Assembly (NCBI RefSeq): GCF_019459305.1 | Contig: NZ_JAIBES010000028.1 | Location: 1-50,655 of the forward strand | From: Sphingopyxis sp. | GTDB taxonomy: Bacteria; Pseudomonadota; Alphaproteobacteria; Sphingomonadales; Sphingomonadaceae | Length of the DNA: 50,655 nucleotides | Direction: 5' to 3' | In this document: positions 1 to 50,655 of the stretch, piece by piece | How positions within the stretch are numbered: position 1 is the first letter of the stretch | How the letters are laid out: every line of letters begins with the position of its first letter | Translations under genes and position numbers: made by a program | Notes under the pieces: model-generated | What the model saw: only the letters and a program-made list of their open reading frames with translations | What the model was told of the DNA's origin: nothing | The model's database searches: none

Positions 1-1
1 G

Positions 2-634
2 CTGAAGACGGCATCTCTAAATGCAACCCAAATCGCGGCTGGGCGAGCAAAGGCAAAGGTTCAGGGCGGCATGCGCAGCGCTGGGCTGGGCAGGCTCGGC
101 AACGCCATCGGGAACGGTGGCGACTTGGGCAAGCGCGGCGCGGTGCGCAGCCAGGGCGGGGGCTGGTCAGCGTCGGGGTGGGTGCACGTCCGTAGCCGGT
201 CGGAGCGCACGGTGGGCGCGATCGAAGCCTATACCGCGGGCGCCGAGATCGCGCCGCGCAAGGGCAGGTGGTTATGGATTCCGACCGATGATATTCCCGC
301 CCGGGTCGGCAGGCGCAGCGTCACGCCGGAAACCTATACCCGGCTCGGCTTGGCGAACAGGATCGGTCCGCTCGTGTTCGTGTTGGCCCCCAGCGGCCGC
401 GCGTTGCTGGTCGTGAAGGGCGCGAGCCTCAGCGCTTCGGGCAAATCACGGTCGGCGAAGTCGCTTCGCAAGAATGGCGGCTTGCGGAAGGGGCAGATCG
501 CAGCAGAGACGATCGTCGCCTTCGTGGGGATCCGGCGCACCTCTCGCGCGGCTCGGGTCGACGTGGCGGTGATCATGCGGGAAGCGCAGGCGTCGTTGCC
601 GGGTCTGATCGATCAGCAGCTGGGGAGGCGATAG
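2..634 (+). CDS. DUF6441-like phage virion-associated protein (5' partial)
   Basis: The reading frame is open from base 2 with no stop, so the gene starts left of the window; the ATG at 71 is probably internal. The central block (RWLWIPTDDIPARVGRR, then TPETYTRLGL and GPLVFV) and the C-terminal block (VAFVGIRRTSRAARVDVAVIMREA...LPGLI) resemble my recollection of DUF6441 proteins. These are prophage proteins coded among head-tail connector and minor tail genes, and their biochemical role is unknown. It is the only structural-type phage gene visible, and it places the late region of the element beyond the left edge. The family call is by motif resemblance only. The C-terminus and stop TAG are complete. 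Confidence 0.6.
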   Translation: MKTASLNATQIAAGRAKAKVQGGMRSAGLGRLGNAIGNGGDLGKRGAVRSQGGGWSASGWVHVRSRSERTVGAIEAYTAGAEIAPRKGRWLWIPTDDIPARVGRRSVTPETYTRLGLANRIGPLVFVLAPSGRALLVVKGASLSASGKSRSAKSLRKNGGLRKGQIAAETIVAFVGIRRTSRAARVDVAVIMREAQASLPGLIDQQLGRR

Positions 635-687
635 GCCGAAGCCTGGCGCGCAACCATGGAGGCCGCCGCAGCATCATGGCTGGGCTG

Positions 688-870
688 CTATTTCCCGGCC
701 TTGAGATAGTCTCGCACACGATCATAGGCCTGACCAACGACGGCGACGGCGATTAGTATCTGCTCCTGACAAACGCCGCGGATTCTGGACCAAGCGAGCA
801 TGGCAGTTCGGTCGCTGCGATCGATCGCGCCGTCTTCGGATAAACTCGCGAACGTCGCTGTATCAGCCAT
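688..870 (-). CDS. Small hypothetical protein, 60 aa
   Basis: This is a 60-residue leftward frame starting MADTATFASLSEDGAIDRSDR and ending DRVRDYLKAGK. A purine-rich AAGGGG lies about 9 bases upstream of the ATG, a plausible ribosome-binding site. There is no signal peptide or recognisable domain. It sits between the virion-type gene and a rightward exported protein, with no overlap with either once the latter's start is placed at 1047. It could be spurious; the start signal is the main support. Confidence 0.4.
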   Translation of the reverse strand: MADTATFASLSEDGAIDRSDRTAMLAWSRIRGVCQEQILIAVAVVGQAYDRVRDYLKAGK

Positions 871-1046
871 TGCCCATCCCCTTCGAGCAACAAACGTGCG
901 GCCGGGAAGGTGGGTTGCGTTCTGCCATGTCGAAATGCGGTCAGCGGTGCCCGCAGTGGCGGAAATCCCATGTTGCAGAAATTGTGCTAGAGTTCGTGCT
1001 TACGCGAATCGGAGTTGCTCGGGATCATACGAAGGGGAGCGAGCCA

Positions 1047-1736
1047 ATGCGAACGGCAGTCACCGTGATCTTACTTGCGTGGAGCGCTCAGGCCCAAGCG
1101 AACTATCAGGCGACGTGTTCATACAGGGACACCAACAATCAGCCGATCTGCTCCTCGGTTGCCTGTGGCGAAAGTCCCTTGAAGGCCCGGCAAGCATGCT
1201 TGCGGGATTGCCCAAGTGGGGAGATCGACAGTGTGGGTTCCTCAAGTTGCAAGATACCGGGCGCTCCGACGCCCGACGACGGGGCATTTAACATCTGCGC
1301 TTATCCCCCTCCGGCATCTGACCGCTTAGAATTTGGGCCCTCTCGAACGATCCCGCGCCTTGGCGAGGATTATCTCTATTGGTCTCTGCCCGCACCTCCA
1401 CCGGGGAAAACAACGAACGTCTATTGTAAGATTCAAAACGTAACCGGCGAGGGCTGGTGTCGCAAAGATATGGGCGGCCGATGCTACACCACGGTGTATG
1501 CTCAGAACGAAATGAAGGGCTTCGGCAAAGCTAGGAAGTTGGCGGACGGAACCTACGAAATCACGCAGGCCTTTGTTAATAAGGACAAGCACACGGCGAT
1601 GACCTACACCCTTGCGATCGAGAAACCGGCTCCCAAGAAGGTCAGCGGCATATCTCCCTTGGTCGCCGGGGGAGTGCTGGGGGGAGCGCTGGTAATAGCT
1701 GGCGGGCTATTCTGGAGACGCAATCGTAGTCAATGA
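1047..1736 (+). CDS. Exported, C-terminally membrane-anchored hypothetical protein
   Basis: I chose the ATG at 1047 because it follows a good ribosome site (AAGGGGAG) and opens with a clear Sec signal peptide (MRTAVTVILLAWSAQAQA, cleavage near residue 18). A longer upstream frame exists but would bury the signal. The mature part is Cys-rich (CSYRDTNNQPICSSVACGES, then QACLRDCPSGE), which suggests disulfides and a periplasmic location. The C-terminus has a hydrophobic helix (SPLVAGGVLGGALVIAGGLFW) followed by RRNRSQ, so it is probably a tail-anchored type I membrane protein. I recognise no family. Within a prophage cargo region it could be a lysogenic-conversion protein, which is inference. 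Confidence 0.65.
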   Translation: MRTAVTVILLAWSAQAQANYQATCSYRDTNNQPICSSVACGESPLKARQACLRDCPSGEIDSVGSSSCKIPGAPTPDDGAFNICAYPPPASDRLEFGPSRTIPRLGEDYLYWSLPAPPPGKTTNVYCKIQNVTGEGWCRKDMGGRCYTTVYAQNEMKGFGKARKLADGTYEITQAFVNKDKHTAMTYTLAIEKPAPKKVSGISPLVAGGVLGGALVIAGGLFWRRNRSQ

Positions 1737-2179
1737 TTTCGCCCAAGCGACTGTAAGTATTTCACCCCGTTGCGTCCGTCCGCCACGGGTTGAACGTATC
1801 TGGGGCACCTTTCCAGCTGGTCTCGCCTGATCAGCGGCACGGGCTAATTCTGATCATTTGCGCTGCACAGGATCCTGATCGCACAACGCCATTAGCGGGC
1901 GTGCCAGTCGATCGAAGCCCTCGTTGCCTTTTACCAGGTCAGCGCTCAACCGGACATTTCCGAATTAAACAGCTTTTGCGACAAGGTGAGTGAAAGGCCT
2001 TCAGTCGACATCCGGACCGCAACCCAGCAAAAAATTGAGAGATTGGGGGTGGTGCGGATCGTGCACAAATTTCAGGAGTTTTGTCCCTTGCGCACGCCGC
2101 TCGACTTTAGCAGGTTCGGCTATTATGGCGTGAGCCGCTCAAGGACAGCGAGCGGAAGTAGCAAAGGATTGAGCCTGCC
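1737..2179. other. Intergenic stretch of 443 bases with no gene I can support
   Basis: Short frames on both strands lack convincing start signals or recognisable protein sequence. It should contain the promoter of the downstream asparagine synthetase gene, but I see no strong -35/-10 pair. No tRNA-like fold and no strong terminator hairpin is evident. Confidence 0.4.
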
Positions 2180-4123
2180 ATGTGCGGTATCGCGGGATGG
2201 TATAGGCGCGGTGGCGAGGCGGTTCCGCTAGAAATTGTGACGCGTCAATGCGACACGATTGTTCATCGGGGCCCCAATGATCACGGCGCCTTGGTCGATG
2301 GCAATTTCGGCTTTGGAATGCGCCGGCTCAGCATCATTGATATCGCCGGTGGACATCAGCCGATCTCGACGCCCGATGGACGCTACTCGATTGTCTTCAA
2401 CGGCGAGATTTATAATCATCTGGAATTGCGCTCAGAGTTGGAGGCGGCAGGCGTACGGTTTGCGACTCGCAGCGACACCGAGACGTTGCTGGCCGCCTTT
2501 GCTCACTGGCAGGACGACGCGTGGCTGCGACTGGACGGCATGTATGCCGTCGCGATCTGGGATCGGCTTAACCGAAGCCTCACGCTCGCTCGCGATCCCC
2601 TCGGGATCAAGCCGTTGTATCTGACCGAGCAGCATGGGGGCATCGCCTTCGCCTCCGAGATTCGGGCGCTGCGCCCCCTTCCTGGGCACCGCTTTGACGT
2701 GGATGAACGTGCCGTCCACGACTTTTTCAGCTACGGCCACGTGCTACGGCCGCGAACAATTTTTCAGCAAGTGCAAAGCCTCCAGCCGGGTCATTGGCTG
2801 CGGACGGGGCGCGATACTGAGACTCATCTGGAGGCCTTTTGGAAACCCCGCTTCCAAGTGCGTTCTGATGTCTCCGAGCAGGAGTGCATCGAGGAAATGC
2901 GGACCCGGCTGCGGGCAAGTGTCAAGCGGCAGATGCTGGCCGATGTCCCGGTCGGATCGTTCCTCTCCGGCGGAGTGGATTCTGCGGCTGTCACCGCGAT
3001 CATGGCCGAGATTTCGCCGCAGCCGGTGAAGGCGTTCACGGTCGGATTCCCCGGCACCAGCATCGACGAGACTGATGCAGCAAGCCGAATTGCACGTCAC
3101 CTTGGCTGCGAACATATCGTGCTGCCGCTGGAGCCGGAGGCGGCGGGAACCTTGCTCCCGGCCGTTCAAGCCGCATTCGACGAGCCCTGCGCAGCGACTT
3201 CAGCGGTCCCCCACTGGCACCTCTCGCGACTAGCCGCGCAGCATGTAAAGGTAGTATTGTGTGGCGAAGGCTCAGACGAGATCTTCGGCGGCTACAAGCG
3301 CCAGCGGACCGCCATGGCAGCTGCCAAATGGGCGCCCTACCTAAATGCGCTCGGGCCCATCGTCGGCGTGCTCGACCACCTTCCAGCGACGGCGTCGCAG
3401 CGATGGAACTATTTGCGTGCTAACATTCGGCGGTTCCGGCAATCCGCCGCACTCGAGAACAGCGCGCAGCGCTTCTTTGCAGGCACCCAAATCTCTTCGC
3501 CCTGGGTCCGTGAGCGCCTGTATGACCGTGACTTCTTTGCGCGTCAGGAATCCGCCAGGTCTGTTGCCGCGCTGGAACAAGAACATCTTTCCGATTTCGG
3601 CATCGATCGGCTCGATCCGTTGCAACAATTCATGCTGGCCGATCTCGTCGTGCACATGCCATCGTCCCTTCTCAACAGACTGGACCAGACCAGCATGGCT
3701 CATTCGCTGGAAGCGCGGGTGCCTTTCCTCTCTCACGGCCTCGTCGACTGGGCGATGTCGATCCCCAACGACATGAAACTTCGCGGGAAAACCGGCAAAT
3801 ATGTGCTTAAGAAGGCGGTCGCGCCGTGGCTGGAGAATGGAGGTCTGAGCACCCGAAAGCTTGGCTTCCAGCTTCCCTTCGCTGAGTGGTTTCGAGGCGA
3901 CTTTAGCCAGTTCGCCCGTGAGGCCTGGTACGACAGCGGCGCGTCGAGTAGCGGCTTTCTCGATTCTAGGGGCGTGGATGCCTTGTTCGAGGAGCATCGT
4001 GTCGGCGCCGCGAACCACGGTCGCATTCTTTATGCTATTGCGATGTTCGGCTGCTGGTGGGAACAGAGCCTACTTGGATCGACTTCTGCAGGAAGCGCGA
4101 CCGACGTGTATCGGACCTCCTAG
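2180..4123 (+). CDS. asnB: Asparagine synthetase (glutamine-hydrolysing)
   Basis: This 647-residue protein has the full AsnB architecture. The N-terminal class II glutaminase domain starts MCGIAGW, so Cys2 becomes the N-terminal nucleophile after Met removal, and it contains HRGPND (29-34) and FNGEIYN (73-79). The C-terminal ATP-dependent synthase domain carries the PP-loop SGGVDS (263-268) and CGEGSDEIFGGY. The expected reaction is ATP-dependent transfer of glutamine amide nitrogen to aspartate in the cytoplasm. The length fits bacterial AsnB. It stands alone, with no lasso-peptide, exosortase or glycan genes next to it, inside an apparent prophage cargo zone, which is unusual. AsnB paralogs often amidate other substrates, so the true acceptor may not be aspartate. 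Confidence 0.88.
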   Translation: MCGIAGWYRRGGEAVPLEIVTRQCDTIVHRGPNDHGALVDGNFGFGMRRLSIIDIAGGHQPISTPDGRYSIVFNGEIYNHLELRSELEAAGVRFATRSDTETLLAAFAHWQDDAWLRLDGMYAVAIWDRLNRSLTLARDPLGIKPLYLTEQHGGIAFASEIRALRPLPGHRFDVDERAVHDFFSYGHVLRPRTIFQQVQSLQPGHWLRTGRDTETHLEAFWKPRFQVRSDVSEQECIEEMRTRLRASVKRQMLADVPVGSFLSGGVDSAAVTAIMAEISPQPVKAFTVGFPGTSIDETDAASRIARHLGCEHIVLPLEPEAAGTLLPAVQAAFDEPCAATSAVPHWHLSRLAAQHVKVVLCGEGSDEIFGGYKRQRTAMAAAKWAPYLNALGPIVGVLDHLPATASQRWNYLRANIRRFRQSAALENSAQRFFAGTQISSPWVRERLYDRDFFARQESARSVAALEQEHLSDFGIDRLDPLQQFMLADLVVHMPSSLLNRLDQTSMAHSLEARVPFLSHGLVDWAMSIPNDMKLRGKTGKYVLKKAVAPWLENGGLSTRKLGFQLPFAEWFRGDFSQFAREAWYDSGASSSGFLDSRGVDALFEEHRVGAANHGRILYAIAMFGCWWEQSLLGSTSAGSATDVYRTS

Positions 4124-4139
4124 CCGTCAGTGCGGGTCT

Positions 4140-4562
4140 TCAGAATTCCCCATACTGTTCTTTGCGCTCACGGATGGCGCGCCGGGCATCACGAGACATT
4201 GCGCCAGCCGCAAACATCTCATCCTCGACCGCCACGCCCATCCTGAGGTTTCGGCAGATCGGAACGTCGGCTAAGCCATAATCCGGGTCGGACGTGTCGC
4301 AGGGGCAATAGTCGGCCCAGCACTCGCTAATTGCCTCTTGCTCGTCGCCGGCGGCTTCAGTGCCAACAGACGGCTCGGGGGCGGCCTCGGTCGCTACAAG
4401 CTCAGCGCGGGCAGGGACCGGGCTCGACAGGGCAATAAGCGGCGTGACGGCGGCAGCGACATCCGTGGCGATAGGCTGGTCGACCTTGGGCTCTGCGCCG
4501 CAGCTGGCAAGCAGGATAAGTATGGCGAGTGCCGTTGCGCGCATAGCAAGACGGTAATTCAT
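4140..4562 (-). CDS. Putative lipoprotein, hypothetical
   Basis: From the ATG at 4562 the protein begins MNYRLAMRATALAILILLASCG, a type II signal peptide with lipobox LASC and a lipidated Cys near residue 21. Starting at the second Met (4544) would also work, and neither has a strong ribosome site. The mature protein has an Ala/Pro/Glu-rich linker and a C-terminal Cys cluster (SECWADYCPCDTSDPDYG, then PICRNL) likely to form disulfides, ending in a basic helix RRAIRERKEQYGEF. It is convergent with asnB, with a 16-base gap. No family is recognised. It is probably anchored in the envelope as prophage cargo. Confidence 0.6.
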   Translation of the reverse strand: MNYRLAMRATALAILILLASCGAEPKVDQPIATDVAAAVTPLIALSSPVPARAELVATEAAPEPSVGTEAAGDEQEAISECWADYCPCDTSDPDYGLADVPICRNLRMGVAVEDEMFAAGAMSRDARRAIRERKEQYGEF

Positions 4563-4776
4563 CCGCAGCCGGTTGGGTATCGCGAACTTCCGGCAACCGT
4601 TTACAGTCTCGCGGCCCGGCCCATAGCCTCGAAGAGGGTGAGACGCGCAGAAATCCGTCGATTGCGATTGTGAAACAGAGATGCTCAATGTCGCGAGGTT
4701 GATTAGCAGTTCTCAATAGTTCAATCGACGCTCAGCCGCTTGAGCTTCAGCTAGGCATCCGACGAATCGCAGAAAT

Positions 4777-5850
4777 CTACACCACGGAAAGCGTGGGCGG
4801 TGAGCTCTTGTCGGGCTGATATGTTGCCGCATTGGTTAGGCCAAACAGAAGGTTTTCAAGTTCGCCGTGCGGAATATTCAACTCATCCGCGATGTTCGCT
4901 CGAGTAAGCCTCTGCTCCCACAGATCGTTCAGCACCATCTTCCAGAGGGTCGACGTTTCGCGCTCCATGCTGTCGGGCTCATTGTTGCCGTAGTCTGTCC
5001 GCAGCTGGATGTTGAACGACCGATACTGCCAATCCGTGATGAGGCCAATCTTGTGGAGTCGATAGGTCAGGGCAGCAGCAGAGACGCCCCACCGCTTCTT
5101 TCCGTGGAGGATCTGGCGCAGCGAATTCACGCGGGGTACCTCCGAGATTACGTCGGCCCGCGGCATAAGGAATGAGCTGGCAAAGGCGTTCGCTTCGGAT
5201 TCCGCCTGCGGCCCTTGATTGGATCCGCCATGCTTATGAAGCACCAGGTGTCCGAGCTCATGCGCTGCGTCGAACCGGCTGCGCTCAGTCGTCTTGAACG
5301 TGTTGAGGAATATGAAGGGCTCATCGTTGCGCCAGCACGAAAAGGCGTCGACGTTCTTCGTGTTCTCGGCCAGCGAAAAGACACGAATGCCTTTCGCCTC
5401 AAGAAGCTTGATCAAGTTGGAAATAGGCTTTTCGCCCAGACCCCACGCCTGGCGCAGCGCACGCGCAGCGGTGGCGGGATCGCGCTCCGGACCAGCGTCG
5501 ACCAGATTGGGTGAAGGCAATTCATATTTTGAATGCAACCAGTCAGACACCAGATAGGCAATTCCACCCGCCGCGATGGCGGCGTTACTTTCCCGCTTCG
5601 TCACAGACGAGAGGCTGCGGAAGCTGACAGCGTCCGCAGGGAGGACGTCTAGATCATTCCCGTAAAAGAACGCGACCGGGTATTCCAACGCCTCGGCAAT
5701 TCGGAGGACGGTAGCTTCCTGCGGAACCTGCTTGCCGGTCTTAATTTGCGAGAGGCTGACAACGGTGATGTCGGCCAGCTCGGCCAAAGCGCGCGCCGTC
5801 AATCGGCGCCGATCCATGGCCAAATCCAGTCGTGCCGGATTGAATTGCAT
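4777..5850 (-). CDS. XRE-HTH / ImmA-IrrE family metalloprotease regulator
   Basis: An N-terminal helix-turn-helix of XRE type (about residues 5-60: RRRLTARALAELADITVVSLSQIKTGKQVP) is joined to a COG2856/ImmA-IrrE zinc protease domain. The zinc motif is AAHELGHLVLH (HExxH at about 199-203 of the longer form), followed by SEANAFASSFLMP, which supplies the third ligand. Such proteins cleave or inactivate partner repressors or act as antitoxin-like regulators. A GTG at 5856 overlaps the upstream stop (GTGA); I prefer the ATG at 5850, which has GGAAG at good spacing. It is coupled directly behind the 216-residue gene, so the two form one unit. Its partner is unknown. Confidence 0.8.
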   Translation of the reverse strand: MQFNPARLDLAMDRRRLTARALAELADITVVSLSQIKTGKQVPQEATVLRIAEALEYPVAFFYGNDLDVLPADAVSFRSLSSVTKRESNAAIAAGGIAYLVSDWLHSKYELPSPNLVDAGPERDPATAARALRQAWGLGEKPISNLIKLLEAKGIRVFSLAENTKNVDAFSCWRNDEPFIFLNTFKTTERSRFDAAHELGHLVLHKHGGSNQGPQAESEANAFASSFLMPRADVISEVPRVNSLRQILHGKKRWGVSAAALTYRLHKIGLITDWQYRSFNIQLRTDYGNNEPDSMERETSTLWKMVLNDLWEQRLTRANIADELNIPHGELENLLFGLTNAATYQPDKSSPPTLSVV

Positions 5851-5852
5851 TG

Positions 5853-6503
5853 TCACTTCCGTGCGATCGAAAACTCATATGCACCATCGTCGTCGGGCAG
5901 GCTCACAGCCGGGCCACGGGCTTTCCAGTCGCCGTCCCGGACGATGAATATCCGTTCGAGGAACCCCTTGAAATTCCCGCCTCTGATCGCTGCCGGCAAC
6001 GAAAGTTCGGCGCGCACGTCGTCTTCGTCCTCTTCGTTTACCGACACGCAGAGGAACCATAGGGTTGAGTTCAAATCGGCAATCTTCTCGGGAGCGACCT
6101 CAGGCAGCTCTTCTTCGCTGAATAGAACGCCTTGGCTCAATTTAATTGCGGTTTCTGCAGCGGGTCCTTTGCCGCTTATGGCTTGCGGGCCGCGAACTCC
6201 AATGCACGCCTGGTCGACGGACTGATACACGATCCGCATTCCCGTGGCGTCGTGAACAACCGATTCTACGCCGTCAGTGCAATCGCTGGTCCAGCCTTTC
6301 GGCAGGAAAAGGAAGCGAAGATGACGAACACCAGCCAGATAAGCCTTCAGACCGCCGGCGGTGCGCGCGTCAGCCGAAACAACATCGTTCCGGGCCGCAA
6401 CCACCGCTTCAATAAGCGGCTGCACCTCGGCCGGGGTGATACCGAACGGGGCGAGGCGCTCGGAGACTTCTGCCGGCTGACGATAGATGCGAACTGCGTG
6501 CAA
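5853..6503 (-). CDS. Hypothetical protein paired with the ImmA/IrrE regulator (possible toxin or sensor)
   Basis: The start is a TTG at 6503, well supported by AAGGAG 8 bases upstream. The 216-residue product has no signal peptide or membrane segment. It begins RIYRQPAEVSERLAPFGITPAEVQPLIEAV, has a Gly/aromatic centre (GGLKAYLAGVRHLRFLFLPKGW) and ends with an acidic strand-rich part (NEEDEDDVRAELSLPAA, then YEFSIARK). I do not recognise the family. It is the first gene of a two-gene operon with the XRE-protease, directly behind a 42-bp palindrome. That arrangement resembles toxin-antitoxin or regulator-target pairs, but function is not shown by the sequence. Confidence 0.72.
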   Translation of the reverse strand: MHAVRIYRQPAEVSERLAPFGITPAEVQPLIEAVVAARNDVVSADARTAGGLKAYLAGVRHLRFLFLPKGWTSDCTDGVESVVHDATGMRIVYQSVDQACIGVRGPQAISGKGPAAETAIKLSQGVLFSEEELPEVAPEKIADLNSTLWFLCVSVNEEDEDDVRAELSLPAAIRGGNFKGFLERIFIVRDGDWKARGPAVSLPDDDGAYEFSIARK

Positions 6504-6513
6504 TGGACCGCTC

Positions 6514-6555
6514 CTTTAATTTTCCCTGCCGCATTTGTGGCAGAGAAAATTAAAG
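6514..6555 (-). promoter_or_regulatory. 42-bp nested palindrome over the leader of the ImmA/IrrE operon
   Basis: The outer arms CTTTAATTTTC (6514-6524) and GAAAATTAAAG (6545-6555) are perfect complements. Inner arms CTGCC (6526-6530) and GGCAG (6539-6543) are also perfect, with an 8-base loop. Read leftward, the last arm runs into AAGGAG, the ribosome site of the TTG-started gene at 6503. It may be a DNA operator, or an RNA hairpin that limits translation. Confidence 0.75.
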
Positions 6556-6630
6556 CGCGCAAGCGGTATGCGTTGGCGGGTGGATTTTCGCCTATGCTTC
6601 ACGCCGGCCCAAGAGAGGGCATTCATCTGT

Positions 6631-6819
6631 TTAGGGGCGACGAACAACGGGCTGCCCGCGATCGTCGCGAGTATGCACGCATTGGCAATACATGCAGATC
6701 TCTGCGTACTTTGTCCAATCGGCATGATTGAACTCGGCCTTTTCGAGCTCGGTCAGCTCCCGTTGTGCTGGTTGCGCTGCACGGCAACTGCTCGACGGGC
6801 AGCGTTTGTAGATAGCCAT
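6631..6819 (-). CDS. Small zinc-ribbon-like protein, 62 aa
   Basis: The protein begins MAIYKRCPSSSCRAAQPAQRE and contains two Cys clusters, CPSSSC (7-12) and CMYCQC (about 42-47), spaced as in small zinc-binding ribbons. The ATG at 6819 has an excellent ribosome site (GGAG, 8-base spacer) lying over the end of the upstream broken gene. It is the last gene of a leftward trio (HNH/AP2, broken gene, this one). It is cytoplasmic and probably nucleic-acid or protein binding; no named family is recognised. The good start signal and clustered cysteines argue it is real. Confidence 0.6.
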   Translation of the reverse strand: MAIYKRCPSSSCRAAQPAQRELTELEKAEFNHADWTKYAEICMYCQCVHTRDDRGQPVVRRP

Positions 6820-6821
6820 CG

Positions 6822-7019
6822 TTATGACTCCTGCAGTGCGGCGGCGATCAATGCAACCGTATCGTCGAGCGTACCTCGAACGCTAACCGTGTGGCTCTCA
6901 TTAAAACGCCAGATCGGTCAGCGGCCCATCGTCGTCTGTATCGCCGTCGATCACTGGATGAGCTCGACGTTGACGTATACCGGGCTACCCTCTCGATCTG
7001 TGAAGCCGACGAGTTTCAT
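6822..7019 (-). pseudogene. Broken FlbD-like small gene with two internal TGA stops
   Basis: The 198-base span begins with an ATG sharing ATGA with the stop of the upstream HNH/AP2 gene, encoding MKLVGFTDREGSPVYVNVEL. It ends in the same frame with ESHTVSVRGTLDDTVALIAA just before a TAA, next to the following gene's ribosome site. Together these look like the two halves of a 65-residue FlbD-like or small phage protein. The middle has two in-frame TGAs. A sensible middle (VIDGDTDDDGPLTDLAF) lies one frame away, as expected from a one-base loss followed by a compensating gain (the TTTT run). It could be true decay or sequencing indels. Confidence 0.5.
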
Positions 7020-7573
7020 TGCAGTTCTCGTGCCCCTGCGCGCACATACCGCGCCTCAGCTTCGCGCCTCGCAAGCACTGCGTCACGGAAGCGGGCGAAC
7101 TCGCCGAGCTCCACCCGCTCTCCATCGACGCTGATGCGCGCACGCCAGCGGCTCTTGGCTCGGCGCCAGTGCACGCCGGTCTGTCCACTGCGATTGTCGA
7201 CACGCATGCCGCCCCGTGGTCGGGGAGGTGAAGGGACGCGCAGGTTGCTGATGCGCAGGTCGCGGCGATCGGTACCGACGAAGCGCACTTGCCCCGCGGC
7301 CCATGCGCCGTGATGGATCGCCCAAGCGATGCGCTGAGCCTTGTATGAGCGGCTCGCGATGCTCACGGTGCGATAACCTTGGCCATCGTCAGTGTGGGCG
7401 GCGTCGGTGCCCGCATAGCGCGCATTCCACTGGTCAAGGTCAGCAGGGACGGACAGGCCATGTGTTGCCAGCGTCTCGGCGTCCCTGGGGCGCCAGGTCA
7501 GGGCACCGGTGGCCGGGTCATATGCCAAGAGGACGTGGAGGGCTTCTGGGGTGGGAATGTCATTGCGGGTCAT
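7016..7573 (-). CDS. HNH-like / AP2-domain DNA-binding protein
   Basis: I start at the ATG 7573 (MTRNDIPTPEALHVLL), which has GAGGTG 7-8 bases upstream; an ATG at 7606 lacks this. Residues about 5-110 follow the phage HNH-homing-endonuclease layout (YDPATGALTWRPR, then YKAQRIAWAIHHGAW, then DRRDLRISNLRVPS). The C-terminal part (SGQTGVHWRRAKSRWRARI, then GEFARFRDAVLARREAEARY) is a clear AP2-type DNA-binding fold. The catalytic block, usually HxDGxxxDNRxxNLR, reads RFVGTDRRDLRISNLR, so the expected His is missing and nuclease activity is doubtful. It heads a three-gene leftward operon with ATGA coupling. Confidence 0.7.
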   Translation of the reverse strand: MTRNDIPTPEALHVLLAYDPATGALTWRPRDAETLATHGLSVPADLDQWNARYAGTDAAHTDDGQGYRTVSIASRSYKAQRIAWAIHHGAWAAGQVRFVGTDRRDLRISNLRVPSPPRPRGGMRVDNRSGQTGVHWRRAKSRWRARISVDGERVELGEFARFRDAVLARREAEARYVRAGARELQ

Positions 7574-7851
7574 CCGTGGCCACCTCGTGAGCGGGCGGGC
7601 GAACATGCGCCCATGTCGATGAACGCAGAATGGGCGATCAGGCGCCGAACATCAACGAAAAACGGCGGAAAACTGCGGATTTTTTTACGGGTCCTACCTG
7701 CGGGTTTTCGATCTCATATGCGCTGTGGAACCGCGAAATTCGCTTCAGCCCCGATTTTCGGAGCTCGCAACAGTTTGTCGTTTCAGTTTGCCCTGACATT
7801 CGACTGCTTTCCGCATAGTTAGTGTCAGATATGAGGGTCTAAGGGGGCGGT

Positions 7852-8817
7852 ATGTCAGGACGTAATCGAGCGGAGCGAAACGCAGTGATCCCGCTCGCGG
7901 CTTGTTTTCTCATTGCTGCTGTAGCGCAGGCAAAACCGCCCGCAGTGAGTGCTCCAGAAGTTACTGCCCCGGTCATCAGCGAGGCCGCTAAATCGTCTGC
8001 CAAGAACGCTTCAGTTCGCAAATTCGGGTCAACCCAGAATGCTGATCGTCCTTGCGCTCCTGGCACTGAAGACCGGACCAGCGATTTGTGCGCGCAATGG
8101 AAGGCGGCCGACGCTGCTGAAGAAGCTGCTCGTTGGTCATTCTGGCAGATGGCCCTGACTGGGCTGGGTTTGCTGCTAGGCGCGATAACGATGGGGGCGG
8201 CAATAGCTGCAGCTGTCTATGCGAAACGTGCCGCCAAAGCCGCAGAAGATGCCGTGAAAACCGCTGAGACCGCTACCGACCATGCGGCCAAGGCGGCTGA
8301 AGCCGCCATTGTCGGTACAAAACAAGCGATGGAAGGGAATCGAATCGCTCGAGAATCCCAGATCGCTCAGCTTCGCCCGTACCTTTATGTGCATGAACTC
8401 AATGCGGTCTTCGGTCACTTGCTGAGTTATGATCTTATCGCAGACACTGCTGAAATTTCTTTGACCTTTAAATGCTATGGACAGTCTCCTGCGAAAAAGA
8501 TCGGGCTCAATATCCGAACATTGTACGTAGAGGGCGATGTGGACGAGATTGACCCAGCGATTTGGGGAATACCGAGGCTATTGTCAGATTTGCCGCCCGG
8601 CGAGATTAGTGCGCCGCATACAGAGGTAATCGGAGATTTGACGAAATGGCACGAGTCTCTCACTACGGGGCGCGCGAGCATCGTTATCGACGGCCGCCTT
8701 CGATATGAGCTTGCCGGTGGTGGCGAGCGCATGACTTGTTTTCGCTTTCACACCAATGGCGCAGACTACGCCGAATCGCGCTTCACAAAGACGGCGAGCG
8801 GAAATGACGCGACCTAG
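7852..8817 (+). CDS. Hypothetical membrane protein with coiled-coil and C-terminal beta domain
   Basis: A strong ribosome site (AAGGGGGCGG) precedes the ATG. Residues about 12-27 (VIPLAACFLIAAVAQA) resemble a signal peptide. A central hydrophobic helix (MALTGLGLLLGAITMGAAIAAAVYA) is followed by an Ala/Lys-rich coiled coil (KRAAKAAEDAVKTAETATDHAAKAAEAA). The C-terminal half begins with LRPYLYVHELN, a hallmark of a widespread uncharacterised group in accessory regions. It is likely inner-membrane anchored with the coiled coil beside the membrane. Flanked by phage operons and convergent with the early operon, it is probably cargo. Function unknown. Confidence 0.65.
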   Translation: MSGRNRAERNAVIPLAACFLIAAVAQAKPPAVSAPEVTAPVISEAAKSSAKNASVRKFGSTQNADRPCAPGTEDRTSDLCAQWKAADAAEEAARWSFWQMALTGLGLLLGAITMGAAIAAAVYAKRAAKAAEDAVKTAETATDHAAKAAEAAIVGTKQAMEGNRIARESQIAQLRPYLYVHELNAVFGHLLSYDLIADTAEISLTFKCYGQSPAKKIGLNIRTLYVEGDVDEIDPAIWGIPRLLSDLPPGEISAPHTEVIGDLTKWHESLTTGRASIVIDGRLRYELAGGGERMTCFRFHTNGADYAESRFTKTASGNDAT

Positions 8818-8834
8818 CCAGAACGATTGGATGG

Positions 8835-8872
8835 AAAAAGAAAGCCGGCCCCGCGCAATTGCGGGAGCCGGC
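8835..8872 (-). terminator. Rho-independent terminator of the leftward early operon
   Basis: The stem GCCGGC-CCCGC / GCGGG-GCCGGC (8844-8872, one mismatch, 6-base loop) is followed in the leftward direction by a T-rich run (complement of AAAAAGAAA at 8835-8843). It lies downstream of the last leftward gene (9068-9796) and close to the end of the convergent gene 7852-8817. Confidence 0.8.
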
Positions 8873-8939
8873 CAGTTGATCCGCGCCGAATTGCCGCCCG
8901 TGATTTAGGTGGCACGCGGAAGTTCGTAATCAGGTGAAT

Positions 8940-9045
8940 CGGCGGTCGGCCAGAACGACCAAGGAAAAGCCGACCGCCGGACCGGGCCGGAAGCCCAAAC
9001 GGCCCGATCACCCCGAAACCGAGCGGGAAAAGGACACCCGCTCGG
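8940..9045 (-). repeat. Cluster of three more inverted repeats after the early operon
   Basis: CGGCGGTCGGC (8940-8950) pairs with GCCGACCGCCG (8969-8979). CGGGCC (8983-8988) pairs with GGCCCG (9001-9006). CCGAGCGGG (9018-9026) pairs with CCCGCTCGG (9037-9045). With the terminator this makes four hairpins in about 200 non-coding bases. GCCAGAACGA also occurs twice (about 8818 and 8949). It may be a tandem terminator or a structured RNA. Confidence 0.65.
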
Positions 9046-9067
9046 ACCCGAATTGCATTGCGAACAG

Positions 9068-9796
9068 CTAAGCCGCCGCCGCCCGGCGCGCGGTATCGAC
9101 GGCGATCGCCATCTGGACCGGGAATTTCGCCTCAGGGCAATTGGGGACGGCGGTGAGCACATAGACTTTGTGCGCGGTGCAGCGGTCCTTCAGCATTTCC
9201 AGTAGCCCAACTACCTCGGGGGGTACGTCGACATTCTCGAACGGCACGAGATTATGTTCGCCAATCGCCGTAGCAAGAATGTCCCCAAGGGCGTTCACTT
9301 GTTTCTCGGCGCCGTAGCGGGTCGCGCCATGGATGGCCTCCGCTACAGCGTAATGCTGCGCGATGACGTTGAGCGCCGCGGCAACCTCACGCTTCCCGAG
9401 ATCGAGAAGCGGTTGAAAGGCAGGGGTGATCTTTGACCGCTCATCGGACTCAGCGTTGCGGATGGCGTTGTAAGTGTCGCGCTCTCTAATGTTCAGGGCT
9501 TTGAGACCAGCGGAAAGGGCGGCCGCCTGGTCTTCGAGGTCCTTCCGATTTGATGACCCCCGAGCAGCGTCGCTGGGATCCTCTCCTCGAAGCAGCGCGG
9601 ATGCTACGTGGTCACCCTGCGGGCCGACATCTTCGCGCAGTTCCTTGGCGATCTCATTGTGACGCGCTGTTGCGGTCTTTCGAGCCTCCCCGATGTCGAC
9701 CAGGTCCTGTTTGAACTTTGCGTGACGCAGACCTTCTGGTTCGAGATCGAGATTGGCGAGGGCGTCAGAGACGGCGGTTATGGTTTCCACGTTCAT
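9068..9796 (-). CDS. Prophage early-operon hypothetical protein with VDVPPE motif
   Basis: The start is the ATG 9796 (MNVETITAV), with AAGGAG 8 bases upstream and ATGA overlap with the preceding gene. The 242-residue protein is soluble and mostly helical, with a predicted coiled-coil N-terminal two-thirds and a C-terminal part NLVPFENVDVPPEVVGLLEMLKDR. That part resembles the end of the 10564-11214 product, so the two look paralogous. It is the last gene of the early operon, before the terminator. No function can be assigned. Confidence 0.65.
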   Translation of the reverse strand: MNVETITAVSDALANLDLEPEGLRHAKFKQDLVDIGEARKTATARHNEIAKELREDVGPQGDHVASALLRGEDPSDAARGSSNRKDLEDQAAALSAGLKALNIRERDTYNAIRNAESDERSKITPAFQPLLDLGKREVAAALNVIAQHYAVAEAIHGATRYGAEKQVNALGDILATAIGEHNLVPFENVDVPPEVVGLLEMLKDRCTAHKVYVLTAVPNCPEAKFPVQMAIAVDTARRAAAA

Positions 9797-10524
9797 TGAT
9801 GTGTCTCCTTCGTGCTCGCTACGACCGCATAGGCTCGGTCCCAAACCGAATCGGTCTTCGCGCTCGCAGGAGACTTGCCGCAGCCAAAAGCGCGCTGATT
9901 GGCCAAGATCTGGTTCGCCTTCTCGGTTCGGAAGGCATCGCCTTGGGATGCACGAACTTCTCTCACGCCCGCGGTTGACCGTCCGAAGCGAGCCTGATTG
10001 TGAAGGATTTTGGCGGCGTTATCAGTCACGCCGCGCTGCTGGGCGATCGCACCCCACGCCTTGGACCAAGTGGCATCGGCGCGAGCCGCTCGTGCCAGAT
10101 CCTGCTCTTTCGTCATGATCGCGCGGTACGAGCTGGCGTCGATTTTCCCCAGCTGTTTGACGATGCTATCGCCGCTCATTCCCTTCAAATCGGGGTCATC
10201 GAGCATGTGTAGCGCGATATCCTGCATTCCTTTGATTTTGGGGTCGTTCCTAAATGCCAGTGCAACAACTTCAGCACGCTCCAGCTTTCGAGCCGGCGGT
10301 TGCGGTGCGCTCGCGGCGGAAGGTTTTTGCGAAGCAGCCGCGGCAGATTTTCCCGCGGGCGGTGAGGGCTGCGCCGAGGTCCTGCGCTGCGTAGTCGCGA
10401 GCCGACCCTCGTAACTCTTTCCTTCCGCGGCGGCGCGGAGACGATCGCGATCGTCTGCCGTGCGGATTGAGATTTTCGATAGAGCGTTCTGGAGCCCAGC
10501 GAACCGGGGCGCGGTGGTCGTCAT
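9793..10524 (-). CDS. Prophage early-operon hypothetical protein
   Basis: This 243-residue soluble protein begins MTTTAPRFAGLQNALSKISI. It has a Pro/Ala/Ser-rich linker (residues about 50-78, SPPAGKSAAAASQKPSAASAPQPPARK) and a helical C-terminal half (VVALAFRNDPKIKGMQDIALHMLDDPDLKGMSGDSIVKQLGK). A good AAGGAAAT ribosome site precedes the ATG. It is translationally coupled (ATGA) to the next gene. The linker suggests two domains. The C-terminal part is reminiscent of DNA-packaging or protease-associated phage proteins, but I cannot name a family. Confidence 0.62.
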   Translation of the reverse strand: MTTTAPRFAGLQNALSKISIRTADDRDRLRAAAEGKSYEGRLATTQRRTSAQPSPPAGKSAAAASQKPSAASAPQPPARKLERAEVVALAFRNDPKIKGMQDIALHMLDDPDLKGMSGDSIVKQLGKIDASSYRAIMTKEQDLARAARADATWSKAWGAIAQQRGVTDNAAKILHNQARFGRSTAGVREVRASQGDAFRTEKANQILANQRAFGCGKSPASAKTDSVWDRAYAVVASTKETHQ

Positions 10525-10563
10525 ACGGATTTCCTTTCAATGATAATTGCTGTCGCCAATCGT

Positions 10564-11214
10564 TCAGAATCTGACCGACTTGCGGAAACTGATCGGGAGC
10601 GCGGCGCCTTTGCGCTCGAGGACACGGAGTGCACCGGCGATTTCGGGGGGCACGTCGACGGCGACGCGGTGCGGCAGAACGTGATCATGGCCGATCAGCG
10701 CTTTTGTCGCAGTTCGCGCCTTGCGAAGCTCAGCCTTTCCGACGCCCGTCTCCTCCGAGAGCACCGACAGGCTGGCGTAGGCTCCGACGATCACCTCAGC
10801 GGCGGCTTGCACGCGGGAGTAGATAGCCGATGCGGCGATTTCGGCTTTCGCTTGGGCAGATCGTATCGCTGACGATTGCAGCGCCTCGATCGACTTGACT
10901 AACTCGACTCGCCGTCCGTTGAGCTCGTCGACGCCAGCTTGCAGATCTGTTTGGCGTTCGCGAAGCTCAGTTTCCGAGGGTCCCAGGTCGGACGGTGTGC
11001 GATGCGCGAGCAGCGCGTCGGCCATGTGTCGCCCGGCAAGAGCGCCAGCATCTTGAAGGCTGCGCTCGACCCCCCGGATTTGGTCGTCGGCGATGGCGAG
11101 TGCAGCGTCGATTCGGCTGATCTCGCCTTGCAGGCTCTCGACCTGCGAGTTTTCCTTCGTCAAACTGAGATCGTCGAAAAGCTTCGCGATCGTGGCGGCT
11201 GGGTCGGTGTTCAT
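10564..11214 (-). CDS. Coiled-coil prophage protein with VDVPPE motif (paralog of 9068-9796)
   Basis: This 216-residue protein starts MNTDPAATIAKLFDDLSLTKEN. Long heptad-like stretches (SQVESLQGEISRIDAALAIADDQIRGVERSL, then ELRERQTDLQAGVDELNGRRVELVKSIEAL) indicate a coiled coil. The C-terminal LIGHDHVLPHRVAVDVPPEIAGALRVLERK matches the end of the 9068-9796 product in order and spacing. A short gap (4 bases) to the gene upstream and the shared direction place it in the early operon. A structural or replication-accessory role is possible; nothing in the sequence decides it. Confidence 0.62.
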   Translation of the reverse strand: MNTDPAATIAKLFDDLSLTKENSQVESLQGEISRIDAALAIADDQIRGVERSLQDAGALAGRHMADALLAHRTPSDLGPSETELRERQTDLQAGVDELNGRRVELVKSIEALQSSAIRSAQAKAEIAASAIYSRVQAAAEVIVGAYASLSVLSEETGVGKAELRKARTATKALIGHDHVLPHRVAVDVPPEIAGALRVLERKGAALPISFRKSVRF

Positions 11215-11218
11215 GTCG

Positions 11219-11455
11219 TCAGGTCCTTTCTGGGGTGGTTACGTCAAGCCGCGCGCTCCAGGCGATCGGCATTCCCGCCGCCCGGGCCTTGGCTTCAGCG
11301 CGTCGGCGAAGTTCGTCGACCGCAGCGCGAAGGTGTGCGGGCCCTGGTCGACCGAAGGCGCTGACAAAGTCGGGGTCGCGGAAAAATGGGCGGTCGTGCT
11401 TGTCGGCTTCAATCCAGCTGGCAATCGCGTTGGGGAGGTCAGGGCCGCCAATCAC
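11219..11455 (-). CDS. Small prophage protein, tandem paralog A (78 aa)
   Basis: The N-terminal half (PNAIASWIEADKHDRPFFRDPDFVSAFGRPGPAHLRAAVDEL) aligns residue by residue with the gene immediately upstream (IDIADWVEANHEHRPFWCHPEYLLRFAGSTDAELRAAARL). The two genes overlap by ATGA and are therefore tandem duplicates. The conserved W[IV]EAxxxxRPFxxxP[DE] core is likely a small helical domain. The Arg-rich tail may bind nucleic acid. Function unknown. Confidence 0.58.
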   Translation of the reverse strand: MIGGPDLPNAIASWIEADKHDRPFFRDPDFVSAFGRPGPAHLRAAVDELRRRAEAKARAAGMPIAWSARLDVTTPERT

Positions 11456-11709
11456 GTCGCGGCCCCCAGGCGGATAACCCGCAGCCCAGCGCGAAGCAGC
11501 TCGAGCGCGGCGATTTCACGTTCCCGGTCAGCATTGCGTGCCTCGAACAGTCGGGCGGCCGCCCTGAGTTCGGCGTCGGTCGAGCCGGCGAAGCGGAGCA
11601 GATATTCGGGATGACACCAAAATGGCCGATGCTCGTGGTTCGCCTCGACCCAATCGGCGATATCGATCGAGCGTTGGATGCTGTCCGGGCTGAGGGTGGC
11701 CAGCATCAC
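11452..11709 (-). CDS. Small prophage protein, tandem paralog B (85 aa)
   Basis: This partner of the 11219-11455 gene carries the same ADWVEANHEHRPFWCHPEYLLRF core followed by a helical Arg/Glu-rich tail (LFEARNADREREIAALELLRAGLRVI). It overlaps the excisionase-like gene upstream (ATGA at 11706-11709) and paralog A downstream (ATGA at 11452-11455), so the three are translationally coupled. Placement right after a small HTH protein in the early operon suggests an accessory regulatory or DNA-handling role, which is inference. Confidence 0.58.
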   Translation of the reverse strand: MMLATLSPDSIQRSIDIADWVEANHEHRPFWCHPEYLLRFAGSTDAELRAAARLFEARNADREREIAALELLRAGLRVIRLGAAT

Positions 11710-11900
11710 GCGACCCGCGCGTCGGCGGCGTTCGTGATGAACTCGTCGAGAGCTTCAGCACGAATGATGACCCGGCGCCCGATGCGGCCAGCGCGAAGGC
11801 TGCCGTCTGCAATGCGGTTCCGGATCGTGCTCGGGCTCAAGGTCGAAGCCTGCGAGGCCTCTTTGATCGAGAAAGCCTTTTTGGCGATGGCGGTGTGCAT
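11706..11900 (-). CDS. Excisionase-type helix-turn-helix protein
   Basis: I choose the ATG at 11900 (MHTAIAKKAFSIKEA), which has GGAGG 7 bases upstream; the frame extends further but without such a signal. The 64-residue product is a classic HTH_17/excisionase fold: FSIKEASQASTLSPSTIRNRIADGSLRAGRIGRRVIIRAEALDEFI. It likely binds DNA as an Xis-like directionality factor or early regulator. It starts the coupled group that runs to 9068. A 112-base gap upstream could hold its own promoter. Confidence 0.75.
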   Translation of the reverse strand: MHTAIAKKAFSIKEASQASTLSPSTIRNRIADGSLRAGRIGRRVIIRAEALDEFITNAADARVA

Positions 11901-12012
11901 GATGTGCCTCCGTGCGCAGGTTGCGCTGTGAGGCAGAAGATGTGCGGACAAGAAATCCCCACAAAGAACTATCGCGGGATTGCGCTTTTCTGCGGGTTAG
12001 CGGCTGCTCGAC

Positions 12013-12615
12013 CTATGGCGGCGATAGCGCTGGGGATTTCTTTCGAGGTTGGCCGCGTTGGGGGTTTCCGTGCACATCGAGCCACACCGGACGGAAATCC
12101 ACGTCACGCTTGCATGCGCCCGGTCCGAAATGCCGCTGGAAATCGGCCCATGCCGATTTGCTATTGCTGCCGGGGTAAGCCCGTATCCATTTGTCGATTT
12201 CCTCCCGCGGCACTTTGCCGGGCCGATAATGGTCGACGACGTCGCGCAGCCAGAGCTGGAAAAGGGTGAGGTCGACCGTGACCCCGTCGAAGATGCGATG
12301 CTGGTACTTGTCACCGTCGCCAAGCGTCCAGCCGAGTTCGTCGCCATACGCCCAGCGCTGGTAAGCTGCAGCCGCGGGCTTGGTCGACGAGAGTACGCGC
12401 CACATAAGTCGATCAACCCGCAGCCGATCGATACCCGCGATATGTCGGCCACCGTTGCACGTCGCCGGGTAGCCTGTCGCAATCAGCTGCCGGGCCAATC
12501 CCGCATTAGCGATCAGTCGCAATACGTCGACCTCGCCGACACCCGCGGCGCGGAGACGGGCGATCGCCTCGGATAGGCGCAGCGTAAGCGCAGATTCCGG
12601 TTCGCCTTCGCTCAC
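12013..12615 (-). CDS. Prophage early-operon hypothetical protein (GTG start)
   Basis: The frame extends upstream, but the region before 12615 overlaps the preceding gene and is Arg-rich shadow sequence. The likely start is GTG 12615 (VSEGEPESALTLRLSEAIARLRAAGVGEVDVLRLI). An ATG at 12665 coupled to the upstream stop opens a 17-codon frame (MTAAERMRRLVRASCRP) whose TGA overlaps this GTG. That may be a coupling mini-ORF or the true N-terminus before a frameshift. The body (RWAYGDELGWTLGDGDKYQHRIFDG, then PGSNSKSAWADFQRHFGPGACKRDVDFRPVWLD) matches nothing I know. Confidence 0.5.
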   Translation of the reverse strand: MSEGEPESALTLRLSEAIARLRAAGVGEVDVLRLIANAGLARQLIATGYPATCNGGRHIAGIDRLRVDRLMWRVLSSTKPAAAAYQRWAYGDELGWTLGDGDKYQHRIFDGVTVDLTLFQLWLRDVVDHYRPGKVPREEIDKWIRAYPGSNSKSAWADFQRHFGPGACKRDVDFRPVWLDVHGNPQRGQPRKKSPALSPP

Positions 12616-12661
12616 GGCCGACAGCTCGCGCGGACCAGACGGCGCATACGCTCGGCGGCGG

Positions 12662-13063
12662 TCATCGCGATCCGTTCCTTCGCAACACGACGTCGATCCA
12701 CGCCAGCGTCGCCTCATACCGCGACAGATCGCCGAATAGTTGTTGGAACCGCGCGTCACTCGGGTCTGCGTCGAAATGGCGCACCAGCCAGTTCGAAGCG
12801 CGTGACCATGCCTCATATCGGCCGGGCAGTTTCTCTGCCAAGGCTTCGAGGTCTTGGGCGCCCTCGTTCATCGCTGCGGCGAAACGGGCTATTTCGCCGT
12901 GCACGAGCATCAGGTCTGCCCCTTCCATACCGGGCCATCGATCGTGAAAGCCGGGAAAATCGGGCCAATGTAGGGTGAAGGGGACGTTCGCCAACACCCA
13001 AACGGCGGCTTCGCTGGCACGCTGTCGGCGAGCCCGTGCATCGCCAATGTCGGTGACGGTCAT
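12662..13063 (-). CDS. Prophage early-operon hypothetical protein
   Basis: The start is ATG 13063 (MTVTDIGDARARRQRASEAAVWV), with GGTGGAAGC just upstream and ATGA overlap with the previous gene; sequence further upstream in frame is a shadow. The 133-residue protein is acidic-helical with several Trp residues (FTLHWPDFPGFHDRWPG, SRASNWLVRHFDADPSDARF). No signal, membrane helix or known domain is seen. Confidence 0.55.
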   Translation of the reverse strand: MTVTDIGDARARRQRASEAAVWVLANVPFTLHWPDFPGFHDRWPGMEGADLMLVHGEIARFAAAMNEGAQDLEALAEKLPGRYEAWSRASNWLVRHFDADPSDARFQQLFGDLSRYEATLAWIDVVLRRNGSR

Positions 13064-13269
13064 GCTTCCACCTCGCTGCCGACGCCCAGATGCTCGGCCA
13101 CGGCGCGGATCTCGTCGGCGCCCAGCGTGCCGATCATGGCGCGCAGGCGAGGGCGAGCGGGTGGGGGAAGTATCAGCGTGCGGCCCGCCCATCCGCCGCC
13201 GGCAGCGGACCATGCCGCGAGCCATCGGGCGGGGTCGAAATTGTCGGTCGTGTCATGCTGCGTTTGCAT
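13060..13269 (-). CDS. Small prophage protein, 69 aa
   Basis: The ATG at 13269 has GGAGG with a 6-base spacer and sits inside the 3' end of the initiator-like gene (17-base overlap). The protein reads MQTQHDTTDNFDPARWLAAW and has a Pro-rich middle (LILPPPARPRLR). It is coupled by ATGA to the next gene. It may be a small adaptor of the replication module, judged only by position. Confidence 0.52.
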   Translation of the reverse strand: MQTQHDTTDNFDPARWLAAWSAAGGGWAGRTLILPPPARPRLRAMIGTLGADEIRAVAEHLGVGSEVEA

Positions 13270-14089
13270 CGTGATCCTCCATGGATGCGAAGGCGTCGCG
13301 GCGGCCGAGTTCCCAATGGAGCGGCCCGCGATAGTTTTCGGGGAGATTTCGGCCGGCGCGGAACTTGCTCATCGTGCCGACGGGCATGCGGATGGCGTTC
13401 GCAATTTCGGCTGCCGTCGTTTTGCGATCAGCGATCAGCCGATTTAGGGCCGACCGCAGTTCGGAGCCCTGAGCGAACGAGTTTCCATCGGGAGTTGACT
13501 GGGAAACAACTGCATACCCTGGTAATATATGGGTTGCGGTAGCCTCAGGACGGAAACGACCCCCAAAGCCGCAGGTTTCCGTCTTTGGCGTTGCGGTAGC
13601 CTCAGTGGAAAGTTTCCTTGGCGTTGCGGTAGGCTCAGCATGTTTCCATGTTTCCACTGCGGTAGCCTCAGGGCCGATATTTCCATTTCTGGGCGTCCAG
13701 TTGCGCCATTCATTGGTCGCCTGTTGGCCTGCCGCGTCGCCGGTGGCGACAAAGGTCAGGCGATATTCGCGCGCCTTGTGCTTCAGATGATTGGCGCCGG
13801 AAACGCACTCGACGAATCCGCGATCCATAAGCTCAAGGAGCGCTGCTGAGTTCGCCCGGTGGTTCTGATTGCCGAGCGCGCGACCGAGGTTCTCGATCGA
13901 GAGCCCGATGCTTCCGTTGTTGAAGTTGTTGAACCTCTCGCCCAGCACGAGCAGCGCTGAGCGAGCCCTGTGAGATAGGCTCAGAAAAGCGGGGCTACGC
14001 AAAATCGCGCGGCTGAGGGCGAAGTAATCGCCGCCGTGGTCGGTCTTGTGGAATGTCGACCTATCCCCGTATTTCCCTTTTTTGGCCAC
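13253..14089 (-). CDS. Lambda-O-like replication initiator / winged-helix protein
   Basis: The start is GTG 14089, sharing a G with the upstream TAG. The N-terminal about 110 residues (FALSRAILRSPAFLSLSHRARSALLVLGERF, then NGSIGLSIENLGRALGN, then LLELMDRGFVE) have the winged-helix layout common in plasmid/phage initiation proteins. A low-complexity middle with repeated EATAT follows. The C-terminus has an XRE-like HTH (LRSALNRLIADRKTTAAEIANAIRMPVGTMSKFRAGRNLP). The DNA of the middle part carries four direct repeats, as in the origin inside the lambda O gene. It probably binds these repeats and recruits host helicase; that role is inferred. Confidence 0.62.
   Translation of the reverse strand: MAKKGKYGDRSTFHKTDHGGDYFALSRAILRSPAFLSLSHRARSALLVLGERFNNFNNGSIGLSIENLGRALGNQNHRANSAALLELMDRGFVECVSGANHLKHKAREYRLTFVATGDAAGQQATNEWRNWTPRNGNIGPEATAVETWKHAEPTATPRKLSTEATATPKTETCGFGGRFRPEATATHILPGYAVVSQSTPDGNSFAQGSELRSALNRLIADRKTTAAEIANAIRMPVGTMSKFRAGRNLPENYRGPLHWELGRRDAFASMEDHDANAA
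13534..13671. repeat. Four iteron-like direct repeats inside the initiator gene
   Basis: TTGCGGTAGCCTCAG occurs at 13534-13548 and 13591-13605, with one-base variants at 13624-13638 (TTGCGGTAGGCTCAG) and 13657-13671 (CTGCGGTAGCCTCAG). The last three are spaced exactly 33 bp, about three helical turns; the first is 57 bp away. TTTCC tracts lie between copies, and an AT-rich stretch (GGTAATATATGG, 13521-13532) adjoins copy 1. It is a candidate origin of replication. Confidence 0.65.
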
Positions 14090-14280
14090 TAGCCAGCCCG
14101 CGCATGGTCGACGATCGCCATCCCCGTCGCCTCGGCGAGGATCTTGGCGCTCATTCGGGCGAGCGGGTGGCTGCTGAACGTCTCAGGCCGTGACCACCCG
14201 TCGGGCAGGGCGTCGGGCGGCAAGATGGCAAGCCGAAACAGCGGGCCGTCGCGCTCGATAGCGATATGCGGCGCGGTCAT
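14089..14280 (-). CDS. Small prophage protein, 63 aa
   Basis: This coupled gene (ATGA at 14277-14280 upstream, TAGTG junction downstream) encodes MTAPHIAIERDGPLFRLAIL and ends MAIVDHARAG. It is soluble with no recognised motif. It is the gene directly before the initiator-like protein, and the perfect packing on both sides supports it as real. Confidence 0.5.
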   Translation of the reverse strand: MTAPHIAIERDGPLFRLAILPPDALPDGWSRPETFSSHPLARMSAKILAEATGMAIVDHARAG

Positions 14281-14645
14281 CGGCGGCCGACCGGCGAGAG
14301 GCCAAGACGTGCGCGTCGGGCGTTGGCGAATGCTCGGCCTTCTCGCGAGCCCCAGAGCGGTTTGTACACCACGTCCATGTCGTCATCGCTTAGAACGCAA
14401 CCGGCGCCGTCCAAACTGCGCGTATGAAGCACATTGCGCGGTGATCCGGTGTTGAGCTCGTCTTCGTCGCATTGGCCAGTGGGGTCGTCCTCCTCAAGGT
14501 CAGGATCGGGGTCGATCTGGTCAAGGATGTCGATGCCGATGGCGATCATGCGCTCAAGGGCCGGGCGGTTGGTCGCCGCCAGCGCGCGGAGCAAATCTGC
14601 GTCGATGACACCAGCGGCGATCGGGGCGAGGGAGGGGCTCGTCAT
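14277..14645 (-). CDS. Acidic prophage hypothetical protein
   Basis: I place the start at ATG 14645 (MTSPSLAPIAAGVIDADLLRALAATNR), which overlaps the upstream stop as ATGA; sequence further upstream is Arg-rich shadow. The middle is strongly acidic (IDILDQIDPDPDLEEDDPTGQCDEDELNTG), typical of a small protein family common in sphingomonad and rhizobial prophages. The C-terminus is basic (RRARLGLSPVGRR). No function is known to me. Confidence 0.55.
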   Translation of the reverse strand: MTSPSLAPIAAGVIDADLLRALAATNRPALERMIAIGIDILDQIDPDPDLEEDDPTGQCDEDELNTGSPRNVLHTRSLDGAGCVLSDDDMDVVYKPLWGSREGRAFANARRARLGLSPVGRR

Positions 14646-14917
14646 GCCGCCCGCCGATCGGCCAACAGGCCTTCGTGCGCTGCGCCGAGTTCTTTGTGCA
14701 ATCGGTCGTGGTTCTCGCGCGCCGTCCAGAGCAGCATCCAGCAGCAGCGAAGTTCGACATCGCGACCTCTCCCTTCTGGCATGCTGTCGAGGGCGTAAAT
14801 GAACTTTTCGTCGATCGTTTCGAGCAGAATGCTTTGGCGCTCGTTCGCGCACAGTGTCTGCTCGAAGGCGTCCATTGGCGATTTGCTCGCCGCGGCGGAT
14901 GTGGTATCGTGGTGCAT
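14642..14917 (-). CDS. Prophage early-operon hypothetical protein, 91 aa
   Basis: The ATG at 14917 follows GAGGGA. The product (MHHDTTSAAASKSPMDAFEQ, then DEKFIYALDSMPEGRGRDVELRCCWMLLWTARENHDRLHKEL) is helical and soluble. It is separated from the first early gene by 77 bases, then coupled downstream. No family is recognised. Confidence 0.52.
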   Translation of the reverse strand: MHHDTTSAAASKSPMDAFEQTLCANERQSILLETIDEKFIYALDSMPEGRGRDVELRCCWMLLWTARENHDRLHKELGAAHEGLLADRRAA

Positions 14918-14994
14918 CGGAAATTTCCCTCTTGAGCAGGGGTTTCGATCTGGCCGTCGATCTGGGTACCAGCCTGGTCGGCGGCCTCTTCGTT

Positions 14995-15207
14995 TTAGGC
15001 AGCGCTGCGGAAGGCAGCGTCGAGCTCAGATTTGCGAAAGAAGAGCTTCTTTCCCTTCTTCATCGCAGGCAGCTCGCCGATTTCAACGAGATGATAAACC
15101 GTGCGGGGCTTAGTGCCGATGTAGCTTGCCGCTCGCGTCGCCCCTTCGATCAGATCGTCACTCAGCGCCGGCGGCTCCGCAGGGCGATTCAAAACTCCAT
15201 CATTCAT
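14995..15207 (-). CDS. Small HTH DNA-binding protein, first early gene
   Basis: The ATG at 15207 has an excellent AAGGAG site. The 70-residue protein (MNDGVLNRPAEPPALSDDLIEG, then ATRAASYIGTKPRTVYHLVEIGELPAMKKGKKLFFRKSELDAAF) is an excisionase/AlpA-type winged HTH. It is the first gene of the leftward early operon, divergent from the MerR-like regulator, and the operator between them overlaps its leader. It may act as an early activator, Cro-like regulator or excisionase. Confidence 0.72.
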   Translation of the reverse strand: MNDGVLNRPAEPPALSDDLIEGATRAASYIGTKPRTVYHLVEIGELPAMKKGKKLFFRKSELDAAFRSAA

Positions 15208-15217
15208 GGCTTTCTCC

Positions 15218-15245
15218 TTAAGACGAATTGTCGTCCTCGTCTTAA
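15218..15245. promoter_or_regulatory. Operator palindrome between the divergent prophage regulators
   Basis: Perfect 9-bp arms TTAAGACGA (15218-15226) and TCGTCTTAA (15237-15245) flank a 10-base spacer that contains a further TCGTC half-site. Another AAGACGA occurs at about 15269-15275. The left arm overlaps the ribosome site of the 15207 gene, so binding here would repress the early operon. The MerR-like product of 15305 is the natural candidate. Confidence 0.7.
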
Positions 15246-15304
15246 TGGACTTTTCATATGTTCCGTGCAAGACGAAATTTACAACTATCTCCGAGGACCG
15301 ATTC

Positions 15305-16000
15305 TTGTCGATTGAGCTGACCTACGCTGAAGTAGAAGCCGTGCTAGCCGGACTGCACCATATCGCAGACGACAAGCGCGTTGCTTTCAAGGCGAGGCTG
15401 AAACATTTTCAACGGCTTAAATTTCCGGATGGGTCGAATACCGGCACGGGCAAGCGCGTCGTTTATACGATCGACATGTTCGTGAAACTGGCCTTTGCGA
15501 TCGAGCTTACGCAAATCGGCATGTCTCCCAAGCGAATCGTACACATCTTACGGTTGAACTGGGAACTATGCGCAGGCTCGATCCCCCTCGCGATTACCCC
15601 GAGAGCTCATTTCGACAAATGGCAGCCACCTATCAGCCATAACAATTATGTTTGGATGCTGAGCCCGGAGTCGTTGCGCGATCTGGCGGAGGGCGGCGAA
15701 GACGACCTCGATTATTACGGGCTGCTCACCGTAATTCCCATGGCTGACTTGGAGCATAATTTGCTCGTTGGCGACGTTGGCGTGGAGGGTTGGGAACGGG
15801 ACATGGGGGCTGATTATCGCCAGACGATAATCGTTCTGAGGCCATTTTTGTTCAGCCTAGTCGGACTGTTGATGGAAGTTCGCCCTGACATTTCTATCGT
15901 GGACATATGGCGCGATACGTATGAATCTTTGAGCGATCCGGTTCGGAATGGCCTTGATCGCAAGCTGGTGATCGGAGGCAATAATGGCATCAATCCGTAA
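15305..16000 (+). CDS. MerR-like prophage regulator (candidate lysogeny repressor)
   Basis: I choose TTG 15305 (LSIELTYAEVEAVL) because GAGGA lies 7 bases before it; an ATG at 15206 would run through the operator. Residues 1-85 follow a MerR-like winged helix: LKHFQRLKFPDGSNTGTGKRVVYTIDMFVKLAFAIELTQIGMSPKRIVHILRLNW. The remaining about 145 residues form an unknown sensor or dimer domain. Divergence from the early operon, the shared operator and the 17-base overlap with the integrase gene suggest it keeps the element integrated and also sets integrase expression. That control logic is inference. Confidence 0.68.
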   Translation: MSIELTYAEVEAVLAGLHHIADDKRVAFKARLKHFQRLKFPDGSNTGTGKRVVYTIDMFVKLAFAIELTQIGMSPKRIVHILRLNWELCAGSIPLAITPRAHFDKWQPPISHNNYVWMLSPESLRDLAEGGEDDLDYYGLLTVIPMADLEHNLLVGDVGVEGWERDMGADYRQTIIVLRPFLFSLVGLLMEVRPDISIVDIWRDTYESLSDPVRNGLDRKLVIGGNNGINP

Positions 16001-17162
16001 GCGCACCTGGTTCGCCCCCGACGGCACCGAACGCCAATCCTGGCAGGTCGATTATCGCGACGCCGCCGGCAAGCGACGCAGCAAGCAATTCGCCAAAAAG
16101 CGCGATGCCGATGCCTTCGCCACGAAGGCAGTCTATGAGGTCAGCCAGGGCGTCCATACTCCCGACGGTGTCAGCATCACGGTCAGCAAAGCGGGCGAGA
16201 ACTGGCTGGCTCGGGGCGCGCGGGAAAACTTGGAGCGGTCGACGATCACGATGTACGAGCAGCACCTGCGCTTGCACATAATCCCGTTCCTTGGCGCCAA
16301 ACGGCTTAACCAGCTGACGAAGCCGATGGTCGAGGATTATCGCGACCAGCTTCTGGACAGCGGCCGGTCCCGAGCGATGGCGCGCAAGATCCTCGGCTCG
16401 CTATCGTCACTGATGAAGGAAGCCCAGCGCAAGGGTTACGTCGCCCAGAACGTGTCGGAAGATGTCGAGCTGAAGCGATCGAGCCGCGACAAGCAAAAAG
16501 TCGTGCCGCCTTCGAAAGAGCATATGCGGATGATGCTCGCCGCGGCGGAAAAAGCTCGTCCGATGGATCACCCCTTAATGATGGTGCTGCTCTTCGCGGG
16601 ACTGCGCGCTTCTGAGGTTCGGGCGCTGCCATGGTGCAACATCGATTTAAAGCGCGGCCTGATCACTGTCGACCGGAAGGCCGATGCTCAAAACATCGTC
16701 GGGCAGCCAAAGTCAGCCGCTGGTCACCGTACCATTCCCGTCGGCCCCAAGGTCATTCAGACGCTGAAGAAATGGAAGCTGCAGTGCCCCAAGTCCGACC
16801 GCGATCTAGTCTTCCCGAGCGAGAAGGGGACGCCGATCTTCCACAACAACCTTGCCGTGTTTTTTCAGGAGAAGGTCCAGATCGCCGCGGGCGTGTGTCG
16901 GCCGAAGATGAAGGACGGCGAACCGCTTCTGAACGAGGATGGCGATGCCGTGCTCGAAGGCCTGTATAGCCTACACGACTTTCGCCACGCTGCGGCTTCG
17001 CTATGGATCGCCCAGCGCGTCAATGCAAAGCGCGTGTCGACCTGGATGGGTCATAGCTCAATTCAGATCACCTTCGACACCTATGGGCATCTGTTCGACG
17101 AATTGGAGGACGATGCTGAGGTCGTGGCCGCTCTTGAGGCCGGAGTATTGGGCGCCGGATAG
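15984..17162 (+). CDS. int: Tyrosine site-specific integrase
   Basis: This 392-residue phage-type integrase has an N-terminal arm-binding region (MASIRKRTWFAPDGTERQSW), a core-binding SAM-like domain (about 65-165) and a catalytic domain with all expected residues: Arg in GLRASEVRAL, HDFRHAAAS (HxxR), the His of WMGHSS, and Tyr in TFDTYGHLF. It overlaps the regulator by 17 bases. The gene ends 71 bases before the tRNA-Cys fragment, the usual int-att arrangement, so it should catalyse recombination at the tRNA 3' end. Confidence 0.93.
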   Translation: MASIRKRTWFAPDGTERQSWQVDYRDAAGKRRSKQFAKKRDADAFATKAVYEVSQGVHTPDGVSITVSKAGENWLARGARENLERSTITMYEQHLRLHIIPFLGAKRLNQLTKPMVEDYRDQLLDSGRSRAMARKILGSLSSLMKEAQRKGYVAQNVSEDVELKRSSRDKQKVVPPSKEHMRMMLAAAEKARPMDHPLMMVLLFAGLRASEVRALPWCNIDLKRGLITVDRKADAQNIVGQPKSAAGHRTIPVGPKVIQTLKKWKLQCPKSDRDLVFPSEKGTPIFHNNLAVFFQEKVQIAAGVCRPKMKDGEPLLNEDGDAVLEGLYSLHDFRHAAASLWIAQRVNAKRVSTWMGHSSIQITFDTYGHLFDELEDDAEVVAALEAGVLGAG

Positions 17163-17233
17163 AAGAAAGGGGATCTGTCGATGCAACATGAGTGCGGCAT
17201 GAGACCAGAAAACGGCGCATTTTCGCCATTTTG

Positions 17234-17284
17234 AGACGGATTGCAAATCCGTGCACGCCGGTTCGATTCCGGCTCGGGCCTCCA
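17234..17284 (+). other. Attachment site: 3' fragment of tRNA-Cys(GCA)
   Basis: The sequence holds a complete anticodon arm (ACGGA-TTGCAAA-TCCGT, anticodon GCA), a variable region, a T arm (GCCGG-TTCGATT-CCGGC) and an acceptor 3' strand TCGGGCC-T-CCA. The matching 5' acceptor strand GGCCCGA and a D arm are absent upstream, so this is not a full tRNA. It is best read as the att duplicate left by integration; the intact tRNA-Cys should lie at the other end of the element. Confidence 0.85.
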
Positions 17285-17513
17285 CCGAGTTTTACCTTTA
17301 AAAACAATAACTTGCCTCTTGGGAATTGCTCCCGACATTCCCGCGGGTTACGGCGATACAGTCGGCCCAATTCCGACCCAAAAGACTAGATTTTCGACGA
17401 AAATTGGTCCCGTATCAGGGGCTGAAAGGGCGGAGTATCTGCCGCTGAAAGTGCCTGCTGAAAGTGCATGTGGGGATTTGATTTATGATAATCGTTCCGG
17501 CCGACGGCTAACG

Positions 17514-17812
17514 TTAAGGCTCACAAGCGATGCCATCGCCATCGCCGTCCATGCCTTCTCGATTGCTGGGCTCGCCGCGATAGATTTGAGCGGTGCCTGC
17601 GGCCCGAGCATCCTTGCATCCCGACCAATGGTCGCCTCCCTGCGGCGCGCACTCTCGCACGGCGCCAGTCGCCACTGCGACCTGCTTTGTAGTCGACACA
17701 GCGGCGGCTGGCTGTTCGGGGCTCGCAAGTGCCCAACCTCTGACGGTGGCAGCGCCGATCAGTCCTAACGCGACAAGGACGCTACCCGACGACGAGCTAT
17801 TCTTGTGTTCAT
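17514..17812 (-). pseudogene. Excalibur-domain protein with a frameshift in the signal peptide
   Basis: The C-terminal part (CAPQGGDHWSGCKDARAAGTAQIYRGEPSNREGMDGDGDGIACEP) is a clear Excalibur calcium-binding domain with the DxDxDGxxCE signature. Its frame lacks a sensible start. An ATG at 17812 begins MNTRIARRRVASL, then stops; inserting one base after TTG would continue it into VALGLIGAATVRGWALASPEQ, a normal signal peptide. A one-base deletion thus splits an exported protein. It may be real decay or a sequencing error. It is the first host gene right of the attachment site. Confidence 0.6.
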
Positions 17813-17994
17813 GTCTTCGGAGATGATTGTATCGGCGGGGTCGTGACAGGTTCGTCGTTGTTTCATCCTCCTTGGGTATTCGCAAGCAACGAGTGGAGCA
17901 GTTGCAGAGCATGTCACGCGTCTCTGTTCGCTAACATCGGCGCTTTGTCTGCGCTCTCGACGATGGCCTCGATCGTCGCAGAGCCGCCGATCTT

Positions 17995-19320
17995 TCACGA
18001 CCGAAAGTTGCGCGCCTGAAGCCCGTATTTGGCAAGCTTATCGTACAAGGTTTTGCGGGGAATATGCAGATTTCGCTGAACTTCGGCGACGCTTCCGCCA
18101 GTACGTCGCATCGCATCTTCGAGAAGCGTTCGCTCGAAGTTTGCGACGAGAGCATGAAGACTTGCCCCCTTCGCACCCTGCGCCGCGGGTTGCGCTAGGC
18201 GCGTAAGTCCGAGCACGAAATTCTGCGCAAATGTTCGCAATTCGCGCAGATTGCCGGGCCAGTCGTGGCTGACGAGATGGTGCCACTCGATCTCGGTGAG
18301 CTCAGCAGCTGATCTTTCGAGACTGCGTTCAAATTCTGCCACGAACATGCGGAACAGTCCTGGTATGTCGTCACGCCTCTCGACGAGGCGGGGCAATGTG
18401 ACGGTTATGCCGCTCAGCCGGTCTTCCAGCCCGCGATCGCGGGCCGGAACGTCATCGTCTTCCGCACGGCGTGCTGTCGTGGTCCCGATTATCCGGATAT
18501 CGACATTCCGGGGGCGGTCGGCACCAAGGGCGATGAAATTCCGGTGATCAACAAGACTGACCAGACGCGGCCGGTCGCGTGCGGGAATATTTTCCACGGC
18601 TTCGATGACCAGCGTCCCGCCACTCGCCCGCTCGATTATCCCCGATCGCGACAGCGCAACTGACGGATCGCGGCCATAGACCAGGACATTGGCTTCCTCG
18701 TTGGCGAACACGCCGGGATCGAGGACGACGAACGGACGATTCCGGCGCGGGCTGAGATCATGCACCAGGCGTGCGACATGACTCTTGCCGGTGCCCGGCG
18801 CACCGCTGACCAGCAGGTCGGCATCGGTCTGCGCCACTTCGCGCACGATCCGCTCAGTGCGGCTTGCGACGGCGGACGATCCCATCCAGCCCGCGCGTGT
18901 GCTGCCTTCGAGTTGCGAGCGCAGGCGGCGGTTCTCCAGCAACAGCTTGCGCCGGTCGGCTGCCTGGCGCACCGACCGGGCGAGCCGCTCGATCGCATAG
19001 GGTTTGGTGAAGAAGTCCGCCGCGCCTTCCTTCATGGAATTGACGGCCATCGACACGTCGCCGTGCGCGGTGGTGAAGATCATGGGGATATCGGGGTCGA
19101 TTTGGCGAATCCGGGCAAAGAATTCGATGCCGTCGAGGACAGGCAGGCGAACGTCGCTGATCACAACGCCATCAAAGTCGGCATTGATCTCGCACAAGGC
19201 GGCCGTCGCGGCCGGAAACGCCGCCACGGCAAACCCCTCCAGCTGAAGTGCCTGGACCGTGCCCGCCCGCAGACTTTCGTCATCCTCGACGAAGATGACC
19301 GATATGCCACCTTCGATCAT
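17995..19320 (-). CDS. dctD: DctD-like C4-dicarboxylate response regulator with degenerate AAA+ domain
   Basis: The N-terminal receiver domain has E12-D13-D14, phospho-acceptor D56 (VVISDVRLPVLDG), T84 and K106. The AAA+ domain keeps Walker A GAPGTGKS (173-180), but where sigma-54 activators show GAFTGA (about 213-224) it reads VLVYGRDPSVALSR. Walker B is altered (GGTLVIEAVE rather than TLFLDE). The C-terminal Fis-type HTH is intact (SVAEVQRNLHIPRKTLYDKLAKYGLQ). It overlaps dctB by ATGA and is divergent from dctA, so dicarboxylate-uptake control is likely. Without GAFTGA it should not remodel sigma-54 holoenzyme. Confidence 0.8.
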   Translation of the reverse strand: MIEGGISVIFVEDDESLRAGTVQALQLEGFAVAAFPAATAALCEINADFDGVVISDVRLPVLDGIEFFARIRQIDPDIPMIFTTAHGDVSMAVNSMKEGAADFFTKPYAIERLARSVRQAADRRKLLLENRRLRSQLEGSTRAGWMGSSAVASRTERIVREVAQTDADLLVSGAPGTGKSHVARLVHDLSPRRNRPFVVLDPGVFANEEANVLVYGRDPSVALSRSGIIERASGGTLVIEAVENIPARDRPRLVSLVDHRNFIALGADRPRNVDIRIIGTTTARRAEDDDVPARDRGLEDRLSGITVTLPRLVERRDDIPGLFRMFVAEFERSLERSAAELTEIEWHHLVSHDWPGNLRELRTFAQNFVLGLTRLAQPAAQGAKGASLHALVANFERTLLEDAMRRTGGSVAEVQRNLHIPRKTLYDKLAKYGLQARNFRS

Positions 19321-21014
19321 TTTGTCTGGGGAATGATCATGGTGAAACAGGTCCGCATGGCGTCGGGTTCGAAAACGAGGTCACCGCCCAGATCGCGCAT
19401 GATGTCGCGCGAAATGACCAAACCGAGCCCAAGACCGTCCGGCTTCGTGGTGGCAAAGGGCTGAAATAGCTGGGCGACCTCGTGGGCGCCAATACCGGGG
19501 CCGCTATCGCACAGGCGCACGCGGATTTCGTTTTCGTTGCGGATCACCTCGATAGTAACCGCGCCGGCTTCGCCGACGGCATCAAGTGCGTTCTGGAGCA
19601 GATTGACCAGCACCTGTTCCAGACGCACGTGCTCGGCAGCAACGGCTATATCGAGATCATCCGCCGACGGCATCTGCAGCGCCACGCCCATCGACACGAT
19701 CCGATCGCGGAGCAGAAGGAGTGCCCCATCGACGATCTCGCCGATTCTGACCAGGCGCCGGGGGCCGGGCTGGCGGCGGCTGAATCGCCGCAGCTCCCCC
19801 GTAATCAAGCCGAGCCGATCCGCCAGGCCTACAATCTCTCGGAAATTTGCCGACGCCTCTTCGGCGCGTCCGCGCGCAATCAGCTTCTCGCCATTCTCTG
19901 CAAACACCCGCATGGCCGCAACGGGTTGCCCTATTTCGTGGCCGACTCCCGCCGAAATCTGGCCCAGTGTTGCGAGGCGGTTCGCCTGGGACAGTTGGTC
20001 GCGCAGGGTGCGCGTGCGCTGGGCGACCATCTCCTCCTGAAAAGCCTGTCGTCGCCGCCGCACGAAGAACAAGGCGAACGCGAGCGCGATCGTGCTGGCC
20101 AGTGCCAGCGCCACGGCTAACCTGCCGCTAGCGATCGCGGCTGCTGCGCGCGGCCCCGGGTCGACCAGCAGGTGCAGTATCCATCCATCGGGCGAGATCG
20201 GCTGCAAGGTGTCGAACAGCGGCGCTTCGACGATCGCCCGCTCCCCTCCGCCGCGAGCCCGCATGATCGCCAGCGGCTCCAGTCTGGCCAAGCCGAAGCG
20301 TTGCTCGTCCTGCACAGCGTCGCGTGCGCGGGCGACGCCTTCTCCGGTCAGCCGGAACCGCCACCCTGCGTCGGTCGCCAGTAGCACAACGCCGGTCGCA
20401 TCGGTGACGTAGACGCCGTCGGTAGTCTTGCGCCAGCTTGCCTCGAGCGCATCGAACTCGATCTTGACGGCCACGACGCCCTGCGGGCTGGCCGCCGAAC
20501 CGGCTCTGTGCGCGATATACAGCCCCGGCCGGCGGCTGACTGTGCCAAGCGCAAACTCGGTCGAGGTTCCTGCGTTCAGGGCCTGCCGGAAATAGCGGCG
20601 GAAGGCGTAGTTCGACCCCACAAAACTGGCAGGCTGTTTCCAGTTACTCGCCGCAAGGGTGAGGCCGTCCTTGTCCATGACGTAGATGGCCGCGGCACCC
20701 GATTGGTGGGCGAGGTTCTCCAGCCGGGTATCAAGCTGCCTGGTCTGGCTGGCATCGCCCTCGAGCAGCTGGCGCACTTGCAGGTCTCCTGCCAGCGTGA
20801 TCGGCAGCAGGCTGACCTTGTCGAGTTCGCTTCTGAGACCGGCGGCGAGAATCGCCGCATCGTCGCGCGCAACCTCTTTTTCTTGGGTGAGCGCGCGCGC
20901 GTACATCACCCGGTCGACGGACAGAACTAATCCGGCCAGCAGGACGATGGCGACCACCGCTGGCAGAATCAGGCGACGGCGATCGCGAACCATAATATCT
21001 GCCCAGCCAGCCAT
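19317..21014 (-). CDS. dctB: DctB-like sensor histidine kinase
   Basis: The protein has a membrane helix near the N-terminus (LILPAVVAIVLLAGLVLSV), a periplasmic dCache-like sensor (about 40-300, including YVMDKDGLTLAASNWKQPASFVGSNYAFRRYF), a second helix (LAVALALASTIALAFALFFV) and a kinase core. The H box is GVGHEIGQPVAAMRVFAENG, the N box LVNLLQNALDAVG, and the G boxes LCDSGPGIG and GLGLGLVISRDI. DctB binds C4-dicarboxylates in the periplasm and phosphorylates DctD. Candidate starts are 21014 (MAGWADIM) and 20993 (MVRDRR); neither has a strong ribosome site, and a start further upstream would cut into the palindromic activator sites. Confidence 0.85.
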   Translation of the reverse strand: MAGWADIMVRDRRRLILPAVVAIVLLAGLVLSVDRVMYARALTQEKEVARDDAAILAAGLRSELDKVSLLPITLAGDLQVRQLLEGDASQTRQLDTRLENLAHQSGAAAIYVMDKDGLTLAASNWKQPASFVGSNYAFRRYFRQALNAGTSTEFALGTVSRRPGLYIAHRAGSAASPQGVVAVKIEFDALEASWRKTTDGVYVTDATGVVLLATDAGWRFRLTGEGVARARDAVQDEQRFGLARLEPLAIMRARGGGERAIVEAPLFDTLQPISPDGWILHLLVDPGPRAAAAIASGRLAVALALASTIALAFALFFVRRRRQAFQEEMVAQRTRTLRDQLSQANRLATLGQISAGVGHEIGQPVAAMRVFAENGEKLIARGRAEEASANFREIVGLADRLGLITGELRRFSRRQPGPRRLVRIGEIVDGALLLLRDRIVSMGVALQMPSADDLDIAVAAEHVRLEQVLVNLLQNALDAVGEAGAVTIEVIRNENEIRVRLCDSGPGIGAHEVAQLFQPFATTKPDGLGLGLVISRDIMRDLGGDLVFEPDAMRTCFTMIIPQTK

Positions 21015-21021
21015 CCACGCA

Positions 21022-21073
21022 TTGTGCGGCTTTCCGCACAATGTGCAACCTGATTGTGTGGAAAGCCGCACGA
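21022..21073. promoter_or_regulatory. Two DctD-type activator palindromes between dctB and dctA
   Basis: Site 1 (21022-21041) has perfect arms TTGTGCGG and CCGCACAA around CTTT. Site 2 (21054-21073) has arms TTGTGTGG and CCGCACGA around AAAG. Their centres are 32 bp apart, three helical turns. The GTGCGG-N4-CCGCAC form resembles known DctD upstream activating sites. They lie about 60 and 90 bp upstream of the inferred dctA start of transcription. Confidence 0.8.
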
Positions 21074-21112
21074 ATCTGACCGGGAATTTTAATTAAATCA
21101 TTGAATATAAAT

Positions 21113-21118
21113 TATAAT
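21113..21118 (+). promoter_or_regulatory. Probable -10 element of the dctA promoter
   Basis: An exact TATAAT lies in an AT-rich tract (21085-21122). No good TTGACA is found 16-18 bp upstream (only TAATTA-like), as expected for an activator-dependent sigma-70 promoter. I find no sigma-54 element (GG-N10-GC of the TGGCAC/TTGC type) between the activator sites and the gene. Confidence 0.5.
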
Positions 21119-21203
21119 TGAAATTCGACGTCCAGCGTTTCACGCAGTTCGATCGCTATTTATAGTGCCCGTAAGGCAAAACTGCCGTGGGAGAGGATCG
21201 GCG

Positions 21204-22589
21204 ATGGGGTTGGCAGCGGCCACTGGCGATACGAGCGCGCCCGCTCGCAAATTGCCATTCTACCGGCATCTCTATGTCCAGGTGTTGAGCGCGATCGCGC
21301 TTGGGGCGCTGGTGGGACATTTGTTTCCCGCCTTCGGCGCCTCGCTGAAGCCTCTCGGCGACGGCTTCATCGGGCTGGTCAAGATGATCATCGCCCCGGT
21401 GATCTTCCTGACGGTTGCGACCGGCATCGCCGGAATGAAGGACATGACGGCGGTCGGCAGTGTCGCCGGCAAGGCGTTCGTCTATTTCCTGTTCTTCTCC
21501 ACCCTTGCACTGGTCATCGGGCTGGTCGTCGCCAACGTGGTGCAGCCGGGTGCGGGCCTGAACATCGATCCCGCGTCGCTCGATACTACGGCCGTCGCGG
21601 CATATGCAGAGACTGCCGAAAAACAGACCATTTCGGCCTTCCTGCTGGGCATGATTCCCACGACGCTGTTCAGCGCTTTGACGAGTGGATCGATTCTCCA
21701 GGTGCTGCTGGTCGCGATCCTGACCGGTGTCGCAATCGCCACGACGAGACCGCACAGCGACCTCGTGCTCGACGTGATGGGGTCCTTCAATCAGGTCATC
21801 TTCAAACTCGTCCACATGCTGATGAAGCTTGCCCCGATCGGCGCATTCGGGGCGATAGCCTTCACCATCGGCGAATTCGGAATCGGTTCGCTGGCCAGCC
21901 TCGCTGCGCTGATCGCGACATTCTACCTCACTTCACTGCTGTTCGTGCTCGTGGTGCTCGGTCTCGTCGCAAGGCTGGCAGGCTTCACCATCATTGGTCT
22001 GATCAAATATCTGCGCGAGGAGCTGCTGCTCGTTCTCGGTACCTCCTCGTCCGAGGCCGCGTTGCCTAGCCTGATGGAGAAAATGGAGATTGCCGGTTGC
22101 CGCAAGACGGTGGTCGGACTGGTGGTGCCGACCGGTTATTCCTTCAATCTGGATGGCACCAACATCTACATGACGCTCGCTGCACTGTTCATTGCGCAGG
22201 CCGTGGGCATCGATCTGTCCTTGGGCGAGCAATTGACCCTGGTGCTGGTTGCGATGGTCAGCTCAAAGGGTGCGGCAGGTGTCACCGGGGCGGGCTTCGT
22301 CATCCTCGCTGCAACGCTGTCGGTAGTCCCCTCGGTTCCGGTGGCCGGCATGGCCCTGATCCTGGGCATCGACCGGTTCATGAGCGAGTGCCGCGCACTC
22401 ACCAATTTTATCGGCAATGCAGTCGCCACGATCGTGGTCGCCAAGTGGGAGAACGCGCTCGACACCCAGCGCCTCGCCGCCGCGATGGCGGGTAGCCCGA
22501 TGCCGCTTCCGGAAGCTGACATCGAACATCACGAACGGACCGGGCCCTATAGCGAAGGCATGGCGGCGGCGATCGGAGAGACGCCATGA
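21204..22589 (+). CDS. dctA: C4-dicarboxylate:cation symporter DctA
   Basis: The start is ATG 21204 ([31 protein letters not shown]), preceded by GAGAGGA; a 13-residue upstream extension lacks a site. The 461-residue protein has the DAACS-family helices and signatures: [24 protein letters not shown], the Ser-rich hairpin [39 protein letters not shown], and [20 protein letters not shown]. It imports succinate, fumarate, malate or aspartate across the inner membrane. It is the first gene of an operon with an exported hydrolase (ATGA overlap) and a TonB receptor, suggesting the transported acid may be released from an esterified precursor. Confidence 0.92.
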
Positions 22590-23545
22590 TCGCCCGCCGT
22601 ACGCTGATCTGGGGCGCCGCCACGCTGCTCGCCGCATCGACCGTGCTGGGCAGCGCTGCGCTGAGGGCGCAGGATTTCGAGGAAATCCCCCTGTGGCCAG
22701 GCAAGCCGCCGGGCAAAGGCGACGTAAGCGGACCGGAGCTGATTGGAAGCAAAGGTGCAGGCTTTGGCGCGGTGTCCAATGTTTCCAACCCGCGCTTGCG
22801 GGTCTATCGCCCCAACCACGCCAATGGCCGGGCGGTGCTGGTCATCGGCGGGGGCGGGTATTTTCGCATCCAGCTTTGGAAGGAAAGCACACCCGCGGCG
22901 CGATGGCTGCAGCTCAACGGCTACACCGTTTTCGAGCTCATCCACCGCCTTCCGGGCGATGGGTGGGAAGCTGCAGCCCCGTTTATGGATGCGCAGCGCG
23001 CGATGAAGATCGTTCGCCATCGTGCCGACGAGTTCGGCATCCGCCCCGACCGCATCGGTATCCTGGGGTTTTCCGCTGGCGGGCATCTGGCTGGCTATAC
23101 CGCGCTGAAGCCCGACCAGGCATTCTACGCGGGGAACGACAAGTTCGAAACGGAGTCCGCGCGGCCCGACTTCGCCGTGCTGCTTTTCCCGGTGGTCACG
23201 CTGCGCAAGCCTTACGACACGACCCGCACCAGGCGCGAGATCGTCGGCCGCGAGCCGAGCCTCGCCGCACAGGAACAGTGGTCGCTCGACACGCACGCGT
23301 CGAAGGATGCACCGCCGATGATCTTGTTTTCCTCGGCCGACGACCAGACGACGCCCCCCGGCCATAACATCGCGCTGTTCGAGGCGCTCAACCGGGTGGG
23401 CGCGACTGTCGAGATGCACATCTTTTCAGCCGGAGGCCACGGATGGGGTCTCGGCACGTCTGACCAGACCCTGAGCCAATGGCCGACGCTGTTCACCGCC
23501 TGGCTCGATACGCAAATTACCCAGCCAATTACCCAAAAGAAATGA
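22586..23545 (+). CDS. Exported alpha/beta hydrolase (BD-FAE/acetyl-esterase type)
   Basis: An N-terminal signal ([28 protein letters not shown]) directs export. The hydrolase fold shows an oxyanion Gly cluster IGGGGYF (87-93), nucleophile elbow GFSAGGH with Ser163, acid D252/D253 (SSADDQ) and His285 (SAGGHGWG). This is the arrangement of the xylan-acetylesterase/BD-FAE esterases. It is coupled to dctA by ATGA and followed by a TonB receptor with an 18-base gap, so it probably hydrolyses an ester in the periplasm whose acid product is taken up by DctA. The true substrate is not visible. Confidence 0.8.
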
Positions 23546-23562
23546 TCGGGAGGATCACCAAC

Positions 23563-26500
23563 ATGCGCATCACCGCAACCATTGTCAGACTGGCGCTTCT
23601 GGGCGGCACGAGCCTGCTCGCTACTTCCATCGCTTCGGCTCAGGATCAGGCCTCGGCCGGGTCTCGGCCAGGTGCGGCGGACGTGACCGCTTCAGCCCCC
23701 GTAGCAGAACCGGAGATCGTCGTTACCGGAACGCAAATCCAGGGCGCGCAGATCAACGACGTGCTGCCCGTGACCGTGATCGACGAACAGTCGATCGAGA
23801 ACAGCGGCGCATCGTCGGGCGATGAGATGTTCCGCGCCATCCCGCAGGCAGGGACCGTCGCCTTCAACGAGCAGAACGCGACGACCCAGAACAATGTGCG
23901 CGGCGATGTCGGCTCGATCAATCTGCGCGACCTGGGTACCGGCAACACGCTCTTGCTGATCAATGGCCGCCGCATGAACCTGCACCCCGGCTTCCAGACC
24001 GAACTGCTTGTGCCGGTCGTCTCTCCCGACACCAACGAGATCGCGCCCGGGAGCGTCAGGCGGATCGAGGTCCTGCGCGATGGCGCGTCGGCCCTTTATG
24101 GCGCCGATGCCGTGGCGGGTGTGGTTAATACGGTCCTTAGAGGTGGTATGAAAGGCGGCTTCATCGAAGGCGACTACCGCATGTCCGACGGGACGAGCCT
24201 GTACAGCTATACGTTGACCGGCGGCTATGGGTTCGACTTCGGCGGCGGTCGCGGCAATCTTACCGTGTACGGCAGCTACTTCCACGAAAACGGCCTTCCC
24301 GTCACCGGGCGCGATTACGCGCGGGACGACAATCGCCTGCCATTGGTCGAGGGGACCGATTTCGAGGGCGAAGCTTCGTTCAACAACCGGAATACATTTG
24401 GCCCGTTCGGGCAGTTCGATATCCAGGCGCCTTCCAACCGCACGCCGATCGCCGACGACGACTTCTACCTCCAGCCGAGCACGTTCGCCGGCTGTCGCCT
24501 CCAATTCGGCGGTGGCATCTGTGCCCGCAACGGTACCACGCCGGTCGCTGACGTTCGTTACAACACGATATTCGGTAACAGCCTGATCAGCAAAAAGGAT
24601 CGCTACAATGCGATGGCGCTGCTCAGCTACGAGCTGACCGATAATATCGAGGCCTATTTCGAGGGAAGCTATTATCGGTCGGAAAGTGTGCGGAATTTCG
24701 ATCCGTCGGCAATCCTCAGCGCGGTCCCCGTGGGTATCTCGCGCAACGCCTATTACAACCCGTTCGGCCCCATCACGCGAAACGGCCAGCCGAACCCACA
24801 GCGTTTGCCGGGCACGACGATTGCGGCCGATGGCGCCGACCTGATCATGGAACGGTACCGCTTCGTCGATGTCGGTAACCGGATCATCGATGTCGAGAAG
24901 GAAAGTTACCGGCTCGTCGCCGGATTGCGCGGCAACTTCGGCGCGTGGGACTTCGACACGGGCTTCGTCTATTCAGAAGCCGACACGGTCGACCTGGAAC
25001 GCAACCGGGTTTCGCTCACGGCCATGCAGCGGCAGATCAACCTGACCACGCCCGATGCATATAATCCGTTCAATGGCGGCTGTCTCGACGATCCGGGCCT
25101 CGGTGATTGCACGCCCAACCCGGCCGCATCGATCGAGCCGTTCAGGATCGACGTATTCCGCAAGGGCGGCACGAGCCTGGCGCTCGCCGACTTCAAGATC
25201 AGCCGCGATGACCTGTTCACCCTTCCAGGCGGCAATATCGGCATTGCCGCCGGCGTGGAGTGGCGGCGTGAGACCTTCTACGACGACCGCGATCCGCGGC
25301 TCGACGGGACCATCACCTTCACCGACAGCGTGACCGGCGTATTCAACGGCAGCGACGTCGCCGGCACCAGTGAGTCCCCGGACACCGACGGCGTCCGCAA
25401 CGTCTATTCGGCGTTCACCGAGCTGTTCGTTCCCCTGGTCAGCCCGGAGATGGACATTCCGCTGGTCGAGGCGTTCAATGTCCAGCTTGCTGGCCGGATC
25501 GAGCGTTTCGCCGATATCAGCGCAACCGCCAAGGTGCCGCGGATCGCGGCATCGTGGACGACCATCCCGGGCGTTACGCTCCGCGGCGCCTGGTCACAGG
25601 GTTTCCGCGCACCGAACCTGGTGCAGGTGAACGACGACGGCACCACGCGGTCGAACACCCGCGACGACTTCGTGGTCTGCCAGGCGCAGGTCGAGAAGGG
25701 CATTATCGACAGCCTCGCGGCTTGCCCCGGCGCGGGCGTGATCAGCTTTCGCTCGGGCGCACGCAACCTGCGGCCGGAAGACAGCGAAAGCATCAATCTT
25801 GGCATCGTGCTAGAGCCGGGGTTCCTGCCCGGCCTTACGGTCACGGCGGACTATTGGCGGGTCAAGCAGACTGGCCTCGTCGGCACGTTCGGCGATGACA
25901 ACGCCATCGCGCTCGACCTGCTGCGCCGTCTGGCCGGGAGCACCAACCCCAATGTCATCCGCGAGGCGCCGACAGCCGACGACATCGCCCTGTTTGCCGG
26001 AACCGGCCTGGCCCCGGCTGGCCGGATCGAACGCGTGATCGACCCTTACGTCAACCTCGACAGCCGCGTTTCGAAGGGGTGGGATTTCGGGCTTGTCTAT
26101 CGCGTGCCCGACTTCGGGGCCGGCGACTTCCGGATCCGGCTGAACGCCGCACGGCTCGACAGCTTCGTCCAGAGCGCCGGTTCCGACGGACAGGAAATCG
26201 TCGATGCGATTGCGGCTGGGACGCTGCCGCTCGACGTCACCGTCGGCGGGCTTGGCGAACTCCTCGAGGTGGACGGTCGGCCCAAATGGCGCGCCAGCGG
26301 CTCGATCAACTGGGAAAAGGGACCGGTCTCGGTTGGCCTGTTCGGCAGCTATGTCGGCAAGTTCTACGACACGAGCGTGGTTCGCGACATCCTGATCGTA
26401 TCGGACGATCCCAACGCCAACTTCTTCCCCGTTGATGACGTCTTCACGATGAACGCGTCGGTCGCCTATACAATCAACAACGACACCGCGCTCGACGGAA

Positions 26501-26634
26501 CCCGGCTGCGGTTCGCGATCAACAACCTGTTCGATACCGACCCGCCGCTCGCCGACGAGACCTATGGCTTCTACAGCGACCTGCACAGTGCGCGCGGCCG
26601 CCAGTTCGCCATTGAAATCAGGAAGAAGTTCTGA
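23563..26634 (+). CDS. TonB-dependent outer-membrane receptor (dct operon)
   Basis: The start is ATG 23563, with GGGAGGA upstream and signal MRITATIVRLALLGGTSLLATSIASAQ. The 1023-residue receptor has a TonB box-like EPEIVVTGTQI, a plug domain (LPVTVIDEQSIENSG, then INLRDLGTGNTLLLINGRRM, then RRIEVLRDGASALYGADAVAGVVN) and a beta-barrel ending RGRQFAIEIRKKF with a terminal Phe. Plug and size fit the large-substrate receptors abundant in sphingomonads. It lies in the dctA-hydrolase operon, so it is likely the outer-membrane importer of the same unknown substrate. Confidence 0.88.
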   Translation: MRITATIVRLALLGGTSLLATSIASAQDQASAGSRPGAADVTASAPVAEPEIVVTGTQIQGAQINDVLPVTVIDEQSIENSGASSGDEMFRAIPQAGTVAFNEQNATTQNNVRGDVGSINLRDLGTGNTLLLINGRRMNLHPGFQTELLVPVVSPDTNEIAPGSVRRIEVLRDGASALYGADAVAGVVNTVLRGGMKGGFIEGDYRMSDGTSLYSYTLTGGYGFDFGGGRGNLTVYGSYFHENGLPVTGRDYARDDNRLPLVEGTDFEGEASFNNRNTFGPFGQFDIQAPSNRTPIADDDFYLQPSTFAGCRLQFGGGICARNGTTPVADVRYNTIFGNSLISKKDRYNAMALLSYELTDNIEAYFEGSYYRSESVRNFDPSAILSAVPVGISRNAYYNPFGPITRNGQPNPQRLPGTTIAADGADLIMERYRFVDVGNRIIDVEKESYRLVAGLRGNFGAWDFDTGFVYSEADTVDLERNRVSLTAMQRQINLTTPDAYNPFNGGCLDDPGLGDCTPNPAASIEPFRIDVFRKGGTSLALADFKISRDDLFTLPGGNIGIAAGVEWRRETFYDDRDPRLDGTITFTDSVTGVFNGSDVAGTSESPDTDGVRNVYSAFTELFVPLVSPEMDIPLVEAFNVQLAGRIERFADISATAKVPRIAASWTTIPGVTLRGAWSQGFRAPNLVQVNDDGTTRSNTRDDFVVCQAQVEKGIIDSLAACPGAGVISFRSGARNLRPEDSESINLGIVLEPGFLPGLTVTADYWRVKQTGLVGTFGDDNAIALDLLRRLAGSTNPNVIREAPTADDIALFAGTGLAPAGRIERVIDPYVNLDSRVSKGWDFGLVYRVPDFGAGDFRIRLNAARLDSFVQSAGSDGQEIVDAIAAGTLPLDVTVGGLGELLEVDGRPKWRASGSINWEKGPVSVGLFGSYVGKFYDTSVVRDILIVSDDPNANFFPVDDVFTMNASVAYTINNDTALDGTRLRFAINNLFDTDPPLADETYGFYSDLHSARGRQFAIEIRKKF

Positions 26635-26756
26635 CGCTGTGCGATTGCACCGGGTCCGGCTGTCGTTTGGCGGCGCGCTCCTCACCCTCGGGGCGTGCGC
26701 GCAGGTACTGTCTCTCGACACCGGGACCGGTGCAGCTTTTTCGGGCTGCTCCAGCG

Positions 26757-26954
26757 CATGAGATCTTCTACTCGCTCACCGAGGCCCGGATCCTGATCGA
26801 AGCCTGGCGGCGGCATTCCAACACGGTTCGGCTGCGCAGCTCGCTGGGATGTCGACCACGGGCGCCGGAGGCCGGTTTCCTCGCCAGTTTTCCCCTCGGG
26901 TTCCGCTTCGCTCCACCTGCGGCCCACACTGGCAGGGGGGTTTCAACGCACTAG
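26757..26954 (+). pseudogene. C-terminal remnant of an IS3-family transposase (OrfB)
   Basis: HEIFYSLTEARILIEAWRRH followed by SNTVRLRSSLGCRPRAPEA matches the conserved end of IS3-group OrfB integrase domains (EIFYTLxEAxxLIExWRxxYNTxRPHSSLGYRPPAPE). Several usually invariant residues are changed (RPHSSLGY to RLRSSLGC), which indicates decay. The upstream part is absent. Confidence 0.75.
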
Positions 26955-27015
26955 CAACCCACCGGGACCACTCGGTAGGGGCTGGTCATCCGAGCATAAC
27001 GAACTGACCGTATCG

Positions 27016-27189
27016 TTGCGCCCCTCGCGACGGTCGACGAGATCGCAAGCTCCGGTCGCGCAACTCGCGAAGCGGTGCGGGGTCAACCCGAGGACTGTGA
27101 TCAAATGGCGAGGTAGGCAGTCGGTCGAGGGCATGCCCACAGGGCATAGTCTTCGCCGACAAGACATTGGACGGGCATTTCGATTTGAC
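27016..27189 (+). pseudogene. N-terminal remnant of an IS481-type transposase
   Basis: APVAQLAKRCGVNPRTVIKW and RGRQSVEGMPTG match the N-terminal HTH of IS481/ISL-like transposases (xLARxYGVNPKTVxKWRKRxxxxDxxxGP). The frame degenerates afterwards and runs into the peptidase gene's leader. No catalytic DDE part is present, so it is a fragment. Together with the IS3 remnant it fills most of 26635-27234, where I see no intact gene. Confidence 0.6.
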
Positions 27190-27234
27190 GTTAATAGTTA
27201 CGCGCTCCGGCATGAGCGCGGCACGGGGGAATCG

Positions 27235-28359
27235 ATGATATTGAGCAAGGCGATTGTCGCACTGGGCCTGCTGGCGGCGGCATCCGCCGCGCCCCCGGCC
27301 GAGCGCGCCCGCGAAGCCGGCGTGGTTATCGGCGTCCTTCCTCCCGGCCCACTCAATGCCATCACTGATGTTGACGGGGTCGAGGTTGGCCACGTCACGA
27401 TCGACGAAGGCAAAAACGTCCATACCGGCGTCACCGCAATCCTGCCGCACGGCGGCAACGTCTTTCGCTCGCGTGTTCCCGCCGGTTTTGTCGCCTTTAA
27501 TGCGTTCGGGAAGTTTGCCGGCTCGACGCAGGTCGTCGAACTCGGTGAGATCGAGACGCCTATCCTGCTGACCAACACGCTCAATGTCCCCGAAGCCGCG
27601 GCTGGCGCAGTCGAATGGACGCTGACTCAGCCGGGCAATGAGGCGGTCCGATCGGTCAACGCCGTCGTCGGCGAAACGAACGACGGTGTCCTCAACGACA
27701 TCCGCCGCCGCCGCGTCACCGTCGCCGATGCCCGGCGCGCGATCGAAGTGGCGAAAGGCGGCGCGGTCGAGGAAGGCTCAGTCGGCGCGGGTACCGGAAC
27801 GGTGGCCTTCGGTTTTAAAGGTGGGATCGGCACCGCGTCGCGCAGGCTACCCAGTTCGCAAGGCGGTTGGACGCTTGGGGTGTTGGTCCAGAGCAACTAC
27901 GGCGGTGTCCTCAACATTGCCGGGGTGCCGGTCGGTATCAAACTGGGTCGCCACGCTTTCGCCGAGCGCGGCGATCGTGACACCGCAGATGGCTCGGTCG
28001 TCGTGGTGATCGCCACCGACGCGCCGCTGTCCGATCGCAACCTGCGCCGTATAGCCGAGCGGGCGTTCATCGGGATCGGCCGGACGGGATCGTCCTTTTC
28101 CAACGGATCGGGCGACTATGCGATTGCCTTTTCGACCAGCACCGCGGTGCGCCGCGAGGAAGGAAGTGCGCCGACCGCGCAAGTTGCCGATCTGCGCAAC
28201 GAGGCGCTTTCGCCGCTGTTTCAGGCTGTCGCCGAAGCGACCGAGGAAGCGGTCGTCAACTCGCTGTTCGCCGGAACAACCGTCGAGGGGCATCGCGGCA
28301 CCATCGAGCGGCTGCCGGTCGAAACGATATTGCCCTGGCTGGTCGCCGGCGAAAAATAA
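27235..28359 (+). CDS. P1-family (DmpA/S58) aminopeptidase, exported
   Basis: I use ATG 27235 (MILSKAIVALGLLAAASAAPPAERARE), which has GGGGGA upstream and a signal peptide; the longer upstream frame is transposase remnant. The 374-residue protein shows family signatures VDGVEVGHVTI, GAGTGTVAFGFKGGIGTASR, NYGGVLNIAGVPVG, and the autocleavage/nucleophile site DGS with Gly253-Ser254 in DGSVVVVIATDAPL. DmpA self-cleaves to alpha/beta chains and removes N-terminal L-residues, D-Ala or beta-amino acids. Placement beside D-amino-acid genes fits a role in D-residue peptide digestion in the periplasm. Confidence 0.88.
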   Translation: MILSKAIVALGLLAAASAAPPAERAREAGVVIGVLPPGPLNAITDVDGVEVGHVTIDEGKNVHTGVTAILPHGGNVFRSRVPAGFVAFNAFGKFAGSTQVVELGEIETPILLTNTLNVPEAAAGAVEWTLTQPGNEAVRSVNAVVGETNDGVLNDIRRRRVTVADARRAIEVAKGGAVEEGSVGAGTGTVAFGFKGGIGTASRRLPSSQGGWTLGVLVQSNYGGVLNIAGVPVGIKLGRHAFAERGDRDTADGSVVVVIATDAPLSDRNLRRIAERAFIGIGRTGSSFSNGSGDYAIAFSTSTAVRREEGSAPTAQVADLRNEALSPLFQAVAEATEEAVVNSLFAGTTVEGHRGTIERLPVETILPWLVAGEK

Positions 28360-28399
28360 CGGCCCAACCGACCTGAGGTTACAATTCTCCCGAATCTGG

Positions 28400-29953
28400 T
28401 CAGGACACCTTGGCCGCGCGCAGCAGGCGACCGGGAGCGCCCACACGCTCACCGCCTTCAAAGGCGACCCGTCCGTTCACCATGACCATGTCAAATCCTT
28501 GTGCCTGGGCAAAGGGGTCGAGGTAAGTCGAGCGCGCTTTCACGCGGTCGGGAGCGAACAGGATGAGGTCGGCCTTCATGCCCGGTCTCATCGTTCCGCG
28601 ATCGGGGAGTCGCAGGATTTGCGCCGGGAGCGCAGTCGCCTTGCGGACGGCCTTCTCGATCGGGAGCCGACCCTCGTTCACGACATATTGTTCGATGAGT
28701 TTGGCATAGGTTCCGGTGGCTCGCGGGTGGCGCATTCCCGGACCCCCGTCGGTCGAGATCGCGACATCGGCATCGAGTACGAGCATCTCTTGTAGCGCGT
28801 CGTCCATGGTGAAATGCGCGCCAGAGGCGCCGCCCGGACCGATCTTGATCAGGAAATCGGCATAATGGAGCCCTGCTTCGTCCGCGGCTTGAGCCAATGT
28901 TTTTCCGGCAAAAGGCGCGGTGCCGATCAGGAGCGCCGCTGGCCCGCCGCGCCGGGTCATGCGCGCGATCAGATGATCGCGCAGCTCCTGCCGTCGGCCT
29001 GCGACGATGGCGCGGTAGTCGCTGGGCGGCAAAGCCCATTCGGGGAAGAGCAGCGCAATCCCGGTATAGCCAGCGCTGTACGGATAGGCGTCCGCGGTCA
29101 GATCGATACCGGCACGGCGTTTGGCGGCAATATAGTCGAGCAGCTGGCGGGCACGGGCTTCGCCTTTGCCAAACACTATTTTCAGGTGCGAGATGTGGGG
29201 CCGACCGGGGCGCGCAGACGCAATCAGTTCCTCGATCGAGGCCTCGATCTCGTCGTCATTTTCGGACCGCATGTGGCTCATGACCACGCCGTCGTGGCGC
29301 GCGACGGTTTGGGCGAGGCTGGCGAGTTCGGCGCTTTCGGCATAAATGCCCGGAACATATTCCAGCCCGTAAGAGATCCCGAAGGCGCCAGCGGTCAGCT
29401 CCCGGTCAAGCTGCGCCGCCATCCGAGCGAGCGCGGCATCGTCAGGCTGGCGCATCGCGTCCGGGATGCCAGCGGCGCGGCGCAGCGTGCCGTGGCTTGC
29501 GAGCGCGGCGACATTCAGCGGCAGCGCGGCGCGATCCGCGGCCGAGAGCCAGGTTCGCAGGTCCAGATCGTCCCCGATGCGGGGGCCGCTGCCGTCCACC
29601 CCCAGCAAAATGGTGGTCACCCCCATGGCGAGGAAGGCATCATAGGATTGTTCCAGCGGATCGCCATGCGTGTGGGTGTCGATAAATCCGGGTGCAAGGA
29701 CGCGTCCTTCTCCCGGTACAAGGCGCGCGCCATCGGGGACCGACCCGCCCGGCGGCAAAATAGTAGCAACACGTTCACCGACAACGGTGACGTCGGCGCG
29801 GCGAGGCAGACTCCCGGTCCCATCGACCAACAGGACATCGCGAAAATAGGTTGATGCGTCGCCCTGGGCAGCGGCCAGCATCGGCAGGGTTGCCAGCGTG
29901 GTTAAGGCAACAGCGCCGCCAGCGAGCTGGCGACGCGTCAAGTCACGCGGCAT
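28400..29953 (-). CDS. N-acyl-D-amino-acid deacylase family amidohydrolase
   Basis: ATG 29953 has GGGAGG upstream and begins MPRDLTRRQLAGGAVALTTL, a likely twin-arginine signal (TRRQLAGG). The mature protein is a composite amidohydrolase: beta-sandwich YFRDVLLVDGTG, metal HxH in GFIDTHTHGD (H94, H96), SHMRSEND, HISHLKIVFGKG, and a late metal Asp in ISTDGGPGMRHPRATGT. This is the arrangement of D-aminoacylases, which release D-amino acids from N-acyl forms or related D-peptides. It is encoded opposite to the peptidase (about 40-base convergent gap) and sits just past the XRE-cupin regulator. Confidence 0.85.
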   Translation of the reverse strand: MPRDLTRRQLAGGAVALTTLATLPMLAAAQGDASTYFRDVLLVDGTGSLPRRADVTVVGERVATILPPGGSVPDGARLVPGEGRVLAPGFIDTHTHGDPLEQSYDAFLAMGVTTILLGVDGSGPRIGDDLDLRTWLSAADRAALPLNVAALASHGTLRRAAGIPDAMRQPDDAALARMAAQLDRELTAGAFGISYGLEYVPGIYAESAELASLAQTVARHDGVVMSHMRSENDDEIEASIEELIASARPGRPHISHLKIVFGKGEARARQLLDYIAAKRRAGIDLTADAYPYSAGYTGIALLFPEWALPPSDYRAIVAGRRQELRDHLIARMTRRGGPAALLIGTAPFAGKTLAQAADEAGLHYADFLIKIGPGGASGAHFTMDDALQEMLVLDADVAISTDGGPGMRHPRATGTYAKLIEQYVVNEGRLPIEKAVRKATALPAQILRLPDRGTMRPGMKADLILFAPDRVKARSTYLDPFAQAQGFDMVMVNGRVAFEGGERVGAPGRLLRAAKVS

Positions 29954-29964
29954 ATAAACCTCCC

Positions 29965-30000
29965 TTGTCCATAACGGCGGAAGGATGCCCAAATGGACAA
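29965..30000 (-). promoter_or_regulatory. Inverted repeat in the leader of the D-aminoacylase gene
   Basis: Perfect arms TTGTCCAT (29965-29972) and ATGGACAA (29993-30000) flank a 20-base spacer just upstream of the ATG at 29953. Arm length and spacer equal those of the repeat at 33941-33976, and both share the TGTCC/GGACA core, suggesting one regulator. Confidence 0.55.
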
Positions 30001-30179
30001 CGGAATGCAATTGTACGTGGATCCAACATTCTGCAGAGAATTTCGAAAAAGCACGAGTGGATACAGGCCTGTCACCGGTGTCGACTTTGGCGCACGGTTG
30101 ACCTTTTTGCGGGGTCCGGTGCGGCCGTCATGCTGGCCCGGCTGGCTAGAGCCGAACGGTCGGACGTGGTGGAAAGGCG

Positions 30180-30815
30180 TCAGCCGTGCAGGCTCATCAG
30201 CGAATCCATCAGTCCGTCGTCGGCGCTCGAACAGACTCCCAGTACGAGCGCTTCTTCGAACCCCTCGGCGACCACATAGGCGTGGCCCATGGACGAATCG
30301 AGATAGATGCCCTGACCGGTCTTCAGCGCGACGGGGTCGTAAAATTCGGTGTGAATCTCGATCGCGCCTTCCAGCACATAGATGAATTCCTCGCCCTGAT
30401 GGCGGACAAGCTCGCCGAACTCGCTCGCGCTGTGGGCGCGGATACGGGTGATGATCGGGATCATCCGTTTCTGGCGCAGGTCTGTACATAGATAGTGATA
30501 GTCGTAGTTGTCGGTGGTGACGCGCACGGCCTGGTCGATCGTCCCGACGCTGCGGCGGCCGGTGACGCGCGGCGCGCTGTCGCTCTCATCTTCGGCGAAG
30601 AGGTCCGCCATGCGGATGCTGAGTCGCTGGCTGAGCTGCTGCAGCTTGTCATAACTCAGCGTCAGCCGGTCATGCTCGACTTTTGACAGCGTCGAGACCG
30701 GGATGCCCGATTTCGCACTCATCTCCTTGAGCGTCCAGCCGTTTCGCGAGCGAATGCTCTTCATCACAGTGCCGAGTGTGGGTGGGGCCGCGCGAGCCGC
30801 CATCAATTTTTCCAT
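30180..30815 (-). CDS. XRE-cupin transcriptional regulator
   Basis: The 211-residue protein has an XRE HTH (about 13-70: LGTVMKSIRSRNGWTLKEMSAKSGIPVSTLSKVEHDRLTLSYDKLQQLSQ) and a C-terminal cupin ligand-binding domain (about 120-195: FGELVRHQGEEFIYVLEGAIEIHTEFYDPVALKTGQGIYLDSSMGHAYV). Such regulators (SutR/PuuR type) sense small metabolites, often amines or amino acids. It is divergent from the serine hydrolase gene, and the intergenic block recurs before the M19 dipeptidase gene, so it is the prime candidate for control of the D-peptide locus. An internal Met5 could be the true start. Confidence 0.82.
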   Translation of the reverse strand: MEKLMAARAAPPTLGTVMKSIRSRNGWTLKEMSAKSGIPVSTLSKVEHDRLTLSYDKLQQLSQRLSIRMADLFAEDESDSAPRVTGRRSVGTIDQAVRVTTDNYDYHYLCTDLRQKRMIPIITRIRAHSASEFGELVRHQGEEFIYVLEGAIEIHTEFYDPVALKTGQGIYLDSSMGHAYVVAEGFEEALVLGVCSSADDGLMDSLMSLHG

Positions 30816-30822
30816 TCCATGT

Positions 30823-30850
30823 TTGACAATTTTCTAATCAGGATCATTAT
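30823..30850 (+). promoter_or_regulatory. Promoter/operator block of the serine hydrolase-dgcA operon
   Basis: TTGACA (30823-30828) is followed 16 bp later by CATTAT (30845-30850). The sequence from TTGACAATTTTCT through AATCAGGAT is almost the same as at 33954-33976, and a TGTCC half-site follows (30850-30854). The repetition at two promoters indicates a shared operator. Confidence 0.65.
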
Positions 30851-30944
30851 GTCCCTATTGGGTTAACAGTTGTTGACCCTTGGTAAGACGTCGCGCGGCT
30901 TGCTGCAAGGTCAGACAGGGCGTGCCGAATAAAAGGGGAAAGTG

Positions 30945-32924
30945 ATGCGTTTCATCCGCAAGGTGATGATCGGACTGGCGGCGCTCGCCGCGCTACCACT
31001 CGCGGCGCAGGGGCCGCTGCCCGCGCCGACGGCGAAGAAGGTGGAAACGGCCGCGGCGACCGCACCCGCGGCACCGACTAGCCCGGTGACGCTCGACGCC
31101 GCCGACCTTGAGGCGTGGATGGACGGCTATCTGCCCTACGCGCTCGAGCGCGCGCGCATCCCCGGTGCGGTCGTCGTCGTCGTGCGCGGCGATCAGGTCG
31201 TGCTGCAAAAGGGCTATGGCTTTGCCGATGTCGCTAATCGTGCGCCGGTGCTGCCCGAAACGACCATGTTCCGACCCGGCTCGGTGTCGAAACTGCTGAC
31301 CTGGACCGCGGTGATGCAGCAGGTCGAGGCGGGCAAGATCGATCTCGACAAGGATGTGAACGCCTATCTCGATTTCAAGATTCCGGCCTATCAGGGCAAG
31401 CCGGTCACGATGCGCAACATCATGACGCATACTGCGGGTTTTGAAGAGTCCGTACGGCACCTGATCAGCAGCGACCCCAAGGCGGTGATGACGCTGAAGG
31501 AGCAGATGCCAATGGCGTTGCCGCAGCGCGTCTTTGCGCCGGGGACGACCCCCGCTTACTCCAATTACGCCACCGCGCTCGCGGGCTATATCGTCGAGCG
31601 CGTCAGCGGCGAGCCGTTCGACAATTATATCGAAAATCATATATTTACACCGCTTGGTATGACGCATTCGACCTTCCGCCAGCCGCTGCCAGCACGCCTC
31701 GCGCCGCATATGGCCAAGGGCTATCCCGACGTGACGCAAAAGGCGAAACCGTTCGAGATCGTCATCCCGGGACCGGCGGGAAGCCTGTCGGCGAGTGGCG
31801 CCGACATGGGTAAATTCATGATCGCGCATCTGAACGACGGGGCCGGGCTTCTGAAGCCCGAGACTGCAAAACAGATGCACGATTTCAAGGCGCCCGGCGT
31901 TGGCCCGCTCAACAGCATGGCACTTGGTTTCTACGAACAATGGGTCAACGGTCGGCGCGCGATCGCGCATGGCGGCGATACCGTCTGGTTCCACTCCTAT
32001 CTGTGGCTGTTCCCCGAGGATGACATTGGCGTTTATGTGTCGATGAACAGCGCCGGGACGCAGGGCGATGCGGGGGCGGTGCGTAGCGCGCTGTTCCATA
32101 AATTTGCCGATCGTTACCTTCCGGGCGAAGACAAGGCGGGAACCGTAGACGCCAAGACCGCCGCCCAACATGCGCAGATGATGGTCGGCAATTATGTCAG
32201 CAGCCGCGGGTCGTTCACCAACTTCATGAGCCTGCTCGGGCTGTTGGGGCAGGCGACGATCTCGCTGACCGAAGACGGCAAGATCAGCTTCCCCGCGCTC
32301 GACGGCTTGGGTGCCGGCGCGCGCGACTGGGTCGAGGTCGAGCCGTTCGTGTGGCGCGACCGCGGCACGGGCGAGCGCCTCGCGGCCGAGGTCAAGGACG
32401 GCCGCGTCGTGCGCTTCAGCGTCGATGCCGGTTCGCCGTTCATGGTGTTCGAACCCGCGCCTGCCAGCGTCAATGCGGCGTGGCTTAATCCGGCGCTGAT
32501 TGCGGCGCTCGGCATCGTGCTGCTCGCCGCGCTGGCGTGGCCGGTACGCGCGCTGGTACGGCGCAGCTTCAAGGCCGATTTCGCGCTCGAAGGTAAATCG
32601 CGTCGCGTCTATCGGCTATCGCGGGGGTTCGCCTGGCTGGTGCTGGCGGCGCTTGCGGGCTGGCTCGGCCTGATCGCCGCTTTCTCGGCCGATATAGGCA
32701 GCTTGGGCGGCCCGCTCGACTGGCTGATCCACCTGCTGCGTGTCCTGACCCCGGTGGCGTCTTTCGGCTTGCTAGCGACGGCGGGCTGGCACTTGTGGCT
32801 GACGATCAAGGACAAGCGTCGTTGGACGATGAAGCTCGGCGCGGTGCTGCTGGTGCTCGCGGCGCTGGTGCTGGTGTGGGCGACACTCGCCTTCAACCTC
32901 TATGGCTTTGGATTGGTTTATTGA
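30945..32924 (+). CDS. SxxK serine hydrolase (class C beta-lactamase/D-aminopeptidase type) with C-terminal membrane domain
   Basis: ATG 30945 follows AGGGG at good spacing (the preceding GTG is less likely). A signal peptide (MRFIRKVMIGLAALAALPLAAQ) leads to a beta-lactamase/PBP fold with SVSK (Ser113-Lys116), YSN in PAYSNYATAL, and HGG in AIAHGGDTVWF. After about residue 510 come roughly four membrane helices (PALIAALGIVLLAALAWPVRAL, FAWLVLAALAGWLGLIAAFS and others), so the enzyme is periplasmic and membrane-tethered. Relatives include D-aminopeptidases and esterases. It leads dgcA with a one-base overlap. Confidence 0.82.
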   Translation: MRFIRKVMIGLAALAALPLAAQGPLPAPTAKKVETAAATAPAAPTSPVTLDAADLEAWMDGYLPYALERARIPGAVVVVVRGDQVVLQKGYGFADVANRAPVLPETTMFRPGSVSKLLTWTAVMQQVEAGKIDLDKDVNAYLDFKIPAYQGKPVTMRNIMTHTAGFEESVRHLISSDPKAVMTLKEQMPMALPQRVFAPGTTPAYSNYATALAGYIVERVSGEPFDNYIENHIFTPLGMTHSTFRQPLPARLAPHMAKGYPDVTQKAKPFEIVIPGPAGSLSASGADMGKFMIAHLNDGAGLLKPETAKQMHDFKAPGVGPLNSMALGFYEQWVNGRRAIAHGGDTVWFHSYLWLFPEDDIGVYVSMNSAGTQGDAGAVRSALFHKFADRYLPGEDKAGTVDAKTAAQHAQMMVGNYVSSRGSFTNFMSLLGLLGQATISLTEDGKISFPALDGLGAGARDWVEVEPFVWRDRGTGERLAAEVKDGRVVRFSVDAGSPFMVFEPAPASVNAAWLNPALIAALGIVLLAALAWPVRALVRRSFKADFALEGKSRRVYRLSRGFAWLVLAALAGWLGLIAAFSADIGSLGGPLDWLIHLLRVLTPVASFGLLATAGWHLWLTIKDKRRWTMKLGAVLLVLAALVLVWATLAFNLYGFGLVY

Positions 32925-33928
32925 TGGCGACGCAAATGACGCAAGAACTGACGCTCGACCTGCGGGTCGAGCGTTTTGCCTACCACCAGCCGTTCCGCAT
33001 TTCGGGGCATGTCTTCACCGAAACCGCGCTGCTGGTCGCCGAACTGTCCGACGGCACGCACGTCGGACGCGGCGAAGGGGCCGGGGTCTATTATCTGGGT
33101 GATGATATCGACCATATGCTGGCCGAAGCGACGCGCGTCCGCGACGCAATCGAGCGCGGCGCGGCGCGCGCGGATTTGCAGCAATTGCTGCCGCCGGGCG
33201 GCGCGCGCAATGCGCTCGACTGTGCCTATTGGGATCTGGAGGCGAAGCAGGCGGGACGGCCGGTGTGGGAGCTGGCGGGATTAAAGCCGCCGCGCGCGCT
33301 GCCTTCAACCTTGACGCTTGGCGCCGATAGTGCGGGCAATATGGCGAAGGCGGCGCTGGCGATCGATCCCGAGGCGCCGATCAAGGTCAAGCTGACCGGT
33401 GATCTGAGTGACGACATCGCCCGTGTTGTCGCGATCCGCACTGCGCGGCCGCATGCGTGGATCGGGGTCGATGCCAATCAGGGCTATGACATTGCCACGC
33501 TGGCGGAGCTGCTACCGGTGCTTGTCGATACCAGGGTTGCGCAGCTTGAACAGCCGCTGAAGCGCGGGCGCGAAGCTGATCTCGACGGACTGAAACGTCC
33601 TCTGCCCTTTGTCGCCGACGAAAGCGCGGTGACGCTCGCCGACACCGCGACGCTCGTCGGGCGCTTCGATGTGGTCAACATCAAGCTCGATAAATGCGGC
33701 GGGCTGACCGAGGGGCTGGCGATCGCGCGGCAGGCGCGGAAACTGGGGCTCGACGTGATGGTCGGCAACATGATGGGGACAAGCCTGTCGATGGCGCCGT
33801 CGTTCGTGCTGGGCCAGCTGTGCGATATCGTCGACCTCGACGGACCGACCTTCCTGGCGCGCGATCGGGTACCGTCCGTCGAATATCGGGGCGGGATGAT
33901 TCATTGCCCGGCAGGAATTTGGGGATAG
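32924..33928 (+). CDS. dgcA: Dipeptide-epimerase family enolase; N-acetyl-D-glutamate racemase DgcA-like
   Basis: The ATG overlaps the previous TGA. The 334-residue enolase-superfamily enzyme keeps the full catalytic set: KVK (Lys154, Lys156), metal ligands Asp183 (GVDANQGYD), Glu209 (QLEQPL) and Asp232 (FVADES), and NIKLDKCGG (Lys254/Lys257). This is the L-Ala-D/L-Glu epimerase subgroup. With a DUF1611 gene in the same locus, the best current reading is DgcA, which racemises N-acetyl-D-Glu in the D-glutamate pathway described from marine proteobacteria. Plain L-Ala-D-Glu epimerase for murein peptides is the alternative. Cytoplasmic. Confidence 0.82.
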   Translation: MATQMTQELTLDLRVERFAYHQPFRISGHVFTETALLVAELSDGTHVGRGEGAGVYYLGDDIDHMLAEATRVRDAIERGAARADLQQLLPPGGARNALDCAYWDLEAKQAGRPVWELAGLKPPRALPSTLTLGADSAGNMAKAALAIDPEAPIKVKLTGDLSDDIARVVAIRTARPHAWIGVDANQGYDIATLAELLPVLVDTRVAQLEQPLKRGREADLDGLKRPLPFVADESAVTLADTATLVGRFDVVNIKLDKCGGLTEGLAIARQARKLGLDVMVGNMMGTSLSMAPSFVLGQLCDIVDLDGPTFLARDRVPSVEYRGGMIHCPAGIWG

Positions 33929-33940
33929 ATGACAACTACA

Positions 33941-33981
33941 TGTCCTAAATGGGTTGACAATTTTCTGATTAGGACAATAGT
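33941..33981 (+). promoter_or_regulatory. Promoter/operator block of the dipeptidase-TonB-dgcN operon
   Basis: TTGACA (33954-33959) and AATAGT (33976-33981, 16-bp spacer) form a promoter. Perfect arms TGTCCTAA (33941-33948) and TTAGGACA (33969-33976) with a 20-base spacer embrace the -35. The core is repeated before the gene at 30945. It is a likely site for the XRE-cupin regulator. Confidence 0.7.
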
Positions 33982-34016
33982 CGTCATACTGAAACTTAGC
34001 TGAGAGGGAGGCTGGA

Positions 34017-35159
34017 ATGACCGGGTCATTCGCAGCAACGCGCCGTGCGATCATCGCGGGCGCGGTCGGCGCCGCCTTGTCTGCGCCGATGGTGAACAAG
34101 GGAAGCTATGCGATTGCCGCGGCGCCAGCGCGCGCCTATTCGCGCCGCGCGGTCGATCTGGTTGCCTCGTCGCTCGTCATCGACATGCTGGCGCCGCTCA
34201 AGATCACGCTGTCGGCCGACTATATCACCCACCGTTTGACCGATGCCGAGGCGGCCGAGTTCAAGGCTAGCGGCATCACCGGCTTTCACAACGCCTATGG
34301 TCTCGGCGGTCCCGATGCAAAAGAGCAGGCGCTGACCTTTCTCGCGGGTTGGCAGGGCTTTGCCGGGCGCAATAGCCATGTGTTCACGCTGGTCGATGGC
34401 GTTGCCGATCTCGACCGCGCCAAGGCTGATAAAAAATGCGCGGTCATCATGGGCATCCAGAATGCCGAGCATTTTGAGAAGATCGAGGATGTTGCGCTGT
34501 TCCGCCGCCTCGGCCTGCGCTGCGCGCAGCTAACGTACAACAGCCAGAATCTGATCGGATCGGGAAGCACCGAAAGGGTCGACGGCGGGATCAGCGATTA
34601 TGGCGCCGCGATCATTGCCGAAATGGAAAAGCAGCACATGCTCGTCGATGTCTCGCATTGCGGCGACCAAACGACCTTGGACGCGATCGCGATCGCCAAG
34701 GGGCCGATCGCGATCACCCACAGCAACGTGCGCGCGCTGGTCGATCATCCGCGGGTCAAGAGAGACGCAGCGATCAAGGCGCTCGCGGCCAAGGGCGGGG
34801 TGATGGGGATAACCGGCGTTCGCATGTTCGTAAGCACCACCGATCCGACCAATGTCGGGCATATGGCCGACCATATCGACTATGTCGCCAAGCTGGTCGG
34901 GATAGATCATGTCGGGATCGGATCGGACGCCGATTTGCACGGCTACGATGACATGAAGCCCGACGAATATGCGCTGCTCAAGGGCGCCTACAAGGGCAGC
35001 TACGCCTTTCGCGACAAGATCGACATCGACGGTTTCGACCATCCTTTGAAGGTCTTTGACCTGACCGAGGAACTGATCCGCCGGGGATATTCAAACGACA
35101 ACATCACCGCCGTGTTGGGGGGCAATTTCCGCCGCCTGCTGGCGCAAGTCTGGGGGTAA
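34017..35159 (+). CDS. M19 membrane-dipeptidase family protein, altered metal site, exported
   Basis: A signal with RR (MTGSFAATRRAIIAGAVGAALSAP) suggests Tat or Sec export. The 380-residue M19 (renal dipeptidase) fold keeps GIQNAEHFE (bridging Glu), DVSHCGDQT, AITHSNVRAL and GIGSDAD. At the N-terminal HxD ligand position (normally DGHND) it has DMLAP (56-60), so one metal site is apparently lost. M19 enzymes cleave dipeptides, including those with a C-terminal D-residue. GAGAGGGAGG precedes the ATG. It leads a seamless operon with TonB receptor, dgcN and transporter genes. Confidence 0.85.
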   Translation: MTGSFAATRRAIIAGAVGAALSAPMVNKGSYAIAAAPARAYSRRAVDLVASSLVIDMLAPLKITLSADYITHRLTDAEAAEFKASGITGFHNAYGLGGPDAKEQALTFLAGWQGFAGRNSHVFTLVDGVADLDRAKADKKCAVIMGIQNAEHFEKIEDVALFRRLGLRCAQLTYNSQNLIGSGSTERVDGGISDYGAAIIAEMEKQHMLVDVSHCGDQTTLDAIAIAKGPIAITHSNVRALVDHPRVKRDAAIKALAAKGGVMGITGVRMFVSTTDPTNVGHMADHIDYVAKLVGIDHVGIGSDADLHGYDDMKPDEYALLKGAYKGSYAFRDKIDIDGFDHPLKVFDLTEELIRRGYSNDNITAVLGGNFRRLLAQVWG

Positions 35160-35163
35160 GACA

Positions 35164-37350
35164 ATGAACAAGGGACTTTATTTCGCGGCAAGCATGGCCG
35201 CATTGATCGCCGCAATGCCAGCGCAGGCGCAGGAACCGGGTGCGGTTGAGGCGGCGGGCGAAATCGTCGTCACCGCGCAGAAACGCGTCCAGAATGTCCA
35301 GGACGTGCCGATCTCGATCGCCGTTGTGAATGGTGAAGAGCTGCAGCAACAGGGCTCGGCATCGCTGGTCGACTATGCGGGTTACGTCCCCGGCATGAAT
35401 GTCAGCAACAGCGGCACGCCCGGTCAGACGACGATCACCCTGCGCGGTGTCGCGCCGCTGAACTCCAGCCAGACCGTCGGCATCTATCTCGACGACGCGC
35501 CGGTAGGCTCCAGCGCGATCTACAACCGCGCCGGGGCGTTCACGATTGACCTCATGCCCTATGACCTGGAACGGATCGAAGTGCTCAAGGGGCCGCAGGG
35601 CACGCTCTATGGCGCCAGCTCGATCGGCGGGCTGGTGAAATATGTCACCGTTCAGCCGAACACCAATGCATTCAGCGTCAAGGCGGGGGTCGAAGGCTTC
35701 GCGATCAAGGGCGGCGACGGGCTCGGCTGGGGCGCGCAGGTGATGGTCAATGTGCCGATCGTGCAGGACAAGCTGGCGGTCAGCGGCAGCTTTGCCTGGC
35801 GCAGCACCCCGGGCTGGGTCGACAGCGTCAACAATGCCGCGCTGAAGGATCAGAATGATTATGAGCAGCGCGGCGGCCGTGCGGCGCTGCTGTGGACCCC
35901 GACGCCTGAATTCAGCGTGAAGCTCGCCGGGATATGGCAGTCGCTCGATTCCGCCGGCAATGGTCTTTACGCCGCCGATCTGACCGGCGCGCGCCTCGGC
36001 GACGGACGTTCGTTTAACAATTTTGTTCCTGAATCCTACGATATCGATCTCGACTATTATTCGGCGACGCTCGATTATGATTTCGGCGCGGCGACGCTGA
36101 CCTCGGCCACGACCTACAGCAAGACGCAGAGCGCGCAGCTGCAGGACGCGAGCTACGCCTTTGGCGTGCTCTTCCCGCTGCTCACCGGCGGCGCGGTGCC
36201 GCCGGGGATCACGCCCTTCTCGCTCGATCTCGGCCTGAAGAAATGGACGCAGGAAGTGCGGCTTGCTTCGCCAAGTGGCGGACGGTTCGAATGGCTGATC
36301 GGCGGCTTCTTCACCGACGAGACGACCAGCAACGCGCAGTTGGTCCGCTCGTTCGACATGGCGGGCAATCCGATCCCCGGTCTTGATCCGCTGGCGATCG
36401 TCGGCCTGCCCGCGACCTACAAGGAATATGCGATCTTCGGCAACGGCACCTTCAAGCTCAGCGAGCAGTTCGAAATCACCGGCGGCCTGCGCTGGGCGCG
36501 CAACAAGCAGACCTTCCGCCAGATCAGCTCGGGCGCGATCGTGCCGCAGGCCGACGATCCGGGCAAATCGGCCGAAAGCGTCTTCACTTACTCGATCAGC
36601 CCGCAATTCCACATCAATGATGACGCGATGCTCTATGCGCGCCTCGCAACCGGATATCGCCCGGGCGGACCGAACGTCATCGTCCCCAACGTCCCGCCGA
36701 CGGTCGATGCCGACAGGATGAAAAACTATGAAATCGGGCTGAAGGCCGACTTTGCCGATCGGTTGGTTTCGGTCGATGTCGCGCTCTTCCTGATGGACTG
36801 GACCGACATCCAGGTCGTGCGTTCGTTCGGCGGCGTATCGGGCGGGGCGAACGGCGGCAAGGCGCGGAGCAAAGGGATCGAGGGCAGCTTTGCGCTGCGT
36901 CCGACCCCCGGCCTGACGATCAGCGCCACCGGCAGCTACACCGACGCCACGCTCAGCGAGGATGTGCCCGACATCAGCGGCGCCGATGGCGACCGCCTGC
37001 CCGCCGTACCGAAGTTCAGCGGCGCGCTCCGCGCCGATTATGAATTCGAACTGGGCGGGGGCAACAAGGGCAGTTTTGGCGCCGGTGTCCGCCACGCCAG
37101 CAACCGCCTGTCGCTGGTCGAAAGCGATCCGCTAGTTGCGACGGCCAAGCCTTACACATCGGTCGATCTCAACGCTTCGATCACCTTCAACGATCATTGG
37201 ACATTGCGCGCCTATGCTCGCAACCTGCTCGACAATCAGGGTGAGATGGCGCGCTCGACCTTTGCCAACGGGCTCAATCAGCCGAGCTTCCTTGGCATTT
37301 CTCCGCTCCAGCCGCGCACGGTGGGTGTCGCACTCGACCTGGCCTTTTGA
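35164..37350 (+). CDS. TonB-dependent outer-membrane receptor (D-peptide locus)
   Basis: The start follows the dipeptidase stop by four bases. The 728-residue protein has a signal MNKGLYFAASMAALIAAMPAQAQ, the TonB box-like EIVVTAQKR, a plug (VPISIAVVNGEELQQQG, then TTITLRGVAPLN, then ERIEVLKGPQGTLYGASSIGGLVKYVT) and a barrel ending in FLGISPLQPRTVGVALDLAF with terminal Phe. It most resembles the medium-sized AQKR-type receptors of sphingomonads. Position between peptidases and cytoplasmic D-Glu genes implies uptake of oligopeptides or murein fragments, which is inference. Confidence 0.9.
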   Translation: MNKGLYFAASMAALIAAMPAQAQEPGAVEAAGEIVVTAQKRVQNVQDVPISIAVVNGEELQQQGSASLVDYAGYVPGMNVSNSGTPGQTTITLRGVAPLNSSQTVGIYLDDAPVGSSAIYNRAGAFTIDLMPYDLERIEVLKGPQGTLYGASSIGGLVKYVTVQPNTNAFSVKAGVEGFAIKGGDGLGWGAQVMVNVPIVQDKLAVSGSFAWRSTPGWVDSVNNAALKDQNDYEQRGGRAALLWTPTPEFSVKLAGIWQSLDSAGNGLYAADLTGARLGDGRSFNNFVPESYDIDLDYYSATLDYDFGAATLTSATTYSKTQSAQLQDASYAFGVLFPLLTGGAVPPGITPFSLDLGLKKWTQEVRLASPSGGRFEWLIGGFFTDETTSNAQLVRSFDMAGNPIPGLDPLAIVGLPATYKEYAIFGNGTFKLSEQFEITGGLRWARNKQTFRQISSGAIVPQADDPGKSAESVFTYSISPQFHINDDAMLYARLATGYRPGGPNVIVPNVPPTVDADRMKNYEIGLKADFADRLVSVDVALFLMDWTDIQVVRSFGGVSGGANGGKARSKGIEGSFALRPTPGLTISATGSYTDATLSEDVPDISGADGDRLPAVPKFSGALRADYEFELGGGNKGSFGAGVRHASNRLSLVESDPLVATAKPYTSVDLNASITFNDHWTLRAYARNLLDNQGEMARSTFANGLNQPSFLGISPLQPRTVGVALDLAF

Positions 37351-37370
37351 GCGGATTGGAGTTGGAAACG

Positions 37371-38411
37371 ATGAACGCGCCCACCGGCAGGCTGGAGAGC
37401 AGCCTGACCCTGCCGCAGCCCTATCTGCTGTTCCTCGGCGACACGACCGAGGCGGGTTATGCCAAGACCGCCTTCGGTCTGGCCGACTGGGCGGCGGATC
37501 GCTGCGTTGGCGAGCTGGCGATCGGCGGCTGCACCGTCACCACCGGCCTGCCACCGATGTCGCCCGCAGAGGCGCGGGCGGCTGGGGCGCGGTCGCTGGT
37601 GATCGGAGTGGCCAACCAGGGCGGGGTGATTGGCGACAGCTGGATCGCCGCGCTGGTCGAGGCGATGGAGGCGGGACTCGACATCGTCAGCGGGCTGCAC
37701 GTCCGGCTGGCGAGCCTGCCTGCGCTGGCCGAGGCGGCAAAGCGCACCGGCCAGCGGCTCATCGACGTGCGGACGCCGCCGCCGTCGATTCCGATCGGCA
37801 ACGGCCGCAAGCGCAGCGGCAAACGATTGCTGACCGTCGGCACCGACTGTGCGCTCGGCAAGAAATATACTGCGCTGGCGCTGCATCGCGCGTTCGTCGA
37901 ACGCGGCATCGATGCCGATTTTCGCGCCACTGGACAGACGGGCATCATGATTGCCGGCGGCGGGATGCCGATGGACGCGGTCGTTTCGGATTTCGAGGCA
38001 GGAGCGGCGGAAATCCTCAGCCCCGATGCGCCTGCTGACCATTGGGATTTGATCGAGGGGCAGGGGTCGATCTTCAACCCGGCTTATGCCGCGGTGTCGC
38101 TCGGTTTGCTGCACGGCAGCCAGCCCGATGTGTTTGTCGTGTGTCACGATCCGACGCGCAAGGTGATCCTGGGCATGGAGAGCTTTGCGCTGCCGTCGAT
38201 CGAGGAGGTTATCGACCTGACGATCCGCCTCGGCAGCCGGACCAATCCGGCGATCCGCTGCGGCGGGGTCAGCCTGAACACGTCGAGCTATGACGCCGAC
38301 GCCGCCGAAGCGCTGATGGCGGCGGAGCGCCAGCGGCTCAGCCTGCCGGTCACCGATCCGATCCGCGGCGGCGCATCGTTCGACGCGCTTGTCGAAAATA
38401 TTCTCGCGTGA
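37371..38411 (+). CDS. dgcN: DUF1611 family, D-glutamate N-acetyltransferase DgcN-like
   Basis: ATG 37371 (MNAPTGRLESSLTLPQPYLLFLGDTTEAGYAKTAFGL) follows GGAG. The 346-residue protein has DUF1611 features: a Rossmann-like N-terminal half (ARSLVIGVANQGGVIGDSW) and a P-loop-like GTDCALGKKYTA (157-168), then FRATGQTGIMIAGGG and LIEGQGSIFNP. DgcN acetylates D-Glu so that DgcA can racemise it. Both genes occur in this locus, separated by the dipeptidase and receptor. Coupled by GTGA to the transporter downstream. Not every DUF1611 protein need be DgcN; the neighbours support it. Confidence 0.85.
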   Translation: MNAPTGRLESSLTLPQPYLLFLGDTTEAGYAKTAFGLADWAADRCVGELAIGGCTVTTGLPPMSPAEARAAGARSLVIGVANQGGVIGDSWIAALVEAMEAGLDIVSGLHVRLASLPALAEAAKRTGQRLIDVRTPPPSIPIGNGRKRSGKRLLTVGTDCALGKKYTALALHRAFVERGIDADFRATGQTGIMIAGGGMPMDAVVSDFEAGAAEILSPDAPADHWDLIEGQGSIFNPAYAAVSLGLLHGSQPDVFVVCHDPTRKVILGMESFALPSIEEVIDLTIRLGSRTNPAIRCGGVSLNTSSYDADAAEALMAAERQRLSLPVTDPIRGGASFDALVENILA

Positions 38412-39544
38412 GCGTGGGCGAGACGGGGAGTAGGTCGAGCTGGTTCCAGCGCTTCCTGCTGCCCGGACTGGCGCTGAAAGCGGTGATCATCGGCGGCGGC
38501 TATGCCACTGGCCGCGAACTCGCCGAATATTTTGTGCCGTCGGGGCCGTGGGGCGGGCTGTCAGCGATGCTGATGGCTACCTTGATCTGGAGCGTCGTCG
38601 CGGCAATTACGTTCGCACTGGCGCGCAAGATGGGCGCCTATGACTATCGTGCGTTTTTTCAGGGGCTGCTTGGCCCGGGCTGGGTCGCGTTCGAGCTGGC
38701 CTATCTGATTTTTGTCATCCTGATCCTTGCCGTGTTCGGCGCCGCGGCCGGCGCGATCGGCGCCGCGACTTTTGGCTGGCCCGAACTCGCCGGTTCCATA
38801 GTGCTGGCGACCAGCATCGTCGCCTTCACGGCCTTCGGCACCCACACCGTCGAGACATTGTTCAAATATGCCTCGATGCTGATCTATGCGGTTTATGCGC
38901 TATTCCTGATATTCGCTCTAACCAGCTTCGGTGGCCTGATTGCCGAGGGTTTTGCCGAAGCGCCGCCGCCCTCTGGCAATTGGGTCGCGGGCGGATTGAC
39001 CTATGCGAGTTATAACATCGTCGGCGCGGTGATCATCCTGCCGGTGCTGCGCCACCTGACCAGCCAGCGCGATGCAGTGCTGGCGGGGATCATCGCTGGT
39101 CCGCTGACGATGCTGCCCGCAATCCTGTTCTTTGTCGCGATGATGGCCTTCTATCCAGCTATCGGCGCTGAAACGCTGCCGTCCGATTTCCTGCTCCGCC
39201 AAATGGCGGTGCCGGGGTTCCACATTCTGTTCCAGCTGATGATCTTTGCCGCGTTGCTCGAAAGCGGGGTCGGCGCGATCCATGCGATCAACGAACGGGT
39301 GTCGGGGGTCGTCGAGACGCGAGGGCGTCCGCCGCTCGGCACCGGCGCGCGCGCCGCGATCGGCGGGGTCATATTGGTCGGGTGCATGTTCGTTGCGGCG
39401 CGCATCGGCCTGGTCGACCTGATCGCCAGCGGGTATCGCTTCCTCGCCTGGCTGTTCCTGATCGTCTTTGTCGCGCCGTTGCTGACCATCGGCGTCTGGC
39501 GCCTGCTGCGCCCCGCTCCCGTTCCAATGGAGACCGTCCCATGA
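38408..39544 (+). CDS. YkvI-like inner-membrane transporter (COG3949)
   Basis: GTG 38408 overlaps the dgcN stop. The 378-residue protein has about ten hydrophobic helices with FLLPGLALKAVIIGGGYATGRELAEYF at the start, as in the YkvI group of APC-superfamily membrane proteins. The unwound-helix Gly cluster (IGGGYATG, about 23-30) is typical of amino-acid carriers. No substrate is established for the family that I know of. Lying between dgcN and peptidase genes, it is the natural candidate for importing D-Glu or a small D-peptide from the periplasm. Confidence 0.75.
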   Translation: MSVGETGSRSSWFQRFLLPGLALKAVIIGGGYATGRELAEYFVPSGPWGGLSAMLMATLIWSVVAAITFALARKMGAYDYRAFFQGLLGPGWVAFELAYLIFVILILAVFGAAAGAIGAATFGWPELAGSIVLATSIVAFTAFGTHTVETLFKYASMLIYAVYALFLIFALTSFGGLIAEGFAEAPPPSGNWVAGGLTYASYNIVGAVIILPVLRHLTSQRDAVLAGIIAGPLTMLPAILFFVAMMAFYPAIGAETLPSDFLLRQMAVPGFHILFQLMIFAALLESGVGAIHAINERVSGVVETRGRPPLGTGARAAIGGVILVGCMFVAARIGLVDLIASGYRFLAWLFLIVFVAPLLTIGVWRLLRPAPVPMETVP

Positions 39545-41118
39545 AAGCCGTCCGCCTGCTTGCTCTCTCATTGATGCTGTCGGTTGCCGCACCCGCCTGG
39601 GCTGACCCGCCCAAGGACATTGTCGAAACGGTCGAAACCTTGCGCCAGAAGATCGGCGCGCCCGGCGTATCGATCGCGATCGTCGAGGATGGCGAGACCA
39701 CGCTCTCGCGCGGCTGGGGCGTCCGCAAGCTCGGCGAGCGCGCGCCGGTCGATAAACAAACATTGTTCCAGACCGGATCGACCGGCAAGGCGATGACCGC
39801 GGCGGCGCTGGCGATCCTTGTCGACGAAGGCAAGATCGGGTGGGACGATCCCGTCATCAAGCATATGCCGTGGTTTCGCATGCACGACGCGTGGGTGACG
39901 CGCGAGATTACCATCCGCGACCTGCTCGTCCACCGCAGCGGTCTGGGGCTGGGGCAGGGCGATCTGATGTTCGTGCCGCGCACCAACCTCACGCGCAAGC
40001 AGACGGTCGAACGCGTCGCTTACCTCAAGCCGCAGACCAGTTTCCGCTCGGCTTATGCCTATGACAACATTCTCTACGCGGTCGCGGGCCAGTTGATCGA
40101 GGAGGTCACCGGCAAGACGTGGGAGGTGTTCATGCGCGATCGCCTCCTGCGCCCCGGCGGCATGAAAGACGGGACGACCGACAGCGAGGACCGTTTCCGC
40201 ATTCCCAACCGCTCATGGCCGCACGCGCGGCTGTCGGGGCCGCTGCGCGGTCTCGGCCCGCAGCAGGCGCTGAACGAACGCGACGAGCTGGGCCGCAACG
40301 GTGCGCCGGCGGGCGGGCTGGCGCTCAGCGCCGACGACATGGCGGCGTGGCTCAAGATCCAGCTCGCTTATGGCGCGCTGCCCAACGGCAAGCGACTGTT
40401 CAGCGAAGAGCAGGCCAGAGAAATGTGGGCGCCGGTGACCCCGATGCCGATCACCCCGCTGCCCGACAGCCTGAAACCCGCGCAGCCCAACCAGCAGGCT
40501 TATGCGCTCGGCTGGCAGGTGCAGGATTATCGCGGCCACCGCATCGTCCAGCATAGCGGCGGGGTGTTCGGATCGATCACCCGCGTCGTGATGATCCCCG
40601 ACAAAAATGTCGGTTTTGCGATCATGATGAACAGCGAGGACAGCGGGATGCTCCTCGGCCTCTACTACGACCTGCTCGACCATTATCTTGATCAACCCGA
40701 TTATGGCTGGATCGACAAATGGGAAGATTGGTATCAATCGCGGCTCGCGGGCGGAGTGGAGTATCTGAAACAGACGCAGGCTGCTCCCGCAAAATCGGGA
40801 CCGTCGCTGGCGCTTGTTGGCTATGCCGGGCGCTATCGAGATCCTTGGTACGGCGATGTCGTGATCGGGTCGGCAGCGACCGACCTGACGATCGACTTTA
40901 CCTCGACCCCGCGCATGGCGGGACGGCTCAAACATTGGCAATATGACAGCTTCGTCACCGATTTCGATGACCCGGCGATCGAACCTGCTTATGTGACGTT
41001 CGCGCTCGATGCGGAGGGCAAGATCACCGGCGTGACGATGAAGGCGGTGAGCAAGATTGCCGATTTCAGCTGGGACTATCACGATCTCGACCTGAAACCG
41101 GTGGAGGACAAGAAGTGA
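39541..41118 (+). CDS. Second SxxK serine hydrolase (beta-lactamase/D-aminopeptidase type), exported
   Basis: ATGA-coupled to the transporter. Signal MKAVRLLALSLMLSVAAPAWA. Catalytic motifs are STGK (Ser80-Lys83), YDN in SAYAYDNILYAVAGQL and HSGG in IVQHSGGVFGS. A C-terminal beta domain of DUF3471 type (GYAGRYRDPWYGDVVIG, then FALDAEGKITGVTMKAVS) follows. It is a soluble periplasmic enzyme, unlike the membrane-bound hydrolase at 30945. Likely substrates are D-amino-acid peptides or amides, by family (DmpB/DAP-type D-aminopeptidases) and context; esterase or lactamase activity is possible. Confidence 0.82.
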   Translation: MKAVRLLALSLMLSVAAPAWADPPKDIVETVETLRQKIGAPGVSIAIVEDGETTLSRGWGVRKLGERAPVDKQTLFQTGSTGKAMTAAALAILVDEGKIGWDDPVIKHMPWFRMHDAWVTREITIRDLLVHRSGLGLGQGDLMFVPRTNLTRKQTVERVAYLKPQTSFRSAYAYDNILYAVAGQLIEEVTGKTWEVFMRDRLLRPGGMKDGTTDSEDRFRIPNRSWPHARLSGPLRGLGPQQALNERDELGRNGAPAGGLALSADDMAAWLKIQLAYGALPNGKRLFSEEQAREMWAPVTPMPITPLPDSLKPAQPNQQAYALGWQVQDYRGHRIVQHSGGVFGSITRVVMIPDKNVGFAIMMNSEDSGMLLGLYYDLLDHYLDQPDYGWIDKWEDWYQSRLAGGVEYLKQTQAAPAKSGPSLALVGYAGRYRDPWYGDVVIGSAATDLTIDFTSTPRMAGRLKHWQYDSFVTDFDDPAIEPAYVTFALDAEGKITGVTMKAVSKIADFSWDYHDLDLKPVEDKK

Positions 41119-42293
41119 AGCACCTCGCGATCCTGCTGGCCGCCACCGCGCTATCGGCGTGCTCGACCGGTGAGGAGGCGGTAAAGGCGCCCGATGCACC
41201 GCTGCACAGCCGGATGCTGGTGCTCGACACCCACCTCGACACCCCGCTGCATTTCGAGCGGCAGGGATGGAGCTTTGCCGACCGCCACAGCGCCACGGGC
41301 GATATGGTCCAGCTCGACATTCCGCGGATGAAGGATGGCAATCTCGATGGCGGCTTCTTCGTCATCTACACCGAGCAGGGCGCGCTCGACGCAAAAGGAT
41401 ATGCCGATGCCCTGGCGTTCGCCCGCGAGCGATCCGACCTGATCGACGCGACGATCACCAAGCATGGCGAGGCCATCGGTGCCGCGCGGACCGTCGCTGA
41501 CGCGCGGACGCTGAGCAAGGCTGGCAAGCTCATCGCGTATAAGTCGATGGAAAACAGCTATCCACTTGGCGACGATGTCACGCTGCTCGCCGAGTTCCAC
41601 CAAAAAGGCGTCCGCATGGCGGGGCCGGTGCATTCGAAGACCAACCAGTTCGCCGACAGCGCGACCGGCGAGGCGCGCTGGAGGGGCCTCAGCCCGCTCG
41701 GCAAGCAGTGGGTGGCCGAAATGAACCGGCTCGGCATCGTCATCGACGCCAGCCATGCGTCCGATGCCGCGTTCGATCAGCTGCTGGCGTTGTCGAAATT
41801 TCCGATCATCCTGTCGCATTCGAGCCTGCGCTCGGCCAACGATCATCCGCGCAACCTGGATGAGGGGCGGCTGAAAGCACTGGCGGTGAAGGGCGGCGCG
41901 ATGTGTATCTCGACGATCTTCATGTCGGATATGAACATGACCCCGGCGCGCGGCGAATTGTTCGGCCAATATGAGCGTATCGGCACCTTGTCGCCCGCGC
42001 AGCAGGCCGAGCTCAATCACAAGTGGCGCGAACTCGACAAGACCGAGCCGCTGTGGGCGGCTGATTTCGAGCAATATATGGCAATGGTGCTGCGCGCGAT
42101 CGAAGTCGGCGGCGTCGATCATATCTGCTTTGGCGCCGACTGGGACGGCGGCGGCGGGCTGGCCGGGATCGAGGATATTTCGGCGCTGCCGAAGGTTACC
42201 GAGCGCTTGAAGTCTGCGGGTTACTCCGACGTCGATATCGAAAAGATGTGGAGCGGCAATATCCTGAGGGTGCTGGCGGCGCAGCGCGGATAG
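41115..42293 (+). CDS. M19 membrane-dipeptidase lipoprotein with intact metal site
   Basis: GTG 41115 overlaps the previous stop. The N-terminus MKHLAILLAATALSACSTG carries a lipobox (LSAC, Cys16), so it is a lipoprotein facing the periplasm. All M19 ligands are present: DTHLDTP (His40, Asp42), the Glu in KSMENSY, IDASHAS, ILSHSS and FGADWDG. This is the canonical dinuclear zinc dipeptidase, able to cut L-X/D-Y dipeptides. It is the last gene of the operon, and the contrast with the altered-site M19 at 34017 suggests divided roles. Confidence 0.88.
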   Translation: MKHLAILLAATALSACSTGEEAVKAPDAPLHSRMLVLDTHLDTPLHFERQGWSFADRHSATGDMVQLDIPRMKDGNLDGGFFVIYTEQGALDAKGYADALAFARERSDLIDATITKHGEAIGAARTVADARTLSKAGKLIAYKSMENSYPLGDDVTLLAEFHQKGVRMAGPVHSKTNQFADSATGEARWRGLSPLGKQWVAEMNRLGIVIDASHASDAAFDQLLALSKFPIILSHSSLRSANDHPRNLDEGRLKALAVKGGAMCISTIFMSDMNMTPARGELFGQYERIGTLSPAQQAELNHKWRELDKTEPLWAADFEQYMAMVLRAIEVGGVDHICFGADWDGGGGLAGIEDISALPKVTERLKSAGYSDVDIEKMWSGNILRVLAAQRG

Positions 42294-42393
42294 CATTGCG
42301 ATCCTGGGTTTGCGGCACTGCGGTTAAGCCTTTCGCACCCGCTTCCCGGGGAGACTGGACATTCGCCGCATCGCAATTTATATACCACCCGTT

Positions 42394-43005
42394 ATGGAAA
42401 TCGAAGCCGCCACCGTTTCAAAAGGTCGCCCGCGCGAGTTTTGCGTCGATGCCGCGCTGGCGGCGGCGCTGCGGGTCTTTTGGTCCAAGGGCTATGAGGG
42501 CGCGTCGATGGCTGACCTCACCGAAGCGATGGGGATCACCAAGCCCAGCCTTTACGCCGCGTTTGGCAACAAGGAGGCGCTGTTTAACAAGGCGCTCGAC
42601 CTCTATGAGCGCGAAAAGACCGATTATATGCGCGCCGCGCTCGACGCGCCGACCGCGCGCGGGGTGGCCGAACGGCTGATGTACGGCGCGCTCGATATGT
42701 ACAGCTGTCCCGAAAATCCCAACGGCTGCCTGGGGGTGATCAACTCGGTCGCGTGCGGCGCCGAAGCCGAGTGTATCCGCGAAGCCGTTGTGGCGCGCAG
42801 CGCGGCGGCGAAGCAGGCGATGCTTGAGCGTTTTACGCGCGCCAAGAACGAGGGTGATTTTCCGGACGATGTTGACCCGGCTGGCCTCGCGGCTTTCTTG
42901 ACTGCGATGAACCAGGGCATGGCGGTGCAGGCGGGCGCGGGTGCGACGCGCGCCGAACTCGAGCGGCTGGTCGAAACCGGACTGAAGCTCTGGCCCGGGC
43001 GCTAG
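42394..43005 (+). CDS. TetR/AcrR family regulator
   Basis: The 203-residue protein begins MEIEAATVSKGRPREFCVDAALAAALRVFWSKGYEGASMADLTEAMGITKPSLYAAFGNKEALFNKAL, a textbook TetR HTH (about residues 14-62). The C-terminal ligand domain (SCPENPNGCLGVINSVACGAEAECIREAV) contains several Cys residues, as in redox- or electrophile-sensing members; that role is a guess. It starts about 100 bases after the dipeptidase operon and is probably independent. The twin operator sites are downstream of the gene, not upstream. Confidence 0.82.
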   Translation: MEIEAATVSKGRPREFCVDAALAAALRVFWSKGYEGASMADLTEAMGITKPSLYAAFGNKEALFNKALDLYEREKTDYMRAALDAPTARGVAERLMYGALDMYSCPENPNGCLGVINSVACGAEAECIREAVVARSAAAKQAMLERFTRAKNEGDFPDDVDPAGLAAFLTAMNQGMAVQAGAGATRAELERLVETGLKLWPGR

Positions 43006-43014
43006 TAGAATAAG

Positions 43015-43076
43015 TTTACTGAACGGTACAGAATGCGCTTGACACGGCGCAGATACTTTGTGTACTCACCGGTACA
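43015..43076 (+). promoter_or_regulatory. Promoter flanked by twin TetR-type operators
   Basis: TTTAC-N6-GTACA-like site (43015-43030, TTTACTGAACGGTACA) and a perfect TGTAC-N6-GTACA site (43061-43076, TGTACTCACCGGTACA) flank TTGACA at 43039-43044. The matching architecture indicates a repressor binding twice. The promoter points to the PAS gene at 43261, leaving a leader of about 180 bases in which I see no gene. Confidence 0.6.
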
Positions 43077-43260
43077 TAAACGGGCTCTCCCCCCGGACCG
43101 GCCACCGCGTGACACAGATCGCGCGGCGGCCGGAACCCTTGCATCCGCCAATCGACACCCGTTGCGGCACCGTCGATGCCGGGCCCATCTTTGCCATCGT
43201 TTACGCGGCTTTTACCACTTCTGGTGCATGACATCCCCCGATGTGTTTGGCTGGGGATAA

Positions 43261-44610
43261 ATGATGGACAGCATGCGCGGACTGCTTTCGGGCAGCCACG
43301 ACCAGGACGACGGGGCGATCGATCCGCCCGCGTCGGTCGGTGCCGACGAACGGCGGATGCAGGTGCGCGCCTATAATTACTGGGCGTCGCTGCTTTCCGA
43401 TCGCGCTTATCCGTCGGTCGAAGACCTCGATCTGGAGCGCGCGGATTTCGGGTCTCATTCGGTGCTGCTCGACTTCACCGCCGGAGTCGATAATCCCGGT
43501 ATCGCCTTTGTCGGCGACCGGCTGCGCGAAGAATCGCAGATCGACGAGGATGTCCATTACATCAGCCAGATTCCGGGCCGCTCGCTGCTGTCGCGGCTGA
43601 CCGACCATTATCTTCAGATCATCGCCAACCGCGCCCCGATCGGCTTTGAGGCCGAGTTCGTCAACGATCGCGGCGTCACGATCATGTATCGTGGCATCTT
43701 GCTGCCCTTTTCGTCCGACGACGACACGATCGATTTTATCATGGGCGTGATCAACTGGAAAGAAGCGGCGCCAGCCGATCAGGCCGCCGAATTGTTGCTG
43801 TCGGTTGAACAGGCGCTGCGCAGCGCCGCGCCGCTGACCGCGCCGGTGCCGGTGTGGGCCGACGGTCCCGACAGCGAACATCTTGACGATGACGCCGATG
43901 GAGATGCGACCCCCGGCTTTGGCGCTTTGATCGACAAGAGCGACGTGCCCATCGTCGCCGCGCCCAATGCCGACGATGCGTATGTGAGCGACAGCGACCC
44001 CGGCGCCGACGCCGAACTCGCCGACTGGCTCGCGCTCGCGCGCGAAACCGCCGAGCGCGCGATTGCCGCCGACAGTCGCAGCCGCGGCGCGCTGTATCAG
44101 GCGGTCGCCAAAGCATGGGATTTCGCGCTGGTCGCAGAGCAGCAGCCCGGCGCCTTTGCTGCCCTGCTCGACGATGCCGGACTTGCGGTGCAGGACCGCG
44201 CCCCGATGACGCCGGTCGTAAAGCTGGTTTTCGGCGCGACTTACGACAAAACCCGCCTTGCCGAATATGCCTGTGTACTGGGCCATGCCAAGGATGAAGG
44301 CATCGGCCGCGGCGAACTCGCCGCTTATCTCGACCGCTATCCGGGCGGCCTGAAAGGCTTGGTCAAGGACGCGCGCGCGCGTCGTAAACCCGAGCGTGAT
44401 ACCGAGCCGAAAGCCGACGACAAACTCGCCGCTTTGCGCACCGCGCATCCGGCGATCATCCTCGAGCATGACGCCGGTGACGCCGAATTTGTCGTGCTGA
44501 TCGCGCGCGCCATGCCGGGCGGGCATATCGGCATCGTCGCCAAAGCTGCTGATGATCCGGCGCTGATCGCCAAGCTGGCGCGCAAGGCGGTGCCGATTAC
44601 CGGCGGCTAA
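43261..44610 (+). CDS. PAS-domain protein, hypothetical
   Basis: The N-terminal about 150 residues (YNYWASLLSDRAYPSVEDLDLERADFG, then SVLLDFTAGVDNPGIAFVGDRLREE, then IIANRAPIGFEAEFVNDRG, then MYRGILLPFSSDDDTIDFIMGVINWKE) form a PAS_5-type domain like those used in alphaproteobacterial sensory proteins. The rest is acidic linker (about 200-250) plus a helical C-terminal part (EHDAGDAEFVVLIARAMPGGHIGIVAKAADD) without kinase or cyclase signature. It is found next to the NAD-glutamate dehydrogenase here. Role unknown; a cytoplasmic sensor is likely. Confidence 0.65.
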   Translation: MMDSMRGLLSGSHDQDDGAIDPPASVGADERRMQVRAYNYWASLLSDRAYPSVEDLDLERADFGSHSVLLDFTAGVDNPGIAFVGDRLREESQIDEDVHYISQIPGRSLLSRLTDHYLQIIANRAPIGFEAEFVNDRGVTIMYRGILLPFSSDDDTIDFIMGVINWKEAAPADQAAELLLSVEQALRSAAPLTAPVPVWADGPDSEHLDDDADGDATPGFGALIDKSDVPIVAAPNADDAYVSDSDPGADAELADWLALARETAERAIAADSRSRGALYQAVAKAWDFALVAEQQPGAFAALLDDAGLAVQDRAPMTPVVKLVFGATYDKTRLAEYACVLGHAKDEGIGRGELAAYLDRYPGGLKGLVKDARARRKPERDTEPKADDKLAALRTAHPAIILEHDAGDAEFVVLIARAMPGGHIGIVAKAADDPALIAKLARKAVPITGG

Positions 44611-44762
44611 CGGCGCTTGCGCAACAGTCGATCCGAAACGTGAAATATTTTAACGTGGGCGCGCGAACGAGGTCTTGAGCCGCGCGCGCCACAGGCGCAT
44701 AGGGTGGGGAGCGAACGGGCCCCCGCCGATCGTCGGCAGGGATCCCCATCTTTTGGTTCGGG

Positions 44763-47700
44763 ATGCTGCACTTTATGCCTCAAAATTCGTCCGACATGCC
44801 GGAAACGGACACGCCCACCGCCACCACCGCTAAAGTCCCCGCCAAAATTGCCGCCGCCTATCTGGCGGCGCTGCATGGCAGCGCGCTGCCGGGCGAGGGT
44901 GACGATATGGACAAGGCGGCACTGGTCGACGCCAGCCATTTCGCCGGGCGCGCTTCGCTCGACCGCGCTGCCGACACTCCGTCGCTGCTGCTCGAACCGA
45001 TGGCCGCCGACGGCACCGACCGCCGCATGCGGCTCGTCATCGTCAACGACGACATGCCCTTCCTCGTCGATTCGACCTCGCAGATGGTCGCGGCGCAGGG
45101 GCTTGCCGTCCACCGCATCCTCCACCCCGTCGTCGCCGTGAAGCGCGATGCCAAGGGACAGCTGCTCGAAGCGGGTGAAGGTCCGGCGCGCGAGTCGGTG
45201 ATCTATATGGAGCTGGAGCGCGGCGACGCCCGCGCCCGCCGCCGCCTGCTCGACGCACTCGAAGCGGCGCTGCGCGATGTCCGCGCCGCGGTACGCGACT
45301 GGCGTGCGATGCGCGCCGCGATGCTCGCCGATGCCGCGATGCGCGTCGACGGCGAGGCGGCCGAACTGCTCCGGTGGTTCGAAGGCGGGGCGATGACCCA
45401 GCTCGGCCATGAATGGCGAATGCGCGACGGCAAGGTGCAGGATCCGCTGGGGGTCAGCGAGAGCAGCGAGAGCCAGCTCTTGTCCCCCGCCGCACTCGAT
45501 GCGGCGTTCGCCTGGTTTGATGGCGGTGGCCATGCGCCGCTGCTGATCAAATCGAACCGGTTGTCTGCGGTCCACCGCCGGGTGCTGCTCGACCTCGTCA
45601 TTGTCCCCGAACTCAAGGGCAAAAAGGTCGAGCGCCTGTCGATCCACGCCGGTTTGTGGACGAGCGCCGCGCTGTCTGCGCGCCCCGACAAGGTGCCCGT
45701 ACTGCGCGCCCAGCTCGACGCGCTAATGACCAAATTTGGCTTCGATCCGTCGGGCCATGCCGGCAAGGCGCTGGCCCACGCGCTCACCGCGCTGCCGCAC
45801 GACTTGCTCATCGCATTCGACGCGACCTCACTCGAAGCGCTGGTGCTGACGTCGATGTCGATCACCGACCGCCCGCGCCCGAAACTGGTGACGGTGCGCA
45901 GCGCACTTGGCCGCCATCTGTTCGTGTTCGTCTGGCTGCCGCGTGACGAGGTGTCGACCGGTCGCCGCATCGCGGTCGAAGCAATGCTGGTGCGCGAGGC
46001 GAAAGCCGGTGTGATCGGCTGGACGATGGTGCTCGAAGACGGCGGCGCGGCGCTGCTGCGCTACACGCTCGACCTGCGCAGCGGCGGGGTCGTTCCCGAC
46101 ACCGACGCGCTCAATACCCAGCTCGAACAGATGGTGCGCGGCTGGCAGCCCGAGGTCGAAGCGGCGCTGGCGAAGCGCGGCGATCCCGGGCGCGCCGCGG
46201 CGCTGGCGGCACGCTTTGCCCCGACCTTCCCCCCCAATTACCGCAACCTTTATAATCCCGAGGAAGCGGCGCGCGACATCCTGCGCCTGCGCGATCTCGA
46301 CGCCGAAAATCCGCGCAGCGTGCGGCTGGCGAAGAAAAGCCTCGACGGCGACGACCGGCTGCGGCTGAAAGTGTACAGCGCGGTGGGGCCGCTCGCCTTG
46401 TCCGACGTTGTTCCCGCGCTTGAACATTTCGGCTTCGAAGTGCTCGAAGAAATCCCGACCGCGCTCGGCCAGAGCCGTGCGCCGGGGATGGAGGCCGACG
46501 ACGAACAGCCGATCGTCATCCACGATTTCACTCTGCGCCTGCCCGCCAATGTCGATGAACTTGCGCTGCTGCCCTACGCCGAAGTGATCGAAGGCGCGAT
46601 CGCCGCGGTGCTCGGCGGCAAGGCCGAGAATGACGCGTTCAACGAACTGGTGCTGACCAACCAGACCGATCCGCGCGCCATCGTGTGGCTGCGCGCCTGG
46701 TTCCGTTACCTGCGTCAGGGTGGCTCGGCCTATGGCATGGACACGGTTGTCAGCGCGCTGCGCCATGCGCCCGCACTCACCGGGGCGCTGATCGAGCGCT
46801 TCGGCACCCTGCACGATCCCAAGGCACGCGATGCGAAGCGCGCCGAAGCGCTCGAAGCCGACATTCTTGCGGGCTTTGCCGACATCAAATCAATCGACGA
46901 GGATCGCATCCTCCGCCTGTTCCATGCCGTGATCGGCGCGACGCTGCGCACCAATGCCTTTTCTCCCGCGGCAGCGGAAGCGCTGGCGTTCAAGATCGAT
47001 AGCAGCAAAGTCCCGGGCCTGCCCAAACCGCTTCCGTGGCGCGAAGTGTGGGTCTATTCGCCGCGCGTCGAGGGCATTCACCTGCGCGCTGGTCCGGTCG
47101 CGCGCGGCGGCCTCCGCTGGTCGGATCGCCGCGACGACTTCCGCACCGAGATACTCGGGCTGATGAAGGCGCAGCGCGTCAAGAATGCCGTCATCGTGCC
47201 GACCGGCGCGAAGGGCGGTTTCTATCCCAAGGCGCTGCCCGACGCGTCGCTCGACCGCGATGCATGGTTCGCCGAGGGCACCGAATGCTATCGCATCTTC
47301 ATCCGCTCCTTGCTGTCGATCACCGACAATCTGGTCGCGGGCAAAGTCGAGCATCCCAAGGGCGTCGTGATCCACGACGGCGACGATCCCTATTTCGTCG
47401 TCGCCGCCGACAAGGGCACCGCGACCTTCTCCGACGTCGCCAATGCGCTCGCGATGGAACGCGATTTCTGGCTCGGCGATGCGTTCGCGAGCGGTGGGTC
47501 GAACGGCTATGACCACAAGGCGATGGGCATCACCGCCAAGGGCGCGTGGCTGTCGGTTCGGCGCCATTTCGCCGAAATGGGCGTCGATGTGCAGAGCGAC
47601 ACGATCCGCGTCGTCGGTTGCGGCGACATGTCGGGTGACGTGTTTGGCAATGGCATGCTGCTGTCGAAAGCAATCCAGCTGGTCGCGGCATTCGACCATC

Positions 47701-49481
47701 GCCACATCTTCCTCGACCCCAATCCCGATCCGGCAAAAAGCTGGAAAGAACGCGAGCGGATGTTCAACCTGCCGCGCTCATCCTGGACCGATTATAACGC
47801 CAAGCTGATCTCCAAGGGTGGCGGCGTCTTCCCGCGCAGCCAGAAGAGCATCCCGCTGAGCGCAGAAGTGCAGGCGTTGCTCGGCCTGTCGGTCAGCGAG
47901 ATCGACCCTGGCTCGCTGATCTCGGCGATCCTGAAGGCGCCCGCCGACCTGCTGTGGTTCGGCGGCATCGGTACCTATGTGAAGGCGGCGAGCCAGAATA
48001 ATGCCGAGGTCGGCGACCCGGCCAACGACGCGCTGCGCGTGGATGCCGAGGATCTGCGTGTGAAAGCCGTCGGCGAAGGTGCGAACCTGGGCACCACGCA
48101 GGCCGCACGCATCGCTTTTTCGGCGAAGGGCGGACGGATCAACACCGACTTCATCGACAACAGCGCCGGCGTCGATTGTTCGGATAATGAGGTCAATATC
48201 AAGATCGCACTGAACCGCGAGATGGCCGAAGGACGACTGGCGCAAGAGACGCGTGACGCACTGCTGGTGCGGATGACCGACGATGTCGCCGAACTGGTGC
48301 TCGAGGATAACCGCCTTCAGGCGCTGGCGCTGTCGATCGCCGAAAAGGGCGGCTCGGCGGCGGTGCCTTCCTATGTCCGGCTGATGGAGACGTTCGAGGC
48401 GTCGGGCCGGCTCGATCGCAAGGTCGAAGGTCTGGCGGCGAACGACGAGCTGCTCCGCCGCGCCGCCGAAGGGCGCGGGCTGACGCGTCCCGAACTCGCT
48501 GTGCTGTTGTCGACCGCCAAGCTCGCGTTGCAGGAAGTGATCGAGAACAGCAGCCTGCCCGACGATCCGGCGCTGGCAAGCGACCTTGCGGCGGCGTTTC
48601 CGGCCGAAATGCAGCGCGATTTTGCGGCGGCGATCGCCGATCACCAGCTGCGCCGCGAAATCATTGCGACGAAGATCGCCAACCGAATCATCAACCGCAT
48701 GGGCATCGTCCATCCGTTCGAACTGGTCGAGGAAGAGGGCTGCGCGCTCGGCGATATCGCTGCGGCATTTGTCGCGGTCGAGCGCCTGCTCGGCATGCCC
48801 GCGATCTGGACCGCGCTGGACGATGCCAAGATTGCTGAGAGCGTGCGCTTGTCGCTATTTGCCCAAGCGGCGTCGGCGATGACCTCGCAGATGGCCGATC
48901 TGCTGCGCGTGACCCAGACCTTGTCGCAGGCCGGACCGGTGGTTGCGCGGCTCGAACCCGGGGTCGATCGGTTGAACGCCAGCGTCGATGGGCTGCTCAG
49001 CCCCTCGGTCAAGCGCCAGTGGGACATGCTGACCCAGCAATTGCTCGACGCCGGCGCGCCCGAGGCGCTGACCGCGGCGGTCGTGCGGCTGTTCAAGACC
49101 GACGGCGCGATCGGGATCGTCGATCTTGCCGAGCGGCGCGGCGACGACGAGGTCGCGGTAACCAGCGCCTTCACCCATTTGGGCGAAGCGCTCGGGCTCG
49201 ACTGGGCGCAGACGCTGGCGGCGCATATGAGCCCCGGCGATCCCTGGGAACGCCTGCTTGTCAACAGCCTGGCGCGCGATTTCCAGCAGATGCGGCTGGG
49301 CTTCCTCGCGGGGCTTCCCAAGGGCGACCTCGACGCGGCGGTGACCAAATGGCTCGCCGACCATGCCCCGCGCGTCGAACAGTTCCGCGCGACGGTTGAG
49401 CGTGCGCGGACGATCCCGAACCCCAACGGCGCGATGCTGTCGCACATTGCGGGGCAGGCGCGCGGGCTTTTGGGGAGGTAA
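44763..49481 (+). CDS. gdhB: NAD-dependent glutamate dehydrogenase, large (about 180 kDa) type
   Basis: The 1572-residue protein has the large-GDH layout: an N-terminal regulatory region with ACT-like parts (RLVIVNDDMPFLVDSTSQMVAAQGLAVHRILHPVV), a catalytic core around 720-1250 (GPVARGGLRWSDRRDDFRTEILGLMKAQRVKNAVIVPTGAKGGF, RVVGCGDMSGDVFGNGML, VGEGANLGTTQAARI), and a C-terminal helical domain (RPELAVLLSTAKL, NRIINRMGIVHPFEL). It oxidises L-glutamate to 2-oxoglutarate and ammonia. Starts at 44775 or 44796 are possible. It could receive L-Glu from the D-Glu pathway upstream, though it is probably also a general housekeeping gene. Confidence 0.93.
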   Translation: MLHFMPQNSSDMPETDTPTATTAKVPAKIAAAYLAALHGSALPGEGDDMDKAALVDASHFAGRASLDRAADTPSLLLEPMAADGTDRRMRLVIVNDDMPFLVDSTSQMVAAQGLAVHRILHPVVAVKRDAKGQLLEAGEGPARESVIYMELERGDARARRRLLDALEAALRDVRAAVRDWRAMRAAMLADAAMRVDGEAAELLRWFEGGAMTQLGHEWRMRDGKVQDPLGVSESSESQLLSPAALDAAFAWFDGGGHAPLLIKSNRLSAVHRRVLLDLVIVPELKGKKVERLSIHAGLWTSAALSARPDKVPVLRAQLDALMTKFGFDPSGHAGKALAHALTALPHDLLIAFDATSLEALVLTSMSITDRPRPKLVTVRSALGRHLFVFVWLPRDEVSTGRRIAVEAMLVREAKAGVIGWTMVLEDGGAALLRYTLDLRSGGVVPDTDALNTQLEQMVRGWQPEVEAALAKRGDPGRAAALAARFAPTFPPNYRNLYNPEEAARDILRLRDLDAENPRSVRLAKKSLDGDDRLRLKVYSAVGPLALSDVVPALEHFGFEVLEEIPTALGQSRAPGMEADDEQPIVIHDFTLRLPANVDELALLPYAEVIEGAIAAVLGGKAENDAFNELVLTNQTDPRAIVWLRAWFRYLRQGGSAYGMDTVVSALRHAPALTGALIERFGTLHDPKARDAKRAEALEADILAGFADIKSIDEDRILRLFHAVIGATLRTNAFSPAAAEALAFKIDSSKVPGLPKPLPWREVWVYSPRVEGIHLRAGPVARGGLRWSDRRDDFRTEILGLMKAQRVKNAVIVPTGAKGGFYPKALPDASLDRDAWFAEGTECYRIFIRSLLSITDNLVAGKVEHPKGVVIHDGDDPYFVVAADKGTATFSDVANALAMERDFWLGDAFASGGSNGYDHKAMGITAKGAWLSVRRHFAEMGVDVQSDTIRVVGCGDMSGDVFGNGMLLSKAIQLVAAFDHRHIFLDPNPDPAKSWKERERMFNLPRSSWTDYNAKLISKGGGVFPRSQKSIPLSAEVQALLGLSVSEIDPGSLISAILKAPADLLWFGGIGTYVKAASQNNAEVGDPANDALRVDAEDLRVKAVGEGANLGTTQAARIAFSAKGGRINTDFIDNSAGVDCSDNEVNIKIALNREMAEGRLAQETRDALLVRMTDDVAELVLEDNRLQALALSIAEKGGSAAVPSYVRLMETFEASGRLDRKVEGLAANDELLRRAAEGRGLTRPELAVLLSTAKLALQEVIENSSLPDDPALASDLAAAFPAEMQRDFAAAIADHQLRREIIATKIANRIINRMGIVHPFELVEEEGCALGDIAAAFVAVERLLGMPAIWTALDDAKIAESVRLSLFAQAASAMTSQMADLLRVTQTLSQAGPVVARLEPGVDRLNASVDGLLSPSVKRQWDMLTQQLLDAGAPEALTAAVVRLFKTDGAIGIVDLAERRGDDEVAVTSAFTHLGEALGLDWAQTLAAHMSPGDPWERLLVNSLARDFQQMRLGFLAGLPKGDLDAAVTKWLADHAPRVEQFRATVERARTIPNPNGAMLSHIAGQARGLLGR

Positions 49482-50338
49482 TGCCCTTCCAGCCCCGCGT
49501 CGTGATGCTCGTGCCGGCGCCTAACTATACCGAAAACTGGCAGCCTGCCTTGGCCCGCAAGGCGGCGGCGCTGACCGGCGCCGGGCTGATCGTCGAACAG
49601 CGCGTGTGGACCGACCCTGGCGACCTGTCGGGCTATGACCTGATCCTGCCGCTCTTTGCCTGGGGGTATCAGCGCGACGTCGCGACCTGGTACGCGCTGC
49701 TCGATCGGCTGGAGACCGACGCGCTGCCGGTCGCCAATCCGGTGCCGGTGCTGCGCTGGAACAGCGACAAGGCGTATCTGGCCGACCTCGGCACCAAGGG
49801 TGTCGCGGTGGTGCCGACGGTCGAGGTTGCGGCGCTGGACGATGCCAGCCTTGCCGACGCGCGAGCGCAACTCGGCACGGAAGAGGTTGTTATCAAACCC
49901 GCGATTTCGGGCGGCGCCGACGGTACTCACCGCATCGCGGCGGGCGACGCGATGCCGCTCGACGCACTCGGCCAGCGCCGCCTCGTCCAGCCGCTGATGC
50001 CCGGCATCCTGACCGACGGCGAATATTCGCTGTTCTTCTTCGCGGGCAATTTCAGCCACGCTATCGTCAAACGGCCCGCGGCGGGCGACTTTCGTGTCCA
50101 GGAGCAATTCGGTGGGCGCGAGTCGGGGTGGGACGCGAGTGCCGATGCGCAAGCGCTGGCAGCAGCAGCGCTGGCCGCGGCTCCCGCACCGCCAGTTTAC
50201 GCGCGCGTCGATATGGTCGGCGATGCAGCAGGCAAGCTCCACATCATGGAACTCGAACTGATCGAACCCTCGCTGTTCCTGCATCATGCTCCCGACAAGG
50301 GAGCGGCGTTCGGGCATGCGGTGTACGCCGCGATCTAG
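49481..50338 (+). CDS. ATP-grasp (RimK-like) family protein
   Basis: It overlaps the GDH stop (TAATG). The 285-residue protein starts with a pre-ATP-grasp domain (VVMLVPAPNYTENWQPALARKAAALTGAGL, then YDLILPLFAWGYQRDVATWYALLDRL), then ATP-grasp signatures (PVLRWNSDKAYLADL, EVVIKPAISGGADGTHRI, RLVQPLMPGILTDGEYSLFFFAGNFSHAIVKRP, and the metal-binding MELELIEPSLFLHH). Members ligate amino acids or make peptide-like bonds in the cytoplasm. The substrate is unknown; coupling to GDH suggests an amino-acid related function, a weak inference. Confidence 0.8.
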   Translation: MPFQPRVVMLVPAPNYTENWQPALARKAAALTGAGLIVEQRVWTDPGDLSGYDLILPLFAWGYQRDVATWYALLDRLETDALPVANPVPVLRWNSDKAYLADLGTKGVAVVPTVEVAALDDASLADARAQLGTEEVVIKPAISGGADGTHRIAAGDAMPLDALGQRRLVQPLMPGILTDGEYSLFFFAGNFSHAIVKRPAAGDFRVQEQFGGRESGWDASADAQALAAAALAAAPAPPVYARVDMVGDAAGKLHIMELELIEPSLFLHHAPDKGAAFGHAVYAAI

Positions 50339-50574
50339 TCGGCGGTCCGCCGCCGCCACAACCATTGCCGGATCGCCGAGGTCAGGTTCGGTGGATCGTC
50401 GGCCTCCATCCGCGCGACGTCGATTCGCGCGACGAGCGCGTTGACAGGCAGCGCCTGCCGCACCGCCTCGGCCTCCAGCGCGTCCCAGAACATTGGCTCG
50501 AGGCTGATCGAGGTCGGGTGACCGGCGATGGTGACCGAGCGTTTGACGGGAGGGTGCAAGGGCTGGGTCATCAA
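50335..50574 (-). CDS. Ribbon-helix-helix domain protein
   Basis: This 79-residue protein reads VKRSVTIAGHPTSISLEPMFWDALEAEAVRQALPVNALVARID, matching RHH_4-type domains (xRSVTIAGHxTSISLExxFWxALxxxA), with the beta strand 10-19 and two helices. It overlaps the end of the convergent ATP-grasp gene by four bases. It is likely a small DNA-binding or accessory regulator. Met2 is an equally good start. Confidence 0.75.
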   Translation of the reverse strand: MMTQPLHPPVKRSVTIAGHPTSISLEPMFWDALEAEAVRQALPVNALVARIDVARMEADDPPNLTSAIRQWLWRRRTAD

Positions 50575-50624
50575 TCGGAGCTCCAGTGGCGGCCGGGAAA
50601 CCCGCGCCCGCCCGCAACCCCGGT

Positions 50625-50655
50625 GGGGGGCCTTTTTGGGGGGGCCCCCCCCCCG
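50625..50655. other. Homopolymer-rich contig end
   Basis: The last bases form runs of G, T, G and C (a GGGGGG run, then CCTTTTT, then G and C runs). This is not normal coding or regulatory sequence for this genome and looks like an assembly or read-end artefact. Confidence 0.6.

Follow-up and report, generated by a model that had tools for sequence, protein, structure and literature searches.

A tight operon in a 50,655-nucleotide stretch of Sphingopyxis sp. DNA (contig NZ_JAIBES010000028.1; here, the window) on balance appears to scavenge D-amino-acid peptides, with its DgcN- and DgcA-like enzymes acting not on D-Glu but on some non-acidic D-residue, probably a hydrophobic or aromatic one. 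The two enzymes form a branch separate from the D-Glu pair of Pseudoalteromonas sp. CF6-2, and the gene set around them is conserved, and partly swappable, in sphingomonads and some distant bacteria. The initial annotation had proposed D-Glu, derived from murein peptides or poly-gamma-D-Glu, as the substrate.

The conserved unit spans 30942-42293 in the order BLA1-DgcA-M19a-TonB2-DgcN-YkvI-BLA2-M19b (Table 1). Near the 79 dgcN loci of the window type we found BLA1 in 72, YkvI in 66, DgcA in 65, the XRE-cupin regulator in 64, BLA2 in 50, a TonB2-like receptor in 46, M19a in 30 and M19b in 28. At least four of the five core genes (XRE, BLA1, DgcA, YkvI, BLA2) are kept in 60 of these loci, and three or fewer in 19. 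The TonB2-like receptor was near none of 41 ordinary dgcN loci, and BLA1, YkvI, XRE and BLA2 gave 0/41 each, zeros that are optimistic because only six of the 41 loci come from the window's own family (35 from other Alphaproteobacteria) and the queries were mainly window-derived. A POT carrier (at least 50% identity) lies near 20/79 window-type and 0/41 ordinary loci, often directly after dgcA. Conservation goes beyond taxonomy alone, since the operon persists in 15 gammaproteobacterial loci with two to five of the core genes each; genera with window-type loci include Lysobacter and Sphingomonas. The expectation that the core neighbours would not scatter from dgcN and dgcA was borne out in this comparison. 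Of the single system first proposed, the receptor, S12 and M19 proteins, carrier and dgcN/dgcA are conserved together, but the DmpA/S58 gene and the NAD-GDH are neighbours outside the conserved unit: S58 homologues occur in 2 of the 162 loci searched (L168 and L178, neither window-type) and a GDH homologue near dgcN in 0/162. The suggested entry of D-Glu into metabolism through this GDH is positional only.

Table 1. Features of the operon and its surroundings in the window.
Feature	Position	Strand	Basis	Start
S58 (DmpA/BapA-type) aminopeptidase	27235-28359	+	PF03576	
D-aminoacylase-like amidohydrolase	28400-30010	-	Amidohydro_3	
XRE-cupin regulator (likely)	30180-30815	-	Pfam HTH_3 and Cupin_2; divergent from operon	
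BLA1, S12/beta-lactamase-fold serine hydrolase	30942-32924	+	PF00144, E 2.8e-63	
DgcA-like racemase/epimerase, enolase superfamily	32924-33928	+	NCBIfam DgcA, 355.8 bits	Probable ATG 32924, within an ORF running from 32795
M19a, divergent M19-like amidohydrolase	34017-35159	+	PF01244; nearest PDB 2i5g	
TonB2, TonB-dependent receptor	35164-37350	+	PF00593/PF07715	
DgcN-like N-acetyltransferase	37347-38411	+	Both DUF1611 domains, C and N	TTG 37347 or ATG 37371
YkvI-like carrier, APC/LeuT fold	38408-39544	+	AlphaFold model	
BLA2, S12 serine hydrolase with DUF3471	39541-41118	+	PF00144 and PF11954; signal peptide	Probable ATG 39541, overlapping YkvI stop, within an ORF running from 39382
M19b, lipoprotein membrane dipeptidase	41115-42293	+	PF01244, E 1.8e-85	

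The XRE-cupin protein, overlooked in the first reading, is likely the regulator of the operon. The scanned window ORFs hold this protein and a TetR protein as regulators, and no LysR; the CF6-2-type pathway has the LysR regulator DgcR. LysR was near 0/79 window-type loci with an own-genome query that is insensitive (35% limit), finding only 6/41 ordinary loci. Sixteen operons of the flank set have a DgcN of 80% identity or more; their TonB receptors are 82-88% identical in five, 50-58% in two, 37-40% in eight and 26% in one, and the receptor has apparently been exchanged in place between operons. For the YkvI-like protein, Pfam (searched up to E=10) and NCBIfam gave no match. Its annotation as a carrier gains support from an AlphaFold model (pLDDT 88.4) with an APC/LeuT amino-acid-transporter fold covering most of the chain, for which BasC/LAT-type transporters rank high among structures.

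Pfam recovered the S58, TonB, two S12, two PF01244, DgcA and DgcN proteins of the original gene list, but one of the two supposed M19 dipeptidases has lost dipeptidase ligands. At positions that we take to be the metal ligands of M19 dipeptidases (motifs matched by eye), M19a has Leu for His (42/42), Pro for Asp (41/42) and Gln for Glu (42/42), keeping the other two His in 42/42; by eye, it also has a Tat-like leader. M19b, with a lipobox by eye and 2rag as nearest PDB entry (2.1e-116), has all five (His-x-Asp, Glu, His, His) in 36/36. BLA1 begins, by eye, with a signal peptide, and its C-terminal part is hydrophobic, a putative membrane anchor. SxxK, YxN and HxG occur in 86/86 BLA1 rows, the window's included, and 65/65 BLA2 rows; these motifs and the family are common to the D-stereospecific S12 peptidases 4y7p, 2dns and ClbP. 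The best PDB matches are other S12 proteins, 2qmi for BLA1 (the alkaline D-peptidase 4y7p being fourth, 2.7e-24) and 7spn for BLA2 (which also matches ClbP 4e6x and the D-amino acid amidase 2dns), and rank gives no substrate.

The DgcN-DgcA pathway for D-glutamate in Pseudoalteromonas sp. CF6-2 was reportedly described by Yu et al. in ISME J in 2023. Our account of this pathway draws on two further papers (PMC12363236, PMC10845958). The window pair belongs to the same two families and keeps the catalytic residues, in DgcA the racemase set KxK, Asp, Glu, Asp and Lys. The CF6-2 dgc locus adjoins a TonB receptor, an amidohydrolase, an M14 peptidase and an NhaC-type carrier, so the combination of receptor, peptidase and carrier is not unique to the window cluster, which has S12, M19 and YkvI where CF6-2 has M14 and NhaC.

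The pair differs from that of CF6-2 in branch and in key residues. Against NCBIfam NF041892 (cut-off 480) the window DgcN scores 451.6 bits and four other window-type copies 438.2-454.0 (0/5 passing), as against 2/2 passing in the CF6-2 branch (CF6-2, 493.4; L035 from the window's own genome, 510.1); the intermediates L036 (439.8), L065 (472.0) and L050_15362 (446.4) also fall below. For DgcA (NF042940, cut-off 400) the window copy (355.8) and three other window-type copies (351.9-360.7) fail (0/4), and CF6-2 (412.0), L035 (420.6) and L069 (432.0) pass (3/3). The match between this cut-off and the loops is imperfect, because the DgcA beside the intermediates L066 (411.0) and L070 (416.4) still passes; L036, L062 and L065 make up the rest of the five intermediates and fail. 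CF6-2 DgcA shares with E. coli YcjG basic capping-loop residues that are absent from the window DgcA. At the two basic 20s-loop positions window-type DgcA has Gly (83/86) and Phe (81/86), the exceptions among these rows being two Ile, two truncated rows and one misassigned enolase, and the CF6-2 branch has Arg (45/45) and Arg or Lys (44/45). In all, the window pair has lost three basic capping-loop residues in DgcA together with one Arg in DgcN. At that Arg site window-type DgcN has Leu, Met, Ile or Val in 110/111 (one gap; Leu in the window), and the 46/46 Arg of the CF6-2 branch is no evidence, the branch being defined by it. In a DgcN tree computed without the motif columns, a single branch with support 96 separates Arg from non-Arg copies; the changes in loop and Arg go back to that one split, so the 137 pairs are not independent. 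Twelve intermediate copies without the Arg have Leu (three) or otherwise Asp, Gly, Asn, Ser, Tyr or His, and are mostly without the operon (XRE and BLA1 near 1/9 with flanks). We infer that the lost basic residues may mark D-Glu use.

The separate branch, the scores below both cut-offs and the joint loss of loop residues and Arg make D-Glu doubtful as the substrate. Scavenging of D-Glu peptides from murein or poly-gamma-D-Glu, with conversion as in CF6-2, would fit the shared families and intact catalytic residues, the match of the D-aminoacylase-like neighbour to N-acyl-D-Glu deacylase 3gip and the ability of M19 enzymes to release C-terminal D-Asp or D-Glu. We nevertheless consider it unlikely, as the genome also keeps an ordinary LysR-dgcN-dgcA-SDF locus (L035) and the gamma-D-Glu-hydrolase type (MpaA/M14) that adjoins ycjG in E. 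coli and dgcNA in CF6-2 is missing: tblastn with MpaA and CF6-2 M14 queries found homologues only in CF6-2 (L075) and in a single atypical window-type locus present twice in the set (L048/L102). The murein peptide use system of E. coli (YcjG/MpaA) likewise resembles the window in pairing an enolase-superfamily epimerase with a peptidase neighbour, but the window has neither an MpaA-type neighbour nor Glu-type loops, and its DgcA scores 228.1 bits against the L-Ala-D/L-Glu epimerase model NF011708 (cut-off 343).

A hydrophobic or aromatic D-residue is suggested instead by the DgcA loop residues and by an adjacent dehydrogenase of aromatic/branched type in some strains. The Thermotoga maritima epimerase 2zad, although distant overall (5.5e-21), has FHITGSV where the window DgcA has FRISGHV (aligned by eye), a 20s loop FxI[ST]GxV in which neither compared position is basic; 2zad prefers L-Ala-D/L-Phe, Tyr and His, and YcjG is narrow for Glu (PMC5808125). 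An ELFV dehydrogenase of Trp/Leu/Phe type, chosen from recurrent unassigned ORF families near the loci, is found no more than 0.7 kb from the operon in 11/79 vs 0/41 loci (p 0.015, picked post hoc and uncorrected); four members match the Trp dehydrogenase ScyB best (278-305 bits), with GDH models at 85 or less.

The Asp-x-Asp motif, which in epimerases binds the amino group of a dipeptide, is present in DgcA of both branches, so DgcA could act on dipeptides. That it is chiefly a dipeptide epimerase on imported L-Xaa-D-Yaa, leaving DgcN only leftover free D-residue, would agree with the POT di/tripeptide carrier often found right after dgcA, and with public records, which call the family dipeptide epimerase and the CF6-2 protein 'L-Ala-D/L-Glu epimerase DgcA'. 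This reading is improbable in our view: DgcN and DgcA change together between branches, the motif does not discriminate, CF6-2 DgcA having it too, and POT (at least 50% identity) is absent near 59/79 loci.

In the scavenging route that we favour, the operon, probably inducible, would admit peptide through TonB2, and judging by their families the periplasmic BLA1, BLA2 and M19 proteins would degrade it to single D-residues or to short peptides that still contain them, joined in other strains by a D-aminoacylase. YkvI, or the POT carrier elsewhere, may import these products. By analogy with the CF6-2 homologues, the free D-amino acid would be acetylated by the DgcN-like enzyme and then inverted by its DgcA-like partner to the N-acetyl-L form, from which a deacetylase encoded elsewhere in the genome, perhaps one of its M20 proteins, would free the L-amino acid. 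Mere self-protection, in which the cluster mainly destroys D-amino-acid nonribosomal peptides and catabolism is a by-product, is highly improbable: it would suit S12 hydrolases that count D-peptidases among their relatives, the receptor exchange, and the occurrence in soil and water genera (Lysobacter and Sphingomonas, for example), but the carrier, acetyltransferase, racemase and sometimes dehydrogenase imply that the product is used.

More tentatively, the locus might represent a second acetylate-then-racemise pathway, for hydrophobic or aromatic D-amino acids, arisen from a re-tuned DgcN-DgcA pair in a mobile locus with exchangeable receptor and D-specific hydrolases, directed at nonribosomal-type or non-canonical D-peptides and shared horizontally between Sphingomonadales and Lysobacterales/Steroidobacterales. 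To our knowledge, few dedicated routes exist for D-amino acids beyond D-Ala, D-Ser and D-Glu. If the proposal is right, DUF1611 and 'dipeptide epimerase' genes counted as dgcN and dgcA by homology would do something else, and the operon would supply named genes with which to test bacterial use of D-residue peptides, peptide antibiotics included.

The D-aminoacylase-like gene adjoins the divergent regulator and is at most accessory to the operon. Its product matches 9g5m best in the PDB, then 3gip (1.2e-47) and D-aminoacylase 1m7j, and 39/79 of the window-type dgcN loci have a homologue nearby (at least 24% identity; about 24-34% among the matches listed), as do 6/41 of the ordinary ones. The same genome holds three further DUF1611 genes.

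A group of eight co-directional genes makes up the operon, with gaps or overlaps of at most 4 bases between neighbours except for 88 bases 5´ of M19a (DgcN being started at the TTG at 37347). Pfam supports the family of every product but YkvI, which has no Pfam match; its predicted structure is nevertheless a confident carrier of the APC/LeuT fold, in agreement with the initial annotation. Both S12 serine hydrolases, BLA1 and BLA2, carry the full set of S12 motifs. ClbP ranks no higher than fourth and fifth among the PDB matches of BLA2, and a ClbP-type prodrug peptidase was set aside. The two M19 (PF01244) proteins had been taken for dipeptidases. This fits M19b, which keeps all five metal ligands, but not M19a, in which three ligands are replaced across a comparison of 42 rows (His by Leu in 42, Asp by Pro in 41, Glu by Gln in 42). 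From these replacements, M19a is probably a different amidohydrolase and perhaps a one-metal enzyme. It belongs to a conserved M19-like branch with PDB 2i5g as kin.

Features in and around the operon
Feature	Position	Orientation	Basis
SDF symporter, alpha/beta hydrolase, second TonB receptor adjoining dCache histidine kinase	19317-26634		
D-aminoacylase-like gene	28400-30010	opposite to operon	Pfam
XRE-cupin regulator	30180-30815	opposite to operon	Pfam
Operon BLA1-DgcA-M19a-TonB2-DgcN-YkvI-BLA2-M19b	30942-42293	co-directional	Pfam, YkvI excepted
M19a	34017-35159	with operon	Pfam

We compared 162 dgcN loci: 40 regions from the window's family, 78 loci in named genomes (drawn from the 80 top-ranking of 463 matches when a window-type profile was used for scanning), four plasmid records including the studied D-Glu DgcN-DgcA pair of Pseudoalteromonas sp. 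CF6-2, and one region from each of 40 genomes in a class-wide set (matches in 102 of 385 genomes). The family regions cover 44 of 62 matching places in 36 of 149 genomes searched; the others are the place within the window and 17 weaker matches, none above 51% identity. Loci are called ordinary where DgcN carries an Arg, the residue by which the CF6-2 branch (46 rows) is itself defined, window-type where DgcN falls in the starred 110-row clade of the tree, and intermediate for the 12 remaining rows without the Arg. L067, which has an internal stop and is not in the tree, was counted as window-type by default; it has no core genes and so lowers the statistics. A flank filter (8.5 kb or more ahead of the point where the dgcN match starts, 9 kb or more beyond it) and the removal of identical DgcN left 79 of 110 window-type loci (18 from family genomes, 3 from plasmids, 58 from named genomes), 9 of 12 intermediate and 41 of 46 ordinary loci (6 from the window's family, 35 from other Alphaproteobacteria). 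The flank of the CF6-2 locus was too short for inclusion.

Within 9 kb of dgcN, window-type loci have BLA1 (72 of 79), YkvI (66), XRE (64), BLA2 (50), a TonB2-like receptor (46), M19a (30), M19b (28) and the di/tripeptide carrier POT (20), against none of these at the 41 ordinary loci, zeros that are optimistic, since most queries were taken from the window and the ordinary loci belong largely to other families. DgcA is found at 65/79 and 40/41, and a D-aminoacylase-like gene at 39/79 and 6/41, respectively; the window's own copy of the latter has just distant relatives near other copies (about 24–34% identity). The nine intermediates have DgcA and D-aminoacylase-like genes (5 each), TonB2-like receptors (3), XRE and BLA1 (1 each), and neither YkvI nor BLA2. 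Of the core five (XRE, BLA1, DgcA, YkvI, BLA2), all are retained at 37 window-type loci, four at 23, three at 9, two at 4, one at 5 and none at 1. Thus receptor, S12 hydrolases, carrier and dgcN/dgcA recur together, as the proposed synteny predicted, with at least four core genes at 60 of 79 loci; the 19 loci with three or fewer count against a unit. Two enzymes placed in the system by the initial annotation do not belong to the operon: homologues of the S58/DmpA aminopeptidase occur at just 2 of the 162 loci, neither window-type, and homologues of the NAD-GDH at none of the 162.

The unit also occurs, with two to five of the core genes, at 15 gammaproteobacterial loci (Lysobacterales and Steroidobacterales). 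This spread speaks against taxonomy as the sole cause and points to horizontal transfer between lineages. Gene order and optional parts differ between loci, so that the operon is a mosaic. Among 16 flank-set operons that share 80% or more DgcN identity with the window, TonB identity is 82–88% in 5, 50–58% in 2, 37–40% in 8 and 26% in 1; the receptor seems to have been swapped in place. Ten loci (L106, L109, L111, L112, L118, L124, L129, L133, L148 and L155) show a variant layout, in which the XRE gene (41–45% identity) is in forward orientation and is joined by BLA1-like and D-aminoacylase-like genes; a Xaa-Pro-dipeptidase-like amidohydrolase lies near seven of the ten.

DgcN and DgcA of window-type loci differ jointly from the CF6-2 branch. 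The DgcN tree (FastTree, motif columns excluded) is split by the Arg-site residue at one branch with support 96; the site is Leu, Met, Ile or Val in 110 of 111 window-type rows (one gap), and in the 12 intermediates Leu (3), Asp, Gly and Asn (2 each), Ser, Tyr or His. Window-type DgcA typically has capping loops of the form I[SAT]G[HY]xF and ExxGVYYLGDD. In the CF6-2 branch these loops are typically ISRG[ST][RK] and ExVPYxRYGE[ST], close to the IARGSRS and ECTPYPRYGES of E. coli YcjG. In B. subtilis YkfB, an Arg of a capping loop contacts the Glu side chain; the alignment to this gamma-carboxylate-binding residue is ambiguous, but whichever position corresponds, both basic positions are missing in the window DgcA. 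Residue states of DgcA and DgcN agree in 136 of 137 pairs, a count that retains near-identical genomes, or 133 of 134 without two truncated DgcA and another enolase (L138_17286), all three scored non-basic; this is one evolutionary event, not 136. The NCBIfam cut-off for DgcN is passed by CF6-2 and the ordinary copy L035 and failed by the window and four other window-type copies; that for DgcA is passed by CF6-2, L035 and L069 and failed by the window and three others. Intermediates pass in 0 of 3 (DgcN) and 2 of 5 cases (DgcA; L066 and L070), and the cut-off is therefore not a clean proxy. Catalytic motifs are intact in the window-type enzymes.

Starting from what the comparison establishes, namely gene content, conservation, the fold of the carrier model, catalytic motifs and the joint loop/Arg difference, we propose that peptides would be imported through TonB2, cleaved by BLA1, BLA2 and M19 enzymes, and taken up by YkvI or POT. 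A D-residue would then be N-acetylated by DgcN, inverted by DgcA and deacetylated by an enzyme not placed in the operon; none of 17 M20 matches in the window's genome could be assigned this role. Judged from the residues and from a dehydrogenase that adjoins some loci (described below), the substrate is probably a non-acidic D-residue. T. maritima epimerase 2zad likewise lacks the basic residues (loop FxI[ST]GxV), and according to PMC5808125 it favours L-Ala-D/L-Phe, Tyr and His, while YcjG is narrow, for Glu. Against a non-acidic substrate, the loop and Arg differences trace to a single split, and the intermediates lack the Arg yet mostly lack the operon. Alternatively, DgcA may be a dipeptide epimerase, a role compatible with the Asp-x-Asp motif present in both DgcA branches. 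D-Glu, the substrate first assigned to DgcN/DgcA, is disfavoured by the missed cut-offs and the loss of the basic loop residues and the DgcN Arg, although the D-aminoacylase-like neighbour resembles the N-acyl-D-Glu deacylase 3gip, ranked second to 9g5m. A murein or poly-gamma-D-Glu source, as originally suggested, is kept as a rival, but typical window-type loci lack an M14 partner and window-type DgcA the basic capping loops.

The DgcN-DgcA route is treated in PMC12363236 and PMC10845958, and a Xanthomonas 'dipeptide epimerase' is named, without context, in a table of PMC6090828; passages of PMC3605383 contributed nothing further. The combination of genes had been thought new. At CF6-2, receptor, hydrolases and carrier already adjoin dgcNA, as they do in the window; a description of the operon was not recognised in literature searches whose coverage left out most subscription papers, and we claim no priority.

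A Glu/Leu/Phe/Val-family dehydrogenase is found no more than 0.7 kb from the operon at 11 of 79 window-type and 0 of 41 ordinary loci (p 0.015, uncorrected, the family being chosen post hoc among recurrent unassigned ORF families), and at three loci outside the flank set. Four members score 278–305 bits with the Trp dehydrogenase ScyB model, below its cut-off of 600, and at most 85 with GDH models. The window's genome (G000, 3.97 Mb) has a 70% relative elsewhere than at the operon. Window-type and ordinary copies occur together in at least four genomes (G000, G042, G098 and G110), which fits a division of labour. G000 holds three further DUF1611 copies: L035 on C74, an ordinary locus of the order LysR-dgcN-dgcA-SDF accompanied by penicillin-amidase and S13 genes; L036 on C7, an intermediate; and L037 on C22, another window-type copy, together with an S15 peptidase. 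The closest named relatives of the window DgcA and DgcN are from Sphingopyxis. In Sphingopyxis L085 and L087, relatives of the histidine kinase, SDF symporter and TonB receptor upstream of the window's operon are also found, there 3´ of the operon. Microcystin use was considered as a candidate role, as the operon is also carried by Sphingosinicella microcystinivorans (L122), a microcystin degrader.
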